Below the pieces are notes generated by a model. That model ran no database searches. It was not told the origin of the DNA and was given only the letters and a program-made list of their open reading frames with translations. Source: Lentisphaeria bacterium (GTDB lineage: Bacteria; Verrucomicrobiota; Lentisphaeria; Oligosphaerales; Oligosphaeraceae). From it: DNA of 64,000 bases. Positions 1 to 64,000 of this stretch are shown piece after piece. The translations under genes and the position numbers were made by a program. The DNA lies in assembly GCA_016288215.1 (NCBI GenBank), contig JAEEYQ010000006.1:1-64000 (forward strand), in the 5' to 3' direction. Every line of letters starts with the position of its first letter. Positions within the stretch are counted from its first letter, which is position 1.

Positions 1-1
1 C

Positions 2-889
2 AACGTGGTCTTCTGGGACGCGCGGGCCGGCCTCTACCGCGGCTACATCCGCGGCTTCCATCCGGCTGGCGTGCCAAATCCGGACAATGAGCCGGTCCGC
101 AACATCTCCTATATCGAGTCCAAGGACTTCAAGACGTGGACCGATCCCCAGCTGCTCTCCTTCGATGACGATGACGACATCCCCCTCTACACCAACAATG
201 TGATGCCCTATTTCCGTGCGCCGCAGATATTTATCGGCATCCCGACCCGCTACATCAACCGCTTCCGTTGGAGCAGCAGCTTTGAGGAGCTCTGCGGCAA
301 GGAGCGCCGCAAACTCCGCATGAAAATGCATCCCCGCTGTGGCACGGTGGTTACGGACTGCGCGTTCATCGTCTCCCATGATGGCAAGAACTTCCATCGC
401 TTCGGCGAGGCCTTCATGCGCCCCGAGCCGGAGAACGGCCTCAATTGGATCTACGGCGACTGCTATCCCGCCCGCGGCTTCGCCATTACCCCAAGCAAGG
501 TCCCCGGAGCCCCCGATGAACTGTCCATTTACGTGCCCTCCTTCCATTGGATGGGGGATCCGATTCAGCTCAGACGCTACACCATCCGCATGGACGGCTT
601 CGCCTCCCTCCACGCCGGCGGCCAGGAGGCCATGGTGGTGACCAAGCCCATCCTCTTCACAGGCAGCGAGCTGCACATCAACTTCGCCACCTCCGCCAGA
701 GGCTATGTCTTCGTCACGCTCATCGACGCGGACGGCAACCGCTATCCCTCCTGCGAGACCTTCGGCAACGCCATCGACCGCAAAGTCCTCTTCGACGATC
801 CGGAGGCCGTCTCCAAACTTGCCGGAAAGACCGCCTATCTCGAGTTCCGCATGATGGACGCCGACATCTACTCCATGCAGTTCCGGTAG
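2..889 (+). CDS. Beta-propeller glycosidase-like protein, C-terminal part (5' end outside window)
   Basis: The reading frame is open at the left edge, so the N-terminus is missing and about 295 residues are visible. The visible part has an aromatic, Asp-rich repeat pattern (FWDARAGLYRGYIRG, ESKDFKTWTDP, SHDGKNFHRFGEAF) typical of five-bladed propeller glycosidases related to GH32/GH43 and sialidase-like proteins. The last ~80 residues look like the beta-sandwich that often closes such proteins (LIDADGNRYPSC, then YLEFRMMDADIYSMQFR). The role is probably cleavage of a glycan or binding to one; the substrate cannot be read from the sequence. The gene fits the glycosidase-rich character of the window. 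No signal peptide can be judged because the start is not visible. Confidence 0.55.
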   Translation, partial: NVVFWDARAGLYRGYIRGFHPAGVPNPDNEPVRNISYIESKDFKTWTDPQLLSFDDDDDIPLYTNNVMPYFRAPQIFIGIPTRYINRFRWSSSFEELCGKERRKLRMKMHPRCGTVVTDCAFIVSHDGKNFHRFGEAFMRPEPENGLNWIYGDCYPARGFAITPSKVPGAPDELSIYVPSFHWMGDPIQLRRYTIRMDGFASLHAGGQEAMVVTKPILFTGSELHINFATSARGYVFVTLIDADGNRYPSCETFGNAIDRKVLFDDPEAVSKLAGKTAYLEFRMMDADIYSMQFR

Positions 890-1025
890 AGGCCTTATTG
901 CGAATTCAACTTTTTTTTCTCTTTTTTGGGATTTGGCGGTTTGCATTCTTGAAAACAGACATTAATTTATAAATGGTTTCTCATGGAGATGAGGCTCTTC
1001 ATGTGGCCAATGGGTGAGTATTTCT

Positions 1026-1053
1026 AATCTTTTGAGGTCTTCATCAAAAGATT
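1026..1053. other. 10-bp inverted repeat upstream of the first CTERM-like gene
   Basis: AATCTTTTGA and TCAAAAGATT form a perfect 10-bp stem around an 8-nt loop. It lies in AT-rich DNA 55 bp before the start at 1108. It could be an operator or a hairpin in the 5' leader. It has no T-run, so a terminator for the preceding gene is less likely. Confidence 0.45.
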
Positions 1054-1107
1054 ATAGCAAGCATAATTAATTTGTTTTAAACAATTTAGAAAAAGGGAAA
1101 AGACGTG

Positions 1108-1926
1108 ATGAAAAAACAGTTAAGGCTGATTTGGGCGCTGGTTGCCCTGTCCACCGTGGCGATGGCTGGAGTTACTGTTGAGATTGACGGTTTTGAAGTC
1201 TTCAAAGAAAATGACTTTAATTTCGCTACAAGAATAATGGGTCAAACGGTTTCAACATGGGAATGGGCACAGAATTGGAAAGACGCCAGAATTATTTCTT
1301 TGAAAGTGCCAGGCGGCAACGATGTGTGGCTTGCAAACATTACCACAAATTGGTATGGCACAAATGATGATCTTAAAGATATTTACAAAATGGATTCAGA
1401 TAGTTTTGGATATATCAAAACGTCTGAAATCGATGGGTATACTGTTCCAAAAAGCGATTATAGCGTCACACCAGGCAAGGAAACAACCACCGATATTACT
1501 TATCATATGACATTAACTGATGATAGTGGTGAGATCACAGACAAAAGGGACATCACGACTACAGGTTATCTGCTGGGACACTTTGAAGAAGACACGGAAA
1601 TCTATCTGGCCATGACTCCCTTAGGCACGACAAGTAAAGAAATGATGGATACCTATCAGTTAGTGGATGTTGCAGGAACGGACATGCAGTCACGTAAACT
1701 GACAACTTGGGGGCTTGAAGGAGATCAGGCCACTAATATGCGCATCAACTTTGGATGGAAAGTGGGAGCCTCAGTTGATCCTGCCGTAACAGGCGCAGAG
1801 TTTGTCGCGCTTTATGCTACGCCGAAAATGCCTCCTACCGGCCAGCCGTTGCCCGGCGGTCTTCTGGCGGGACTGCTTGCCTTCGGCACTGTCACCGCTG
1901 GCTCTCTGAAGAAGAAGCGCTCCTAA
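1108..1926 (+). CDS. Secreted protein with PEP-CTERM-like (PTGQPLPG) C-terminal sorting tail
   Basis: The 272-residue protein has a signal peptide (MKKQLRLIWALVALSTVAMA), a central extracellular domain, and a tripartite C-terminus: the motif PTGQPLPG, a hydrophobic segment (GLLAGLLAFGTVTAG) and the basic tail SLKKKRS. That arrangement is the architecture of PEP-CTERM/exosortase-type sorting signals. The family assignment is by architecture; the motif is not the classic PEP. ATG at 1108 is preferred over GTG at 1105 because AAAAGGGAAA (1091-1100) is then well spaced. The protein is paralogous to the one at 18668-19468: both share TTGYLLG, EDTEI, LAMTP and the C-terminal motif. The two ends of the gene are GC-rich and the middle is AT-rich. 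No exosortase gene is in the window. The molecular function is unknown. Confidence 0.75.
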   Translation: MKKQLRLIWALVALSTVAMAGVTVEIDGFEVFKENDFNFATRIMGQTVSTWEWAQNWKDARIISLKVPGGNDVWLANITTNWYGTNDDLKDIYKMDSDSFGYIKTSEIDGYTVPKSDYSVTPGKETTTDITYHMTLTDDSGEITDKRDITTTGYLLGHFEEDTEIYLAMTPLGTTSKEMMDTYQLVDVAGTDMQSRKLTTWGLEGDQATNMRINFGWKVGASVDPAVTGAEFVALYATPKMPPTGQPLPGGLLAGLLAFGTVTAGSLKKKRS

Positions 1927-1959
1927 GCGATATTCCTTCCTCATAATCCTATTTAAAGT

Positions 1960-2001
1960 GCGGAATCACCGTGGCAATCGTTGCGGTGATTCCGCTGTTT
2001 T
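1960..2001 (+). terminator. Rho-independent-type terminator
   Basis: GCGGAATCACCG (1960-1971) pairs perfectly with CGGTGATTCCGC (1984-1995) around a 12-nt loop and is followed by TGTTTT. It starts 34 bp after the stop codon of the CTERM-like gene. Confidence 0.8.
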
Positions 2002-2420
2002 GGAGGCAGAAAGGATCAGCAGGGCTAGCAGGGCTAGCAAGCTCTTGGCTAGATACCCCCAAAAAATGACCTTCCTGTAAATTTCTATTGCTAATTTACC
2101 AATGGCGGGATGCCGTCGCTGCATCCTCCAAATTCTTAATTTCATCATTCTTTTCCCCCTCTCGAGTTGATTTTTCTGTTTCATGCATTACATTTAGTGT
2201 GTTGACGCAGTGAAAGGGAGTCCGTTTGGGCTGACTTTCAGCGCATGAGCATATTCGGGGCGGTGGCGGTGACGCTATCGCCTCGAAGACGGAAATGAAT
2301 GTTTGACGGAAGTGCTTCCTTCGTGTGCAGAATGCGTGGGAAGTTTTTTATTTACGGGCAGAAGACGGGAACCGGGAGTAGGGGCTTCTGATAAGTCGTT
2401 GAGGGAAAGGCAGGTGTGCG
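2002..2420. other. Intergenic region upstream of nusA with a short CTAG nonamer repeat
   Basis: Positions 2020-2053 hold imperfect nonamers of the type GGGCTAGCA, related to CTAG repeats at 12283, 19690 and 56566. I see no convincing gene in the rest. The promoter of the nusA operon should lie here; TTGACG occurs near 2202 and 2302, but neither has a convincing -10 partner. rimP, which often precedes nusA, is absent. Confidence 0.5.
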
Positions 2421-3692
2421 ATGGCATCAAAGGAAAAGAATGAACTACTGGACAATCTGGAGTGTCTGGAGCGGGAACGGAACATCGACCGCGAGACGCT
2501 GCTCAGCCTGATTGAGGAGTCTCTGATGTCCGCGGCCCATAAGGCGGTTCAAGCTACCCGTGACGTGCAGGTGAAGATTGACCGCAAGACGGGCAAGATT
2601 CAGTGCTTCGCCCACCTGTTTGTGGTTGAAACCGTGCAGAATCCGGAGGAGGAGATTTCGCTGAAGACCGCGCAGACCCGCAATCCGGACGCCCAGCTCG
2701 GCGACGAAGTGGAATGGGAAGTGACTCCGGAGAATTTCGGCCGCATTGCCGCGCAGACGGCGAAGCAGGTCATCATTCAGCGGCTCCGCCAGCTGGAGAA
2801 GAAAAACATCTGCGAGGCGTACCGCGATCAGCTCTTCCAGCTGGTCACGGGGGAAGTCCGTCGGGTTGAACATGGCGACCTGATCATCAATTTCGGCTCC
2901 GCCGAAGGGGCCATGCGCCGTTCGGACGCCATACCCGGAGAGGACTACGAGCCGGGGGACATGATCACCGCCCTGCTCATTGAAATCAACTCGGACAAAC
3001 CCGGCCCCAGCCTGTACGTCTCCCGCGCCCACACGGATTTCGTCGCCCGCCTGTTCGAGCGGGAAGTCTCCGAGATCGCGGACAAGAGCGTCGAGGTCAA
3101 GGCCATCTCGCGGGAAGCTGGCTACCGCAGCAAAATCGCGGTCTTCTCTCCGGATCCCCGCGTGGATCCCGTGGGTGCCTGCGTGGGAATCCGCGGCAAC
3201 CGCGTCAAGACCATCGTCCGCGAATTGGGGGGAGAGAAAGTGGACATCATTCAATGGGATCCGGACATCCGAGTCTTCGTGACCAATGCCCTGAAGCCCG
3301 CGAAAATCTCGAAAATCGATGTGGATGAAGAACATAAGACCGTTCGCATCGAGGTGCCGGAGGATCAGCTTTCCCTGTCCATCGGCAAGAAAGGGCAGAA
3401 TGCGCGGCTGGCGACGAAACTGACTGGCTGGAGGATTGACATTGTCAAGTCGGAGCAGTCAGAAGTCAATGAGGATGAGCAATTTGCGAATCAAGTCCGG
3501 CGGGCGACCGAAGCGATTGCGGCGGTTCCTGAAATTGGCGAGAAGCTGGCCGCGCTGTTGGTGCAGAACGGCTTTGTCAGTCTGGACGGCATCGTGGCGG
3601 CGGAGTCCAGTTATCTGGCGGACATTTTGGACATTGACGTCTCCCGCGCGGAGGAGATTCTGGCGGCCGTTCAGCGGCAGCTTTCCAAATAG
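2421..3692 (+). CDS. nusA: Transcription termination/antitermination factor NusA
   Basis: The 423-residue product binds RNA polymerase and nascent RNA and modulates pausing, termination and antitermination in the cytoplasm. The order of domains is the NusA N-terminal domain (about 1-130), an S1 domain (about 140-200, with VTGEVRRVEHGDLIINFG), and two KH domains with GIRGNR (256-261) and IGKKGQNARLA (321-331). A single C-terminal helix-hairpin-helix unit follows (about 365-420, PEIGEKLAALLVQNGF). It is shorter than E. coli NusA (495 residues), which has two C-terminal acidic repeats. It is the first gene of the nusA-infB-rbfA-truB-ribF run. AAGGCAGG upstream of ATG 2421 is the likely ribosome-binding site. 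Confidence 0.97.
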   Translation: MASKEKNELLDNLECLERERNIDRETLLSLIEESLMSAAHKAVQATRDVQVKIDRKTGKIQCFAHLFVVETVQNPEEEISLKTAQTRNPDAQLGDEVEWEVTPENFGRIAAQTAKQVIIQRLRQLEKKNICEAYRDQLFQLVTGEVRRVEHGDLIINFGSAEGAMRRSDAIPGEDYEPGDMITALLIEINSDKPGPSLYVSRAHTDFVARLFEREVSEIADKSVEVKAISREAGYRSKIAVFSPDPRVDPVGACVGIRGNRVKTIVRELGGEKVDIIQWDPDIRVFVTNALKPAKISKIDVDEEHKTVRIEVPEDQLSLSIGKKGQNARLATKLTGWRIDIVKSEQSEVNEDEQFANQVRRATEAIAAVPEIGEKLAALLVQNGFVSLDGIVAAESSYLADILDIDVSRAEEILAAVQRQLSK

Positions 3693-3777
3693 AGGGGCGC
3701 CGGCGGTTCCGGAGGATTCCCAAGTCATGGCAATTGAACAATAACTTATATATAGATAATGGAATGGAGGCCCGTCA

Positions 3778-5895
3778 ATGAGTGACCGTGTGAGAGTCTA
3801 TGAATTGGCCGGTGAACTCGGACTGACCAATAAGGAGTTAATACAGCTACTGGATCGGGAGGGGTATCAGGTCAAGAGCCATTCCAGCACCATAGAGGCG
3901 GAAGTCGCCGACATGATCCGCGAGCTGGTCATCGCCGAACGTCAGCAGCAGAAGAAGAAGAACATCGCGAAGCCCGCAAAGTCGGCGGTGGCTCAGCCGG
4001 CCCCCGCCCCCAAGGAAGCGAAGCCGCAGAAGCCAGCGGAGCCGGCGGCGAAAACGGCGAAGGCGAAGCCTGTGGCGAAGGTGGAGGAAGAGCCGGAGGA
4101 AGAGTCCGACGATGAGGAGGAGAGCGCCTCCAACGAGCTTCATCTGAAGGCCCCCATCACGGTGCGGGATTTGGCCGAAGGCCTTGGCAAGAAGCCCAAC
4201 GAGCTGATTGGCTTCCTGATGACGATGAACATCTTCGCCGCCATCAACCAGGTTCTGGATGTGGAGCTGGTGGAGAAGATCTGCGAGAAGCAGGGGGTCA
4301 AATTTGTCCGCGAGCGCCGCGAGAAGGGGCGCGAGAAGGGCAGCGAGAAGACGTACACGCCGGAAGTGCGCCCTCATCGCAAGGTGGGACGGCCGCCGGT
4401 GGTGGTGTTCATGGGCCATGTGGACCATGGCAAGACCTCCCTGCAGGACTATATCCGCAACACCCACGTGACCCAAGGGGAGGCCGGCGGCATCACCCAG
4501 CACATCGGCGCCAGCGTGGCCGTGGTGGGCGATCAGACGATTACATTTTTGGATACTCCTGGCCATGAGGCATTTACAGCAATGCGTGCCCGCGGCGCCA
4601 ACGCGACGGACATCGCCGTGCTCGTGGTCGCCGCCGACGATGGCGTCATGCCGCAGACCATCGAGGCCATCAACCACGCCAAGGCGGCGAAAGTGCCGAT
4701 CATCGTGGCCATGAACAAGATGGACTTGCCGGGCGCGAATCCGGACAAGGTGTATCTGGGGCTGCAGCAGCATGGCATCACCCCTGAGGATTGGGGCGGC
4801 GACGTGGCGGTCATTCCCGTCTCCGCCGTCACGGGCGAGGGCGTCAACGACCTTTTGGAGCGCATCCTGCTGGAGGCGGAAATGCTGGAGCTCAGCGCCG
4901 ACCCGGAGGCGAAGTTCGAGGGCTTAGTCATTGAGGCGCAGATGGAAAGCGGCATGGGACCCACGGCCAACGTGCTGGTCCGCAACGGCACTCTCCATGT
5001 GGGCGATGTCCTTATCTGCGGACAGTGCTTCGGGCGGGTTCGCGCACTGTTGGACTCCCACGGCAAGCGGGTTCAGCGGGCCACGCCCTCCACGCCTGTG
5101 AAGGTCATGGGCCTTTCCGGCGTTCCGGAGGCGGGGGACAGAATCTCCATCTGCGAAAACGAGCGGGTTGCACGTGAGCTGGCGGATGCCGCCATCCAGA
5201 AGGAACGGGCCGAGAAGAACGTGACCCGCGGCGCTACCATGTCTCTTGACGATATGTTCCAACGCCTTGAGCAGGAGGAACATCCGGAGCTTCCCATTGT
5301 GCTGAAGACGGATGTCCGCGGCAGCATTGAGGCGATTGTGGACTCCATTGGCAAAATCAAGTCGGACCGCATCAAGCCTGTTGTGCTGCACAGCGGCGTT
5401 GGCGAAATCAATGAAAACGACGTGGTGCTGGCGGCCGCCTCGCAGGCGGTGATATTGGGCTTCCATGTCCGCGTGATGCCGGGGGTCAGCCGTCTGGCCA
5501 AGCAGAAGGGCGTGGAGATTCGGCTGTATTCCATCATCTACGAGCTGATTCAGCAGGTGGAGGATGCCATGCGCGGCAAACTCCAGCCGGAAGTCCACGA
5601 GACGCCTCTTGGGCAGGCGGAAATCATACAGGTCTTCGAGACCAGCAAGGCCGGCAAGATCTGCGGCTGCCGCGTGAACGACGGTCTGATGCGCGTGAAC
5701 GCGAAGGTGAAGGTCTACCGCCAGAAGGAGCTCATCTACCACGGCCAGATTCAGGGCCTCCGCCGCTTCAAGGAGGATGTGCGCGAGGTCAAATCCGGTC
5801 TGGAATGTGGTATCCGACTGGACAACTTTGAGGACTTCGAAGTGGGCGACCGCCTGGAGGTCTTTGATTTGGTCTCTGTGGCTCCGGAGCTGTAA
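3778..5895 (+). CDS. infB: Translation initiation factor IF-2
   Basis: This 705-residue GTPase brings initiator fMet-tRNA to the 30S subunit and promotes subunit joining. The N-terminus has an IF2-N helical module (1-50), then a low-complexity Lys/Ala/Pro/Glu linker (about 57-118), then a second IF2-N module (about 125-175). The G domain shows GHVDHGKT (213-220), DTPGHE (259-264) and NKMD (313-316). The remaining ~330 residues cover domains II to IV. TGGAGG at 3765-3770 is 7 nt before the ATG. It lies 85 bp after nusA, with no terminator between them. Confidence 0.98.
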   Translation: MSDRVRVYELAGELGLTNKELIQLLDREGYQVKSHSSTIEAEVADMIRELVIAERQQQKKKNIAKPAKSAVAQPAPAPKEAKPQKPAEPAAKTAKAKPVAKVEEEPEEESDDEEESASNELHLKAPITVRDLAEGLGKKPNELIGFLMTMNIFAAINQVLDVELVEKICEKQGVKFVRERREKGREKGSEKTYTPEVRPHRKVGRPPVVVFMGHVDHGKTSLQDYIRNTHVTQGEAGGITQHIGASVAVVGDQTITFLDTPGHEAFTAMRARGANATDIAVLVVAADDGVMPQTIEAINHAKAAKVPIIVAMNKMDLPGANPDKVYLGLQQHGITPEDWGGDVAVIPVSAVTGEGVNDLLERILLEAEMLELSADPEAKFEGLVIEAQMESGMGPTANVLVRNGTLHVGDVLICGQCFGRVRALLDSHGKRVQRATPSTPVKVMGLSGVPEAGDRISICENERVARELADAAIQKERAEKNVTRGATMSLDDMFQRLEQEEHPELPIVLKTDVRGSIEAIVDSIGKIKSDRIKPVVLHSGVGEINENDVVLAAASQAVILGFHVRVMPGVSRLAKQKGVEIRLYSIIYELIQQVEDAMRGKLQPEVHETPLGQAEIIQVFETSKAGKICGCRVNDGLMRVNAKVKVYRQKELIYHGQIQGLRRFKEDVREVKSGLECGIRLDNFEDFEVGDRLEVFDLVSVAPEL

Positions 5896-5899
5896 ACCT

Positions 5900-6343
5900 A
5901 TGGGACAGAAGCGCATGATTAGGGTGAACGAACAGGTTCACCGCGAATTGGGCCGGCTGTTTCAGATTCACGTCTGTCCGGACGCCCATGCCCTTGTGAC
6001 CGTGACCGACGTGAAAGTGGCGGAGGACTTGCGGGACGCGACGGTCTACGTCAGCGTCTACGGCGACGAGGCGCGGAAGGCGGCCGTGACGGCGCTGCTG
6101 GAGAAGCGGCGGGCGGTGCTGCAGCATGAGCTGTCCCGTCGGGTGATTCTGAAATTCACCCCGCGGCTCCATTTCAAGCTGGATGACACGGCGGCCCGTG
6201 CCGACCGCATCATGTCCATCTTGGAGGAGCTGCATCTGGATGATGGCTCACCGTCGAATGCCGCATCTGAAAAGTCGGAAGTCGCTCCTGCACAGGAAGA
6301 TGCAACTTCATCGCCAACGAATGGGCAGGAGTCCCATGCCTAA
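5900..6343 (+). CDS. rbfA: 30S ribosome-binding factor RbfA
   Basis: The 147-residue protein has the single KH-like fold of RbfA, a 30S maturation and cold-adaptation factor. Family hallmarks are RVNEQVHRELGRLFQ at the N-terminus, VTVTDVKVAEDLRDATVYVSVYG in the middle and FTPRLHFKLDDTAARADRI, with a Ser/Gln/Glu-rich C-terminal tail of about 35 residues. The start is placed at ATG 5900, four bases after the infB stop, which gives the expected N-terminus; ATG 5915 is a possible alternative. The 3' end overlaps truB by 8 nt, which suggests translational coupling. Confidence 0.93.
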   Translation: MGQKRMIRVNEQVHRELGRLFQIHVCPDAHALVTVTDVKVAEDLRDATVYVSVYGDEARKAAVTALLEKRRAVLQHELSRRVILKFTPRLHFKLDDTAARADRIMSILEELHLDDGSPSNAASEKSEVAPAQEDATSSPTNGQESHA

Positions 6344-7055
6344 AGGGCCTGTAAACGAGATCGACGGGCTGCTGTTGGTGGACAAGCCGCAGGACTGGAC
6401 CAGCCACGATGTGGTCAACTGCGTCCGAAGCCGTTTCCGTCTGGGGCGTGTCGGCCATTGCGGGACCTTGGATCCCATGGCCACGGGCCTACTGGTTCTA
6501 CTGCTCGGCAGGGGAACCAAATGGCAGGAGCATTTCATGGGTGAGGACAAAGTCTACGCCGGCAGCCTGATGTTGGGCGTCGAGACGGACAGCGAGGACG
6601 CCACGGGCGCCGTTGTGGCGACGCATCCTTGGGAGCAGGTGACGGAAGTGGATTTGAAGGCGGCCGCCGCCTCGCTGACGGGGGAGATTCTGCAGGTGCC
6701 GCCCATGGTGTCCGCCATAAAAGTGAATGGCAAGGCGTTGTACAAGCTGGCACGGAAGGGGCAGGTCATTGAACGGGAACCCCGCCCCGTGACCATTCAC
6801 CGCTTTGACATCACGATGGTGGACTTGCCCCGTGCAGATTTTATAGTTCATTGCTCCAAAGGGACTTACATCCGCACTCTGTGCGCGGATCTGGGGCGGA
6901 AGCTGGGCTGCGGCGCCCATATGAGTGCCTTGCGGCGGCTGGAATGCGGCCCCTTCTCCGTGGCGGACGCCGTGGACATGGAGACTCTCAAAGGCTGCGA
7001 ACTGGCGGATTTCATGGCAATGGTGCGGCCATTGCCGAATGAGCAGGCCCTCTGA
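6336..7055 (+). CDS. truB: tRNA pseudouridine(55) synthase TruB
   Basis: The 239-residue enzyme converts U55 of the tRNA T-loop to pseudouridine. The catalytic motif GTLDPMATGLL contains the nucleophilic Asp46. KPQDWTSHDVVN, QVPPMVSAIKVNGKALYKLAR and CSKGTYIRTLCADLG are the other conserved TruB blocks. The start at ATG 6336 is chosen because GGCAGGAG lies 5-8 nt upstream and because it places the conserved N-terminus correctly; longer reading in this frame is not TruB-like. It overlaps rbfA by 8 nt and is followed by ribF after 16 nt. Confidence 0.95.
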   Translation: MPKGPVNEIDGLLLVDKPQDWTSHDVVNCVRSRFRLGRVGHCGTLDPMATGLLVLLLGRGTKWQEHFMGEDKVYAGSLMLGVETDSEDATGAVVATHPWEQVTEVDLKAAAASLTGEILQVPPMVSAIKVNGKALYKLARKGQVIEREPRPVTIHRFDITMVDLPRADFIVHCSKGTYIRTLCADLGRKLGCGAHMSALRRLECGPFSVADAVDMETLKGCELADFMAMVRPLPNEQAL

Positions 7056-7071
7056 AGACAGGGGAGGGGGA

Positions 7072-8025
7072 ATGTCAGGGGACACGGGTTGCCAAATTGT
7101 ACGCACGCCAGCCGAACTGTCTGCGGAATGCAGGCGGATTTCTTTGGCCTTGGGCGCCTTTGACGGCGTGCACATCGGCCATCAGGCCATCCTCCGCGCC
7201 GTTCAGTCGGATGCACAACGTCTTGGGGCGGAACCGGTTGTGCTATTCTTCAATCCACCGCCGCGGGCGATTTTCCAGCCGGATGTCCCCTTCCGCTGTT
7301 TGACATCCCTTGCCCAAAAACTGGAGCTGTTCGCCAAAAACGGCATCCGCCGTGCCGTCGTTTTCCCCTTCGATTTGGAGCTGGCCCAGCTCACCTCCGA
7401 TGAATTTTTCTATAAGTATTTGGTTATAAAGGAGTTAGATATAGTCTCCTTTTGTGTTGGTCGAAACTGGACCTTTGGCTGTGGCGGCAAGGCGGGGGGC
7501 GAGGAGCTGCGGCGGCTGGCCACGCCGTTGGGCATGGAGACGCGGCTGGTGGAGTCCGTCTCCCTCCACGGTTTTGCCGTGAGCAGCACGCGAATTCGCG
7601 CCGCCGTGGAGGCCGGTCGGATGGATGTGGTCACGGAAATGCTTGGGCGGCCGTATTTTGTGGATGGTGAAGTCTGCCATGGTCTCGGCGTCGGCCGCAA
7701 GATGGGCGTTCCCACGGCCAATGTGGTGGAGCAGTCCCAGATGTTGCCCAAATACGGCGTCTATGCGGCACGGGGCATTGTGGACGGCGTGGCCATCGAT
7801 GGCATCGTGTATGTGGGGGACGCCCCGACCATTCGTCAGACGGGAGACCCCCAGATCATTGTGGAACTGCATCTGTTCGATTTCTCTAACGATATCTACG
7901 GCAAGAAGATACGCATTGAATTCCACCATTACATCCGCCCCAGCATGCGCTTCACGGGACAGGAAGCCCTCATGGCGCAAATCGCGAAGGACGTGGAAGA
8001 GGCAAAGAGAGCGCTCAAAAATTAG
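7072..8025 (+). CDS. ribF: Bifunctional riboflavin kinase/FAD synthetase RibF
   Basis: The 317-residue enzyme phosphorylates riboflavin to FMN and adenylates FMN to FAD. The N-terminal FAD synthetase half shows the nucleotidyltransferase signature ALGAFDGVHIGHQAIL and a VSSTRIR block. The C-terminal kinase half carries GLGVGRKMGVPTANV and YGVYAARG. ATG 7072 is preferred because GGGGAGGGGG lies immediately upstream at a workable distance. It is the last gene of the operon. Its TAG stop is the first unit of the AT-rich heptamer array that follows. Confidence 0.95.
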   Translation: MSGDTGCQIVRTPAELSAECRRISLALGAFDGVHIGHQAILRAVQSDAQRLGAEPVVLFFNPPPRAIFQPDVPFRCLTSLAQKLELFAKNGIRRAVVFPFDLELAQLTSDEFFYKYLVIKELDIVSFCVGRNWTFGCGGKAGGEELRRLATPLGMETRLVESVSLHGFAVSSTRIRAAVEAGRMDVVTEMLGRPYFVDGEVCHGLGVGRKMGVPTANVVEQSQMLPKYGVYAARGIVDGVAIDGIVYVGDAPTIRQTGDPQIIVELHLFDFSNDIYGKKIRIEFHHYIRPSMRFTGQEALMAQIAKDVEEAKRALKN

Positions 8026-8125
8026 GAATTAGGAATTAGAAATTAGAAATTTGTCTAGAAGATATAGAAAATCTAGAAAAATTCCTCATTCCAATTTCAA
8101 TTCCTCATTCCTCATTCCTAATTTT
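8018..8125. repeat. Inverted pair of AT-rich heptamer arrays between convergent genes
   Basis: AAAATTAGGAATTAGGAA at 8018-8035 is complementary, with one mismatch, to 8108-8125. The left arm is a run of GAATTAG/AAATTAG heptamers that begins inside the ribF stop codon. The right arm is the same type on the minus strand and abuts the stop of the mannosidase gene. A CTAGAA-type repeat sits between the arms. The folded structure could act as a bidirectional transcription terminator. Confidence 0.75.
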
Positions 8126-10591
8126 CTATAAGTAGGTCATGCGGAGATGTTCCAGCCGCAGGGCCGCCTTCAGTTTCGCCACGGTGCAGGGGCCCTGTGG
8201 CGTGAACGTCAGAGTGCGGTTCTCCTTTGGCAGCAGCGTGATGCTGTTGTCGCTGAAGAGACCTGGAATGCCCGTCGCGCTCAAGGTGAGATAGAGGACC
8301 GGCTTGTCGGTGGACACTTCCACCTCATAGGCGTTTTTGACCTTCTTCACGGTCATGGTGACATTGGCCTTTTGCAGTGGAAGTGCCTTGTATTCAGCAA
8401 GGAAGAACTCGTTGAGATGGCGGGAGCCATGGAGTCCGCCAACCACCGTCTCCATGACGAAGAAGACACCCTCTGCCTTCAGTTTCTCCAGCTCCTCTTT
8501 GGGGAACGCCTTGACGCGACAGCTCTCGCCCGCCTTCAGCTTCAGAGTGAAGGTCTCCTTGGAGAGGCACTTGCCGTCAAAGTCCATGCCTCGCAGGGTG
8601 ACTTTGGCGTTGACGGGGTGGTCGTGGTCGTTGATGGTGTAGAGAGCGGCCTCCGGCTCGGAGGGCGGATTGATGATGGTGGATATGACAGGCATGTAGA
8701 AGCGTCGGGCGTGGTATTGCAGCTGTTTCCAGTTGCCACCGTATTCGATGCTGGACCAAGAGGCGACAGGCCAGTCGTCATTCAGCTGCCAGAAGATGGT
8801 GCCCATGCAGCGGGGCCGGAGGGTCCGCCAGAACTCCACGCCGGTTTTGATGGCCAGAGCCTGTTGAACCTGAGAGAGATAGAAAAAGGCGGGGTTGCTT
8901 TCCGGCATGCGGAAATAGCGGCTGAACATGGAGATGATGGGGGTGTTGCCCGTGGGGCATTTCTGATGGTGTTCCATGATGGGGGAGAACACGTTCATCT
9001 CGCTCTCAGGGCAGTAGCTGGCCACTGTCTCCAGCGAAGGGAAGGACTGGAAGCCGAATTCGGAGCAGAAGCGTGGCTTGATGCCGTAGTAGGCGGAGAA
9101 GTTCTTGCCGCCATGCCACACTTCCCAATAGTGCATGTCGCCCTCCGAGTCGTTGTGCCATCCGTCGCTGAAGTTGCCGGGACCGCCGCAGGGGGAACTG
9201 GGCCAGAAGACGCGGGAGGGATCGTGTTTTCTCGCCATGCGCTCCAGTTCGCGGTTCAGACGGTCATAATTGACGATCCAGGCGGTGCGGTTGCCGCCAA
9301 ACCAGCCGGTGGCGCCGAGCACCTCGTTGTCGCCGCACCACAGCGCCAGCGACGCATGGGAGCGGAGACGGCGCAGCTGGTACTGCAGCTCGTCCTGCAC
9401 CGTGGCGATGAATTCCTCCGAGGAGGGATAGAGGGAGCAGGAGAACATCATGTCCTGCCAGATCAGAATGCCCTTGCGGTCGCACAGCTCATAGAAGATG
9501 TCCTTCTCGTATTGGCCGCCGCCCCACACGCGAAGCATGTTCATGTTGGCGAGGCGGGCGGACTCCAGCAGGTTCTCATAGCGCTCAACGGTCTGGCGGC
9601 CTGGAAAGGCGTCGCAGGGAATCCAGTCCGCGCCTTTGGCGAAGATGTCCACGCCGTTGATGCGGAAGGTCATGGAAAGCCCCCATTGGTCCCGTTGGTT
9701 GACGACTTCCAGCGAGCGCAGCCCGATTTCCCGCGTCATTTCATCGTCCTCCGTGCTGACGGTGAGCGGATAGAGGTTCTGTTCGCCGTAGCCGTTGGGC
9801 CACCAGAGGCGGGGGTTGGTGACGGTGAAATCCATCTCGACCGTGTTCTCGCCGACGGCCAGCTGGACCTTTTGGGCTTTGGTCATTCCGTTGAAGGCGA
9901 AGGAGACCTTCTGTTCGCAGGGCTTGGGGGCGTAGAGCACGGCCACCGCCGTCACATGGGCCACGCCGTTTTCGTGGTGCTGATTCGTGTAGACATAGTC
10001 GATGCGGGATTTATTGACCCCTTTGAGCACCAGCGGCGCATAGACGCCACTGGTCATGAGGGTGACGCCCCAGTCCCAGCCGCCGGCGCAGTGGGGCTTG
10101 CGGACCAGATTCATCCCTTTGACGCTGCAGACGGTGTTCATGGGGTATTCCTTTGGCAGGGTCTTCGCGATGGCCTCCGCCTCCGACTCCACGGGGCGGA
10201 TGGTCAGCGATATGCGGTTCTTCCCCTTCTTGAGGAAGGGTTTCACGTCCGGACGGTAAACGGCGAACTGGTTGCCGCACTCCACGGCAATCTTGCCGTT
10301 GATGCGGATGGTGCAGAACAAATCTACCATGCTGGCTTCCAGATAGATATGACTAGAGGCGAGCAACTCGTCGGAGACCTCGAACTCCCGCTTGAAGACC
10401 CATGTGTAGCGGCGGAAATCCTGCACGATGTTTTCGTTGGCGCCATAGTAGGGGTCAGGCATGAGGCCGGCGTCAAGTAGGGCGCTGTAGTTGTCCCCTG
10501 GAAGCTCCACGGGAATTGTCCGTTTGCCGAATGCGGGAGATGTGCTGGAAAGGGACCATTGTCCGGAAAGATTGAGCGTTTTCGTCGTCAT
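8126..10591 (-). CDS. Beta-mannosidase, glycoside hydrolase family 2
   Basis: The 821-residue protein follows the family 2 plan of bacterial and lysosomal beta-mannosidases. It has an N-terminal sugar-binding beta-sandwich (LSGQWSLSS, LPGDNYSALLDAGLMPDPYYG), an immunoglobulin-like domain, and a TIM barrel. The probable acid/base is the Glu in WCGDNEVLG and the probable nucleophile is the Glu in FCSEFGFQSFPS. It hydrolyses terminal beta-mannosyl residues, as in N-glycan core or mannan oligosaccharides. No signal peptide is visible, so it probably acts in the cytoplasm on imported oligosaccharides. It is the last gene of a run with the amidohydrolase (11 nt apart) and the mutarotase. Confidence 0.9.
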   Translation of the reverse strand: MTTKTLNLSGQWSLSSTSPAFGKRTIPVELPGDNYSALLDAGLMPDPYYGANENIVQDFRRYTWVFKREFEVSDELLASSHIYLEASMVDLFCTIRINGKIAVECGNQFAVYRPDVKPFLKKGKNRISLTIRPVESEAEAIAKTLPKEYPMNTVCSVKGMNLVRKPHCAGGWDWGVTLMTSGVYAPLVLKGVNKSRIDYVYTNQHHENGVAHVTAVAVLYAPKPCEQKVSFAFNGMTKAQKVQLAVGENTVEMDFTVTNPRLWWPNGYGEQNLYPLTVSTEDDEMTREIGLRSLEVVNQRDQWGLSMTFRINGVDIFAKGADWIPCDAFPGRQTVERYENLLESARLANMNMLRVWGGGQYEKDIFYELCDRKGILIWQDMMFSCSLYPSSEEFIATVQDELQYQLRRLRSHASLALWCGDNEVLGATGWFGGNRTAWIVNYDRLNRELERMARKHDPSRVFWPSSPCGGPGNFSDGWHNDSEGDMHYWEVWHGGKNFSAYYGIKPRFCSEFGFQSFPSLETVASYCPESEMNVFSPIMEHHQKCPTGNTPIISMFSRYFRMPESNPAFFYLSQVQQALAIKTGVEFWRTLRPRCMGTIFWQLNDDWPVASWSSIEYGGNWKQLQYHARRFYMPVISTIINPPSEPEAALYTINDHDHPVNAKVTLRGMDFDGKCLSKETFTLKLKAGESCRVKAFPKEELEKLKAEGVFFVMETVVGGLHGSRHLNEFFLAEYKALPLQKANVTMTVKKVKNAYEVEVSTDKPVLYLTLSATGIPGLFSDNSITLLPKENRTLTFTPQGPCTVAKLKAALRLEHLRMTYL

Positions 10592-10602
10592 GGTTCTTAT
10601 GG

Positions 10603-11358
10603 TCAGTAATTTAGCCCGAAGGCGTTGTTGATGTTGTTGTTGCGCAGAAATGCAAGCAGATTTCGGTGGAAGATGTCCTGCTGTTCTTCAGGAGTGAAAT
10701 GCGTCTTCACGCGGTAGATGAAGATTTCAGGGTCGTAGCCGTCGAAATCCGTGCCGTAGAAGAGACGTTTCGTGCCGAAGGCATCCTTTGCCTTTTCGAG
10801 GGCCTGCCAGCAGAGGCCGCCGTAGAGGCCGCTGATGTCCAGCCATAGATTTGGAAGCTGCCCCTCTTCGCCAATGAAGGCGTGATTGACATGTGCGGCC
10901 ACGATGGTCAGCTGCGGGTGTCGTTTGGCCACGGGGATGATGCCCTTTGAGTTGTGCAATTGGACGACCATGCCGAGCTCTTCGCAGAGCGCGAAGAAAG
11001 GCTCGTATTCCGGCGCATCGAATTCCAGCTGGTCGGCGGGGCACCACTCGCCCGCCCAGAGGAGATTCTGACGGTGGAATTCGTGGATCCATTGCAGGGA
11101 GAGTTCGGGGTATTTGGGATGGACGCTGACGCCGGGGAGGACGAAGTCCGAAAATTTGGCATAGATGTCCAATGCGGCGCGGTTGCCTTGTTCGATGTCA
11201 TCGGCGGAGGCGGCCATGACACCCTGCCATGTGGTGAATATTGCGCCGTTGATGCCCAGTTTCCGCCATGCGTCGATTTGAGGGCGTGCTTCGGAGAAAT
11301 TATGCCCTGCGCGGCCGGGCGACGGAAGATGGCTGTGGCTGTCTATGATCATGGTCAT
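10603..11358 (-). CDS. Amidohydrolase-family metal-dependent hydrolase
   Basis: The 251-residue protein begins MTMIIDSHSHLPSPGR, with the HxH metal-binding motif of amidohydrolase TIM barrels. Later motifs are GVSVHPKYPEL, VVQLHNSKGI, TIVAAHVNHAF, LWLDISGLYGG and LFYGTDFDGYDPE, which together resemble the amidohydrolase_2 group. The start at 11358 overlaps the upstream mutarotase stop as ATGA; a longer N-terminal reading would run through that gene and is rejected. The substrate is unknown. Its position between a mutarotase and a mannosidase suggests a role in sugar or sugar-acid metabolism, but this is context only. Confidence 0.75.
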   Translation of the reverse strand: MTMIIDSHSHLPSPGRAGHNFSEARPQIDAWRKLGINGAIFTTWQGVMAASADDIEQGNRAALDIYAKFSDFVLPGVSVHPKYPELSLQWIHEFHRQNLLWAGEWCPADQLEFDAPEYEPFFALCEELGMVVQLHNSKGIIPVAKRHPQLTIVAAHVNHAFIGEEGQLPNLWLDISGLYGGLCWQALEKAKDAFGTKRLFYGTDFDGYDPEIFIYRVKTHFTPEEQQDIFHRNLLAFLRNNNINNAFGLNY

Positions 11359-12248
11359 TTCACGTAGATTTTCGTGTAGAGAGTTGCGGTTTCGCCGGGG
11401 GCCAGCTCGAAGGCGTTGTCCATGGCGTTGGCGGTTTCCACGCAGACCATGGTCTTGTAGCCGTCGTTCGGGAAGTCGCTCATCCGCTGTGACTTGGCAA
11501 TCCACGGATTCCAGACGACGGCGGACTGGCTGCCGGATTTCTCGATGACGATGGTGCGCCCGAAGACCGCATCGTGGATGTAGGCGGGCGTGGCGCAGTT
11601 CTGGTAGACTTCATCGACTTCGCGGTCGATGACGATGTCGCCATGGCGCGTCTCCGTGCGGATTTCCCCCACCTTGTTCACATATTGCAGGCCGTCGAAG
11701 CCCTCGATACGGATGCGGGAGACGTCTCCAATATTAAAATAGGTATGGAGCGCATTGGAGAGGACGACGGACCGCGAGTCTGTGTTATGCTGTATAAGCT
11801 TGAGTTCCAATGCTTTGCCGATGGTCACCTCCAGTTTGACGTCAAAGGCGTAGGGCCAGTGTGCGCGGCTGTGGGCGTTGTCCGAAAGGGCGAATGTGAC
11901 GCGTGTGGAGTCGTCGTCGCCGTCGCAGACGCTGTCAATGTCCCACAGCCATTGGCGGACGCAGCCATGGGTGGGGCCTTCCGGAATGTCCGGATGCTTG
12001 CTGAACCACGGCCAGCACACGGGAATGCCGCCTCGCAGCGCGGTGCCCTCCGCAAAGATGGCCTCTGAACTCATCCACAGCACATCTTGCTGTCCCGCAG
12101 GAATATAGCTCATGACATGGGCGCCGAGGAGGCAGATTTCCGCTGTGGCGGCGGCGTTGGCGATTTTCACCACGGGCAGTCCGCCGCACCCCGCCTGAAT
12201 GGTCACGTGCCGCGACTCGAACTTGCTCTTCAACTCATTGATATTCAT
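11355..12248 (-). CDS. D-hexose-6-phosphate mutarotase (YeaD-like, aldose 1-epimerase superfamily)
   Basis: The 297-residue protein has the galactose-mutarotase-like beta-sandwich of the YeaD group. Visible blocks are LLGAHVMSYIPAGQQDVLWMS, ALRGGIPVCWPWF, THGCVRQWLWDI, ALHTYFNIGDVSRIRIEGF and WNPWIAKSQRMSDF. The expected role is interconversion of alpha and beta anomers of hexose 6-phosphates in the cytoplasm. AAAGGAGT precedes ATG 12248. It is probably translationally coupled to the amidohydrolase and co-transcribed with the mannosidase, consistent with a small cytoplasmic hexose-use operon. Confidence 0.88.
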   Translation of the reverse strand: MNINELKSKFESRHVTIQAGCGGLPVVKIANAAATAEICLLGAHVMSYIPAGQQDVLWMSSEAIFAEGTALRGGIPVCWPWFSKHPDIPEGPTHGCVRQWLWDIDSVCDGDDDSTRVTFALSDNAHSRAHWPYAFDVKLEVTIGKALELKLIQHNTDSRSVVLSNALHTYFNIGDVSRIRIEGFDGLQYVNKVGEIRTETRHGDIVIDREVDEVYQNCATPAYIHDAVFGRTIVIEKSGSQSAVVWNPWIAKSQRMSDFPNDGYKTMVCVETANAMDNAFELAPGETATLYTKIYVK

Positions 12249-12282
12249 GATGTTACTCCTTTCTAACTAACAATTGCCATAC

Positions 12283-12348
12283 TAGCTAGCTCTAGAAGCC
12301 CTAGAAGCTCTAGATAATTCCTAATTTCTAATTTCTAATTCCTAATTG
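12283..12348 (-). repeat. CTAG nonamers and AT-rich heptamers downstream of uppP
   Basis: In the sense of uppP (minus strand), heptamers of the type GAATTAG/AAATTAG cover 12348-12316, followed by CTAG-containing nonamers (GCTCTAGAA type) at 12315-12283. The array begins about 16 nt after the uppP stop. Its order and orientation match those at 56566-56665. Confidence 0.7.
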
Positions 12349-12363
12349 CGATTCGCCGCGTCG

Positions 12364-13158
12364 TCACCGCAAGGTGAAGAACAGGATGAGGCCAAGCACA
12401 ATCCGATAGTAGCCGAAGACCTTGAAGTCCCGTTTGCGGATGAAATTCATCAGGAAGGCGATGACGCTCCAAGAGGAGGCGAAGGCCACGACCAGCCCGA
12501 ACAGCGTGTAGCCCCATTCCGTTCCGCTGAGGGAGGCGCCGTGCTTGAGCAGGCTGTAGCCCGTGGCGGCGAACATGGTGGGGATGGCCAGAAAGAAGGA
12601 ATACTCCACGGCCGTCTCGCGGGAGGCGCCTAGGCCAAGTGCTCCTAAAATCGTTGCGGCGGAACGAGATACGCCTGGAATCATCGCCACGCATTGGGCG
12701 CAGCCGATGCCGATGAGCTGCCACCAGCTGAGGTTCTCGATGCCGTCCGTGGTGGATTTCCGCTTGAAATGCTCCAGAAGGACCAGGGCGACGCCGCCGA
12801 TGAAGAGGGCGATGGCCACGGTTTGGACGCTGTACAACCGCTCCTGAATGTCGCTGCCCCAAAGGGCGCCGATGACCAGCGAGGGGATGACGCCCACCAT
12901 GATGCGAACCCACAGCCAGAACCATTTCTTACGGGCGGGAGGCAGCATCAGGGCCTCCATGGGCAGCAGTTTCTTTCGAAAATAGAGGACCACGGCCAAA
13001 ATGGAGCCCAGCTGGATGACGGTGAAGAAGGTCTCCCGAAAGGCGTCGGATAGCTTCAGAAAATGCTCCACAATGATCATGTGGCCGGTGCTGCTGACGG
13101 GCAGGAACTCCGTCAAGCCCTGCACCAGTCCCAATATCAGAATTTTCAATGGCATCAT
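12364..13158 (-). CDS. uppP: Undecaprenyl-diphosphatase UppP (BacA)
   Basis: The 264-residue polytopic membrane protein dephosphorylates undecaprenyl diphosphate to recycle the lipid carrier for peptidoglycan and surface glycans. The family motifs GLVQGLTEFLPVSSTGH near the N-terminus and PGVSRSAATI in the middle are both present, with about eight hydrophobic segments. The start may be ATG 13158 or the adjacent ATG 13155; no strong ribosome-binding site separates them. Neighbours on the same strand are the isomerase upstream and the mutarotase downstream, separated by spacers containing a hairpin and a repeat array respectively. Confidence 0.96.
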   Translation of the reverse strand: MMPLKILILGLVQGLTEFLPVSSTGHMIIVEHFLKLSDAFRETFFTVIQLGSILAVVLYFRKKLLPMEALMLPPARKKWFWLWVRIMVGVIPSLVIGALWGSDIQERLYSVQTVAIALFIGGVALVLLEHFKRKSTTDGIENLSWWQLIGIGCAQCVAMIPGVSRSAATILGALGLGASRETAVEYSFFLAIPTMFAATGYSLLKHGASLSGTEWGYTLFGLVVAFASSWSVIAFLMNFIRKRDFKVFGYYRIVLGLILFFTLR

Positions 13159-13232
13159 GTTGCAGTTGTCAAAAAGCGGTTTCTATGTTGTAAGTTGTTT
13201 ATATCCAATAAGTTATATAAAATGATGGTGCC

Positions 13233-13282
13233 TTGCTCCCGTTGGGGCGGCGTTTGCCGCGGCCCATGCGAAACGGGAGCAA
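13233..13282. other. Large GC-rich hairpin between the sugar isomerase gene and uppP
   Basis: TTGCTCCCGTT (13233-13243) pairs with AACGGGAGCAA (13272-13282). An inner GCGGC/GCCGC stem sits in the loop. It lies 20 bp after the stop of the minus-strand isomerase gene. There is no strong T-run on that strand, so it may be a weak terminator, an attenuator ahead of uppP, or a 3'-end-protecting structure. Confidence 0.55.
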
Positions 13283-13301
13283 AGCGTTGAATATAAGCGA
13301 G

Positions 13302-14126
13302 TTAGGCGTTCCACCAGAGCTGCAGGTTGTTGACCGTCTCCAGAATGTCTCGCGTCTGTTCGGCGCCTTCCTGAATTTCGCGCTCGATGATCCATTCGCC
13401 GTCGAAGTTCAGCTCCTTAAGCAGCTTGACGAAGCGGGGGAAGTTGACCATGCCCTTGCCGACCTGCACCTCGTGCCCCAGGTTGCGTCCGTCCGTGGGA
13501 GCCATGCCGTCCTTCACATGGATGTTGCGCACATATTGGCCGAAGACGGAGAGGGCGTCGCAGGGGTTGCCTTTGCCGTAGAGGATCAGATTGGCGGGGT
13601 CCAGGTTGAGGCCCAGATTGCCGGTGCCGATGTCCTGAATGACCCGCAGCAGAACCACAGGGGTCTCCTGTCCCGTCTCGAACCAGAAGCCGATGCCCAA
13701 ATCCTTGCAATATTGGGCGACCTCGCCGATGGCGTCCACCACGGGGCGATAGGTGTAGTCCGTCATGTTTTCGGGGATGAAACCGCAGTGGGTGATGATG
13801 GCGGGAGCGCCGATCTTCTTGGCGAAGTCAGCGCCCTTTTTGAGCTCGGCGATGCGCTGTTTGCGATAGGCATATGGCACAAGTCCCAGAGTCACAGGAC
13901 CTTGTGTGAAATTCCACACGGCGGGGCCGCTGTAGCCCGCCCACACGGCGCAGGGCGTCACGCCGCTTTCTTTGCTTTCTTTGATGACCCGCTCGGCGAT
14001 TTCATCCGTGTAGAAGGTGGGGCTCCACATGCAGAGCTGGCAGGTGGACAGACCGAACGCCTTGATGTGGCCGAAGATGCCTTGGGGGCGGTCGAGATTC
14101 AGAGAGTTGATGACACCGATGCGCAT
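13302..14126 (-). CDS. Sugar phosphate isomerase/epimerase-family TIM-barrel protein
   Basis: The 274-residue protein resembles the xylose-isomerase-like TIM-barrel (AP endonuclease 2) superfamily, which includes sugar isomerases, epimerases and inosose dehydratases. Visible blocks are IITHCGFIPE, FWFETGQETP, GLNLDPANLILYG, VRNIHVKDG, GKGMVNFPRFVKLL and GEWIIEREI. The spaced Glu, Asp, His and Glu residues match the metal-binding positions of the fold. AAAGGAAG precedes ATG 14126. The substrate is not known. Confidence 0.8.
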   Translation of the reverse strand: MRIGVINSLNLDRPQGIFGHIKAFGLSTCQLCMWSPTFYTDEIAERVIKESKESGVTPCAVWAGYSGPAVWNFTQGPVTLGLVPYAYRKQRIAELKKGADFAKKIGAPAIITHCGFIPENMTDYTYRPVVDAIGEVAQYCKDLGIGFWFETGQETPVVLLRVIQDIGTGNLGLNLDPANLILYGKGNPCDALSVFGQYVRNIHVKDGMAPTDGRNLGHEVQVGKGMVNFPRFVKLLKELNFDGEWIIEREIQEGAEQTRDILETVNNLQLWWNA

Positions 14127-14186
14127 GGTTTTCTTCCTTTGTTACTTGTTGATATAGAGTGAATTATGGTTATAAATGAGGTTTTT

Positions 14187-14963
14187 CTATACAGTGAGGG
14201 GAGAGGCGTCGCCGATGAAGGTTCCCGCCAGTTGGCAATGGAGCTGGTCGCCTTCGCGGATTTCCACGTCAAAACGCGGTCCGTCCACGGCTCCGACGAC
14301 CTGCAGTTCCGCGCCTGGGCGGGTGGCCTGAACGTAATTGACCTGCAGCTCGCGGATTTGGGCTGTGGGCCGCGCCTCCGCCAGCCAGTCGGCGGCCATG
14401 CCGGCGTAGCGGGCGTTGTTCATGTGGAAATTGATGTCTATCATACTGTCGCCCACATGGATGGACATGGGGCGACCAACGGCGCGCCGTTCCAGCTTGT
14501 CCAGTTCGGGGAAGTACACGGGCAGGTTCCCATGAGGCGGCAGCCGGTTTTCGAGCAGTTCCTTCACCCGCAGGGGACGTAGCCGCTCCGCGTCTAGCAG
14601 AACCCAGTGGCTGGAGGCGACGGCGAATTCGGCACCGTCCTCTCCAAAAAGACGGAATTGCCGTAGGGCGAACAGGCGGTCGAAGCCGGAGGGCCAGGTC
14701 TCCACGCGAATCGTCGCCCCATGGGGCGGCAGCGTGGTCATGGCGATTTTCAACCGGGCTAGCACCCATAGCCGATGAGATTCTGTAAGTTGTTTATATC
14801 CAACATGTAACGCATCAGCATGGTTGGCGGCCACTTCTTGTAGAAAGTTGAAGACACTCTCCAGCCGACAGGCCCCCTGGCGGTCCACATCGGAGTACAG
14901 GATCCGAAAGGATTCCCGCCAGATGGCATTCGGTGCCTCCGCATTGTCTGTCAGATTTGTCAT
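14187..14963 (-). CDS. Acyl-ACP thioesterase-like protein (double hot-dog)
   Basis: The 258-residue protein has two hot-dog halves of the bacterial acyl-ACP thioesterase type. The N-terminal half shows ESFRILYSDVDRQGACRL and NFLQEVAANHAD; the second half shows DINFHMNNARYAGMAADW, the conserved Asn-His-Asn region expected for the active site. It would release fatty acids from acyl-ACP in the cytoplasm. The start at ATG 14963 gives a family-like N-terminus; a longer frame would run toward the divergent lipoprotein gene. The 124-bp spacer to that gene must hold both promoters. Confidence 0.85.
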   Translation of the reverse strand: MTNLTDNAEAPNAIWRESFRILYSDVDRQGACRLESVFNFLQEVAANHADALHVGYKQLTESHRLWVLARLKIAMTTLPPHGATIRVETWPSGFDRLFALRQFRLFGEDGAEFAVASSHWVLLDAERLRPLRVKELLENRLPPHGNLPVYFPELDKLERRAVGRPMSIHVGDSMIDINFHMNNARYAGMAADWLAEARPTAQIRELQVNYVQATRPGAELQVVGAVDGPRFDVEIREGDQLHCQLAGTFIGDASPLTV

Positions 14964-15087
14964 AGCGCCCACGTTTTTTGTCAGCTGGCGGCGTGCGTTT
15001 CCGCCATGCCGTATTACATTTATATATATTGTATTAATATAGCGTCCTTTCTTGAATTGGCTGACCATCTATCAGGAGAAAACATCC

Positions 15088-16041
15088 ATGAAACGCATTT
15101 TTGCAGGCATTCCTCTCGTCTTGCTGGCCCTCGCCCTTGCGGGCTGCGGAAAAACGGAACAGAAAGTCCGCATCGGGGTCTCGATTCCCGCGGCCACCCA
15201 TGGCTGGAGCGGTGGCGTGGTGTGGTGCGCCGAACAGGCCAAGAAGGAGCTGGAGGCCGACGGCAAGACGGAGGTCATTCTGGTCACCAGCGCGGACGCC
15301 GCCTCCCAGGTGGACCGCATCGAGAACCTGCTGACCCGCGATTTGGACGCGTTGGTGGTCATGGCGCAGGAGCCCGGCCCGCTGACGGCCATCTGCGAGC
15401 AGGCGGTCAGCCAGGGCATCTTCCTGACCGTCGTCTCCAACCCGTTGGACAAGAAGGTCGAGAACATCTTCGTCAATGGTGACAACCGCAGTTTCGGGGC
15501 CGCCGCCGCGCAGGCCATGGGCAAGCTGTTGGATGGCAAGGGCGACATTCTGGTCATGGAGGGCATCCCGTGCCCCATCAACACGGACCGGGTGGAGGCG
15601 TTCCGCGAGGAGCTGGCCAAGGACTTCCCCAACATTAAAATCATGGAGTCCCAGACCGCCAACTGGAACACGGAGAAGGGCTTGGCGGTCATGGAGAACT
15701 TCCTCATGAAGTATTCGAAGATTGACGCCGTGTGGGCAGGGGACGATGATGTGCTCATCGGCGCCCTGAAGGGATATGCGGAGTCCGGCCGTCAGGATGT
15801 GAAGGCCTTCGTGGGCGGCGGCGGCGCCAAGGTCATCGTCAAGAAGATTTTGGACGGCGATCCCCTGGTCAAGGCCACGGTCACCTATCCGCCCCAGATG
15901 CTGAAGGTCGCCATCGACGAGACCGTCAAGGCCATCCGCGAGGGCAAGACGGCGGAGACCGGACGCGAAATCATCGTCAAGTCCCAAATCATCACGTCCG
16001 ACAATGCGCAGGACCATTATTACCCAGATTCCGTCTACTGA
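15088..16041 (+). CDS. Sugar ABC transporter substrate-binding lipoprotein
   Basis: The 317-residue protein starts with a lipoprotein signal peptide ending LALALAGC, so the mature N-terminal Cys is lipid-anchored. The rest is a type 1 periplasmic binding protein of the ribose/galactose group: VRIGVSIPAATHGW, then SADAASQVDRIENLL, DALVVMAQEPGPL, IFVNGDNRSFGAAAAQAMG and DAVWAGDDDVLIGALKG. AGGAGA lies 8 nt before ATG 15088. No permease or ATPase gene is nearby, so it is either an orphan receptor that uses a transporter encoded elsewhere or part of a chemosensory system. Confidence 0.88.
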   Translation: MKRIFAGIPLVLLALALAGCGKTEQKVRIGVSIPAATHGWSGGVVWCAEQAKKELEADGKTEVILVTSADAASQVDRIENLLTRDLDALVVMAQEPGPLTAICEQAVSQGIFLTVVSNPLDKKVENIFVNGDNRSFGAAAAQAMGKLLDGKGDILVMEGIPCPINTDRVEAFREELAKDFPNIKIMESQTANWNTEKGLAVMENFLMKYSKIDAVWAGDDDVLIGALKGYAESGRQDVKAFVGGGGAKVIVKKILDGDPLVKATVTYPPQMLKVAIDETVKAIREGKTAETGREIIVKSQIITSDNAQDHYYPDSVY

Positions 16042-16099
16042 GTTGCATTTCCGCCTATCCATGCCATATTAATGGAATGACCAAGCGGATTCGTCTGCA

Positions 16100-16189
16100 G
16101 GAGAGATGCCGGAGTGGTCGAACGGGACGGTCTCGAAAACCGTTAACGAGCTTGCTCGTTCCAGGGTTCGAATCCCTGTCTCTCCGCCA
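16100..16189 (+). tRNA. tRNA-Ser (anticodon CGA)
   Basis: The acceptor stem GGAGAGA (16100-16106) pairs with TCTCTCC (16179-16185), followed by discriminator G and an encoded CCA. The anticodon arm is ACGGT/ACCGT with loop CTCGAAA, which gives anticodon CGA for UCG codons. A long variable arm (AACGAG/CTCGTT) is diagnostic of a class II tRNA. The T arm is CAGGG-TTCGAAT-CCCTG. Confidence 0.97.
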
Positions 16190-16256
16190 ATGCCATTGCC
16201 GCAAGAGGCGGCAAGTGTGTAATGCCATGGCATAGAGGAATGTATAGGTTTTTGCC

Positions 16257-16736
16257 ATGTTGCTGTACCATGGAAGCAATGTTGAAGTCTCCGAACCGCG
16301 GCTGATTCCTTCAGAACGGCAGCTGGATTTCAGCAATGGCTTCTATGTGACCACCGATTACAACCAAGCCGCAAAATGGGCGACGTCAAAGGTCATGCGC
16401 AAACGTACTGGAAGAGCGTCGGTCTCTGTGTATGAAGTCGTGGAATCTGACTGGCAGTCCCTTGCGATCTTGCGATTCCGCAAGGCGGATGAGGAATGGT
16501 TGCGATTTGTCAACGCCAATCGACATGGATTGACCGTGGAATGTGATGCAGATGTCGTCATGGGACCAGTGGCCAATGACAATACGATGCCCGTGCTGAA
16601 TCTATATTTCAGCGGCGTCTATACGGAACAGGAGGCCTTGCGGCGCCTGCTGACGCAGAAGTTGAAGGATCAGCTTGCCTTCAAGACGGCAAAGGCCATC
16701 CGCACGCTTGTCTTCAGGGAGTGCATCGCCCCATGA
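16257..16736 (+). CDS. DUF3990-domain protein, possible ADP-ribosyltransferase-fold toxin
   Basis: The 159-residue protein shows the DUF3990 pattern: LYHGSNVEV at the start (His5), DFSNGFYVTTDYNQAAKWA (Tyr30), the block DADVVMGPVANDNT near residue 97-110, and DQLAFKTAKAIRTLVF at the end. The His in YHGS and the Tyr in GFYVTTD fit the H-Y-x pattern of ADP-ribosyltransferase-like folds; this link is inference. No SD sequence is clear. It begins 67 bp after tRNA-Ser and overlaps the next small gene as ATGATGA, so three genes form a tight unit. A toxin role is plausible by analogy to toxin-antitoxin modules but is not shown. Confidence 0.7.
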   Translation: MLLYHGSNVEVSEPRLIPSERQLDFSNGFYVTTDYNQAAKWATSKVMRKRTGRASVSVYEVVESDWQSLAILRFRKADEEWLRFVNANRHGLTVECDADVVMGPVANDNTMPVLNLYFSGVYTEQEALRRLLTQKLKDQLAFKTAKAIRTLVFRECIAP

Positions 16737-16978
16737 TGAAGCTTCCCGCCATCATATTGGACTATTACGATCGAGAAGTCACGCGGCTCATCAGCGAGAA
16801 ATTCGGCTTTGAGCCCATGACGGCGTTGCGCATGTTTCTTGCATCGGAAACCTATCGGATGCTGATTGATCCGAAATTGGACATGGGGGAGTTCTCGCCG
16901 TTCATCATTTTGGATTTGTGGGAGAATGAAAAAATCACCGGCGACCCCAGAACCTCCGTCTTCATCAGGAGTGAATGA
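16733..16978 (+). CDS. Small DUF3791-associated protein, possible antitoxin-like partner
   Basis: The 81-residue protein starts MMKLPAIILDYYDREV and ends ITGDPRTSVFIRSE; the second half contains FSPFIILDLWENEKITGDP. Proteins of this kind commonly sit beside DUF3990 and DUF3791 genes. It overlaps the DUF3990 stop codon and ends 1 bp before the next start, so the three are almost certainly co-translated. ATG 16733 or ATG 16736 could be the start. There is no signal peptide or membrane segment. The function is unknown; an antitoxin or adaptor role is a guess from context. Confidence 0.65.
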   Translation: MMKLPAIILDYYDREVTRLISEKFGFEPMTALRMFLASETYRMLIDPKLDMGEFSPFIILDLWENEKITGDPRTSVFIRSE

Positions 16979-16979
16979 C

Positions 16980-17192
16980 ATGGATGCGGAAATGAAATTC
17001 TTCATCTACCTGCTGGAGCATTATGCGGAGCACAAAAAGACGTCGGCGGACATCGTGCTCGCCCAATGGGATGCGGCGGGAGTCACGGACACCATCTACC
17101 GCATGTATCCGCAATACCATGTGGAAGCCATTGAAAACGCCTTTGACGACATTGACGCGCTCTTGACCGAAGCCGCAAACGGAGCCTGCTGA
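16980..17192 (+). CDS. DUF3791-domain small protein
   Basis: The 70-residue protein has the DUF3791 pattern: KFFIYLLEHYAEHKKTSAD, then AQWDAAGVTDTIYRMYPQYH and AIENAFDDIDALL. ATG 16980 is preceded by CAGGAGTG at the usual distance. It completes the three-gene unit with DUF3990. A broken second copy of this gene lies at 17386-17448. Its role is unknown. Confidence 0.75.
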   Translation: MDAEMKFFIYLLEHYAEHKKTSADIVLAQWDAAGVTDTIYRMYPQYHVEAIENAFDDIDALLTEAANGAC

Positions 17193-17210
17193 TATTCAGT
17201 AATTTTTGCG

Positions 17211-17357
17211 TAAATTAGGCCCCTTCAGGGCCTTGCAAAATCCGTGCCATTACAGTCTCACATGCCATTGTGCCCTAGAGAAGAGCCGCGAAGCGAAACC
17301 CGGGGGAAAGGCTGCGCATCATGACTTCACAGCCCCAACGGGGCTGAATTACAGCCT
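17211..17357 (+). repeat. Structured intergenic repeat, copy 1 (left of HigBA)
   Basis: It starts TAAATTAGGCCCC and includes the hairpin AGGCCC/GGGCCT (17217-17233), a GAAACCCGGGGG block, and the perfect hairpin CAGCCCC-AAC-GGGGCTG (17330-17346). The same order recurs at 18256-18434 in the same orientation. Copy 1 is shorter because it lacks part of a central CCCGGGTT/AACCCGGG hairpin. It holds no ORF. Confidence 0.8.
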
Positions 17358-17385
17358 CGAAACCTGCTTTGCGACTCAATAGTGG

Positions 17386-17448
17386 AAGCACAAAAAGACA
17401 TCGGCAGACATTGTGCTCGAAAAATATAAGTCATTGATACTCAAATAG
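17386..17448 (+). pseudogene. Fragment of a second DUF3791 gene
   Basis: The frame reads KHKKTSADIVLEKYKSLILK and then a stop. The first 11 residues match EHKKTSADIVL of the intact gene at 16980 at all but the first position, and the DNA is nearly identical there. No start codon or N-terminal part is present. The fragment lies between repeat copy 1 and higA, and its 3' end overlaps the end of higA. Confidence 0.7.
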
Positions 17449-17746
17449 TTACAAGATTCGTGCTGGTGTGTGCGCCGTTTGTCTCAAGCTGAATCCGAGC
17501 CAGTTTTTCCCTATACGTCGCCTCCAGTCTCAGCCAGAAGCTCGCTGGAACGTTCAATGCCGCCTCCAGAAGCAATGCCGTCCGTGCCGTGAGCAGCACG
17601 TCCCCATTCACCAAATGGCTGATGTGCTTTTCGGAGAGGCCGGTTCGACGCGCAAGTTCACGCTGGGTGATTCCCATCGTCTCAAGCTGCTCTCTAAGCG
17701 TCTCCCCCGGCGGGGTGGCGATGGTGGTTCTGTTCTTTCTGACCAT
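17441..17746 (-). CDS. higA: HigA-type antitoxin (XRE-family helix-turn-helix)
   Basis: The 101-residue protein has the HigA layout: PPGETLREQLETMGITQREL, then the helix-turn-helix ARRTGLSEKHISHLVNGD and the conserved ALLLEAALNVPASFWLRLEA. It should neutralise the HigB toxin encoded 13 nt upstream and repress their shared promoter. GGGAGGATT lies just before ATG 17746. Toxin-before-antitoxin order is characteristic of higBA. Confidence 0.92.
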   Translation of the reverse strand: MVRKNRTTIATPPGETLREQLETMGITQRELARRTGLSEKHISHLVNGDVLLTARTALLLEAALNVPASFWLRLEATYREKLARIQLETNGAHTSTNLVTI

Positions 17747-17759
17747 GGTTGAATCCTCC

Positions 17760-18056
17760 CTAATGATAATCTACTATTTCCTCTATGTTTGCGATTTCAA
17801 CTTGGGTTCCTGATATTGAGAACACTAAACGTAACGGATGTACTAAATCAACTGCATAGGTGCCTTTCCTGTCTAGTCTTAGGGGATGACAGCGTCCGAT
17901 TCTGAACCTTAGCATAAACTCGACGTTTTCCGCTGCGCCAATTTCATCTATGCGTTGATGCAACTTTTGGGCGTTGAGCTCGCCATATGCCTTTTGAGCA
18001 GCGTCTGCATTGGTGCAAACCTTTTCGAGTCTTCTGTTTCGGTATGTAATTTCCAC
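17760..18056 (-). CDS. higB: HigB-type toxin (RelE/ParE superfamily ribonuclease)
   Basis: The 98-residue protein matches the HigB/RelE killer family. Visible features are RRLEKVCTNADAAQKAYG, KLHQRIDEIGAAENVE, RCHPLRLDRKGTYAVDL and HPLRLVFSIS, with the basic and His residues used by ribosome-dependent mRNA interferases. The start is GTG 18056, supported by GGAG 6 nt upstream. The pair is enclosed by two copies of a structured repeat, which suggests it arrived or moved with them. The coding sequence is AT-richer than most neighbours. Confidence 0.9.
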   Translation of the reverse strand: MEITYRNRRLEKVCTNADAAQKAYGELNAQKLHQRIDEIGAAENVEFMLRFRIGRCHPLRLDRKGTYAVDLVHPLRLVFSISGTQVEIANIEEIVDYH

Positions 18057-18255
18057 TGTAACTCCACATTCATTTACCTGTCAGGTTAATATACTATGAA
18101 GTATATGGATGTCAATTCATGTCTCACGTCAGAATTCATGTCTCAGGTCTCCGGCTGCAAATGCTCAAATTGTGGTTGTAATTCGGATCCATTGGGGCAG
18201 CTGAATCCGTGGAGGTCATTTCCCCGAGTCTCGCTTCACTTGACCCGAAGTTGTG

Positions 18256-18434
18256 TAAATTAGGCCCCTTCAGGGCCTTGCAAACCCATGCCATGACAGT
18301 TTCACATGCAACCTTGCCCTAAAAAAGAGCCGCGGAGCGGCTCAATAGTGGTAACCCCGGGTTGAGCGAAGCGAAACCCGGGGGCAAGGCATCACCCCAT
18401 GTCTACACAGCCCAACGGGGCTGAAATACAACCA
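18256..18434 (+). repeat. Structured intergenic repeat, copy 2 (right of HigBA)
   Basis: It has the same order as copy 1: TAAATTAGGCCCC, GGGCCTTGCAAA, GAAACCCGGGGG and CAACGGGGCTGAA. The central part is longer and forms CCCGGGTT-GAGCGAAGCGA-AACCCGGG. It is in the same orientation as copy 1, so the two copies are direct repeats bracketing higBA and the DUF3791 fragment. Confidence 0.8.
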
Positions 18435-18610
18435 CAAATTTAGCATTTGCAGACAGATTCTGAACAGTTGCTCAAAAGAGATATTTTAAGCTCTGTCATA
18501 ACATTATGAGTAGCAATGAGTTATCTGAATTTGACTGCCTGTTTCATGGACACACGAATCTATCTTAAACCTTCATTCATCAAAATCCATCAACAAACTT
18601 TGCACATAAC

Positions 18611-18644
18611 AAAAAAAGACAGCCGCGAAATTCACGACTGTCTT
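18611..18644 (-). terminator. Terminator of the second CTERM-like gene
   Basis: On the minus strand, AAGACAG (18644-18638) pairs with CTGTCTT (18622-18616), and a run of seven T (18617-18611) overlaps and follows. It begins 24 nt after the stop codon of the gene at 18668. Confidence 0.85.
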
Positions 18645-18667
18645 CTTGATTCTATTTTTGGAATAGG

Positions 18668-19468
18668 CTATTTGGTCTGGCGGCGGCGTATACGCTTGGC
18701 GGTGCCAACGGTGCCCATGAGCAGCAGACCGCTGAACAGAACGCCCGGAAGCGGCTGGCCAGTGGGGGTGTCGGGGAAATCCAGGTCTTCATAGGCAATG
18801 GTAAACTCTCTGCCAGAAGGTGTTAATCCATCGAAGCCCCAATTCATGCGTATGTTTCCAGCAATATCTAGATGTGGTATAACATTTGTATTCTCTGGAT
18901 CATTTGGATCTTCTGGCACTTGCCATACTCTACTTTTAAGCGTAGTATTGATACCCTGCGTAACGTCTCTTACTTCCTGATATGAGTTCACCATTTCATT
19001 ACTTCCAACGGGCGTCATCGCAAGGAAGATTTCAGTGTCTTCATCAAATTTGCCAAGAAGATATCCGGTAGTAGGAGAAGATTGGTTGTTATTTTGGTCA
19101 TTAGTGTATGTGAGAATCATGGTTTCAGTAGTTCCAGAGTGAAAGTCAGAGAGTACCCCATTATCCACCGTGTAGTAGCCAAACTTGTCAGTAGTCATCT
19201 GATAGACATTCTCATCAACAAGATCTGGATAAGATGACTGATTCCACTGATTTAGACAACTCCAATTCTTAATAATATTAGATATCCAGACTTGGGTATG
19301 GGCTGGTACCTTAAGTGAGAAGCCATCTGCTGGGAACCAAAATTGCGATCCATCGTTGCTCACAATGAGATCAGCTGTTGTTAGCTGCCTGAAGTTTTCG
19401 TTTTCAATTCCAGCCAAGACAACTGAGGCAGTCACCATCACCGCCATTGCTAATTTCTTGATCGTCAT
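18668..19468 (-). CDS. Secreted protein with PEP-CTERM-like (PTGQPLPG) C-terminal sorting tail, paralogue
   Basis: The 266-residue protein has a signal peptide (MTIKKLAMAVMVTASVVLAG), an extracellular domain and the tail PTGQPLPG - hydrophobic segment - KRIRRRQTK. It is clearly paralogous to the protein at 1108-1926; shared blocks include QVW(I/L)(A/S)NI..NW, TTGYLLGKFDEDTEIFLAMTP, NIRMNWGF and the C-terminal motif. AGAGAG at 19475-19481 serves ATG 19468. As in the first copy, the tail is GC-rich and the middle AT-rich. It is probably exported and processed or anchored at the envelope by an exosortase-like enzyme encoded elsewhere. The function is unknown. Confidence 0.75.
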   Translation of the reverse strand: MTIKKLAMAVMVTASVVLAGIENENFRQLTTADLIVSNDGSQFWFPADGFSLKVPAHTQVWISNIIKNWSCLNQWNQSSYPDLVDENVYQMTTDKFGYYTVDNGVLSDFHSGTTETMILTYTNDQNNNQSSPTTGYLLGKFDEDTEIFLAMTPVGSNEMVNSYQEVRDVTQGINTTLKSRVWQVPEDPNDPENTNVIPHLDIAGNIRMNWGFDGLTPSGREFTIAYEDLDFPDTPTGQPLPGVLFSGLLLMGTVGTAKRIRRRQTK

Positions 19469-20005
19469 TGGTTACTCTCTTTCGATTGGTTAAATCTTTG
19501 TTTTAGAATCTGCTTTAGTTCTTTGGCTGTTGGTCTCGTGATTGGAGCCAATCTTGGACATGTATTCGTTGAACATGATGTCGCGGGGACTCACCACACC
19601 AGAAAAATTAACCACTACTACTATAGGGGGGCTTTTCCAAAAAACAAACTGGCAAATCGAAAAAAGTAAAAACATTTTTCGCGGGGGCAGAGGAGCTAGA
19701 GGAGCTAGAAGGAAGGAAAGTGAAAGAGAGTGAACGAAAGTGATAGAAAGTGAAAAGTGAAGAGTGAAAAGTGAAGAGTGAAGAGTGAAGGGTGAAGAGT
19801 GAAGAGTGAAGAGTGAAGGGTGAAGGGTGAAGAGAGACACGACATAGCCAGCGAGGAGGCCACGAAGCATGGGGCGTCGCGTTGGCTCAATGGGGCGTCT
19901 CCATTGGCAAAGCGGCGTTTCCACATTATAGTAATATAGGTATAAGATTTCAATTCCACCGGCCGAAAGGCCGTTGTTCGCAACCCAATAGAAGGAATGC
20001 TCCAG
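19469..20005. other. Intergenic region with CTAG and GTGAAG tandem repeats
   Basis: CTAG nonamers (GAGCTAGAG type) occupy about 19690-19711. A regular 7-bp array, AGTGAAG with A/G variants, about 12 units, covers about 19749-19833. A reading frame that crosses the array on the minus strand is a repeat artefact (SLFTLHS-type translation). I see no gene. The serA promoter is probably in 19835-19990. Confidence 0.55.
19749..19833 (+). repeat. Heptamer tandem array AGTGAAG
   Basis: About 12 consecutive 7-bp units alternate AGTGAAA, AGTGAAG and GGTGAAG. The surrounding sequence at 19716-19748 holds looser GTGAA-containing units. Unlike the GAATTAG arrays, it is not at a gene 3' end; it lies upstream of the dehydrogenase gene. 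Confidence 0.85.
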
Positions 20006-21565
20006 ATGAAGAACGTCCTGATTCCGACAAAACTCGACAAAGTGGCAAAGGACATCCTGGTCAAGGAAGGCTTTACTGTTACACAAGATGCTGATACCGA
20101 GATACTTTCGCTCGTCAAGCAGCATCCGGAGACCGAAATCGTCATCGTCCGCAGCGAGAAGATGACGCCAGAGATCATGGACTTGCTTCCGGAGCTGAAG
20201 GTGATTGTCCGCGCCGGAGCCGGCTACAACACCATTGACATCAAATACGCCCGCAAGAAGGGCATTGACGTCATGAACACCCCCGGCGCCAACTCCAACG
20301 GCGTGGCGGAGGAAGTCTTCGCCATGGCACTGGCCGCCTATCGCCATCTGATTCCGGCGGACGCCAGCACCCGCGCCGGCGGCTGGGAGAAGAAGAAGTT
20401 CATGGGCCGCGAAATCACCGGCAAAACCTTGGGCATCATTGGTTTAGGCAATATCGGCCAGTTGGTTGCCAAACACGCCTCCGGCTTTGACATGACCCTG
20501 TTGGCCTACGATCCCATCATTCCGGCCGCCAAGGCGGAGGAGCTGGGCGTCAAGCTGGACACCATCGAGGCCGTCTTCGCCGCGGCGGACATCATCACCC
20601 TGCACATCCCCGAAAACGACGAGACCCGCGGCATGATCAACAAGAAGCTGTTCGACGTAATGAAACCCGGCGCCATGCTCATCAACTGCGCCCGCGCGGG
20701 CATCATCAACGAAGACGACCTCCGCGCGGCCAAGGCGGAGAAGAATCTGCTCTTCTGCAACGACGTCTATCCCGCCGACGCGGCCGGCCCCAAGTCCGTG
20801 GCGGACATCGCGGACGTCATGCTGCCCCATTTGGGCGCCAACACCCACGAGGCCAATTTCAACGCCGCCAAGCGGGCCGCCGAGCAGATTGTGGCCTATG
20901 ACCGCCAGGGCGTCAACACTTATGTCGTCAACAAGGCCATTCCGGACGGGCTGGACGAGAGCTATCAGCGGCTGGCGTTCTATCTGACCACGGTGGCCCG
21001 CAACTATCTGGGCACCCGCGCCGCCATCAGCAACATCCACTGCAGTTTCTACGGCGACCTGTGCAAATATGCCAAGTGGTTCTACTCCCCCATCTGCGCT
21101 GCTTTGTCCGAACACTTTGAGTTCCAGCAGGATCCGCAGGAAGCACAGGCGTTTTTGGCGGACAAGGGGATTGCCATCGAGCTGCGTCCCACCGATGAGA
21201 GCAAGCGCTACGGCAACGCCATGACCATCGATTTGGAGAGCAACAACGGCAGCGCCAGCATTCGGGGCACCGTCACGGAGAACCATCTGCTGATCTCCCG
21301 CATCAACGACTACGACCAGCTCTATTTCGTGCCCAGCGGCAACATCGCCGTCATCGAGTATGAAGATCGGCCGGGCGTCCTCTCCGTCATCACGGGAGCC
21401 TGCGCCAACGCCAACATCAACATCGAAGACATCCATGCGCCGTTGGATCCCACCGCGAAGCGCGCCCTGACTTTCCTCCGCACGGACAAGATGCTGCCCG
21501 CGGAGGCGTTGGAGGCCATCCGCAAGCAGATCAACGCGACCACCGCCTTCTCCGTGGTGCTGTAA
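20006..21565 (+). CDS. serA: D-3-phosphoglycerate dehydrogenase-type 2-hydroxyacid dehydrogenase with ACT domain
   Basis: The 519-residue enzyme probably oxidises 3-phosphoglycerate with NAD, the first step of serine synthesis. The NAD-binding domain shows GKTLGIIGLGNIGQLVAKHA; the substrate domain shows VRAGAGYNTID and the catalytic Arg in NCARAGIIN. The active-site His is in MLPHLGANT. A C-terminal ACT domain (GNIAVIEYEDRPGVLSVI) suggests serine feedback, with a long intervening domain before it. ATG 20006 is chosen because AAGGA at 19992-19996 is 9 nt upstream; the ATG at 19997 would touch it. The symbol is a family-level assignment. Confidence 0.85.
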   Translation: MKNVLIPTKLDKVAKDILVKEGFTVTQDADTEILSLVKQHPETEIVIVRSEKMTPEIMDLLPELKVIVRAGAGYNTIDIKYARKKGIDVMNTPGANSNGVAEEVFAMALAAYRHLIPADASTRAGGWEKKKFMGREITGKTLGIIGLGNIGQLVAKHASGFDMTLLAYDPIIPAAKAEELGVKLDTIEAVFAAADIITLHIPENDETRGMINKKLFDVMKPGAMLINCARAGIINEDDLRAAKAEKNLLFCNDVYPADAAGPKSVADIADVMLPHLGANTHEANFNAAKRAAEQIVAYDRQGVNTYVVNKAIPDGLDESYQRLAFYLTTVARNYLGTRAAISNIHCSFYGDLCKYAKWFYSPICAALSEHFEFQQDPQEAQAFLADKGIAIELRPTDESKRYGNAMTIDLESNNGSASIRGTVTENHLLISRINDYDQLYFVPSGNIAVIEYEDRPGVLSVITGACANANINIEDIHAPLDPTAKRALTFLRTDKMLPAEALEAIRKQINATTAFSVVL

Positions 21566-21713
21566 GCTCCTATATATAGTATATGGTATAAGGGGGCGCC
21601 GCCGAATGCCCTTCGCGCCGCCTCCCGTTTTCGTCCCGTTGTGCATGGTGTCTGCAGGGAATTCGCCCCGCAGGCACCGTTGCGTTTCAGCCGCCTTTCA
21701 TTCCGTCCCCGCA

Positions 21714-21965
21714 ATGACAACCATCTTTATGGAGGCCAGCCATGATTCTCACGACCGTTGGAGACTTATCATTTATCTCATTGGCGTCATCGCCCTGCTG
21801 ATTGACGAATTCAAGGAGCACATCCTTTGGGGAATTTTGGGCATCATCACCCAAATCTCCAATATCATCTTCGCCATCATCCACTTCGACAAATGCAAGA
21901 AGAGCCTGGGCCTGATCGTGTTAGGCATTGTGCTGATGATTCTTGGCGGCATGCTTGGAATTTGA
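21714..21965 (+). CDS. Small integral membrane protein
   Basis: The 83-residue product has a short polar N-terminus (HDSHDRWR) followed by two or three hydrophobic segments (LIIYLIGVIALLID, WGILGIITQISNIIFAI, LIVLGIVLMILGGML) separated by Lys/Asp loops. ATG 21714 or ATG 21729 could be the start; no convincing ribosome-binding site separates them. I do not recognise the family. It lies alone between the dehydrogenase and a DUF4838 gene. Confidence 0.5.
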   Translation: MTTIFMEASHDSHDRWRLIIYLIGVIALLIDEFKEHILWGILGIITQISNIIFAIIHFDKCKKSLGLIVLGIVLMILGGMLGI

Positions 21966-22091
21966 TGCCTCTCGACACATTCCGCGCCTCTCGCTCCATG
22001 TAGGGCACGCTAGGGAAGGTGCGTGTGGCTTTGACCATGCCTGGATTTTCGTATCTACTTGCAGTTCATCAACTTACAAAAGAGGCTGAAT

Positions 22092-24815
22092 ATGAGACGA
22101 ATGATCATTGGTCCGTTGGCGTTGCTTTGCCTACAGGTGACCGCCAGTCCTTGGCTGTTGCGCAACGGGGACTTCCGCTATAGTGCCATCAGCCGAGCGG
22201 TGCTGGCTGACTGGCAGTTTGCGGTTCAACAGCCGGGCTGCAGTTTCCGCCTGTCCGAAGGGGCGGAGAGCGGCATGCAGCCCCGGACCGTGTTTCTCAA
22301 GCAGGAGCAGGGCCATTCCGCCGTCATTTTGCAGTATGTCAGCCTGCCGGCGGGAACCTATCGGCTGACGGTTGAGCTCACGCCGGAGTCCACGGCCTGC
22401 TACGCCCTGCTGAACGGAGGAGCTGTCCACGGCAACGGCGCCGACTCGCCGCTGGTGATTGAGCAGACGTTGGATGCGGACATGGAGCGCTGCCTGGTCC
22501 AGCTTGGCACCAACGGCGTCGGCGAGGTGGGATTGGTCCGTGTGGAATTGGATTGCGTGAAACTGGCCGCCTCTCCCGTGCCCATGGAGAATAGCGGCGC
22601 CATGGAGTCCATCCTGCTGCCGACGGACGCCAGCGACGCGGAGCGCTTCGCCGCATGGGAGACCGCCCGCCTGGCCAAGGCCATCACGGGACATGCCCCC
22701 GAAATCACCGCCACGGACAATGGGAAGCCGGCCTTCCGCATCGGCCGCGCCGCATCGATGCCGTTGCCGTCCGACCTGACCGAAGACGGCTTTTTCATCG
22801 CCCGCGACCCCAAAGGCAGCCTGAATCTGGCAGGAGTCAACGACCGCGGCACCCTCTACGCCGTCTACCACTATTTCACCCTGCAGGGTTGCTCGTGGCT
22901 GACGCCTGGCCCGGAAGGGGAGACGCTTCCGAAACGGACATCCCTCTCCCTGCCGACAGCTCCCATCCGCCGCTCTCCGCCGTACACGGTTCGCGGCACC
23001 ATGTTCTCCCCTCAGATCTTCCAAATGGACGGCGGCTGGCGCTTTCCCAACTATGAACAGCTGCTGGACTGGTGTCTGCGCAACGGGTTGAACAGCCTGT
23101 GGCTCGCGGCCAATCGCACCATCGATTTCCGCCCGTGGCGCGGCGGCTCGCCCATGAAGACCCTGAATCACAGCTGGCATCTCTTCATCACCGACGACCA
23201 TCCGGAGTGGTGGCCGCTGGTGGACGGCAAGCGGGTCAAGATGTCCCCTCTGAAGCTTCCCAACCAGCCCTGCACCAGCAACCCCGAACTGCGGGCCTAT
23301 GCCGTCCGTCTCATCGCGGATTTCTTCAAGGAGAATCCCGACTATGACAGCTTCGCCCTTTGCGCGGAGGACGAGCCCTGCTATTGGTGCGAATGCGAAA
23401 ACTGCCGCAAGCAGGACCGCGACCACGGGCAGGGGCCATGGCGGCGTTATGGCGACGCCACGCCGCTGGACGCCGGTCAGACCACCAAGCCCCTTCCCAT
23501 GTCGGACCGCACCATGGATTTCGTCAATTATGTGGCGCGTGAAATCGCCAAGCTCTGCCCCGGCAAGAAAATCGAGACCTATTGCTATGGCTCGAATCGG
23601 GAAGGTCCTGTGCTCCAAAAGGTTGAGGATAATGTCATCATCAAGTACTGCTATTATCTGCTCGCGCCGCCGAACCTCTTCCCCGAAACTGTCACCCGCC
23701 ATCTGGGCAGTTGGAAGGAGGCCGGCATGCGTCAGCTGGCCATCTACGACTATGACAACTATCTCTATCCGGACAGCGTCTGGAGCGGCCTGCGCTACAG
23801 CTTCCTCTCCCTCATCGAGCTCCACCGCCAGTACGGCGCGAACCAGTACCTGCCGGAAAGCTGGCAGTCGGTCTGGAGCAATCCATTGCTTTACCGTCTG
23901 CGGGCGGACGCCCTTTGGGGCGCCAAGGCGTGGTCCTTCGAGAAGCTGCTCGCCCAACATTGCCATCAGTACTACGGCGCTGCCGCCGAATCCATGAATG
24001 CCTATTTCCTCTATCTAGACGGCGCCTTCTACAAGGGGCGGGAGGAGATGTCCAGCCGTAACATCAAGGACACCAACATCATCTACTGCCCTGAACTCAC
24101 GTTGGACGATTTGGACGCCGCCAGAGCCTTTTTGAACGAGGCCCAAGCGGCCGTCGCCGACGAGCCACGGCTGAAGAAACGGGTGGATTGGGTCATTTTC
24201 GCCCATGACCAGACCGTGCAGGCCGTCATCCTCAACCAGAAGACCATGGATAAACACTGCCAAATCGCCGGCTCCAAGGCCCATGAGGAGTCCTGCCGAC
24301 TGGCCGAAACCTATCACTTCGACTTCTCGCAGGGCTGCCTGAACCGCCTGAAGTCCTTCTATCTGCCGCCGCTGGTGGAAAAGGAGATTGTGGAACTGCC
24401 GCTGACGTGGCGCTTCCGTCCGGACCCCGAAAAGGTCGGCGACCAGCAGCAATGGTTCGCCGCCCCCCATCCGGACTGGAAGTCCATTCAAGTCACCGCC
24501 CCGTGGACCGAACAGGGCTATGGGGATTTCCATGGAGAGGCATGGTACGAGCTGGAATTCGACTATACGGCCCCTGAGACAACCCGTCTGGCCATCTACT
24601 GCGGCGCCATCGATGGCTTCGCATGGTTCTATTTGGACGGCAAAGCCATCGGCTCCCAGCTGGAGCCTCCCGACAAGATGTGGGACCAGCCCTTCGCCAT
24701 CCCCCTTCAGGCGTTGGCGAACGGACACCATGTCCTTCATGTGAAAGTGGCCAAGGACATGTGGGCGGCGGGCATCTGGAAGCCCGTGAAGCTCGTGGTC
24801 CTTCCGGAGCCGTGA
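22092..24815 (+). CDS. Secreted DUF4838-domain glycosidase-like protein
   Basis: The 907-residue protein begins with a signal peptide (MRRMIIGPLALLCLQVTASP). Its domains in order are an N-terminal beta-sandwich (about 20-170), an alpha-glucuronidase-like N-terminal fold (DRGTLYAVYHYFTLQGCSWL), the DUF4838 TIM-barrel-like core (FALCAEDEPCYWCECENC, then YDYDNYLYPDSVW), and a C-terminal galactose-binding-like domain (LAIYCGAIDGFAWFYLDGK). The core Cys motif C-x3-C-x-C-x2-C is related to the C-x-C-x2-C of the cluster at 32361-52167. AGAGG at 22081-22085 serves ATG 22092. Hydrolysis of a surface or host polysaccharide is inferred from related proteins; the substrate is unknown. Confidence 0.8.
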   Translation: MRRMIIGPLALLCLQVTASPWLLRNGDFRYSAISRAVLADWQFAVQQPGCSFRLSEGAESGMQPRTVFLKQEQGHSAVILQYVSLPAGTYRLTVELTPESTACYALLNGGAVHGNGADSPLVIEQTLDADMERCLVQLGTNGVGEVGLVRVELDCVKLAASPVPMENSGAMESILLPTDASDAERFAAWETARLAKAITGHAPEITATDNGKPAFRIGRAASMPLPSDLTEDGFFIARDPKGSLNLAGVNDRGTLYAVYHYFTLQGCSWLTPGPEGETLPKRTSLSLPTAPIRRSPPYTVRGTMFSPQIFQMDGGWRFPNYEQLLDWCLRNGLNSLWLAANRTIDFRPWRGGSPMKTLNHSWHLFITDDHPEWWPLVDGKRVKMSPLKLPNQPCTSNPELRAYAVRLIADFFKENPDYDSFALCAEDEPCYWCECENCRKQDRDHGQGPWRRYGDATPLDAGQTTKPLPMSDRTMDFVNYVAREIAKLCPGKKIETYCYGSNREGPVLQKVEDNVIIKYCYYLLAPPNLFPETVTRHLGSWKEAGMRQLAIYDYDNYLYPDSVWSGLRYSFLSLIELHRQYGANQYLPESWQSVWSNPLLYRLRADALWGAKAWSFEKLLAQHCHQYYGAAAESMNAYFLYLDGAFYKGREEMSSRNIKDTNIIYCPELTLDDLDAARAFLNEAQAAVADEPRLKKRVDWVIFAHDQTVQAVILNQKTMDKHCQIAGSKAHEESCRLAETYHFDFSQGCLNRLKSFYLPPLVEKEIVELPLTWRFRPDPEKVGDQQQWFAAPHPDWKSIQVTAPWTEQGYGDFHGEAWYELEFDYTAPETTRLAIYCGAIDGFAWFYLDGKAIGSQLEPPDKMWDQPFAIPLQALANGHHVLHVKVAKDMWAAGIWKPVKLVVLPEP

Positions 24816-24842
24816 GCCGCCTTCTTTCGAATTTCTGCAATG

Positions 24843-25100
24843 AAATGAAAGAAAATGCAAGAATGGCCATGTCTCGAAAACTGGCCATTCTAGGGCCTAT
24901 GGGGCAGGGGATGTATTAATATACAGGTTTGCCCCTAAAATGCGAGGAAGGGCATCGTGGATGCGCGCAAAGGGCAAACGCCCCAAAAACAGGTGCGTTT
25001 TTTGCTCTTTTGAACGCGTTTTTTCACCATTCTAGACTCCTTTTGCGGCAAGAAAACGACATTCATTAAATGCATTCATTAGCATGCGTTTTATTGCAGA
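24843..25100 (+). repeat. Duplicated intergenic element, copy 1
   Basis: It is homologous along about 250 bp to the minus strand of 54515-54240. Shared blocks include TTCTAGG, GTATTAATATACAGG, AGGAAGGGCATCGTGG, GGGCAA, ACAGGTGC, TTTTGCTC and an AT-rich tail with GCATT/TTGCA words. It occupies almost all of the spacer between two convergent genes. It contains a 24-codon ORF that ends at the TAA inside GTATTAATATACAGG. Confidence 0.75.
24845..24919 (+). CDS. Putative 24-residue micropeptide in duplicated element, copy 1
   Basis: The ORF begins MKENARMAMSRK and ends LAILGPMGQGMY. It is collinear, without gaps, with the ORF at 54431-54505; 11 of 24 residues are identical and several other changes are conservative (E/D, L/V, I/L, M/I). 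There is no clear ribosome-binding site. Nucleotide changes are not concentrated at third codon positions (4, 6 and 7 at positions 1, 2 and 3), so a coding role is only a hypothesis. Confidence 0.25.
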   Translation: MKENARMAMSRKLAILGPMGQGMY

Positions 25101-25125
25101 GTAAGATGGCTGGATTCATATCCTT

Positions 25126-28100
25126 TTACCATCGCATGTTGGCATAAGGGTCGTCATGCTCCGTGCGCGTGTCCACGTAGATTTCCGCCTCCTTCGGTCT
25201 TTCCACGCCCTTTGTGATGAAGGACGCCCATTCGGGGCCCACCTGGACACCCGCGTTGGCCAATGCCATCGTGATCAGTCGGACGCTGTTCACATGTGTG
25301 AAGCCCAAGTCCGGACGTTCCTCCTTCGAGAAGTCCTCTGGACAGCCGGACAGCCACACCATGCGGCCTTTCCCAACAGGAATCACCGCCAGCACCCCGC
25401 TGGGTGACTTCCAGCCGTTGGACGGCACCGCTGTGACGACGGGCACCGTCCGACGGTCCCGCCAATGCACCTCCGCAGGCGACACGCCGCGCAATTCCGG
25501 CGGCAAGGCGGCGCTTGACAGCGCATTCTTCCAGCGGACATCCTCTTTGACGGCAAAGCCGAATGCCATCGCAAGGCCGGCGGCCGGCTGCGCTTTGGCT
25601 CCGGAGACGATCACCACGCCGCCAGCATCCATGAATGCCTTCAGGGACTGCGTGTCGAAGGCGGTGTCCCGTTTCAGCAGAAAGACATCATGGGAATTTG
25701 CGGCGGACGGCTCGTCGACAAGCTGGGCCGCCTGTGCGTCGCCGCGGGTCGCCATATACTCCACGACATTGCGGAGCAGGCGGTCGGCCGCCGGCTCCTT
25801 TCCGGCACGGTCTGTCACGTCCAGCTGACAGAACAACATGGATCCCTTGCCGGTCGTGGTCTCCCAAAGGGCCATGTAACGCAAATCGAACCCCGCATCC
25901 AGCAAGGGGATGCATCCCATGGCATGGGGCTTTTCCACCACGGTGGAGGCGACGACTCCCTCCAATGAACAGCGCCAGACGTGATGGTCTCCGATGAAAC
26001 GCTGCTCCGCCAGCAAGTCCGGTCGCTCCATCGTCAGTGGCTCCAGGCTCGTCTCGCCGCGCCAATCCTTCAAATCCTCCGGACGGATGCCCTTCAGGGC
26101 CGGATGACCCGCCGCGCGGATGTTCACGGACCGCAGACCGGAGGCCAATGTGCGAAGCCCAAACGTCCGCTGCAGCGTCGCCGCGCTCTGTTCGAACACA
26201 ATCACGCGTAGCCCCTCGCGGACCCGTCGGTCAAACGCCTCGAATCGAACGTCGCCCTCAAGCGCCTTGCAGCCAATCACCAGTCCGCGGCAATCCGTCG
26301 GCAGCTCCTCCGATGTGGCAATGACTGGCATGTCAATGCCAATCGCCAAAAGCGCCTTTGCCGTCTGCCCTTCGGGGTCATACAGCACCCAGCCCGTGGG
26401 AGACGTTGCAGCGGCGGTTGTCTTCGGATGGAACTCCATCATGAAATCCTTCACGTTGACGGCTTCGCCATCCACGGTCACAACAGCCTGCAACACAGCA
26501 TCTTGCCGTTCTTCCAGCTCGGGAACGGCCAGCTTGACGGAAAGCTTGCGGACTTCGCCCGGCGGCACCGCCACACGTCCCTTGCCAGAGGCGACGACAG
26601 CATCGCCGACGCGGCAGCTCCAACGAATGTCGAAGGCCGCCTCCTTGCGGCGGTCATTGATGCAGATGATCGTCTTTTCGAAGGACTCGCCGGCGCGGAA
26701 GGCATGCTCCACGGTGTACCAGCGCGTTTCGGGACCGCCAATGTAGGCGTACAACGGCGCAATCAGCTTCGGCATGACTGTCGCGCGGAGCGTTGGCTCA
26801 AAAAACTCTTCCTCCTCCGGAAGACCGCGGTCGAACAAGGAGCGGATTTCACCGCCGCCGCCTTCGTCATAGCGCCAACGGTCATACACGAAACCGGGCC
26901 TTTGGAGGTTCTTCCAATCGATTGGAACCGGAATCTCCGGCATTCCAATGGTCTGGCCGTTCTTCTGCTTCTTTACCCGCCGAAACGCATTTTCCCACGC
27001 ATTGACGCCGCCTGAAATGCCCCATGTCCGCCACGCCGGCAGCATGGCCTCGTAGTATGCGGCCGAACATTCATCGACGATGGGCGGAAACCGATAGGTA
27101 TAATAGGTATAAAGAGAACGCCATGTCCGCGAGTCCGGCTGCCAATGGGTTGCGGGGACATCCACAAACTCGTCCTTCTCAAGTTCGTAGGCCCTGTCGC
27201 CCAGGCAGATGGCGCCGTATTCCGTCATAAGCGGCTCGTTTCGCCACCAATGGGTCGGGTCGCGCATCTGAAAATCCCCTGGATACGGCGTGGCCTGCTC
27301 CACCATGAACAACGGTTTGGAGCCCTCCGCCACCCAGACTTTCAGCCATTCACGCAAATCCTGAATTTCAGGCCAGCCGAGATAGTTGTTCAGCGTGTAG
27401 AGCTCGCCGATGCGGCCGCAGGCATGATTGTACGTCGGCCGCGTCGGATCAAGTGCCTTCACCAACTCATTGCTGCGAAGCAGCCCCTTGGTCGCCACGG
27501 CGGCGTCCGAGTCGGGGGCGAAGTCCTTTTTGCCGTCAAGATAATATGGATTCTGATCCTGACCATAGCCGCGGGCGTTCATGTTCATGCGCCACATCAC
27601 CACGGACGGATGATTGACATTCGGCACCACCGCATGACTGACGACGCGAAGCCATTGCTCCTCAACAGGTTTCTGGAAAATGGCCTCGAACATGCCGTTC
27701 ACCGGCAGGGTGTCCACGCCGACCAACATGCCCTCTTCATCGCAGATGTCAAGAAAATGCGGAATCAGATCCGGCCGCCCCGGATTGTTGATGGCATCCG
27801 TGTACACATAATTGTACCCCAGTTTCATGGCGTTGCGGATCCAATGGCGAATCGCCTCCGTCGTGAACCAATTCCCGAAGAGCCCCCAATAGGCGCATGG
27901 CTTCAGGTTGAGGCGAACGCCATTGAGCATGAAATGCCGTCCTTCGACCTTGAATTCACGGAATCCGAAGCGAACGGGAAGCAGCTCGTCTATGATGGAA
28001 TTTTCTCTAAGTAATTGCAAATGAAGAATATACAACTTTGGTTGGCCCACATCCCAACAGACCGCCTCTGGCAAGGGGGCCTGGACGGCGATTGCCGTTG

Positions 28101-29406
28101 CGTCAGCTGGCAGGTTGCCCTTCATGTCCAACAGGACGCGATCGTCATCCACCACCCTGCAGCGCCAGCTCAGGCCCGTTGTGTCTTCGCCGTTTGGCAC
28201 ATGGAGGGGCACCGTGACGGACAGGTTTTTCTCTGGCGTCACGGCCGTCACGATGCGGCAGTCGCCAAGCGTCACGCCGATTGGCGTTGAATCCAAATAG
28301 ACATCGCCGTTGATGCCAATCGTCTGCCAGCGGGAATCAACCGTGGTCAACAGCGGCAGATACTCCGTTGACTGGCGGTGGACAATCAAAATCGACACCG
28401 TAAACGCCTTGCCGGGGACGGCCCATTTCGTCACGTCCACATCACCACCGTCAAAGCCCAATTGGCCGGCAAACTCGCCATTGCAGTAGACGAATGCATC
28501 CGTTGCCAAAGCGTTGAAATGCAGGATGATGCGGCGTCCAATCCACGAGGGCGGCACCTCGACGTCACGGCGGAACCATGCGGCTGACGCCTTTTCGGGC
28601 TGCCTCGCCATCGCGTCCGTCTCATGGGGCCAGCACAGCGGATGATTCAGACTCGGCACGGAAAAATTCGGCACGATGGCATCACCCCAGGCATCATCCG
28701 TCGGCGGAGGCACCGCGGCAACCGTCGGCACAGGGACATCCCCCACGCGCAGATTGGTCATCCACAGCTTGCCATGGATTCGCTTCTCCGGCCCCTCTGT
28801 CCGCAAGGCGATGAGATTCAGCTTCTCGCAACCCGCCGGTACCTGGATTCGCATGGTGACATGCCGCCAGCTGTCCGATTTCGGTATAGGAGCAGACTTG
28901 CTTGTGAAAAAGCGGAAGCCACGCGCATCCCGCAGTTCAAAATGAACAGGAGAGCCTTCAAGCTGGCTCAGCACATCAAATTCGACATTCTGCCAGCACA
29001 GCGTCTTCCATCCGCTTAAGGGATACCTGACGAAATAATAGTTCATGGCGATGGGAATGTCCGTCTCGAAGCGCAGTGACGGCGTGCCATCGCAAGTCAC
29101 ATCCCTGTCCAGCGACAGTGTCGACCGCGCCCCATCGACCTCAATGATTGACCACTTGTCCGTAACCGACTCATCGTAGGTCTCGCTCCAATGATACGTC
29201 GTCGTCGCCGTCTTCTTCACCTCGCGGGACTCGCTGCGCCATTGCCAGACGCCGTTGACGCAGATGCGTTCCCGCGCCGCAGAAGCGGTTCGCCATGCGT
29301 TTTGGAGATTCCAATTGACGCTGGAGCCTTCCGGCATCTTGGCGGCGCAGACGCAGACCGTCGCCAACAGCAACCATTCCGCCTTTACAATATTCAATAT
29401 AGACAT
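25126..29406 (-). CDS. Very large secreted GH2-like glycosidase
   Basis: The 1426-residue protein has a signal peptide (MSILNIVKAEWLLLATVCVCA). Its first ~230 residues form a CBM-like sandwich. GH2 sugar-binding and immunoglobulin-like domains follow (about 260-480), then a TIM barrel (about 490-800, with FREFKVEGRHFMLNGVRLNL). A long C-terminal region (about 880-1426) resembles a beta-galactosidase trimerisation/amidotransferase-like fold. The nucleophile candidate is Glu in EPLMTEYGA. The usual Asn-Glu acid/base pair after NHPSVVMW is replaced by RMNMNARG, so the mechanism is uncertain. A GGAG site serves ATG 29406. The substrate is unknown. It converges on the DUF4838 gene at 22092. Confidence 0.75.
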   Translation of the reverse strand: MSILNIVKAEWLLLATVCVCAAKMPEGSSVNWNLQNAWRTASAARERICVNGVWQWRSESREVKKTATTTYHWSETYDESVTDKWSIIEVDGARSTLSLDRDVTCDGTPSLRFETDIPIAMNYYFVRYPLSGWKTLCWQNVEFDVLSQLEGSPVHFELRDARGFRFFTSKSAPIPKSDSWRHVTMRIQVPAGCEKLNLIALRTEGPEKRIHGKLWMTNLRVGDVPVPTVAAVPPPTDDAWGDAIVPNFSVPSLNHPLCWPHETDAMARQPEKASAAWFRRDVEVPPSWIGRRIILHFNALATDAFVYCNGEFAGQLGFDGGDVDVTKWAVPGKAFTVSILIVHRQSTEYLPLLTTVDSRWQTIGINGDVYLDSTPIGVTLGDCRIVTAVTPEKNLSVTVPLHVPNGEDTTGLSWRCRVVDDDRVLLDMKGNLPADATAIAVQAPLPEAVCWDVGQPKLYILHLQLLRENSIIDELLPVRFGFREFKVEGRHFMLNGVRLNLKPCAYWGLFGNWFTTEAIRHWIRNAMKLGYNYVYTDAINNPGRPDLIPHFLDICDEEGMLVGVDTLPVNGMFEAIFQKPVEEQWLRVVSHAVVPNVNHPSVVMWRMNMNARGYGQDQNPYYLDGKKDFAPDSDAAVATKGLLRSNELVKALDPTRPTYNHACGRIGELYTLNNYLGWPEIQDLREWLKVWVAEGSKPLFMVEQATPYPGDFQMRDPTHWWRNEPLMTEYGAICLGDRAYELEKDEFVDVPATHWQPDSRTWRSLYTYYTYRFPPIVDECSAAYYEAMLPAWRTWGISGGVNAWENAFRRVKKQKNGQTIGMPEIPVPIDWKNLQRPGFVYDRWRYDEGGGGEIRSLFDRGLPEEEEFFEPTLRATVMPKLIAPLYAYIGGPETRWYTVEHAFRAGESFEKTIICINDRRKEAAFDIRWSCRVGDAVVASGKGRVAVPPGEVRKLSVKLAVPELEERQDAVLQAVVTVDGEAVNVKDFMMEFHPKTTAAATSPTGWVLYDPEGQTAKALLAIGIDMPVIATSEELPTDCRGLVIGCKALEGDVRFEAFDRRVREGLRVIVFEQSAATLQRTFGLRTLASGLRSVNIRAAGHPALKGIRPEDLKDWRGETSLEPLTMERPDLLAEQRFIGDHHVWRCSLEGVVASTVVEKPHAMGCIPLLDAGFDLRYMALWETTTGKGSMLFCQLDVTDRAGKEPAADRLLRNVVEYMATRGDAQAAQLVDEPSAANSHDVFLLKRDTAFDTQSLKAFMDAGGVVIVSGAKAQPAAGLAMAFGFAVKEDVRWKNALSSAALPPELRGVSPAEVHWRDRRTVPVVTAVPSNGWKSPSGVLAVIPVGKGRMVWLSGCPEDFSKEERPDLGFTHVNSVRLITMALANAGVQVGPEWASFITKGVERPKEAEIYVDTRTEHDDPYANMRW

Positions 29407-29541
29407 GGATGTAGAACTCCGTTATAATCCACAGAATCCATCGAATACCCCAAAGCGTTCCGCCGCCTTCCATGGCAGAGGGCGGAAATGGACAGGCCTT
29501 TTTCGCAAAATCGATATGTGACTATGCCGCAAGGCTTTCCG

Positions 29542-30582
29542 TCATTTTAGCTGTCGCCATTGGGTCTGGTTGAAGAGGGCGTTGCTGTTCGGGTCGAAGG
29601 AGGCCGTGCTGGCGTTTGGGGTGTTGAAGCCGTTGTTGTGGTAGATGACCTCGTTGTCGCTGTTGATCCATGCATGGTCGTAGCGGTTGTCCACAAACAT
29701 CTTCTCGCCGGTGTTCGGGTTGGAGACCGTGTCCACGTCGCGGATGTATTCGGACCATTTGTCCCGCACGCGGTCCAAGGTGGCGGAAGTGTTGGCGGCC
29801 GCCTCCAGTTGCTGGTTGCGGATCTCGTTCTGGACGCGAAGCCAGTTCGCCGTCCGCTGGGAGGCGATCTGATTGACCACCGCCGTGAAATGCGGATTCA
29901 TCTGCACCTTCTTTATCATCTGCTCCAGCCGCGCCCGCGTGTCCGTCTCCAATTCGGGCGGACAACTGAACGACATGGGGAAAAGTAGCTCGACGACCGT
30001 GGAATAGCCCATGCCCGGTCGGTTTTCCGTCGCCAGCATGGGGATGGCGAAGACCACGATGACGCGTTTGCCGTCGCGCCGTCCCTCATAGTGGATGGTC
30101 AGCTCCGTGAACAGGAAGTTGGTCGGCTGAATGCCATGCTCCCGCGCCTGCCGCATGCGGGATTCGAGCAGATTGCGGTCCGGCTGCTGCGGGGTGAAAT
30201 GCGCCTCCACCAGCCGCACGTTCGTCAGTTTGTGGTCCGTCTGGACGTTGGGCAGCCACGTGTTGGCCAACAGGACCGGATTCTGCAGGAAGGGAACCTG
30301 CTGGATCTGGCCCACGGCGGGAAGCACGGCCAGAGACGAGAAGATGATTTTGACCTGCTGATCGGGAGAGAGCATCCACACATACCAGCTGACGGGCGTG
30401 GCCGGCTCCGTGGTCCAGGTGGTCTTGCCGCCTGCCAGCCAGTTGGGCTGCACGGGATAGCTCAAGACTGGCATCTGTGTCCGCTGGTCAACCAGAAAAT
30501 ACTGGCGTTCAGTCTGTTGCGCATAGGACGACACCGCCAGCGTCCATACCGCCAGCCCTAAAACAACCTTGTCAAACCACAT
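29542..30582 (-). CDS. Secreted protein of unknown function
   Basis: The 346-residue protein has a signal peptide (MWFDKVVLGLAVWTLAVSSYAQ). A central part contains YYVWMLSPDQQ-like and VIVVFAIPMLA segments. The C-terminal ~80 residues carry the pattern DNRYDHAWINSDNEVIYHN followed by a terminal TQWRQLK, which recurs in several uncharacterised secreted proteins. ATG 30582 is preferred because AAAGGAGT lies just upstream; in-frame ATGs at 30603 and 30645 would extend it. No catalytic motif is recognised. Confidence 0.6.
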   Translation of the reverse strand: MWFDKVVLGLAVWTLAVSSYAQQTERQYFLVDQRTQMPVLSYPVQPNWLAGGKTTWTTEPATPVSWYVWMLSPDQQVKIIFSSLAVLPAVGQIQQVPFLQNPVLLANTWLPNVQTDHKLTNVRLVEAHFTPQQPDRNLLESRMRQAREHGIQPTNFLFTELTIHYEGRRDGKRVIVVFAIPMLATENRPGMGYSTVVELLFPMSFSCPPELETDTRARLEQMIKKVQMNPHFTAVVNQIASQRTANWLRVQNEIRNQQLEAAANTSATLDRVRDKWSEYIRDVDTVSNPNTGEKMFVDNRYDHAWINSDNEVIYHNNGFNTPNASTASFDPNSNALFNQTQWRQLK

Positions 30583-30788
30583 GAAAACTCCTTTTGTCTG
30601 CATCTTGAATTCATCGTCCGCATTCCTCGTCGCGGCAGCAATCATCGTTCATTACTGTAATGTGCAATTCACAGTTGGCAATTCGAAATATGGCTGTAAT
30701 CCCTTACAGAGTGATGCGGCGACAGAGTGTATGCGGACAGCTTTTTCTGCATATCCATGTTTCGAAAGGCAAGTCCTAGTCGCTTGCT

Positions 30789-31880
30789 TCATTTCTCCGT
30801 GAGATTGTCGCGAATGGCCTCTATTTCCTGCTGAGAAAGACCGATGGCCAAGAGATATTTTTCGACCTGTTCCCTGCGTGTGCCTTCGGGGGCATAGGCC
30901 TGCAAGTTCTTGAGCCACTGCTGCAAATAGGCAATTGAGTGATGGCGGTAGAAATTGGCCATGGTGCTCAAATCGTAGTCGAGGAACGCAAGTTCCTCAT
31001 TGACGCCGAGGAGGAAATTGAGCAGAAGGGCGACTTCCCCTGTCCGATCCACGCCGCCATAGCAGTGGAAATAAATGGGATAGTTGTTCTTGTCGGCGAA
31101 AACGCGCATTGTGTCGCGCCACAAGGGAAACTGCGCCTCCCGATTTTCGGGCTTGAAGCTATTGTAGGCGTTGATGGCGTAATGGAACCACGTTACGGAG
31201 GGCCCCAGGGGGCTGCCAGTCATGCCTTCGACCTGACTGTCATAGCGCAAATCGAGATCGGTCTTGATGCCGAGTTCCTTAAGCATGACGGTACGCGCCT
31301 GCTCATTGAGGGCGAAAGGCGTCTGCAGTTGCGTGCCGCGGTAGAGGAGGCCCTGACGGGTGCGACCGACGTTGGGAATCTCCTTGCCACCCCAGTCGCG
31401 CACATTGACGGGACCCGTGGCCGACACAAAAATCTGTCGGAAGGGTCCTTGCGTGTTAAAGGAGCAGGTGCCAGAGCAAATTCCGCCGGCATGGACACGC
31501 CAGCGGTATTCGCGGTCAATCTCAAGATTGTAGACCTCGACCCTCTTGCTTTCGGTTGTGATGACGCGGTCTATTCTCTTGAATTCATGGTCAGTAGAAA
31601 TTTCAAGCGTGTATGGCGGTGGCAGTGGTGTCTCCCATGTGAAAACAATGGGAACAGGTTGCCCTTTGACATCCTTATAGAAGTCTCCAGGGTAGTTCTT
31701 TGCCTCCTTATCCCTGTTTTCCGCCAAAATCTGACGCCAGTCTTCGCGCATGTGGGTGACAACGCTGCCAAATTCAGGCGCCACAAGCGCAATTGGGGCA
31801 TTATGTCTGCAGGCACTCAAGAAAAGCAGGACGGTCAGTAGCAGGATACTGGTCAAGCGGCACGGTTTGTCCATATTCAT
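30789..31880 (-). CDS. Lipoprotein tyrosine phosphatase with fibronectin-like domain
   Basis: The 363-residue protein starts with a lipoprotein signal ending LFLSAC. It then has a short fibronectin type III-like domain (PYTLEISTDHEF, YRWRVHAGGICSG). The C-terminal half is a Y_phosphatase3-type protein tyrosine phosphatase: VNVRDWGG, LLYRGTQLQTPFALN, DLDLRYDSQVEG and the P-loop FHCYGGVDRTGEVALLL with catalytic Cys and Arg (C-x5-R). It would act on phosphotyrosine or another phosphate ester outside the inner membrane. The start is at ATG 31880 or 31874. The next gene upstream is divergent. Confidence 0.85.
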   Translation of the reverse strand: MNMDKPCRLTSILLLTVLLFLSACRHNAPIALVAPEFGSVVTHMREDWRQILAENRDKEAKNYPGDFYKDVKGQPVPIVFTWETPLPPPYTLEISTDHEFKRIDRVITTESKRVEVYNLEIDREYRWRVHAGGICSGTCSFNTQGPFRQIFVSATGPVNVRDWGGKEIPNVGRTRQGLLYRGTQLQTPFALNEQARTVMLKELGIKTDLDLRYDSQVEGMTGSPLGPSVTWFHYAINAYNSFKPENREAQFPLWRDTMRVFADKNNYPIYFHCYGGVDRTGEVALLLNFLLGVNEELAFLDYDLSTMANFYRHHSIAYLQQWLKNLQAYAPEGTRREQVEKYLLAIGLSQQEIEAIRDNLTEK

Positions 31881-31931
31881 TGCTTTCTGTTTTGGTGTAA
31901 CGTCGGCTTCCACCCCTTTTTCTAACCACAA

Positions 31932-32360
31932 CAGTTAGAAACGCGGAAACGTCAATATTTTAAATGCCGCTGTCCAGTTTGCAAATGCCCCATTGTCTTT
32001 TTTTCTCTTGTGGCGATGAGACGCGAGACGAGAGAACATGGACGGGAGACGAGGGACGGGGGACGGGAGGAAGTGAAAAGTGAGACGAGAGACGGGAAAA
32101 AGTGGGACGGGAGACGGGAAGAGTGAAAAGTAACGTTTTATCAGTGACTTACGCGTCTCGTGTCTTACGTCTCCCGTCTCGCGTCCCAGTCCTCCCATCT
32201 CCCGTCCCTCGTCCCCCGTCACAAGGGCATTAAATTCATTGCAATTGTGGTTTCTGTGGGTCGCGGGAGTTGCCCTTTGAATCACGCCGATTATAGTAAA
32301 GCATCCTATTCGCCTCTCTCATGATTTTTTTATTCACTTTTATATCATAAAGGAAACATA
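31932..32360. other. Intergenic region with inverted GA/CT heptamer arrays, between divergent genes
   Basis: No gene is visible. A purine-rich array (GACGGGA/GAGACGA type) at about 32019-32125 faces a pyrimidine-rich complementary array at about 32153-32222, so the two could fold into a long imperfect hairpin. The promoters of the phosphatase gene and the first clustered DUF4838 gene must also lie here. Confidence 0.6.
32019..32222. repeat. Inverted heptamer arrays GACGGGA / TCCCGTC
   Basis: The left arm is a run of 7-8 bp units such as GAGACGG, GGGACGG and GAGACGA, with some TGAAAAG units like those at 19749. The right arm is made of CGTCTCC, CGTCCCA, CGTCCCT and similar. The arms are separated by about 28 bp. 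Confidence 0.75.
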
Positions 32361-35300
32361 ATGAAACTTTTGTTTGCTGTTTTCATCCTGTTTGCATGCC
32401 TCTGCCGTGCTCAGCAGGACAACCTCTGGCCGGATCCGGACTTCGAGAAGACGGGCGTCGAGATGGAGAACGCCCATTCGGGCACCCGTGGCCACCGCCT
32501 CCATGTCGGCGGGAAGGAATATTGGGTGGTCTCCGATCATCGCAATCTGGAGGTGGTTCCATACGCGCTGTACCGCGCGACGGCCTATGTCCGCTGCGAC
32601 GGCCACGGCGGCGGCACCGCCAAGTCCCTTGTCTTCTATGGCTGGGACTCCTTCGGCTGGGGCTTCATCGCCGAAGCGTACACGCCAATCACGACGGAAT
32701 GGCAGAAGGTGTCCGTCACCTTCTCCGTCCCCGACAACAGCATCTCCTTCCATCCGCTGGGCTTCCTCAATTCAAGCGACGCGACGGAGGAAATGGACGA
32801 TTTGGAGATTGTCATGGAGCTTTCGGCGGAGGAGCACATCCGCCACATGGAGCAGGCGGAGAACCCGACGCAGTACGAATGCCAGCTGTTGGGCCGCCAT
32901 TACCTTGCCACCGGCCAGATGGAGGCCTTCCAGAGAGTCTACGAAAAGGCCAACAATCTGGCCAAGTCGGACTTCTCCTGCCTGTTGGCGAAGGCCGCCA
33001 AGGACCCTGCGGTCGTCTCCCGCCATGTGGGCGACATGCTGCATTGCGGCGCCATGCAGTATCCCGAAGGCCCTTCGCGGCTGAATGAGTTTCTTGACGC
33101 GCTGCCGTCGGAGCTGCAGTGGGAGAGCGTGTCCCGCGCCATTCGGCTGGGCATGACGGATGAGGATATCGCCAAGTGCATGGACTTGTTGCAGGAAAGA
33201 ATGTGCAAATCCGACAAGATTTTCACTAAGGCATTCCGCGAGAAGATGTTAGATGAAGTTACAGCCTACCTGAATGAGCCGAACGGTTTGGGGAATGAGC
33301 CCATCTGCCGTCAGGCGTTGGAGTCCATGCAGGCCTTCTGGAAGGACAGCGTGGCCCGCATCGGCGACCGCCGCGTGGCCATTGGCGGCGTCCCGCTGAA
33401 AACCGGCCAGACGGCCATCGTGCTCCCGCCGGACGCCACTCCCACGGAACGGACGGCGGCGGACGACCTCAAAGGCCATCTGGAGGAGATGACCGGCGAG
33501 ACCCTGCCCGTCATCGAAGGGACCGACGGCTGGCCAAAGCAGCTCATCTTCGTGGGTCGGAACCCCAAGCTGGCGGACTACGGCTTCAGCGTGGACTACG
33601 CCAAATTGGGCCTGGAGGGCATCCACATCGAAAGCAAGAACGGCAATCTCCTGCTGGCCGGCGGCAAGCGCGGCGTCCTCTACGCCGTCTACAGTTTTCT
33701 GGAGGATTATCTGGACTGCCGCTGGTTCACGGCGGACTGCATCCGGCTGCCCAACAGGGGAACCGTGGAATTGGGGGATTTCCGCACGGTCTATGTGCCT
33801 CCGCTGGAAAACCGCGATGTGGACTACTTCTCCAGCCGCCCCAATGGCTTCGCCATCCGTAACAAGCTCAATGGCATATATATCGATGGGGGAGAGGCTT
33901 GGGGTGGCAACATCTCCCACGTGGGCGGCGGCCACTCCATGTATGTGCTGATCGATCCCGACGTCTACCGCGTCAGCCATCCGGAGTACTTTTCGGAAAT
34001 CAACGGCGAACGGGTCTGCGAGGACGCCCAGCTCTGCCTCACCAATCCGGACGTGCTGAAAATCGCCACGGAAACCGTCCGCAGCTGGATGCGGCAGAAT
34101 CCGGACAAGATCTTTTTCAGCGTCTCCCAAAACGACAACATGAAATACTGCCAATGCGCCGCCTGCACCGCATTGGCGGAGAAGGAGGGCAGCCAGGCCG
34201 GCCCCATCATCCACTTCGTCAACGCCATCGCCGACGCCGTGCGGGACGAGTTCCCCGGCAAGTTCATCTCCACCTTCGCCTATCAGTATTCCCGCAAACC
34301 GCCCAAATTCGTGAAGCCGGCGCCCAACGTCTGTGTCCGCCTCTGCAGCATCGAATGCTGCTTCTCCCATACGCTGGACAGCGACTGCCCCATGAACGTT
34401 TCCTTTGCGGAGGACATCGTCGGCTGGTCCAAAATCTGCAAGCGCCTCCATGTCTGGGACTATGTCATCAGCTTCTCGAACAGCGTCATGCCCTTCCCCA
34501 ACCTGCGGATTCTCAAGCCGAATATCGAATTCTTTGTAAAGCACAATGTCACAGGAATTTATGAAGAAGGAAACTATTTCAGCAAAGGGGCGGAGATGGA
34601 AGAGCTGCGCAGCTACATCATGGCCAAATGCCTTTGGGACCCCGCCTATGACGCGGAGAAGGCCATCCACGAGTTCACGGAAGCCTATTATGGTGCGGCC
34701 GCCGACTGCATCCGTGAATACATCGACTTGATACACAACGCCTTCTGCATTCCCAAAGAGACCCATGTAAACATCGGCGCCACCTCCAGCATCTTCTTCA
34801 TGGTCGAGCCGGGCCTGCTGGACAAGGCCACGGAAATCCTGCAACGGGCGGAGAAAATGGTGGCGGACGATCCCGTTCTGACCTTCCGCGTCCAGCTGGC
34901 GCGGCTGCCCGTCATCGGCGTCAAACAGGAGCTCTGCCGCTCCGCCATGAAGCTTGAAGGAAACAAACTCGTTCCCTATCAAGTGGTTACGGCTGAAGAG
35001 CAGACACTGTTCGAGGAGACCGCCCGCAAGGTCGGCATGACGAAGGTCCGCGAGGGCGATGGCGATCTGGATGACTGGCTCGAAATGTGCCACGCCCCTG
35101 TGAAGTCCCATGACATCTATACTCTTGAGAATGAGACATTTGTCATGAAAGTCATTCCTTCCATCGGCGGCCGTATCTGGGGCCTGGAGCACAAGGCCAC
35201 TGGCCTGCAGCTCATCCGCATCATGAAGGACTCCCATGGCAATATTGCCGCCTACGAGGGCGGCTACGAGGAGTACAACAACGAGAGCTACCGCAGCGGT

Positions 35301-35816
35301 GGCTACATGGAGGAGTTTGAGGTTCTGGAGGCCGATTTCCGCCACATCCGCATGCGTTGCGAATTCGACGACGGCTCCATCGCCACCCGCCTCATCGAGC
35401 TGCTGCCCGACCAGCCTGGCTTCACCGTGGACACGCAGTACACCGCCAAGACGGCGCTGCCGCCACGCCACTGCCGCGTCCATCCGGAGTTTTACATCCC
35501 CGATTCCAAGTCGGCCATTCTCTTCCTGCGCCGTCCCGATGGCTCCTTCACCACGACCGTCATGGACGGCAGCGAGAACGAACTCTGGCTCAAGGGCGAG
35601 CAGCGCCCCGCCGGTGAATGGCGCATCCAGTTCGAGCTGCCACAGGGCAAGGCCACTCTCACGGACCGCTTTCTCCATGAGCGCATCAACCAATGCTATG
35701 TCAACCGCAATGTCACCGAAAAGCGCATGAATTTGGAGCTCTGGTCCGCCAAAGAGCCGCTGACGCCCACCTCCGGCCCCCGCTTGCTCAATACCTATCT
35801 CTTCACCGTGGAGTGA
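32361..35816 (+). CDS. Secreted DUF4838-domain glycosidase-like protein, cluster paralogue A
   Basis: The 1151-residue protein has a signal peptide (MKLLFAVFILFACLCRA). An N-terminal CBM-like domain (about 20-150) starts NLWPDPDFEKTG. A helical region leads to an alpha-glucuronidase-N-like domain (about 336-455; LGLEGIHIESKNGNLLLAGG). The DUF4838 core (about 500-790) carries C-x-C-x2-C near residue 597 (CQCAACTALAEKEGSQ) and WDYVISFSNSVMPFPNL. A C-terminal galactose-mutarotase-like sandwich (about 926-1151) begins near IPSIGGRIWGL and ends PTSGPRLLNTYLFTVE. AAAGGAAA serves ATG 32361. It is the most divergent of the four cluster paralogues. Secretion and glycan hydrolysis are inferred. Confidence 0.85.
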   Translation: MKLLFAVFILFACLCRAQQDNLWPDPDFEKTGVEMENAHSGTRGHRLHVGGKEYWVVSDHRNLEVVPYALYRATAYVRCDGHGGGTAKSLVFYGWDSFGWGFIAEAYTPITTEWQKVSVTFSVPDNSISFHPLGFLNSSDATEEMDDLEIVMELSAEEHIRHMEQAENPTQYECQLLGRHYLATGQMEAFQRVYEKANNLAKSDFSCLLAKAAKDPAVVSRHVGDMLHCGAMQYPEGPSRLNEFLDALPSELQWESVSRAIRLGMTDEDIAKCMDLLQERMCKSDKIFTKAFREKMLDEVTAYLNEPNGLGNEPICRQALESMQAFWKDSVARIGDRRVAIGGVPLKTGQTAIVLPPDATPTERTAADDLKGHLEEMTGETLPVIEGTDGWPKQLIFVGRNPKLADYGFSVDYAKLGLEGIHIESKNGNLLLAGGKRGVLYAVYSFLEDYLDCRWFTADCIRLPNRGTVELGDFRTVYVPPLENRDVDYFSSRPNGFAIRNKLNGIYIDGGEAWGGNISHVGGGHSMYVLIDPDVYRVSHPEYFSEINGERVCEDAQLCLTNPDVLKIATETVRSWMRQNPDKIFFSVSQNDNMKYCQCAACTALAEKEGSQAGPIIHFVNAIADAVRDEFPGKFISTFAYQYSRKPPKFVKPAPNVCVRLCSIECCFSHTLDSDCPMNVSFAEDIVGWSKICKRLHVWDYVISFSNSVMPFPNLRILKPNIEFFVKHNVTGIYEEGNYFSKGAEMEELRSYIMAKCLWDPAYDAEKAIHEFTEAYYGAAADCIREYIDLIHNAFCIPKETHVNIGATSSIFFMVEPGLLDKATEILQRAEKMVADDPVLTFRVQLARLPVIGVKQELCRSAMKLEGNKLVPYQVVTAEEQTLFEETARKVGMTKVREGDGDLDDWLEMCHAPVKSHDIYTLENETFVMKVIPSIGGRIWGLEHKATGLQLIRIMKDSHGNIAAYEGGYEEYNNESYRSGGYMEEFEVLEADFRHIRMRCEFDDGSIATRLIELLPDQPGFTVDTQYTAKTALPPRHCRVHPEFYIPDSKSAILFLRRPDGSFTTTVMDGSENELWLKGEQRPAGEWRIQFELPQGKATLTDRFLHERINQCYVNRNVTEKRMNLELWSAKEPLTPTSGPRLLNTYLFTVE

Positions 35817-35990
35817 AGGGGCAGAGGCTTCGAGTGGTTTATATAAGTTCATGATTTGCATTATGTTAGCGATGAATGAGGGGCATCGGTTTTACTCATG
35901 GCTCCCCATGCGTCACCACCCGCAAATATATTCATAACCTGTTTGATACAAATGAAATAGAAAGATTGTTGAAGAGTAGGTAACACAACC

Positions 35991-38900
35991 ATGATGAAGA
36001 AACTGTTTCCAATCCTGTTTGCCGTTCTGCTTCCCGCTGTGATGGCGGGGCTTCGCATTGATGTGACCAATTCGGAGTTCGAGCGGACTTATGAACCTGT
36101 CATCTGCAAACTTACGCCTGAACAGCTGGCGGCGGCCGATGGCTGCGCCCTGTTTGAACTTGACGCAAAGGGAGACAAGACCGCGGTGCCTTTCAGCATC
36201 GCCAAACTCGAAGACGCCGCCTATCTCAGCTTTGTGATGGACGGCTTGACTGAAGCGGAGACCCTGCGCTCATTCGTCATGGTGCCTGGAAAACCGTTGG
36301 AAGACAGTCCGACTGACTTGGCCGTTGCGGAGGACAAGGACGGTATCACGATTGAAAACCAGTACTTTACGACTTCTCATAGGAAGCTCGGCGGAGGAAG
36401 CCTGCCACGTGGCGTCACCTTCAATCTCAGCGGCAACTCCAACCCCGAGCTTGGATTCTTGGACCGAATCGCAAAACCGTCTGAAACAGGCCCGTATCCC
36501 TTTGTGGCGAGCCTCAACAATGACAGGGAAAGCACGGCCAGGCTCCTCTATTCAAGTCCGCTGATGGCAATCGTCGAAGTGCATGCAAAGTACCGTTCTA
36601 GCACGGAGGCGGAAGAAAAGGGCAATCCCCGTGCCACGTATCGCTTCTTCTACAATTGTGCCACGCCGCTTGTCCATGCGGAGATTGTCGCCGAGCAGGA
36701 TGAAGTGATTGGCTGGAACGAATTCTATTTTCTGCATTTGACGCATTTGAAGCGGGAGCGCCACTACAAGCGCAACGTCGTTGGACTTCCTGTGGAAAAG
36801 TTTGACTATCAGCCGCTTGGAGGAGAGAGCGCAATGCATGGCTCCCAGACGTGGGGCGTCATGGAGAACGGGCCGGATGCCGTGGGCGTAGGCGGCGGGG
36901 AAGTCCTGTGCTGGGATGGCGCCAAAGAATTCCTTACCTATGTCCGCCTTCAGAATCTAAAGGATTTTCAGGTAAAACGACAGGCAACGGAGGGGCTTCT
37001 GTATTTCGGGCAAACACAGCTGGATGCGTCGATGTATTCCCAATGGCTCAATGGCGCTGCGCGGCCAAAGGCCATCATAAGTGACTACACGCCAGTGGAT
37101 AATGCAGAGGATGAGAGTCGGGAGAAAACTGCCGCGCAGGCAAGTGTCACAGCCTGCCACCGATTTGACATCGATGGTCTGCGGCTGACGTTTGCGGATG
37201 CGGAAAACGGCTTCGCCATTATCGGGCTGGAGGAAAAGGACGGCGGGGCGGTCCGGTTTCTGGAAGGAGAAAGCTCATCGCTGCAGCCGCTGTGGAAGGC
37301 GGTGTTCCGTGCAGGGACGGATGAAAAGAGTGCCGTCGTTTTGGACAGCAAGGCGGGGCAGGGGGAGATTCGCAGGGAGGACGACCGCATCGTCATGGAA
37401 TGGCGGAATCTCAGCCTCGGCGATGGCGCGGGAAGCGTGGATGTGACGGCCACCGTGTCGGTAAAGGACCGTGCAAGTGACTGGCGCATCGTCATTAAGA
37501 CAAACAGTGACAAATATGGTCTGTGGGAGAGCGAATATCCGATTTTGGGAAAGGTCTTCGATGCCGAACAAGGAAGCACCTTGCTGCCGACGGGAAACAT
37601 TGGCGGCACGTTGAGGCACAATGTCCCCTGTTCCTACAACGGTATATATCCATGCAGGTTAATGCCCGTGCAGTTTTTGGCGTTCATGCAGCAAGACAAG
37701 GGGCTTTATGTTGGCATTCATGACGGACTTGCGATGAACAAGCAGGTGACCCTCTCCTTTGCGCAGACGCTCTCTGTCAAACTGCCTGCCGAAAACATGG
37801 GCGTGCCTGGCACAGGTCGGGACGACCTGTTTCCCGTCCGGCTGCAGCTCTATGACGGCGACTGGTGGACTGCCGCAAAGCTCTATCGCGCCTGGGCTAC
37901 CAAACAGCAGTGGACGTCCAGGGGACGCACCTTCCACAATCCGAAATATCCGTCCAGTCTCGCCGATGTATCCTTCTGGATGCAACTGAACGGTGATCCG
38001 GAAGAGGTGGAAAGAATCATGATTCCGCTGGCGGACAAGGCGGGCTATCCCATTGGCGTGCACTGGTATAACTGGAATGTCCATCCCTTCGACACCCATT
38101 ATCCGAACATGCTTCCGGCCAGAGAGAAGATGGCGGAAGCGGTCATGCGGATGCGGGAGCACAACATCGCCGTCATGCCTTACATAAACGGACGGCGTTG
38201 GGACTCCAAGATAGAAAGCTATCAGGAGGCCTTGCCATGGGCCTGCAAGGATGAACATGGCAAGCCCTATACGACCGTGTTTCCCACGTCGTACATCGAG
38301 CTTACCGTCATGTGCCCATACACAACGTTCTACCAGAAAGCCATTTACGACATTGCGATGAACCTCTTCAACGAAAAGCACATCAATGCCCTCTATCTTG
38401 ACGAGATTGGCGCCGCCTATGGGCATTGCTGTTTCGACAAGGGCCACGGACACGCCGTGGGCGGCGGCCGCTTCTGGACGGCTGGCTACAGGGAACTCCT
38501 TAAACCGCTTAGAAAATACGCCGACGAACACAACTATTTCCTCACCACGGAGAACACGGCGGAACCGTATATGGACAGCATTGACGGCTTCCTCTCATGG
38601 AATCCGAATGGAGACGCGGACGTGCCGGTGCTTCCCGCCGTCTATTCAGGCTATACCACTTATTTCTCCACGCCGACGCAGGCTGGAGCCGACATGGGCC
38701 TTTCCCATCGCACACAGCATGGGCGCAATTTCCTCTGGGGCGTTGTCGTCGGCTGGAATGATTCGTGGATTCTCAGCGAGAAGTACACGGAGGAACTGGA
38801 TTTTGACCTGATGCTCGGGGGCCATCGCCATGCAACGCAGGAGTTTATGATGCACGGCGAATTGATTGGGGAAATCCAGCCCACAGAGGATGTGCCGTCT

Positions 38901-40523
38901 CTTGATGTCACATGGTACTATGGGGCGCCCCATGATGCGTCCCTGCCCGCCGTCCAGGGGACGGTGTGGGAGGCTCTGGACGGACGGCGATGCGTCTATC
39001 TCCTTAATTATGATGATAATATACATTCCTTCTCGTTCAAGCTGCCTGTTCCCGACGGCGAGGGGCCATGGCTGCTCCGCCGGATTACGACGAATGGCCG
39101 TGCGCCGCTGGCGTTGGTCGATTCCAAAAATCTGTCCTGGACAGCCCATCTGATGCCGCGGGAGCTGCTTGTGCTCTCTCTGGAGAATGCGAAAGGCGGA
39201 ACAAGAGCCATTCTCAAAGAAGCTAAGACATTGGTGTCCAATAGCATGGATGATGCCCTCAAGAATGCGGCATCCCAGTTCATTGTCTCCCAAAACAACA
39301 AGGCGAGGCTGCATATTGGAACCTGTATGGAGTTTGTCCAAGGCGAGTTGGCCGACGTTGAGTATTCCATTGTGAATCCTGGCAAGGCCACCGAACTGGA
39401 GATCATCTGGCCTAACGGACTGAAAGAGAAGAAGAAAGTGCCGTCAAAGAGCAATGAAAGGCATGTCGCCCAGCTGGATATGTCGAAGATGGAAAGCGGC
39501 ATGGGCACGGTGAGCGTAGGCGACGGCAAGAACAGCTATGCCATTCCGTTTGCGTGGCGTGAAGTCCCTGCGGTCAGTGCGGAAATCAGCCTGCCGAATA
39601 AAATGTTTGCAGGAGAACGTGCAACCGCTCAGCTCACGGTTTCCAACAATTCGAGCCGGACACGGGACGCGACTCTTGTCATTCGTGCGCCTGAAAGCTG
39701 GAACTTCTTGCCTTCCAGGACGATATCTATGAAGAACCTGCAAGGCAAGTCGAAGCGTCATTTCAATGTGGACTGCATTATTGGCGACCAGCCGGAAGAC
39801 AGCGCCGAACAGATACAGCTCCTTGTTCAGCAGCATGTCGGCGGCGCCGCCGTTTCCGTAATCAAGACGCGGCCAAAGGTCATCGGACATGCGGCGACAA
39901 TCACGATTGACGGGAAGCTCGATGAATGGAGTCAGGCGGACATCGTCACCATCGATGAATCCTGCAAGGACAAGATTTTCTACACAAATCAAGGGCAGGA
40001 GTATGGCGGCAATGGCGACCACTCGGTCAGAAGCCGCGTTGCATGGGACGCGGATTACCTCTATTTTGCCTTTGAGGTGACGGACGATATCCACGTCAAT
40101 CCTTCGCGGGACAACCTTGTCTGGAACGGAGACATGATTCAGATTGAGCTCGTGCCGGGCGGGCCTCCTGAAAAATCCAGCGATCCCACCATGCGGCAGT
40201 TTGCGCTCGCGTGCGATGATGAAGGGCCATTCATGTTCCAATGGAGCATGTTTGCGGAGAATGGCGCGTCGTTGGGAGATGGGGTGCAGAAGTCATGCAG
40301 GATGGTCTGCGCCAAGGGGGAAAACGGCAATGTGACCTACGAGGCGGCCGTGCCATGGAAGGTGCTTCAACTCGAACCGCCGAAAGGCAAATCCCGCTTT
40401 GGATATTCGTTTGTCGTGTCGGACAATGACCAAAAGGACATGAAAGGCTGGCTGCAGCTTACTCCCGGAATCTTCGGAGAACACAATCCCGCCGCAATCG
40501 GTTGGCTCATCCTGAGGCAATAA
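35991..40523 (+). CDS. Secreted DUF6259-type glycosidase with C-terminal CBM9-like domain
   Basis: The 1510-residue protein has a signal peptide (MMKKLFPILFAVLLPAVMAG). An N-terminal beta-sandwich of several hundred residues leads to a DUF6259-like catalytic core (about 620-1000). Visible core motifs are WWTAAKLYRAWATKQQW, PIGVHWYNWNVHPFDTHYP, NALYLDEIGAAYGHCC with candidate catalytic Asp near residue 801, and LTTENTAEPYMDSIDGFLSW. The last ~200 residues resemble a carbohydrate-binding family 9 domain (TITIDGKLDEW, RVAWDADYLYFAFEVTDD). It lies 174 bp after paralogue A. The substrate is unknown. Confidence 0.75.
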   Translation: MMKKLFPILFAVLLPAVMAGLRIDVTNSEFERTYEPVICKLTPEQLAAADGCALFELDAKGDKTAVPFSIAKLEDAAYLSFVMDGLTEAETLRSFVMVPGKPLEDSPTDLAVAEDKDGITIENQYFTTSHRKLGGGSLPRGVTFNLSGNSNPELGFLDRIAKPSETGPYPFVASLNNDRESTARLLYSSPLMAIVEVHAKYRSSTEAEEKGNPRATYRFFYNCATPLVHAEIVAEQDEVIGWNEFYFLHLTHLKRERHYKRNVVGLPVEKFDYQPLGGESAMHGSQTWGVMENGPDAVGVGGGEVLCWDGAKEFLTYVRLQNLKDFQVKRQATEGLLYFGQTQLDASMYSQWLNGAARPKAIISDYTPVDNAEDESREKTAAQASVTACHRFDIDGLRLTFADAENGFAIIGLEEKDGGAVRFLEGESSSLQPLWKAVFRAGTDEKSAVVLDSKAGQGEIRREDDRIVMEWRNLSLGDGAGSVDVTATVSVKDRASDWRIVIKTNSDKYGLWESEYPILGKVFDAEQGSTLLPTGNIGGTLRHNVPCSYNGIYPCRLMPVQFLAFMQQDKGLYVGIHDGLAMNKQVTLSFAQTLSVKLPAENMGVPGTGRDDLFPVRLQLYDGDWWTAAKLYRAWATKQQWTSRGRTFHNPKYPSSLADVSFWMQLNGDPEEVERIMIPLADKAGYPIGVHWYNWNVHPFDTHYPNMLPAREKMAEAVMRMREHNIAVMPYINGRRWDSKIESYQEALPWACKDEHGKPYTTVFPTSYIELTVMCPYTTFYQKAIYDIAMNLFNEKHINALYLDEIGAAYGHCCFDKGHGHAVGGGRFWTAGYRELLKPLRKYADEHNYFLTTENTAEPYMDSIDGFLSWNPNGDADVPVLPAVYSGYTTYFSTPTQAGADMGLSHRTQHGRNFLWGVVVGWNDSWILSEKYTEELDFDLMLGGHRHATQEFMMHGELIGEIQPTEDVPSLDVTWYYGAPHDASLPAVQGTVWEALDGRRCVYLLNYDDNIHSFSFKLPVPDGEGPWLLRRITTNGRAPLALVDSKNLSWTAHLMPRELLVLSLENAKGGTRAILKEAKTLVSNSMDDALKNAASQFIVSQNNKARLHIGTCMEFVQGELADVEYSIVNPGKATELEIIWPNGLKEKKKVPSKSNERHVAQLDMSKMESGMGTVSVGDGKNSYAIPFAWREVPAVSAEISLPNKMFAGERATAQLTVSNNSSRTRDATLVIRAPESWNFLPSRTISMKNLQGKSKRHFNVDCIIGDQPEDSAEQIQLLVQQHVGGAAVSVIKTRPKVIGHAATITIDGKLDEWSQADIVTIDESCKDKIFYTNQGQEYGGNGDHSVRSRVAWDADYLYFAFEVTDDIHVNPSRDNLVWNGDMIQIELVPGGPPEKSSDPTMRQFALACDDEGPFMFQWSMFAENGASLGDGVQKSCRMVCAKGENGNVTYEAAVPWKVLQLEPPKGKSRFGYSFVVSDNDQKDMKGWLQLTPGIFGEHNPAAIGWLILRQ

Positions 40524-40915
40524 CAGACTGAAACCCATGGCTGAAATGTGTTGTAAGTGATTGATTTCGTTTGTTATGCTTGAATCGGAGGATCAGCGGC
40601 AGGCGTGGGCTACATTGTCGCGGACTTGGACCATTGCGTCGCCACTCATCCGCAGTAGCCGAAGGTATGGCGCCGCTTTGAAAACATAGGCGCTGAAATT
40701 TATGCTATGGCAACTGGAAAATTAGAGGGGTGTAATATATTATTGTATGCATTGAATGACGTGTTGCTCGGTTTTGGCTGCTGCGGAACAGTGTTGTCCG
40801 TGGGCTTGCGGACAGTTGCCATTCTCTATGCAAGGGTAAACTCAATATGCATGGCACGGCAAAGGAGTTTTTGGGGAAGAACTTGCCGTCCATGATTTTA
40901 TATAGGGCTTTTGAT
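40524..40915. other. Intergenic region before the DUF6922/AbiEii remnant
   Basis: I find no gene that can be supported. The reading frames present have no ribosome-binding site and no recognisable family. The region is more AT-rich than the flanking glycosidase genes. It may be debris linked to the toxin-antitoxin-like remnant that follows. Confidence 0.4.
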
Positions 40916-41191
40916 ATGAGTGTTTTTATTCAGGGACTTTCCCCTAGTTTGTTTGGGGATGTCGACCTAAGTGAGATTGACGAACAAGTACATTGTCGAT
41001 ATGTCATTCAACGCGTTTTAGAACGGGGTAGTTTGGATGACATTCGGGCAACCATCTCACACTACACGCTGCCTTTTATGATGTCGCAGGCTCAGCAAAT
41101 CAGAAGCCTTGATCCGGTGACACTTGCTTTTGTTGCCTGCATCGGCAATGTCAAAGAGGAGTCCTTCAGATGTTATGCTTCAAAACCATAG
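40916..41191 (+). CDS. DUF6922-like protein, AbiEi-type partner of a nucleotidyltransferase
   Basis: The 91-residue protein shows the DUF6922 pattern: LFGDVDLSEIDEQVHCRYVI, then QRVLERGSLDDIRATISHY and LDPVTLAFVAC. Proteins of this type commonly precede AbiEii nucleotidyltransferase genes and may act as antitoxin-like partners. ATG 40916 gives the family-like N-terminus. The AbiEii fragment overlaps its 3' end by 22 nt. The gene appears intact, but its partner is broken, so the unit is probably not functional as a pair. Confidence 0.65.
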   Translation: MSVFIQGLSPSLFGDVDLSEIDEQVHCRYVIQRVLERGSLDDIRATISHYTLPFMMSQAQQIRSLDPVTLAFVACIGNVKEESFRCYASKP

Positions 41192-41455
41192 CACTCCAGA
41201 CACTTTCGTTATTGAAGATGCTGCAGGCAATTCCTGAACTTGCTGATACACGTCTTGTTGGAGGGACAGCTTTGGCGTTGCAGCTTGGGCATCGCATCAG
41301 CGTGGATCTTGATTTCTTCGAAAAGTGGGAGAAAATCCGTTCCGCAGTACGCAGTTTCTTGCAATCTTTCAATGATTGACGGTTGTTCCCCGTCGGTTAT
41401 TGGCCAAAGGGCTGAATCACAGCATTTTAAATACCAAATATTTAATTTCAATGAA
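41170..41455 (+). pseudogene. Truncated, frameshifted AbiEii/AbiGii-family nucleotidyltransferase
   Basis: The frame starts MLCFKTIALQTLSLLKMLQ and contains LVGGTALALQLGHRISVDLDFF, the conserved nucleotidyltransferase motif of AbiEii proteins with the GG-S/T and DxD-type acidic residues. A stop interrupts it at 41379. The next ~25 codons in another frame (SVIGQRAESQHFKYQIFNF) look like its continuation and then end at the ribosome-binding site of paralogue B. Complete family members are usually over 200 residues. GAGGAG at 41156-41161 is the likely original ribosome-binding site. Confidence 0.7.
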
Positions 41456-41464
41456 AGGAGTTCC

Positions 41465-44400
41465 ATGTTCACGACAAACTTCCGACGCCCTTGGGCGGCG
41501 GCCTGTGTTGCATCTATTCTAACTCTTTGTTCATCAATGAGTTATGCACAAGATAAGAATCTATGGCAGGATTCGGACTTTGAACAGACAGGAGAGGCCA
41601 TTCCCAATCCCCACAGCGGTGCCAAAGTCGGCAAATTCAGCATCACCCACAAGAACCATTGGGACGCCTATCAGAACGTGCAAATGGGCGTGGAGCCCTT
41701 CGCTGTCTACGAGGCGAAGGCCTTTGTCCGCCGCGATCCTGCAAACAGCGGCTATGCCCAGGCTCTCCTGGCCTATGGGTGGGACTCCTTCGGCTGGAGC
41801 TTCATGGCAGCGGCTGATGTTCCCGCCACGGACCAGTGGACTCACGTCTCCACCCACATCTGCGTGCCGGCCAATATAGTCAATTTTTGCCCCCTGGCCA
41901 TTGGAGAATTCCAGGGGGACGGCACCTTCACCGCCTACATCGATGACTTGGAATTCGTCAAAATCCTCTCCGGCGAGGAGCACATCGCCAAACTGCAGCA
42001 GAAGGCGGCGAGTGACCTGAACAACAACGAATGTGAGCTACTTGCACGTTACTTGCTGAAGGAGAATCGATTAGACGAAATGGACAAGCTGCGGCTCGCC
42101 ACGTCCCATGACCACGCGCGGGCGGACATCGCCTGCCTGCTGGCAAAGCGGGCCGACACCTCCGCCGCCAAAGTCCCCTTCGTGGCGGACATGATTTGCC
42201 ATGGGGGCCTGAATTTAGCTGAAGGGAAACAACGCCTGGAGGAGTTCCTTCAGAAGCTGTCCGTTGAAGATGACATCGCCGTCTGCATCGCCGCCATCCG
42301 GCAGGGAGGCGATTGGGACTCCATCCGAAATGGCGTCGAGCAGGTTCGGCAGCTATTGGAGAATAGAAACACCTATGCCGCCCCCAATGATCTGCAATAC
42401 ATCCTCCAGGACCTTGCCGCCGCGAAGGATGCGCTGGCGGCACCGCAGCGAGAGGAAGGGGAGAGCCTGCTTAACGCCTTGACGGACAACGTGAAAGCCA
42501 TGCAGGGCACCTTGCGGGAACAGCAGGGCTCCCGCGTCGTCACCATCAGCGGCGTCCCTCTCACTGCCGATGGCACGGCCATCGTCCTGCCGCAGAATCC
42601 GACTCCTTCGGAACGGCACGCCGCCAGGGAGCTGAACCACTTCCTTTATCTCATAACGGGCCTCAATCTCCAAATCGTCGACGAGACCGCCCCGCTGCCG
42701 CCTCGCGTCATCTGCATCGGCCGCAACGCCAAGGCGGCGGAATACGGTTTCGACGTGGACTATGCGAAATTGGGGCTGGAGGGCATCCACATCGAAAGCG
42801 CCAACGGCAATCTCATGCTGGCCGGCGGCAAACGCGGCGTCCTCTATGCCGTCTACCACTTCCTGGAGGACTATTTGGGCTGCCAGTGGTTCACGCCGGA
42901 CTGCGACAAAATTCCCAACAGCGGCCGCGTCGACCTGGGTGACTTCCGCAAGGTCTACGTGCCCCCGCTGGAATACCGCGACACGGACTCTCCCGTCTGC
43001 CGCCCCATGACCTTCGGCGTGCGCAATCAGCTCAACGGCCTCTATTCTCTGGCTGATGAGGCGTGGGGAGAGCACATCATGTACCGCGGCTTTGTCCACA
43101 CCTTCTTCGAGCTGGTTCCGCCTGCCCAATATGCCAAAGACCATCCGGAGTACTATTCGGAAATCAACGGAAAGCGCGTGGTGGACAAATCCCAGCTCTG
43201 CCTCACCAATCCGGACGTGAAGCGCATTGCCACGGAGACCGTCCGCCGTTGGATGCAGGAACATCCGGAGGCCACCATCTTCAGCGTCTCGCAGAACGAC
43301 TGGCACAATTACTGCACTTGCAGGAACTGCCGCGAGCTGGCCGAAAAGGAAGGCAGCCAGGCGGGACCGCTGCTCCATTTCGTCAACCACATCGCTGACG
43401 CCGTCCGCGATGAATTCCCTGACAAGATCGTCGACACGCTCGCCTATCAGTACACCCGCAAGCCGCCGAAATTCGTGAAGCCGGTTTCCAATGTGTGCGT
43501 CCGCCTTTGCAGCATCGAATGCTGCTTCGTCCATCCGCTGGAGAACTGCACCTTCAACAAAACCTTCGTGGACGACATCATCGGCTGGTCCAAAATCTGC
43601 AACCGCCTCCACATCTGGGACTACGTCATCAACTACGCCCACAGCATCCAGCCCTTCCCCAACCTCAAGGTCCTCAAGCCCAACATTAAATTCTTTGTAA
43701 ATCACGGAGTAACAGGTATTTACGAAGAATCAAGCTATTTCAGCCAAGGGTGCGAACTTTCCGAACTGCGCACCTACATGCTGGCCAAGCTGCTGTGGGA
43801 CCCCTCCTATGACGACAATAAAGCCATCGAGGACTTCACGGATGCCTACTATGGCCCCGCCGGCGCGTTCATTCGCCAATATCTGGACACCATCCACACC
43901 ATCTGCGATCAGGACGGCCATGTGGGCATCTACGCCGCCCCCGGCCAATACCTTACGGACAAGGACATGCTCCAGAAGGCCAGCGAATGCCTCGAGAAGG
44001 CGAAAGACGCCGTGAAGGACAATCCGACCTTGCTGCAGCGGGTGGAGCTGGTCTCCCTGCCCCTGCTCTACACGAACATCGAAATGGACACGGCGCTCCT
44101 CCATCGGGACGGCAACACTCTGACGTATGGCAAGTCCTCCCAAGGAGCGCTTCTAGAGGAATTCACCCGCATCGCCAAGCAGGCGAAAGTCACCCAGGTC
44201 TCTGAAGGCACCATGCTTGACGAATGGCTTAAACGAAAGCACGCCATGGAAAAGGACCCAATCAAGGAAATCGTCACATTGGAGTCCCCGTTCATCCTGA
44301 TGGAGCTGCTGCCCTCCATGGGCGGCCGCATCTGGCGGGCTGTCCACAAGGCCAGCGGCCATGAGATTCTGCGAGTCGTGGGCAACGACGAGGCGGGATT

Positions 44401-44983
44401 CACTCCCAAAGACGCCGGCTATGAGGAATACAATTCAGAGGAATATCGTGGCGGGGGGTACTACGAGAACTATCAGGTGGTGGAGGCCACGTCCTCCTTC
44501 GCTGTCCTCCGCTGCCAGTTTGAGGACGGCGTCATTGCCACCCGCACCATCTCCCTGCTTCCTGACCAGCCGGGCTTCCGGGTGACTACCCAATACAACG
44601 CCGTCTCGGACTCGCATGCTCGCTGTTGCCGCAACCATCCGGAGTTCAATGTGATAAACATGAAGGATGCCACGTTGTTCATCAAAAAGGCTGATGGCTC
44701 TATCTTGCGGACAACTGTCCCCTGGGACAAGAAGTGGCCGGATGACGAGATATGGTATCGCGACGAGGACATTCCCGCCGGCGAATGGGGCATCCAGTTC
44801 CCCTTGAACGGCAAGACCGCCACGCTCACCTGCCGCTTTGACCCTGCGACCGTCAAAACCTGTTATGTCAATGTGTGTGACGCCGATTCTCGCTTCAACC
44901 TGGAGGAGTGGACGACCGACATGCCCGTGACCCCCACGTCCGGCCCCCGCCTCTCCAATACGTATCTCTTTACCTTGGAGTAG
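41465..44983 (+). CDS. Secreted DUF4838-domain glycosidase-like protein, cluster paralogue B
   Basis: The 1172-residue protein has a signal peptide (MFTTNFRRPWAAACVASILT, cleaved near MSYAQ). It has the same domain order as A, with CTCRNCRELAEKEGSQ near residue 617 and the same end, PTSGPRLSNTYLFTLE. ATG 41465 is set by AAAGGAG at 41454-41460; the frame is open upstream but that part is AbiEii debris. It is closer to C and D than to A. The three lie in tandem, and the start follows the remains of a toxin-antitoxin-like gene pair. Confidence 0.87.
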   Translation: MFTTNFRRPWAAACVASILTLCSSMSYAQDKNLWQDSDFEQTGEAIPNPHSGAKVGKFSITHKNHWDAYQNVQMGVEPFAVYEAKAFVRRDPANSGYAQALLAYGWDSFGWSFMAAADVPATDQWTHVSTHICVPANIVNFCPLAIGEFQGDGTFTAYIDDLEFVKILSGEEHIAKLQQKAASDLNNNECELLARYLLKENRLDEMDKLRLATSHDHARADIACLLAKRADTSAAKVPFVADMICHGGLNLAEGKQRLEEFLQKLSVEDDIAVCIAAIRQGGDWDSIRNGVEQVRQLLENRNTYAAPNDLQYILQDLAAAKDALAAPQREEGESLLNALTDNVKAMQGTLREQQGSRVVTISGVPLTADGTAIVLPQNPTPSERHAARELNHFLYLITGLNLQIVDETAPLPPRVICIGRNAKAAEYGFDVDYAKLGLEGIHIESANGNLMLAGGKRGVLYAVYHFLEDYLGCQWFTPDCDKIPNSGRVDLGDFRKVYVPPLEYRDTDSPVCRPMTFGVRNQLNGLYSLADEAWGEHIMYRGFVHTFFELVPPAQYAKDHPEYYSEINGKRVVDKSQLCLTNPDVKRIATETVRRWMQEHPEATIFSVSQNDWHNYCTCRNCRELAEKEGSQAGPLLHFVNHIADAVRDEFPDKIVDTLAYQYTRKPPKFVKPVSNVCVRLCSIECCFVHPLENCTFNKTFVDDIIGWSKICNRLHIWDYVINYAHSIQPFPNLKVLKPNIKFFVNHGVTGIYEESSYFSQGCELSELRTYMLAKLLWDPSYDDNKAIEDFTDAYYGPAGAFIRQYLDTIHTICDQDGHVGIYAAPGQYLTDKDMLQKASECLEKAKDAVKDNPTLLQRVELVSLPLLYTNIEMDTALLHRDGNTLTYGKSSQGALLEEFTRIAKQAKVTQVSEGTMLDEWLKRKHAMEKDPIKEIVTLESPFILMELLPSMGGRIWRAVHKASGHEILRVVGNDEAGFTPKDAGYEEYNSEEYRGGGYYENYQVVEATSSFAVLRCQFEDGVIATRTISLLPDQPGFRVTTQYNAVSDSHARCCRNHPEFNVINMKDATLFIKKADGSILRTTVPWDKKWPDDEIWYRDEDIPAGEWGIQFPLNGKTATLTCRFDPATVKTCYVNVCDADSRFNLEEWTTDMPVTPTSGPRLSNTYLFTLE

Positions 44984-45177
44984 GTTGGATGGTGCTATTC
45001 AGGATTCCGCTAAAACCTATGGAATACACGGAAAAAACTGAAAGGACAAGTCAAATGGCTCAAGTCCCTCTTGAGTGAAAAGGGAGGCGGGCGTCAACGT
45101 CTTCTGAGTTATTCTGTGTGTGCTATGGACTCATCGAAAAGGGATGATTGCATCATTGTTGATTAGGAAAGGAAGCC

Positions 45178-48100
45178 ATGTTTTCTGCAATCTCTTGGCG
45201 ATCGTCGAAGGCAAGCATTTTCTGTTCTATTGTAACTCTTTGTGTGTCAATGACTTATGCACAAGAAGGAAATCTGTGGCAAGACCCTGGCTTTGAGCAG
45301 CTTGGGGAGGCGATCGCCAATCCCCACGGCGGCGCGAAGGCCGGACGATTCACCATTGCCCATAAGAATGTTCGGGACACCTATGAGCAGCGTCAGCTGG
45401 ACGTGGAGCCTTTCGCCGTCTACGAGGTGACGGCCTTTGTCCGCCGCGACCCCGCCAGCAGCGGCTATGTCCAGGCCCTTCACGCCCATGGGTGGGACTC
45501 CTTCGGATGGGGTTTCACCACATGGATCGATGTTCCCGTCACGGACCAATGGACTCCCGTCTCCACTCGCATCAGCGTGCCCGACAACACGGTCACCTTC
45601 AACTGCCTCGCCATCGGCGGCTCCAAAGGGCATGGGGACATCACCGCCTACATCGACGACCTGAAAATCGTCAAAATCCTCTCCGGAGAGGAACATCTCA
45701 GCCAGCTGAGGCAGAAGGCGGTCGCCGACCTGAATCTGGCCGAATGCGAGATGCTGGCTCGTTACTGGTTGAAGGAGAACAGGTTAGACGAAATGGACAA
45801 ACTGCGGCTTGCCACGCCCCATGACCAGGCGAGGGCGGACATCGCCTGCCTGCTGGCCCAGAAGGCAGAGGCTGACCCCGCCGCCCAAATCCCCTTCGTG
45901 GCGGACATGATTTGCCACGGGGCCCTGAACCTTGCCTATGGCGAAAAGCGGCTTCAGGAGTTCTTCGAAAGCCTCTCGTTCAGAAGCAGCGCCGCGGTCT
46001 GCGTCGCCGCCATCCGGCAGGGAGGGGATGCGGAGTCCATCCAGAAGGCCGTCCAGCAGTATCAGCGGTATCTGGACTCACAGGACACGTTCGCCACCGC
46101 CGCGGGAATTCAGGAGGCCATCCAGACTCTTGACGCCGCCAAAGGCACCTTGACGGGCCCGCAGGCGGCCGTTGGCGAGACGCTTCTGAACACCCTGACG
46201 GAAAACGCGAAGGCCCTCCATGACACGCTGTTGGCACGGCAGGGCTCCCGTGTCGTCACCATCAGCGGCATCCCCCTTACCGCCGACGGCACGGCTATTG
46301 TCCTTCCGCAGGAGCCGACTCCTTCGGAACGGCACGCCGCCAAAGAGCTGCGCCGCTATCTGTATGCGGTCACGGGCCTTGAACTTCCCATCGTGAACGA
46401 AACGGCTCCGCTGCCGCCTCACGTCATGCTCATCGGCCGCAGCGCCAAAGCGGCGGCCTATGGCTTCGACGTGGACTACGCGAAACTGGGTCTGGAGGGC
46501 ATCCACATCGAGAGCGCCAACGGCAATCTCATGCTGGCCGGCGGCAAACGCGGCGTCGTCTACGCCGTCTACCGCTTTTTGGAGGAGTATCTGGACTGCC
46601 AATGGTTCATGGCGGACTGCGAACGAATCCCCAACAGCGGCCGCGCCGACTTGGGGGACTTCCGCAAGGTCTACGTGCCTCCGCTGGAGTACCGCGACAC
46701 GGACTATTCCGTCTGCCGCCCCACGGCCTTTGGTGTGCGCAATCAGCTCAACGGCATCAACTCCATGGCTGACGAGGCATGGGGCGGCCACATCTCCTAC
46801 TGCGGCTTCGTCCACACTTTTGAGCAGCTGGTCCCGCCTGAGAAGTACGGGATGGACCATCCGGAGTACTTTTCGGAAATCCATGGAAAGCGCCTGGTCA
46901 ACAGCTCCCAACTCTGCCTCACCAATCCGGACGTGAAGCGCATCGCGACGGAAACGATTCTGCAATGGATTCGTTCCAATCCGGAGGCCACCATCTTCAG
47001 CGTCTCGCAGAATGACTGGGGCAACTACTGCACCTGCCCTGAATGCAGCGCCCTTGCCGAGAAGGAAGGCAGCCAGAGCGGCCCGCTGCTCCATTTCGTC
47101 AATCACATCGCCGACGCCGTGCGAGAGCAGTACCCCGACAAGATCATCGACACTTTGGCCTACACCTATACCCGCAAGCCGCCGAAATACGTGAAGCCGG
47201 CCCCCAATGTGGCCGTCCGTCTTTGCAGCATCGAATGCTGCTTCGCGCATCCGCTGGAGAGCTGCCCCGTCAACAAGACCTTCGTGGAGGACATCATCAA
47301 CTGGTCCAAAATCTGCAAGCGCCTCCACATCTGGGACTACGTCATCAACTACGCCCACTGCATCCAGCCCTTCCCCAACCTCCGCGTCCTCAAGTCCAAC
47401 ATCAATTTCTTCATAAATCACGGTGTGACAGGTATTTACGAAGAAGCCAACTATTTCAGCCCAGGTGGCGAGCTGGCCGAGCTGCGCTCCTACATGCTGG
47501 CCAAGCTGCTGTGGGACCCCTCCGCAGACGACCAAAAGGCCATCTTCGATTTCACGGAAGCCTACTACGGCCCCGCCGGCAAGCACATCCGCGACTATCT
47601 GGACACCATCCACACCGTCTGCGACAAGAATCTCCATGTGCGCATCTACGATCCGCCGGAGGAGTATCTTGCGGACAAGGACATGCTCCAAAAGGCCGAC
47701 GCCTGCCTTGAAAAGGCAATGGATGCCGTGAAGGACAATCCGACCCTGCTTCAGCGGGTGGAACTGGCCTCCTTGCCCATGCTCTACACCAACATCCAGT
47801 TTGGGACAGGGCAGCTCCAACGTAGCGGCAACACGTTGAAAATCAATGGCGTATACAATGTAAAGAAGCTGGAGGACTTTGTCCGCATCGCCAAACGGGC
47901 GGATGTCACCCATGTCGCTGAAGGCACCAGACTCGATGTGTGGCTCGCCCAAAAACAGGCCATTGGAGACAAGGAGACTTTGGACATCATTACGCTGGAG
48001 TCCCCTTTCATGATCGTGGAGCTGGTGCCGACTTTGGGCGGTCGCGTCTGGCGGGCCGTCCACAAGGCCAGCGGCCATGAAATCCTGCGCGTCGTGGGCG

Positions 48101-48687
48101 ACAATGACGTGGGCTACACGCCTAGCAATGGCGGTTATGAGGAATACAACAACGATCAATACCGCGGCAGTGGCTTCGGAGAGGCCTTCCAAGTGGTGGA
48201 GGCCACGTCCACCTTCGCCGTCCTCCGCTGCCAGTTCAAGGACGGCTCCATCGCCACCCGCACTGTCTCCCTCCTTTCCGACCAGCCCGGCTTCACGGTG
48301 ACCACCCAATACAACGGCGTCACGTCGCTGAAAGCCCGTTGCTGCCGCAATCATCCGGAGTTCAATGTGCCGAAACCCACCGATGCCACCCTGTTTGTCA
48401 AAAAGGCTGACGGCATCTCCCGCTTCGATTTGAAGAAGCAGCAGAGCGAGATTTGGATGCAGGAGGACGCGCTTCCCGTCGGCGAATGGGGCATCCAGTT
48501 CCCCATCAACGGCAAGACCGCCACGCTGACCTGCCGCTTTGACCCCGCGAATGTCAAAACCTGTTATGTCCATGTGGCCCCCTATGAGAATCGCATCAAT
48601 CTGGAGGAGTGGACAAAGGAGCTTCCTCTGACGCCCACATTCGGCCCGCGCCTCAAAAACACATACATATTCACCATTGACCAATAG
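45178..48687 (+). CDS. Secreted DUF4838-domain glycosidase-like protein, cluster paralogue C
   Basis: The 1169-residue protein has a signal peptide cleaved near MTYAQ. Domain order matches B: NLWQDPGFEQLGEAI at the start of the CBM-like region, VDYAKLGLEGIHIES in the alpha-glucuronidase-N-like region, CTCPECSALAEKEGSQ near residue 617, and a mutarotase-like C-terminus ending PTFGPRLKNTYIFTIDQ. AGGAAAGGAAG at 45165-45175 serves ATG 45178. Only 30 bp separate it from paralogue D, so C, D and the DUF5722 gene are probably one transcript. Confidence 0.87.
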   Translation: MFSAISWRSSKASIFCSIVTLCVSMTYAQEGNLWQDPGFEQLGEAIANPHGGAKAGRFTIAHKNVRDTYEQRQLDVEPFAVYEVTAFVRRDPASSGYVQALHAHGWDSFGWGFTTWIDVPVTDQWTPVSTRISVPDNTVTFNCLAIGGSKGHGDITAYIDDLKIVKILSGEEHLSQLRQKAVADLNLAECEMLARYWLKENRLDEMDKLRLATPHDQARADIACLLAQKAEADPAAQIPFVADMICHGALNLAYGEKRLQEFFESLSFRSSAAVCVAAIRQGGDAESIQKAVQQYQRYLDSQDTFATAAGIQEAIQTLDAAKGTLTGPQAAVGETLLNTLTENAKALHDTLLARQGSRVVTISGIPLTADGTAIVLPQEPTPSERHAAKELRRYLYAVTGLELPIVNETAPLPPHVMLIGRSAKAAAYGFDVDYAKLGLEGIHIESANGNLMLAGGKRGVVYAVYRFLEEYLDCQWFMADCERIPNSGRADLGDFRKVYVPPLEYRDTDYSVCRPTAFGVRNQLNGINSMADEAWGGHISYCGFVHTFEQLVPPEKYGMDHPEYFSEIHGKRLVNSSQLCLTNPDVKRIATETILQWIRSNPEATIFSVSQNDWGNYCTCPECSALAEKEGSQSGPLLHFVNHIADAVREQYPDKIIDTLAYTYTRKPPKYVKPAPNVAVRLCSIECCFAHPLESCPVNKTFVEDIINWSKICKRLHIWDYVINYAHCIQPFPNLRVLKSNINFFINHGVTGIYEEANYFSPGGELAELRSYMLAKLLWDPSADDQKAIFDFTEAYYGPAGKHIRDYLDTIHTVCDKNLHVRIYDPPEEYLADKDMLQKADACLEKAMDAVKDNPTLLQRVELASLPMLYTNIQFGTGQLQRSGNTLKINGVYNVKKLEDFVRIAKRADVTHVAEGTRLDVWLAQKQAIGDKETLDIITLESPFMIVELVPTLGGRVWRAVHKASGHEILRVVGDNDVGYTPSNGGYEEYNNDQYRGSGFGEAFQVVEATSTFAVLRCQFKDGSIATRTVSLLSDQPGFTVTTQYNGVTSLKARCCRNHPEFNVPKPTDATLFVKKADGISRFDLKKQQSEIWMQEDALPVGEWGIQFPINGKTATLTCRFDPANVKTCYVHVAPYENRINLEEWTKELPLTPTFGPRLKNTYIFTIDQ

Positions 48688-48717
48688 CAACCATCCCGCA
48701 AAAAAAGGAAACCAACC

Positions 48718-51700
48718 ATGCTCAAAAGACTATTCGTGTTCTGCTCTGTCATGGCGGCACTGACCTGCCTCAATGCACAAAATCTGTGGAAGGACCCTGG
48801 CTTCGAAAAAAGCGGCGTGTCCGTCCCCTTCGCCCACGGCGGCGAAAAGGTGGGCAGACATACGATTGGCGAAAAGGCCTATTGGCGTGAATATCAGCAT
48901 GCTAGAGTGCCTGTGGAGCCTTTCGCCGTCTATGAGGCCAGTGCCTATGTCCGCCGAGACGCCTCCGGCTCCGGAACCGTCTACGCCCTTCATTCCTATG
49001 GATGGGACAGCTTCGGATGGGCCTTCTGGTCCACTGACAGCGTTCCTGTGACAGACCAGTGGACGAAAGTCACCACTCGAATTTCAGTGCCGGCGGACTT
49101 CGTCGATTTCAGCCCTCTTGTCTTCAACAACGCGGAGAACTCCACCGCCTACATCGACGATCTGGAAATCGTCAAAGTCATGTCAGCGGAAGACCACATC
49201 AGCCAGCTTAAGGCAATCGGCGACGACATTCCGGAGACCGAATGCTCGCTGCTTGCACGTTACTACCTCAAGCAGAATGACATGGATTCATTGCGCCTGC
49301 TGTTGCGCAGGAATGCCAGCGACCACGCGAAGTCTGATATCTATTGCCTGCTCGCCCAGCGGGAACAGGAGGCGAACAAGCAGCTTGCCAACGTCGTGGG
49401 CATGATTCGCTTCGGTGCCCTGAATTATCCAGACGGCCACAAGCGGCTTCAGGAATTCGTCGCCCCCTATTCCTGCCAGCAGTTGACGACCCTCTGCATG
49501 AGCGTCATCTCCCACGGCACCGACATGGCATACACCCGCAAAGTCATTGACCAGATAAAGAATCAGTTCGATAAAGGCTACCCCCTCTACGAACTGAAAG
49601 AGGCCCAAGGCATTTTTCAGGCAACGCAAGAAACGAATACCTTTCAACCCGAACAGAGCAAGCTACTTGCAGAACTCTCCTCCAATCTGCAGCGCCTTCT
49701 GAAGCGAGCGCTTGGCAGCCGCACCATCACGCTGGACAATGTGCCCCTCGTCGAAAAGGACTACGCCATCGTCCTTCCCGCGCAGCCCACGCCCTCTGAG
49801 ACAAAGGCCGCCAGGGAACTCTGCTTCTTCCTGGAGAAAATCGCCGGACAATCCATTCCCATCAAAAAAGAAGACGAGCCGCTGCCTGCCCATGCCATCT
49901 TCATCGGCCGCAATACAAAGGCCGCCGAATACGGCTTCAGCGTGGATTACGCCAAACTGGGCCTGGAGGGCATCCACATCGAAAGCAACAATGGCAATCT
50001 GATGCTCGCCGGTGGACAGCGCGGCGTCCTCTACGCCGTCTTCACCTTCCTGGAGGACTACCTGGGCTGCCAGTGGTTCACGGCGGACTGCTCCACGATT
50101 CCGGCCAACGGCGCCGTCGCCCTCAATGGCATCCGCAAAGTCTACGTTCCCCCGCTGGAATACCGCGACACGGACTATCCCAACTGCCGTCCGCCCGAAT
50201 TCGGCGTGCGCAACAAGCTCAACGGCCTCTACTCCAGTGCGGAAGAGGATTGGGGCGAACACATCCGATACAAGGGTTTCGTCCACACCTTCGGCAGCCT
50301 CGTCCCGCAGGAAATCTATGCGGCGGGGCATCCTGAATACTATTCGGAAATCAACGGCGTCCGCGTGCTGGAGCGCACCCAGCTCTGCCTGACCAATCCA
50401 GACGTGAAGCGCATCGCGCTGGAGACCGTTCGCAACTGGCTCCACGACAATCCGGAAGCCACCATCTTCAGCGTCTCCCAGAACGACTGGGCCAACTACT
50501 GCACCTGCAAGGAATGCAGCGCCCTCGCCGAAAAGGAAGGCAGCCAGGCAGGCCCACTGCTCCATTTCGTCAATTACATCGCAGACGGCGTCCGCGACGA
50601 ATTTCCTGACAAAATCATCGACACACTTGCCTACCAGTACACCCGCAAGCCGCCAAAATTCGTCAAGCCCGCACCAAACGTGGCCGTCCGCCTCTGCAGC
50701 ATCGAATGCTGCTTCGCCCATCCCCTGGAGAGCTGCCCCTTCAACAAGACTTTCGTGGACGACATCATCGGCTGGTCCAAAATCTGCAAGCGCCTCCACA
50801 TCTGGGACTACGTCATCAACTACGCCCACTGCATCCAGCCCTTCCCGAACTTCCGTGTCTTGAAGCCCAACATCAATTTCTTCATAAATCACGGCGTTAC
50901 AGGAATTTACGAAGAGGCGAACTATTTCAGCAAAGGCGGTGAGTTGGCCGAGCTGCGCACCTACGTGCTCGCCAAATGCCTATGGGACCCCTCCTACGAC
51001 GACAAAAAGGCCGTCTTTGATTTCACGGAAGCCTACTACGGCCCCGCCGGCCAGCACATCCGTGACTATCTGGAACTCATCCACACCGTCTGCGACAAGC
51101 CTGGCCTGCATCTTCGCATCTACACCTCCCCAAACAACTATCTCAATGATCCGGAGATGCTTGCGAAGGCCTCCGTTTGTCTGGACAAGGCGCTGGAAGC
51201 CGTGAAGGACGACGAGACGCTGCGCCACCGCGTGGAAGTTGCCACGCTGCCGCTCATCTACACAAAAATCGCGCTGGTCAACAACAGCTTCTGGCGCAAG
51301 GGCAACATGCTTTCCACCTCCATCGCCGAAAGCGACCTGTTGAACGTCTTTGAGAGAGTCGCTAAAAAGGAAGGCATCAATGCCGTCGCCGAAGGCAGGA
51401 GCTATAATGATTGGGTCGAAAAGCAGAAGAAGTCCAAAGACGCGGAAGGGGTGGACATAGTCCAGCTCGAATCATCCTCATTCCTGCTGGAAATCCTCCC
51501 GAAGCTCGGCGGACGCATCTGGCGCGCCGTCGACAAGAAAAGCGGCTACGAGCTGCTGCGCGTTGTCGGCGACGACAAGAGCGGCCTCGCCCCCGGAATC
51601 GGCGGCTACGAAGAATATAACTGCGATGAATACCGCGGCGGCGGCCATATGGAGACCTACCAGCTGGTGGAACAGTCGGCGGACACGGTCATTCTCCGCT

Positions 51701-52167
51701 GCCAGTTCAAGGACGGCGCCATCGCCACCCGCCGCATCTCCATTCTTCCCGACCAGGCGGGATTCACTGTAACCACCCAGTTCACAGGCATTAAGGATAT
51801 GAAGGCACGCAGCTGCCGCGTCCATCCCGAATTCCATATCGTTAATGCCGAAGATGCTGTCCTCCGCACCAAGACGATGGACGGCAGTTTCACGGAAGCG
51901 CCTCTGAACAAGCTCTTCATAGGCGGTGAAATCTGGCTGAACAACGACAAGCTCATCCCCAACAATGAATGGGCCATCCAATTTCCGCTGGACGGCAGGA
52001 AGGCCACCCTCACTTGCCGCTTCAACCGAGAGGACGTCTCCATCTGCTATATCAATGTCGATGGGAGCGAAGAGCGTATCAATCTGGAGGAATGGACGAA
52101 GAAGCTGCCGCTGACTCCCACCTCCGGCCCACGCCTATCCAACACGTATCTCTTTACCGTGGAGTAG
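48718..52167 (+). CDS. Secreted DUF4838-domain glycosidase-like protein, cluster paralogue D
   Basis: The 1149-residue protein has a signal peptide (MLKRLFVFCSVMAALTCLNA). It has the full paralogue architecture, with CTCKECSALAEKEGSQ near residue 595, RVLKPNINFFINHGVTGIYEE and the end PTSGPRLSNTYLFTVE. The central CBM-to-helical region is the most altered part of the four. AAGGAAA precedes ATG 48718. It lies between C and the DUF5722 enzyme, with 30-34 bp spacers. Confidence 0.87.
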   Translation: MLKRLFVFCSVMAALTCLNAQNLWKDPGFEKSGVSVPFAHGGEKVGRHTIGEKAYWREYQHARVPVEPFAVYEASAYVRRDASGSGTVYALHSYGWDSFGWAFWSTDSVPVTDQWTKVTTRISVPADFVDFSPLVFNNAENSTAYIDDLEIVKVMSAEDHISQLKAIGDDIPETECSLLARYYLKQNDMDSLRLLLRRNASDHAKSDIYCLLAQREQEANKQLANVVGMIRFGALNYPDGHKRLQEFVAPYSCQQLTTLCMSVISHGTDMAYTRKVIDQIKNQFDKGYPLYELKEAQGIFQATQETNTFQPEQSKLLAELSSNLQRLLKRALGSRTITLDNVPLVEKDYAIVLPAQPTPSETKAARELCFFLEKIAGQSIPIKKEDEPLPAHAIFIGRNTKAAEYGFSVDYAKLGLEGIHIESNNGNLMLAGGQRGVLYAVFTFLEDYLGCQWFTADCSTIPANGAVALNGIRKVYVPPLEYRDTDYPNCRPPEFGVRNKLNGLYSSAEEDWGEHIRYKGFVHTFGSLVPQEIYAAGHPEYYSEINGVRVLERTQLCLTNPDVKRIALETVRNWLHDNPEATIFSVSQNDWANYCTCKECSALAEKEGSQAGPLLHFVNYIADGVRDEFPDKIIDTLAYQYTRKPPKFVKPAPNVAVRLCSIECCFAHPLESCPFNKTFVDDIIGWSKICKRLHIWDYVINYAHCIQPFPNFRVLKPNINFFINHGVTGIYEEANYFSKGGELAELRTYVLAKCLWDPSYDDKKAVFDFTEAYYGPAGQHIRDYLELIHTVCDKPGLHLRIYTSPNNYLNDPEMLAKASVCLDKALEAVKDDETLRHRVEVATLPLIYTKIALVNNSFWRKGNMLSTSIAESDLLNVFERVAKKEGINAVAEGRSYNDWVEKQKKSKDAEGVDIVQLESSSFLLEILPKLGGRIWRAVDKKSGYELLRVVGDDKSGLAPGIGGYEEYNCDEYRGGGHMETYQLVEQSADTVILRCQFKDGAIATRRISILPDQAGFTVTTQFTGIKDMKARSCRVHPEFHIVNAEDAVLRTKTMDGSFTEAPLNKLFIGGEIWLNNDKLIPNNEWAIQFPLDGRKATLTCRFNREDVSICYINVDGSEERINLEEWTKKLPLTPTSGPRLSNTYLFTVE

Positions 52168-52201
52168 GTTATAAATTCGGAATAAAAGCGAGGAGGATGT
52201 T

Positions 52202-54196
52202 TTGGGCAGTCGACTGTCATCCATGGCATTGGTGTCGTTGGTCACCGCCGCCATGTCTCTGGCTGCGGCGGCGGAAATCCGCAGTGTCCAGGCGACGCTC
52301 CGCGAGGTGGTGTTCACTTTTGACGGCGCGGCGAAGGAGGTGCGGCTGCGCGGCAGTACGGCTGCTGGGGAGGAGATTGCGCAAGTCATTCTGCCTGTAA
52401 TAGATGGAAAAGCGGTGCTGCCCCTTCGGCAGGACGGCTATGATCCCGTCCTGCTGGGGTGGAGACTGGAGGAGAATCCGGAGCGCCCCGCACAATTCGT
52501 CACGGACTTCCTTCAGGTGCCCGCCGGCTATGAGTCGCCGCTGCTGCGGCCAACGGAAATCAAGGGCCTAAGCTGCATCGTGGATTTGGAGGACGCCGTG
52601 GCGCTGGGTGTCCGCCATGTCCATGACAACGTGACCATCAACCAGCTGAAGGGCAGTCCAGAGGCGGATGATGCCATCCCCTTTGACTTCGACGGCGCAA
52701 CTGTCTATTTCAACGGCCATTACGTCCGCCAGCTGGACCAGCGCTTCCGCCGCTTTCATGACAACGGCATCTCCGTCTTCGTCGTCTTTCTGAACCAAGA
52801 CACCGCCGACCCTATCCTGCGGCATCCGGGGACCCTTTCCGCCCCGCCGCGGATGCTGTGCGCCTTCAACACCGTGACGCGGGAGGGCATCCGCTTCTTC
52901 GCCGCCAGCTGCGCCTTCCTTGCGCAACGCTATGGCCGAAGCGACGCCAAATACGGTCAAATCAGCGGTCTCATCGTGGGCAACGAGTTTCAGCAGCACG
53001 CCATTTGGTACAACCTGGGGGAGGCGTCGCTGGAGCAGGTCGCCTTCCACTACGGCAACGCGGTCCGGTTGGCCTGGCTGGCCGCCGCCCGCTACAATCC
53101 CGACCTCCGAATCTACATCTCCATGGAGCATCATTGGACGGCGGGGGACGTCAACAACCGCAAAGTCCTGCCGGGCAAGCCGGTTCTAAGCGAGGTCCAT
53201 CGCCGTCTCCGCGAAGGGGGAGACATCCCATGGAACCTGGCCTTCCACCCTTATCCGGAGAACCTCTTCAATCCGTGCTTCTGGAATGACCGTTCCGCAA
53301 AGGACCATTTCGACACGCCGAAAATCACGTTTCGCAATCTGGAGCAGCTTGTTGGCTTCCTCAAACAGCCGGAATGGCTCTATCGCGGCCGCTGCAGGGA
53401 CATTGCGCTGACTGAGCAGGGCTTCAACTTGCCTGGAGACACAAAAGAGGACGAAATCACGCAGGCCGCCGCCTACGCCTGCGCCTTCAAACTCGTTCAA
53501 CGGCATCCTGAAATCAGCGCCTTCATCCTGCATCGCCATGTGGACTTCAAAGGCGAAGGTGGGCTACGTCTCGGCTTGCGGGCCTATGCCACGGGCACGG
53601 TGGCCTCTCCAGGGGAAAAGCGTCTGGTCTACGATGTGTTCAAAGCCGCCGGAACCCCACAGGAAGAGGCGGCTTTCGCCTTCGCCCTGCCCATCGTGGG
53701 CATGGCCTCATGGGATGAGCCGCTGCCGCCGCTGCGCACCGCCGCCCTCCCCGAAAATACACGGCTGGCCTTCGATTTCGTCAATGAATTCGACACCGCC
53801 GAAAAGGACAACAATGCGGATGTCTCCGTGCGGGATTTGGTCTACGCCGCCGGCTGGCTGGCGGCCTCCATTTATCAGCATCCTTCTGAAAAGGGTTGGG
53901 GATCAGTGAGTTACACCGTTTCTCTGCCGCCGCTGAAAACCGGAGAGACGTTGCATTTGGCGACTCGGACCGTGGTGGACCATCCCCAGAGCAACGGCGT
54001 CCGCTGCCGCATTCTCATTGACGGCAAGGAGGTTGCCGCCCATTTGCAGCAGGGCAAGACGCCTCATCCTGTCGATGTCGATTTGAGCGCATGGGCGGGG
54101 CGGCAAGTCTCTGTCCGCTTCCAAGTGGACTGCAATGGCGACCTTACCGGCGACTGGTTCTACTGGCTGGAGCCTCTGATTCTTGTTCAGCTGTAG
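52202..54196 (+). CDS. Secreted DUF5722-domain glycosidase-like protein
   Basis: The 664-residue protein has an N-terminal signal peptide (ALVSLVTAAMSLAAAA), a small beta domain and a TIM-barrel core of the DUF5722 type. The candidate acid/base is Glu in LIVGNEFQQHAIW (about residue 260) and the candidate nucleophile is Glu in IALTEQGFN (about residue 403), the two-glutamate layout of clan A glycosidases. A C-terminal sandwich (KTGETLHLATRTVVD) closes it. The best start is TTG 52202, because AGGAGG at 52191-52196 lies 5 nt upstream; ATG 52223 is the alternative. It is the last gene of the tandem cluster. Confidence 0.78.
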   Translation: MGSRLSSMALVSLVTAAMSLAAAAEIRSVQATLREVVFTFDGAAKEVRLRGSTAAGEEIAQVILPVIDGKAVLPLRQDGYDPVLLGWRLEENPERPAQFVTDFLQVPAGYESPLLRPTEIKGLSCIVDLEDAVALGVRHVHDNVTINQLKGSPEADDAIPFDFDGATVYFNGHYVRQLDQRFRRFHDNGISVFVVFLNQDTADPILRHPGTLSAPPRMLCAFNTVTREGIRFFAASCAFLAQRYGRSDAKYGQISGLIVGNEFQQHAIWYNLGEASLEQVAFHYGNAVRLAWLAAARYNPDLRIYISMEHHWTAGDVNNRKVLPGKPVLSEVHRRLREGGDIPWNLAFHPYPENLFNPCFWNDRSAKDHFDTPKITFRNLEQLVGFLKQPEWLYRGRCRDIALTEQGFNLPGDTKEDEITQAAAYACAFKLVQRHPEISAFILHRHVDFKGEGGLRLGLRAYATGTVASPGEKRLVYDVFKAAGTPQEEAAFAFALPIVGMASWDEPLPPLRTAALPENTRLAFDFVNEFDTAEKDNNADVSVRDLVYAAGWLAASIYQHPSEKGWGSVSYTVSLPPLKTGETLHLATRTVVDHPQSNGVRCRILIDGKEVAAHLQQGKTPHPVDVDLSAWAGRQVSVRFQVDCNGDLTGDWFYWLEPLILVQL

Positions 54197-54239
54197 CCAA
54201 GGGAATGCAGCGGTTCATCATCGAAGGAGCTCTCCCGCC

Positions 54240-54515
54240 GCCATGAAAATTGCATCAAAATGCATAATAATGAATTGCAATAGATGAATGCCTGATTTTG
54301 ATCGCGAGAGAAGGCGAAAACGACGAAAATCGTGTTCGGAGGAGCAAAATTTGGCACCTGTTTTGGAGACGATTGCCCGTTGCGTGGCCCCACGATGCCC
54401 TTCCTTGCGTTTGGGGTGTCACCCTGTATATTAATACCTCCCTTGGTCAATAGGGCCTAGAAGGGCCACTTTTTGAGGTTTTGCCGTTGTTGCATTGTCT
54501 TGCATTATCTTGCAA
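54240..54515 (-). repeat. Duplicated intergenic element, copy 2
   Basis: Read on the minus strand, it matches copy 1 (24843-25100) block by block: TTCTAGG, GGTATTAATATACAGG, AAGGAAGGGCATCGTGG, CGGGCAA, ACAGGTGC, TTTTGCTCC and the AT-rich tail. Individual hairpins are not shared between the two copies (for example GGGTG-A-CACCC is only here), so a conserved RNA fold is not obvious. Confidence 0.75.
54431..54505 (-). CDS. Putative 24-residue micropeptide in duplicated element, copy 2
   Basis: The ORF begins MQDNATTAKPQK and ends VALLGPIDQGRY. It is the same length as, and collinear with, the ORF at 24845-24919. NA, LGP, QG and the terminal Y are shared. No ribosome-binding site is clear. Confidence 0.25.
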   Translation of the reverse strand: MQDNATTAKPQKVALLGPIDQGRY

Positions 54516-54685
54516 TGTGAATTTGGTGGAATGGAATGCCGTCGCCGTGGAATTCCGTGGCAAAGGGATGAAAACGTGACACGGCGGCGAGAAAAAACGG
54601 AAGAAAAGTATATATTTCTGTTGTCAGACAGCCGCATCATCGTCGGCCCGATTTCATGAATTCCATCAAAGAAGGAGAAACGCAC

Positions 54686-55210
54686 ATGCAAAAACGACTG
54701 GTTCTGATTCTGGCCATTCTATTGGGCCTTTGGGCGGGGGCGGCGGAAAACGCCGTGCAGATTCTGTCCAAACGCAATCTGCTCACGGGGAAGGGGGACA
54801 TGAAGCCCGCCACGGCGGCGCTGGCCGGCAAGAAGCTCATCGGCATCTACTACTCCGCCCATTGGTGCGGCCCCTGCCGCGCCTTCACTCCCAAACTGGT
54901 GAAGTTCTATAATCAATGCAAGGAGAAAAAGCTGCCTTTCGAGCTGGTCTTCGTTAGCTTTGACAACAGCAGCGAGGCGATGAGGGAATACATGAAGGAC
55001 GCCAAAATGCCGTGGCTGGCCGTTCCCTACGCCGACCGCGAGGGCATCAAAGCCCTGGGGACGCTTTTTGCCGTGCGTGCCATTCCCACGCTCATCATCG
55101 TGGATGACAAAGGCAATGTGGTTTCGTCGTCAGGACGGGAGGAGGTCGCCTCCATGAACGTCAAGGCCTATGAAAAATGGCAGAAGGCGACGCAAACAGT
55201 TGATAATTAG
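54686..55210 (+). CDS. Exported thioredoxin-like protein (nucleoredoxin/TlpA type)
   Basis: The 174-residue protein has a signal peptide (MQKRLVLILAILLGLWAGAA) and one thioredoxin-like domain with the redox motif YSAHWCGPCRAFTPKL. FVSFDNSSEAMREYM and the cis-Pro block VRAIPTLIIVDDKG are typical of nucleoredoxin/TlpA-like proteins. It probably reduces disulfides in the periplasm. GAAGGAG at 54671-54677 serves ATG 54686. Its TAG stop lies inside the first unit of an AT-rich heptamer array. Confidence 0.9.
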   Translation: MQKRLVLILAILLGLWAGAAENAVQILSKRNLLTGKGDMKPATAALAGKKLIGIYYSAHWCGPCRAFTPKLVKFYNQCKEKKLPFELVFVSFDNSSEAMREYMKDAKMPWLAVPYADREGIKALGTLFAVRAIPTLIIVDDKGNVVSSSGREEVASMNVKAYEKWQKATQTVDN

Positions 55211-55274
55211 GAATTTGGAATTAGAAATTAGGAATTAGGAATTAGGAATTTGGAATTAGGAATTTGGAATTAGG
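55205..55274 (+). repeat. AT-rich heptamer array at the 3' end of the thioredoxin-like gene
   Basis: Nine or ten units of GAATTAG, AAATTAG and GAATTTG follow one another without a break. The gene's stop codon TAG is part of the first unit. The array is in the sense direction of the gene. Confidence 0.85.
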
Positions 55275-55437
55275 TCCACGGCTCATGTTCTGTGGGCCAA
55301 ATGGGACGGATTGTCGCCAATTGTCAGTTGGGGAATTGTTTTTTGGGCAAAATGCATTATAGTTATAGATGCTTAGAGCCTCTTGCCGGATGGCAGGGCG
55401 AACGATAGCAGGAATCAACAAGAAGGCAGAGAGAACC

Positions 55438-56388
55438 ATGATTGTCACAACGAAAGACCTCTTCAAGGCAGCATACGGGAAATATGCCATCGGTGCCTAC
55501 AACATCAACAACCTGGAGCAGTGCATGGGATTGTTCCGCGGCAATGTCGCCAGCAAGGCCCCCTTCATCATCCAGATCAGCAAAGGCGCCCGTGCCTACA
55601 CCGACAAGCTGATGCTCGAAGGCATCATCCGCGCCGCCGACCAGGTTTTCCCGGAAGCCATCTTCGCCGTGCATCTGGATCATGGCGATGAGAAGACCTG
55701 CTATGACTGCATCAACAGCGGCTTCTACAGCTCCGTCATGATTGACGCCAGCAGCAAGCCCTACGAAGAGAACGTCGCCATCACGAAGCGCGTGGTGGAG
55801 GCGGCCCATGCCAAGGGCCTCGTCGTGGAAGCCGAACTGGGTCAGCTGGGCGGCGTGGAAGAGCATGTGAAAGTCAACGAAGCCGACGCCAAACTGACCG
55901 ATCCCGATCAGGCGAAGGACTTTGTGGAAAAGACGGGCTGCGACAGCCTCGCCTGCGCCATCGGCACCAGCCACGGCGCGTTCAAGTTCACCGGCACGCA
56001 GGGCCTCCATTTCGAAGTTCTGGCCGAAATCCAGAAGCGCCTCCCCAACTTCCCGCTGGTCATGCACGGCTCCAGCTCCGTTCCGCAGGACGAAGTCGCC
56101 CGCATCAATGCCGCCGGCGGCAAACTGAACGGCGCGAAGGGCGTCAATGCCGATGAATTCCGCAAGGCCGCCACGCTGGGCGTGACCAAAATCAACATCG
56201 ACACCGACGGCCGTCTGGTGTGGTGCCGCGTCCACCGCGAGCATTTCATCAACAAGCCGGAAGATTTCGATCTGCGCCCCGCCGGCAAGGAATTCATGGC
56301 CGCCTACGCGGACTTCATCGCCGCGAAGAACGTCAAACTGGGCAGCGTCGGCGAACTGCCGTTCGTCCGCCAGATGCTTGGCAAATAA
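55438..56388 (+). CDS. fba: Class II fructose-bisphosphate aldolase
   Basis: The 316-residue enzyme cleaves fructose 1,6-bisphosphate to DHAP and glyceraldehyde 3-phosphate. Class II signatures are VHLDHGDEKTCYDCIN with zinc-binding His and catalytic Asp, VVEAELGQLGGVEEH, IGTSHGAFKF, MHGSSSVPQDE and TKINIDTDGRL. The start is ATG 55438, which gives the family N-terminus MIVTTKDLFKAAYG. It is followed by a strong terminator, so it is probably a single-gene transcript. It would feed sugars released by the neighbouring glycosidases into glycolysis. Confidence 0.95.
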   Translation: MIVTTKDLFKAAYGKYAIGAYNINNLEQCMGLFRGNVASKAPFIIQISKGARAYTDKLMLEGIIRAADQVFPEAIFAVHLDHGDEKTCYDCINSGFYSSVMIDASSKPYEENVAITKRVVEAAHAKGLVVEAELGQLGGVEEHVKVNEADAKLTDPDQAKDFVEKTGCDSLACAIGTSHGAFKFTGTQGLHFEVLAEIQKRLPNFPLVMHGSSSVPQDEVARINAAGGKLNGAKGVNADEFRKAATLGVTKINIDTDGRLVWCRVHREHFINKPEDFDLRPAGKEFMAAYADFIAAKNVKLGSVGELPFVRQMLGK

Positions 56389-56392
56389 CTGA

Positions 56393-56424
56393 CTGACAGT
56401 ACCTTAAACTGACAGTACCTTAAA
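56393..56424. repeat. 16-bp perfect tandem duplication
   Basis: CTGACAGTACCTTAAA occurs twice in a row, directly between the aldolase stop codon and its terminator stem. Confidence 0.85.
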
Positions 56425-56461
56425 AGGCCTTCGGATGCGCGTGGTGTCCGAAGGCCTTTTT
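56422..56461 (+). terminator. Rho-independent terminator of the aldolase gene
   Basis: AAAAGGCCTTCGGA (56422-56435) pairs with TCCGAAGGCCTTTT (56447-56460), and the T-run is contiguous with the right arm. Confidence 0.95.
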
Positions 56462-56493
56462 GCTTTGTTTCCCTCATATGGCGTGTTTATTAT

Positions 56494-56515
56494 CCACAGA
56501 ACACGTATTCTGTGG
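56494..56515. other. Inverted repeat CCACAGAA-6-TTCTGTGG
   Basis: An 8-bp perfect inverted repeat with a 6-bp spacer lies between the aldolase terminator and the AT-rich arrays. It could be an operator or a terminator remnant for the minus-strand transcript. Confidence 0.45.
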
Positions 56516-56565
56516 TTAAAATAGTTCCTTGCCTACACTTGTGGGGGAACAGAGCGTTTGCTTTT

Positions 56566-56665
56566 GCTAGCTAGCTCTAGAAGCTCTAGAAGCTCTAGAA
56601 GCTCTAGAAACTCTAGAAACTCTAGTAAAATTCCTAATTCCTAATTTCTAATTCCTAATTCCTAA
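56566..56665 (-). repeat. AT-rich heptamers and CTAG nonamers at the 3' end of the LPS-kinase-like gene
   Basis: On the minus strand, GAATTAG/AAATTAG heptamers cover 56665-56629 and start inside the gene's TAG stop. At least six CTAG nonamers (TTCTAGAGC type) follow at 56626-56566. Confidence 0.85.
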
Positions 56666-57468
56666 CTGAGCTCTGCAATGGTTCGCGGATGCTCTTTGGT
56701 CAAAATGTACTGCCGCCGTTTGCGGATGATTTCCTCCACTTGCGCCCTTTCCGTTTGGAACTGCGGAAGGCATTCATAGTAGCGGGAGAGGAAATAGAGG
56801 GGCAGCTTGGGGTCGTCCAGCTCCACGGGCAGACGGGAGCCAAACTGGACCAGATTCCGCCTCCGTTGGGAATTCGGAATGTAACCTATTGAGTAGCAAT
56901 GGGTTCTGTCATTATCGATGAAGACGATGTCCTGTTGGGGCGTCAACAGCAGGTTGCCAGGGATGCAGTCCCCATGGACGAATCCTGCCATGTGCAGCGC
57001 GGCGACGCCGCGGGCGCAGGCCTCCAGAAGCTCCTTGCGGCGGGTTTCATCCAGCAGAAGAAAGCGAACGATGGGGTATGGGGCCTCCTCGCTGATGAAG
57101 CAGTCCACCGGCCCCTTGTCGCCTCTTTTGCGGGCGGCCAGGAGGGGCAGGGGGCATTGGATGCCTCGCTGCAGCATTTTCATGTGGGTTTGAAAGGTGA
57201 CGGTTGCCCGGGAGGGACGGCACCGCCATTTGGCGGCGTGAATCAGCCGTAGCAGAGGATTGCCGCCACTGCCTAGGGCGCGGACCAGCTTCACATAGAC
57301 AACCTGTTGCCCCAGAACGACTTTGCGAACTTCACGATCTGGCTTGTCCACCACCCGCTCCCCCGGATGCTCCGTCAGCCAGCTTTCCAAATCGGAGAAC
57401 TGGCTCATGAAACGGGAATGCCCAAGGCCCTTCCAGAGGCCGGAATGGAATGGGATGCAATTGTCCAT
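56662..57468 (-). CDS. Lipopolysaccharide kinase (Kdo kinase/InaA-like) family protein
   Basis: The 268-residue protein has the small kinase fold of the LPS core kinase group. The catalytic region AGFVHGDCIPGNLLL contains the HGD catalytic loop and Asn, followed by IVFIDNDRTH in place of the DFG metal site. VVYVKLVRALGSGGNPLL resembles the N-lobe Lys block. The expected role is phosphorylation of an LPS core sugar, or a related substrate, on the cytoplasmic side. The start at ATG 57468 lies 28 bp after the GH106 stop; longer readings overlap that gene. It is probably the last gene of the minus-strand unit. Confidence 0.75.
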   Translation of the reverse strand: MDNCIPFHSGLWKGLGHSRFMSQFSDLESWLTEHPGERVVDKPDREVRKVVLGQQVVYVKLVRALGSGGNPLLRLIHAAKWRCRPSRATVTFQTHMKMLQRGIQCPLPLLAARKRGDKGPVDCFISEEAPYPIVRFLLLDETRRKELLEACARGVAALHMAGFVHGDCIPGNLLLTPQQDIVFIDNDRTHCYSIGYIPNSQRRRNLVQFGSRLPVELDDPKLPLYFLSRYYECLPQFQTERAQVEEIIRKRRQYILTKEHPRTIAELS

Positions 57469-57496
57469 GGGCAAACGTCCGTTTTTGATGAGAAGT

Positions 57497-60400
57497 TCAG
57501 GGCAAAGGAATTCGGGTGGCGATGCGGAGGGCGACGGGTCCGATGAGGCCTGCTTCCAAAAGAGGGTCATCCTTGAGCCAATGGCGGCAGGTGGTGAAGG
57601 CGATGCGGCCAGATGCCCGTTCCTTTCCCTCCAGCAGCCACGTTGGCCAAGCCTTGAGCGTGGCATGGCGCCCGTCGCCGTTCCATTCCACGTCGTCCAA
57701 AAGCTGTTCGTCGCCGATGAGCCGGTTGACCCAACGATTGTGCACACGGATTTCCAGCGTGTTTTCCCCTTCGCGGAGCAGGGTGCCGATGTCCTTGCAG
57801 AAGGGGGGCATCCACAAGATGCCGCAGGGCGTTCCGTTGACGGTCACGTGGGCGATGTCCCTCACGGTCCCCAAATCAAGCAAATAGTCCCGTGATTTAT
57901 ATAAATCATTGATAATAAATGATTTGCGATAAACTGCCGTGCCGGAGAAATAGCGGACGCCCACGTCTGGATGGGACGTGTAGCTCATCAGCGTCTCCAG
58001 CCGAATCTTCTCCGGGGCCCCAAAACCCGGCGGAAAGCTTACGTCCCACGGACCGTCCAGCCAGATGGGCGGCGGTGTTTCTACTTCCATAAGAGATTGC
58101 CGTTCAATACCTAACAACTCCAGGGAACCCGCACGCCAGGTCCGCAGGAAAGGATGCCCATCCTGTTCCACGATGTCGTAATCCGGCGGCGCCACAGGGA
58201 CTTCTGGGATGTTGACGGCACCCCATTCGCCAATGTTCTTCGTGTAGTCCACGCCATCCAGCCGATAGGCAACTGTCAGCCGCTTGACATGCAAAGGCGC
58301 CGGGTCGCCCCCCAAGTCCGCATTGGTCACGTTGCAGGAGAGCCTGTTGTCCCGTATCCGCTCCCGAAGAAGCGCCGTCACATCTCGCCCCATGGAAGGG
58401 TCATCCACCGCCTCATAGCGGGCTGACACCATCTCCAAAGTGCGGATTCGCTCGCCGGCCATTGTTTTGGATTTCCATCTAATGTCTTGCAGCGCAGTAT
58501 GTTGCGTGATTAGTTCGCGGAAGACGACGAAGATGGAGGCCATGGGCTCCAAACGGAACGACACGCCGGTGCGGTCGTCAGACGTGGCATAATGGACCGC
58601 CGCTTTTCGGATGGCCCCCGTGGCGGCGTCCCACAATTCAGGCTGGCGGTCCACGATTCGCAACAGCAGCTTGGCCTCCACGGGTTGCATGGAGTCGTTG
58701 GCCACAAAATAGATGTCCTCTCCCGCTGCCGTTCTGCGATGGATGAAATTCAATGCCTTTCCAGAATCCTCATGGCCCCGCTGGAAGGCGAAATCCGGAA
58801 GGAGGTTCAGTTGGTGGCAGAGCTGTTCAGGGGATATGCCCTGAAAGACCCGCCCTTTCCCGATGTTCCTGAGCATAGGGGAGTTATCGCTTTTCTGGCC
58901 CCACAGTTGGTCGGCGAGTCGCTGAACTTCCGCATCCGATTGCGGATAGTTTTGCAGGCCGTCCGCGCGTTGGGGGCGGGGGCCGAGCAGTAGCGTCGCG
59001 CCGTCTTCCGCCAATTGCAGTAGTTTCGCAAGAAGTTGAGGGGACGTGGTTTGGGTGTTGAGAGCGCAGAGGAACGCGTAGGACATGCCATGGGGCAGCC
59101 AGAGGCGGCCATCGCGGACGGACAGCCGGTCCATGCAGACGGAGGGGTCGCAGACATCCCATCGATAGCCGAAGGGTAATCCCGTGTGACGTCCATAGAC
59201 CGTTGGAGTCACCGGCGGAGCCACGAAGAGGGCATCGGCGACGAACTGCCCCTGCTGAAGCAGAAATTGGGCGCGGCTGATGTAGTCAATCCATCCTTTG
59301 TATCCTTCCCACAAGGTGTTATGACGATTGAACTGAAAGCCCCACGGTCCCATGGTCATGCCGGGGGAATGGGAGAACGTCCATGGCTGATGAGCAAAGG
59401 AATGGAAGACAAGGCGGTTGACGCCGGCGATGAAGACCTTGTCCCCCTGAACCTTATGGGACATGGGCGTGGTGTTCCAACGGCCGTTGTCCGCCGTGGC
59501 GGTGAAGGCCTCGGCGGCGGCGAAGGGGGAGCCGTTCACATGGGCGAGGGTGCCCGCCAAATCCGAGTTGCCCGGATGATGGGCTTGAGTCCAAAACTCT
59601 CCCATGGGAATGTCCGCATGGCCGCCCTGCCGCAGTTCCGCAAAGGGGCCGCCGTAGGGTTCCAGAGAGAAAAGCAGCCCATGGCGGTGGGCAAGCTCGG
59701 CGAAATAGGCGCCGTAGCATTCGGAGAACAGGTCGTCCACCGTTCGGCGGTAATCCTCCAAAAAGCGTTCGGAAAACTCGGAGGACTTTAGGAAGCGTCC
59801 CGTGACAATGGGCAGCAAAGGAAGCGGGTCATAGCCACGGAGGCGAATGAAATCCTCCCGAAAGGTGTCCGTCCAGTTCTGCGGCCCCACCTCGAAACTG
59901 TCGATGAGAACGCCGGCCAGCGCCTTGCCTGCCAGGGGGCCGGCGGTTTCGCAGAGCCGTCCCATCATGCCGTCCCAAAACGCCTTGACGGCGGTCTTGG
60001 AGAGCTTGTCGCATTCCAGACCGCCGCCTTCGAGGGTGGAGGGGCGGTTGACGGCGCCTGTCAGACGATAGCCGAAGCGGAGGATCGTCCATTCCCCTGC
60101 GGGGGCGTCCCATGCGAAGGAGCCGTCGGGCTGAAGGCAGCGTGACACGTCCTCCACCGCTTCTAGAGGGATGATAGCTTGCGGATCCGGATTCGCCGTG
60201 GGAGCCAGCTTGAAGTCCAGGTTGGCATAGCATTTGGAGTCCACGTTGGCGATGCGGCGGGCGGCCTGGCCAATGTCGTTTCCATCGCCGTTGGCGGCGT
60301 CAGGAGGGCAGGGGAGGGCGAGGACGGCGATGTCCCGATAGAATCCGTGGGGCGTGTCCGGCTTGGGGAAGACATGGCGGATAGTCTGCCCTCCGTGGGC

Positions 60401-60826
60401 GTGGTGCTCCGTCGCCACGAGGCATTTCATGGCGTCCTCCGGCCGAATCCACGGGCCACCGGAGGAGGACCAGCCAGGGGCATTGTGCACCGTGAGCTGC
60501 AGGCCCAGCCGGTTCGCCTCTTGAATGGCGAACTGAACCAAATCGAACCACTTCGGAGACAGACTCTTGACCGGCCCTGACGGAACCTGATAGGAGATGT
60601 CAAACAGCGTGGCACCGCCAAGGCCCACGTCCCGCATGGCTTCCAAGTCGGCGGTGATGCCTTCCCGCGTCACATTGCCGTCCATCCAATGCCACCAGGT
60701 CTGAGGCCGCGCGGGCATGGGCACGTGGCGGAACCCCTCCTCCAGCGGGACGGCCAGAACCGACGTCAGCAGCAGAGCCCAAAGCAGCGCCGTCACCGTA
60801 GCCAAATGCTTTCCCTTGTAGAGCAT
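57497..60826 (-). CDS. GH106-type alpha-L-rhamnosidase-like glycosidase
   Basis: The 1109-residue protein has a signal peptide (about residues 1-25, ending LLTSVLAV) and the GH106 plan. Visible blocks are ARPQTWWHWMDGNVTREGI, DLEAMRDVGLGGATLFDI, LGLQLTVHNAPGWSSSGGPW, GVLIDSFEVGPQNWTD and SHKVQGDKVFIAGVNRLVFHSFAHQPW. The C-terminal part has GH2-like sugar-binding sandwiches with HVTVNGTPCGILWMPPF. GH106 enzymes release alpha-L-rhamnose from plant pectin-type chains. AAAGGAAG serves ATG 60826. It follows the PP2C gene by 46 bp on the same strand. Confidence 0.85.
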   Translation of the reverse strand: MLYKGKHLATVTALLWALLLTSVLAVPLEEGFRHVPMPARPQTWWHWMDGNVTREGITADLEAMRDVGLGGATLFDISYQVPSGPVKSLSPKWFDLVQFAIQEANRLGLQLTVHNAPGWSSSGGPWIRPEDAMKCLVATEHHAHGGQTIRHVFPKPDTPHGFYRDIAVLALPCPPDAANGDGNDIGQAARRIANVDSKCYANLDFKLAPTANPDPQAIIPLEAVEDVSRCLQPDGSFAWDAPAGEWTILRFGYRLTGAVNRPSTLEGGGLECDKLSKTAVKAFWDGMMGRLCETAGPLAGKALAGVLIDSFEVGPQNWTDTFREDFIRLRGYDPLPLLPIVTGRFLKSSEFSERFLEDYRRTVDDLFSECYGAYFAELAHRHGLLFSLEPYGGPFAELRQGGHADIPMGEFWTQAHHPGNSDLAGTLAHVNGSPFAAAEAFTATADNGRWNTTPMSHKVQGDKVFIAGVNRLVFHSFAHQPWTFSHSPGMTMGPWGFQFNRHNTLWEGYKGWIDYISRAQFLLQQGQFVADALFVAPPVTPTVYGRHTGLPFGYRWDVCDPSVCMDRLSVRDGRLWLPHGMSYAFLCALNTQTTSPQLLAKLLQLAEDGATLLLGPRPQRADGLQNYPQSDAEVQRLADQLWGQKSDNSPMLRNIGKGRVFQGISPEQLCHQLNLLPDFAFQRGHEDSGKALNFIHRRTAAGEDIYFVANDSMQPVEAKLLLRIVDRQPELWDAATGAIRKAAVHYATSDDRTGVSFRLEPMASIFVVFRELITQHTALQDIRWKSKTMAGERIRTLEMVSARYEAVDDPSMGRDVTALLRERIRDNRLSCNVTNADLGGDPAPLHVKRLTVAYRLDGVDYTKNIGEWGAVNIPEVPVAPPDYDIVEQDGHPFLRTWRAGSLELLGIERQSLMEVETPPPIWLDGPWDVSFPPGFGAPEKIRLETLMSYTSHPDVGVRYFSGTAVYRKSFIINDLYKSRDYLLDLGTVRDIAHVTVNGTPCGILWMPPFCKDIGTLLREGENTLEIRVHNRWVNRLIGDEQLLDDVEWNGDGRHATLKAWPTWLLEGKERASGRIAFTTCRHWLKDDPLLEAGLIGPVALRIATRIPLP

Positions 60827-60872
60827 GGGCTCTTCCTTTCCGTTGTCTTCGGCGGCCGACCAAGAGGTTCGT

Positions 60873-62549
60873 CTACCGTTTGCGGCGGATGGCCAGCATG
60901 GTGATGTCATCGAACTGAGGGGCGTCCATGACAAAGTCGTCGATGCCCTTCTTCACGTTCGTGAGGAGGGTTTCGGGGGCGGCGTCGGGGTTCTGGTTGA
61001 GCTGATGGAGCATCCGTTCGGTTCCGAAGAGCTTCTCCGCCGCGTTGGTGGCCTCGGGGACGCCGTCCGTGTAGAGGTAGAGGGCGCCGCCAGCCTCCAG
61101 CTGGAGCTCGTATTCGTGATAGCGGATGTTGTTCATGCCGCCGAGTACCATACCGTGCTTGTCCCGCAGGAGCTGGAAGGAGCCGCCGGGCTGCTGGATG
61201 GCGGGGTATTCGTGGCCTGCGTTGGCCGCCGTCACCTTGCCGGTGGAGATTTCCATGATGCCAATCCATGCGCTGACAAACATGTTGAACTTGTTGTTCT
61301 CGCAGAGCTGGTTGTTGACCCGCTCCAGAATGTCCTTCGGCGAATGGCCGTGTTCGGCGGAGTTCTTCAGCAGAGTCTTGGCAATGACCATGAACAGGGC
61401 GGCGGGCACGCCCTTGCCGGAGACGTCGCCCACCACGAGAGCCAGATGATCGGCGTCTAACAGGAAGAAGTCGTAGAGGTCGCCGCCGACCTCCTTGGCA
61501 GGGGTCATGGAGGCGAAAATCTCAAATTCATCCCGTTCGGGGAAGGGGGGGAAGATGGAGGGCAGCATATTGGCCTGGATGCGGGTGGCCACGTTCAGCT
61601 CCGTGCCGATGCGTTCCTTCTCGGCGGTCACCGTCGTCAGGTTGACCATGTATTCATTGATGTCGATTTCCATCTGGCGGATGGCCTCATACAGCGTCTC
61701 GATTTCGTCGCCAGTGCGGATGGAAAGCTCCATGGGAGGCTTCAGGGTCTCCTTGATGTCATCCATGAAGTCTTCCGTGGCCCGAGTCAGCTCATAGAGG
61801 GGCTTGCTGATCTTCCAGCGGATGTAGAGGAGGGCGCCCAAGGCGATGACCACCATCAGGGCAAGAATCTCTATTGTAATGCGGCCGAGGAACTTGTGAC
61901 GTTGCGCCATGACATCCTCCATGCTGATGTCCACGCCGACCATGGCGATGGGCTCGTCCTCATCGTCCTTCACGACCTCATAGCCGGAGCAGAGCCAGCC
62001 GTATTCGCCGTTGGAGACGGTGGCGTCCACGCGCATGTTCCGTGTGACGTCCTTGAATTCCGGCTCGTTCTTCTCCGCCTTGCCGAAGGTGGACAGCTCC
62101 TCGCTGGGGTCCACCAGCACGATGGAATAGTCGCCCCTCTGGGTCTGCAGATAGAGGAACTCCACCTCCATGTTCGTGCGGATGGTCTCCAACTGCACTT
62201 GCAGCTCAAGGCATGTTTGAAGTAAATCGTTGTCCGTCAACCACTTAGCTATGTTTGTCTTTGCGCCATTGTCATCCGTCTCATCGTCGTCGTCAGCGTT
62301 CGCCTTGTCCGCCAGTTCTCGCAGCTGCGGGTTGTTGACGGCATCGACCAGAGTTCGGACGGTCGCGGGATTCAGCTGGGCGGCCGTGGTCTGGCCGATG
62401 GTGCGCACCAGCTCCTTGTAGAATTTGTCCTCTGTGTTGCAGTGGACTTGGTAGCTGACGGCGATGGCGACGAAGGCCAGCGTGATGGAGCTGAGGATGA
62501 CCAGCAGGGTCAGTTTCGCTCCCAAAGTGCTTTTCCATTTAGATGACAT
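60873..62549 (-). CDS. Membrane-bound sensor PP2C (SpoIIE/RsbU-type) phosphatase with HAMP domain
   Basis: The 558-residue protein has a transmembrane helix (about 11-33), an extracytoplasmic sensor domain (about 34-222) with an acidic insert (DDDDETDD, 86-93), a second transmembrane helix (about 223-244) and a HAMP region (about 245-300). A short coiled-coil linker leads to a SpoIIE-type PP2C domain (about 345-556). GGDLYD (355-360) and GDVSGKG (374-380) are metal-binding motifs; PQFDDITMLAI is the C-terminal metal site. It should dephosphorylate an anti-sigma antagonist or a partner protein in response to an external signal. AAAGGAA serves ATG 62549. It lies 18 nt after the MATE-ATPase gene, so the two are probably coupled. 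Confidence 0.9.
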   Translation of the reverse strand: MSSKWKSTLGAKLTLLVILSSITLAFVAIAVSYQVHCNTEDKFYKELVRTIGQTTAAQLNPATVRTLVDAVNNPQLRELADKANADDDDETDDNGAKTNIAKWLTDNDLLQTCLELQVQLETIRTNMEVEFLYLQTQRGDYSIVLVDPSEELSTFGKAEKNEPEFKDVTRNMRVDATVSNGEYGWLCSGYEVVKDDEDEPIAMVGVDISMEDVMAQRHKFLGRITIEILALMVVIALGALLYIRWKISKPLYELTRATEDFMDDIKETLKPPMELSIRTGDEIETLYEAIRQMEIDINEYMVNLTTVTAEKERIGTELNVATRIQANMLPSIFPPFPERDEFEIFASMTPAKEVGGDLYDFFLLDADHLALVVGDVSGKGVPAALFMVIAKTLLKNSAEHGHSPKDILERVNNQLCENNKFNMFVSAWIGIMEISTGKVTAANAGHEYPAIQQPGGSFQLLRDKHGMVLGGMNNIRYHEYELQLEAGGALYLYTDGVPEATNAAEKLFGTERMLHQLNQNPDAAPETLLTNVKKGIDDFVMDAPQFDDITMLAIRRKR

Positions 62550-62567
62550 CGTGGGGTTCCTTTGTCG

Positions 62568-64000
62568 TTAAACCATGACCATCAAGGCGTTGAAGCCCTG
62601 ATACCGCCGATAGTAGAATTGTTTGGATTTCTTTTTCAGCATGCGGATGCCGATGCTGTTCATGTAGTCCTGGCTGGAGATGTCTGCGTTCTGTCCATTC
62701 ATGGTGAAGGGATTGAAGGAGACGGCGCTGTCGCGGAGATGCATGATGAAATCTGTTTCATTGTCCTGCAAAACAGTGACTTGGATATATTCGTCCGACT
62801 TGCCGGTGAAGGCGTTTTGGATGATGGCGGTGCAGACTTCCTCCACGGCCATGTTGACCACGTTGATTTGTTTTGAGGTGGCGCCATGCTCTTCGCAGAA
62901 GGCGACGATGCCCTTCAGCAGGGCGGCGATGTCCTTGTCGTTGTTGATGAGCATGTAGGAGAACACGGGCTTGTCGATGGTGGTGTAGCGTTTCATGGGC
63001 TTCAGGACTATGAAGAGGGCGAGGAAGGAGCCGAAGATGGCGGCCAGGGAGATGGCGTGCCACACATAGAGGGGGTTGATGATGCCCAGAATCAGCGTCA
63101 GAGGCAGCAGCACGGCCATGTAGCGGACGGTGATGAGGATGCCGGCAAGCTTTTCGGCGTTGATGCTCTGAAGAAAGCCGGCGACGATGGTGATGGCGGC
63201 GTCAAAGAGGACGCTGATGCAGAAGACGCGGATGGCGAAGACGGCGGGGGGCTGATTCATGCCGAACATGGTCGCGGCCCAGTCGGCGCGCCACGCCAGC
63301 ACGGCGGCCAGCGCTGCGGAAAGGCCGCCGCCCCACCATAGCGCCTGATGGAAGGCGTCCATCAGCGCCTGCATATTATGCTCCACGTAGAAGGTGGCGG
63401 TGAGGGGGAGCATGGCGTCCGTCGCCGCGCGGGACATGCTGCGGGTGAGGTACCAGATGTTGAGAATCACGTCGAAAATGGCCACGTGAAGGGCTGCGTC
63501 TTTGCCAGATAGACGAAGAAGCAAGTTGTTGACCAGTAGCTCAAAGCAGAAATGGAACAGCTCCTGGACGGAGGTGGCCAGGCCCAGACTGGCCAGTTTT
63601 GCGGTCTGATGGAGAGATGCCTTGTTCGGCAGGACCAGCCGGAGCCTCAGCACGTGGCCGGGGGTGAAAAAATGGATGGACATGATGGCCACGTTGATGC
63701 TCAGCGCGATGACGGTCGCCCAAATGGAGCCCTGCACACCCCATTGCCATTTCAGGACGAAAAGGCAGTTAAGCAGCACGTCCAGCAGGCTTCCAACCAC
63801 CATGCCGACGGTGGCCAGCAGCTGGTCGTTGTCGCTGCGGAGGAAGTCATACAGATAGAGGTATAGGAAGAAGATGGGCGTGAAGTCCAGCAGAATCCGG
63901 CTGCAGTGGAGGCAGGCGTGGTAAAGCTCTCCATTGGCTTCCGTGACGCCCAAGGCGAACATCAGGGGGCGAAGCAGCACATTGCCCGCGATGGCGATGA
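62568..64000 (-). CDS. MATE transporter fused to an RsbW-like anti-sigma ATPase domain (5' end outside window)
   Basis: The frame is open at the right edge, so the N-terminus is missing. About 476 residues are visible. The first ~340 contain repeated hydrophobic helices of a MATE/polysaccharide-exporter-like fold (ANGELYHACLHC, then MSRAATDAMLPLTATFYVEH). The last ~130 residues form a GHKL-type ATPase domain like RsbW. Its N box is INVVNMAVEEVCTAIIQNAF and its G1-like box is RDSAVSFNPF. The gene is directly upstream of the PP2C phosphatase. A transporter carrying a kinase-like ATPase domain suggests that transport state and partner-switching signalling are linked; this is inference. Confidence 0.8.
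   Translation of the reverse strand, partial: IAIAGNVLLRPLMFALGVTEANGELYHACLHCSRILLDFTPIFFLYLYLYDFLRSDNDQLLATVGMVVGSLLDVLLNCLFVLKWQWGVQGSIWATVIALSINVAIMSIHFFTPGHVLRLRLVLPNKASLHQTAKLASLGLATSVQELFHFCFELLVNNLLLRLSGKDAALHVAIFDVILNIWYLTRSMSRAATDAMLPLTATFYVEHNMQALMDAFHQALWWGGGLSAALAAVLAWRADWAATMFGMNQPPAVFAIRVFCISVLFDAAITIVAGFLQSINAEKLAGILITVRYMAVLLPLTLILGIINPLYVWHAISLAAIFGSFLALFIVLKPMKRYTTIDKPVFSYMLINNDKDIAALLKGIVAFCEEHGATSKQINVVNMAVEEVCTAIIQNAFTGKSDEYIQVTVLQDNETDFIMHLRDSAVSFNPFTMNGQNADISSQDYMNSIGIRMLKKKSKQFYYRRYQGFNALMVMV

What the first reader, a model, noticed from the sequence alone, without database searches (positions are those of the whole stretch)
24843..54515. Duplicated ~250-bp element with a collinear 24-codon ORF
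24843-25100 (plus) and 54515-54240 (minus) are homologous over their whole length and lie in otherwise unrelated spacers 29 kb apart. Each holds an ORF of exactly 24 codons ending at the same TAA, with 11 identical residues and several conservative changes. Conservation is just as strong after the stop (ATACAGG, AGGAAGGGCATCGTGG, ACAGGTGC). It could be a small peptide gene with a regulatory 3' region, an sRNA or a miniature mobile element.
Basis: seen in the sequence. Interest (0 to 1): 0.7.

Follow-up and report, generated by a model that had tools for sequence, protein, structure and literature searches.

The report
Dispersed 260-bp noncoding repeat family
The two look-alike stretches are 2 of at least 75 scattered copies of a small, non-coding, hairpin-rich repeat that has spread through the gaps between genes of this bacterium and some relatives; the tiny 'peptide gene' in it is a coincidence.

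Summary
The duplication is real: window 24835-25098 (+) and 54251-54515 (-) align end to end at 73% identity. Both belong to a dispersed repeat family of at least 75 intergenic copies in this 3.7-Mb genome: subfamily A (42 copies, all 241 bp or longer, including both window copies) and subfamily B (33 matches, 23 of 240 bp or more, about 287 bp). Both share a core around AGGTATTAATATAC and have TTGCA-rich inverted ends. A third subfamily (about 50 core matches) occurs in another genus of the family. Occurrence is patchy: 7 of 29 family genomes, none of 19 others in the order, with 50, 4 and 0 copies in three species of one genus. One site is filled in one species and empty at the syntenic spacer of two congeners. 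The 24-codon ORF is intact in only 16 of 42 A copies: peptide rejected. Compensatory pairing is absent or weak, so a structured sRNA is not supported, but about 50 columns are nearly invariant, so copies are not decaying neutrally. Best reading: a MITE/ERIC-like miniature interspersed element, mostly at gene 3' ends. No target-site duplication, autonomous partner or annotated relative was found.

The parts
24835..25098 (+). Element copy 1 (subfamily A), between the 3' ends of two convergent genes
54251..54515 (-). Element copy 2 (subfamily A), downstream of the 52223-54196 gene and upstream of the 54656-55210 gene
24836..24860 (+). Left end of copy 1: three TGMAA motifs at about 10-bp period
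   Evidence: sequence; alignment A2; pattern search
25061..25098 (+). Right end of copy 1: inverted TTGCA/TTCA motifs
   Evidence: sequence; alignment A2
24910..24927 (+). Near-invariant centre of copy 1, GATGTATTAATATACAGG (family consensus GAGGTATTAATATACAGG)
54423..54440 (-). Near-invariant centre of copy 2, GAGGTATTAATATACAGG
24845..24919 (+). 24-codon ORF of copy 1: chance open frame, not a gene
   Evidence: intact in 16 of 42 copies
54431..54505 (-). 24-codon ORF of copy 2: chance open frame, not a gene
22101..24815 (+). Flanking gene (DUF4838/GH67-N-like), stop about 20 bp before copy 1
25126..29406 (-). Flanking convergent gene (GH2-like), stop about 28 bp after copy 1
52223..54196 (+). 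Flanking gene (DUF5722), stop about 56 bp from copy 2
54656..55210 (+). Flanking gene (redoxin-like), start about 141 bp from copy 2

Best explanation
A lineage-specific family of miniature, non-coding, non-autonomous interspersed elements that works like the ERIC/Correia/YPAL class of bacterial small mobile sequences. Shown: about 260-290 bp units with inverted TTGCA-type ends and a palindromic core, at least 75 intergenic copies, genus-specific subfamilies, presence/absence at a syntenic site, and exchange of a central module between dispersed copies. Inferred: the unit was copied to new intergenic sites by an enzyme supplied in trans that recognises the TTGCA ends, in ancestors of this species. 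Copies survived best where they do no harm, chiefly downstream of stop codons (convergent or tandem spacers). Remaining copies are old and are held by sequence constraint, most plausibly because the ends and the AGGTATTAATATAC centre bind a protein and/or because the transcribed hairpins affect the 3' ends of neighbouring mRNAs. The binding protein, the mobilising enzyme and the 3'-end role are not shown.
For: Copy number and full length: 42 A copies (all 241 bp or longer) and 33 B matches. Ends: A has TGMAA motifs at about 10-bp period, inverted at the two ends; B has TTGCA-N5-TGCAA at both ends, and every hit of that pattern in this genome lies in a B copy or in one A copy (C48:26418), apart from 6 prepilin coding sites and one solo site. 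Patchiness: 76 matches in own genome, 50/4/0 in three congeners of genus g2, 1-8 in further genomes of two genera, 0 elsewhere in the order. Filled versus empty syntenic spacer: G019:C4 versus G027:C103 and G009:C166. Dispersal: flanking genes are not shared between own and G020 copies, apart from a few matches with no conserved arrangement. A 168-bp 96%-identical pair in unrelated flanks in G020, and a copy whose flank matches one copy (56/58) while its central 40 bp match another (39/40 versus 16/40). Location: A copies 16 convergent, 21 tandem, 2 divergent; convergent enrichment p about 1e-5, against a small baseline of 53 spacers. Constraint: 50 columns at 95% or more versus 0.14 expected under uniform decay in A.
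Against: No target-site duplication. No autonomous element or transposase bearing these ends; Y1 transposase genes carry no adjacent copy. No recent copies in this genome except one local duplication (A maximum identity 78%). The excess of invariant columns and the absence of truncated A copies are unusual for dead MITEs. At the empty/filled site the spacer is too diverged to read exact junctions, so loss cannot be separated from gain.
Confidence: 0.7

Rival explanations
1. A maintained dispersed regulatory or architectural DNA site: a host protein binds the phased TTGCA ends and the AGGTATTAATATAC centre, and the many copies serve the cell (for example as insulators between convergent genes or chromosome-organising sites).
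For: Strong column-specific constraint after dispersal; full-length persistence at a mean 64% identity; ends almost exclusive to the elements; A copies cluster in convergent spacers where they fill nearly all of the gap.
Against: Patchy between close relatives, 50, 4 and 0 copies in one genus; no orthologous placement between genera; orientation is mixed along single contigs, so it is not a replication-polar site; B copies are not restricted to 3' ends.
Confidence: 0.2
2. A multicopy structured RNA, or a 3'-UTR RNA element that controls mRNA ends (terminator or RNase site).
For: Consensus folds better than column-shuffled alignments in A, B and C; A copies mostly lie 10-220 nt downstream of co-oriented stop codons, with a tandem orientation bias of 16:5, p = 0.027; weak covariation excess in A (6/500 shuffles).
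Against: No compensatory excess in B or C; default RNAalifold finds no structure for A; no Rfam family; no terminator or promoter pattern clearly above chance.
Confidence: 0.12
3. REP/REPIN-type elements moved by a RAYT (Y1) transposase.
For: Y1 genes occur in 5 of the 6 genomes searched, all element carriers, and not in the sixth, element-free G012; mosaic, hairpin-rich, 3'-end distribution.
Against: Unit is 260-290 bp, not a 20-40 bp palindrome; no copy flanks any Y1 gene examined; Y1 genes are common in bacteria.
Confidence: 0.08
4. A small peptide gene family, the element being its transcript.
For: Both window copies and 14 others keep a 24-codon frame to the same TAA.
Against: 26 of 42 copies do not keep it; 20 of 42 are length-shifted out of frame; codon position 3 is as conserved as 1 and 2; the TAA sits inside the invariant TATTAATATAC block, which explains the shared stop.
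Confidence: 0.02

Closest known systems
ERIC/IRU/RU-1 and Correia/NEMIS elements (MITE-like small mobile sequences; PMC2229807, PMC10969869)
   Same: Short, multicopy, intergenic, inverted ends, hairpin-forming, reported effects at gene 3' ends
   Different: No sequence kinship detected; no TSD found here; longer unit with a near-invariant internal AGGTATTAATATAC motif; copies much more diverged and never truncated in A
YPAL/RU-2 (168-bp Yersinia palindromic sequence, PMC2229807)
   Same: Similar size, palindromic interior, intergenic, known by filled/empty sites
   Different: YPAL makes TSDs and has recent copies; here no TSD, and terminal as well as internal repeats
BIME/REP and REPIN elements (PMC3116915; PMC3733652; general features from own knowledge)
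   Same: Mosaic, palindromic, intergenic distribution, module exchange
   Different: Much longer defined unit; no RAYT adjacency found

Membership tests
MITE | Short (<500 bp), multicopy, dispersed, non-coding unit | tested here: met
MITE | Terminal inverted repeats | tested here: met
   B: ATRTTGCATTTTTTGCAA-type ends, inverted; A: imperfect, 10-bp-phased motifs inverted; C ends not defined
MITE | Target-site duplication | tested here: not met
   no convincing excess of flank identity for any length or offset; literature says these wane in old copies (PMC10969869)
MITE | Ends shared with an autonomous transposon | tested here: not met
   end patterns found only in element copies, chance coding sites and one solo site; assembly 94% complete
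MITE | Filled versus empty sites between relatives | tested here: met
   junctions not readable
REP/REPIN with RAYT | Copies flank a Y1 transposase gene | tested here: not met
Structured ncRNA family | Compensatory base-pair changes | tested here: inconclusive
   B and C none beyond shuffles; A weak
Structured ncRNA family | Match to a described RNA family | tested here: not met
   Rfam 15
Small peptide gene | Reading frame kept across copies | tested here: not met
   16 of 42 intact
Maintained protein-binding or RNA element | Transcription or protein binding | not testable with these tools
   needs RNA-seq or binding assays

The most novel reading that the evidence does not exclude
A new class of maintained dispersed nucleoprotein site: a formerly mobile element whose phased TTGCA ends and AGGTATTAATATAC centre bind a host protein, kept in about 75 copies to separate convergent transcription units or organise the chromosome, with central modules exchanged by gene conversion.
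Probability: 0.2. Interest if true: 0.65.

Novelty: new member of a known kind. Interest (0 to 1): 0.42.

Why it matters
It is an apparently undescribed family of small dispersed elements in a poorly studied bacterial lineage, covering about 0.5% of the genome. Unlike typical MITEs, the A copies are all full length and share about 50 near-invariant columns at a mean 64% identity, which makes the open question of whether such repeats are junk or working parts directly testable. It also warns annotators against calling the recurring 24-codon frame a peptide gene.

Tried and rejected
Peptide gene: rejected. RNA covariation by G-statistics with APC: only linked sub-motif blocks, no helices. Local folding z-scores: modest in A, strong only at palindromes in B. 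Target-site duplication scan: negative. TTGCA-N5-TGCAA sites outside copies turned out mostly to be prepilin codons IAIIAILAG. Exact core patterns in 84,980-genome genome contigs and in viral contigs: none, or one chance match in a coding frame. Shared loci between own genome and G020: none with conserved arrangement. RAYT link: no adjacency.

Full report
OBSERVATION. Window 24835-25098 (+) and 54251-54515 (-) are homologous end to end: 73% identity, E = 2.9e-33 in a whole-genome BLASTN. The 24-codon frames exist as described.

NOT A PAIR BUT A FAMILY. BLASTN of copy 1 against its own genome (3.70 Mb, 73 contigs) gave over 30 clear matches. A sequence-only profile (R1) found 42 strong near-full-length copies and some 30 weaker ones. 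The weak set proved to be a second subfamily with its own ends. Subfamily A: 42 copies, all 241 bp or longer. Subfamily B: 33 matches, 23 of 240 bp or more, typically 286-288 bp. A combined core profile (R2) finds 76 matches in this genome, 50 in G020 (another genus of the same family), 1-8 in five more genomes, and none in the other 22 genomes of the family or in the 19 genomes of other families of the order. BLASTN reaches no other genome and an exact core pattern finds nothing in GTDB contigs.

ANATOMY. All subfamilies share a core with AGGTATTAATATAC (A: AGGTATTAATATACAGG; B: AGGTATTAATATACCT, a near-perfect palindrome; C in G020: AGGTATATATATACGC and variants), GGCC-rich hairpin sequences, and GGACGCGATTTTCGCC-like sequence near the 3' side. 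A begins with three TGMAA motifs at about 10-bp period and ends with the same motifs inverted. B begins and ends with TTGCA-N5-TGCAA. In the genome this B pattern occurs only in B copies, in one A copy, in six prepilin genes where it is codon coincidence, and at one solo site upstream of a GH2-type gene. GC content is 43% (A) and 48% (B) against 57% for the window.

NOT A PEPTIDE. Only 16 of 42 A copies keep an intact frame at the homologous place, 20 have a length change that is not a multiple of three, and codon positions 1/2/3 are conserved at 0.72/0.80/0.77. The shared TAA is part of the invariant TATTAATATAC block.

RNA OR DNA. With RIBOSUM scoring the consensus of each subfamily folds better than column-shuffled alignments (z = -5.8 A, -17 B, -5.3 C), B mainly through its palindromic ends and centre. 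But pair counts show no compensatory excess in B or C and a weak one in A, and default RNAalifold finds nothing for A. So the palindromes are real features of the sequence, while selection on an RNA fold in individual copies is not demonstrated. No Rfam family matches. Simple promoter and terminator scans are near chance level.

CONTEXT. By a home-made gene caller, A copies lie in 16 convergent, 21 tandem and 2 divergent spacers, usually 10-220 bp past a stop codon, and 16 of 21 tandem ones share the genes' direction (p = 0.027). Against a small baseline (53 spacers) convergent spacers are enriched (p about 1e-5). B copies are less biased. Orientation is mixed along single contigs, so they are not replication-polar. 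Proteins of flanking genes show only scattered paralogy within the genome and no conserved arrangement with G020 sites.

MOBILITY AND AGE. In G020, two copies are 96% identical over exactly 168 bp in unrelated flanks. One of them shares its left flank with a third copy (56/58 bases) but its central 40 bp with the first (39/40, versus 16/40 with the third), which indicates exchange of a module between dispersed copies. In genus g10, some sites are shared by congeners (G027/G019, 92% over 740 bp), while the spacer after a YegP-like gene holds the element in G019 and lacks it in G027 and G009. In this genome copies are old: mean identity 64% for A, maximum 78%, star-like tree. No target duplication is detectable. 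Yet 50 A columns are at least 95% conserved versus 0.14 expected under uniform decay, so either copies are constrained after insertion or they were drawn from a pool of diverged active sources.

MECHANISM. The best-supported reading is a miniature interspersed element copied in trans, recognised at its TTGCA ends, tolerated mainly behind stop codons, and afterwards constrained. The trans-acting enzyme was not found: end patterns occur almost only in the copies, and Y1 transposase genes, present in this genome, carry no adjacent copies. Constraint suggests a bound protein or a 3'-end function; both are inference.

COMPARISON. Small mobile sequences such as ERIC, Correia and YPAL (PMC2229807) and MITEs (PMC10969869) share size, copy number, inverted repeats, hairpins and 3'-end effects. 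Formal MITE membership is not claimed because target duplication and shared transposon ends were tested and not found.

Noticed in passing
G000 C59:78523-78864 (L323): IS200-like Y1 transposase ORF flanked by direct repeats about 1 kb apart (frames coding LRLRLRRHAYPRLCSSVPSGLTRELH); a different repeat family, no element copy adjacent.
   Followed up: partly
G000 C38:36391-36743 (L110): A B-subfamily fragment abuts the right end of an A copy, a chimeric or nested arrangement.
   Followed up: no
L169, L181, L184 (G020) and L310 (G001): Element core preceded by a shared ~100-bp hairpin block (GCTGTTACAAAA...GTAGCAGC), a composite repeat.
   Followed up: partly
G000 C33:40736-40750 (L270): Solo TTGCAAATATTGCAA site just upstream of a GH2-type gene start, outside any element copy.
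   Followed up: no
G019/G027 loci (query 3127-3177 and 3528-3631): Two further short dispersed repeats (about 50 and 100 bp) hit dozens of places in genus g10 genomes.
   Followed up: no
G000 C47:23468-25887 (L155): Local duplication of a gene together with a B copy (93% identical copies), the only recent pair seen in this genome.
   Followed up: partly
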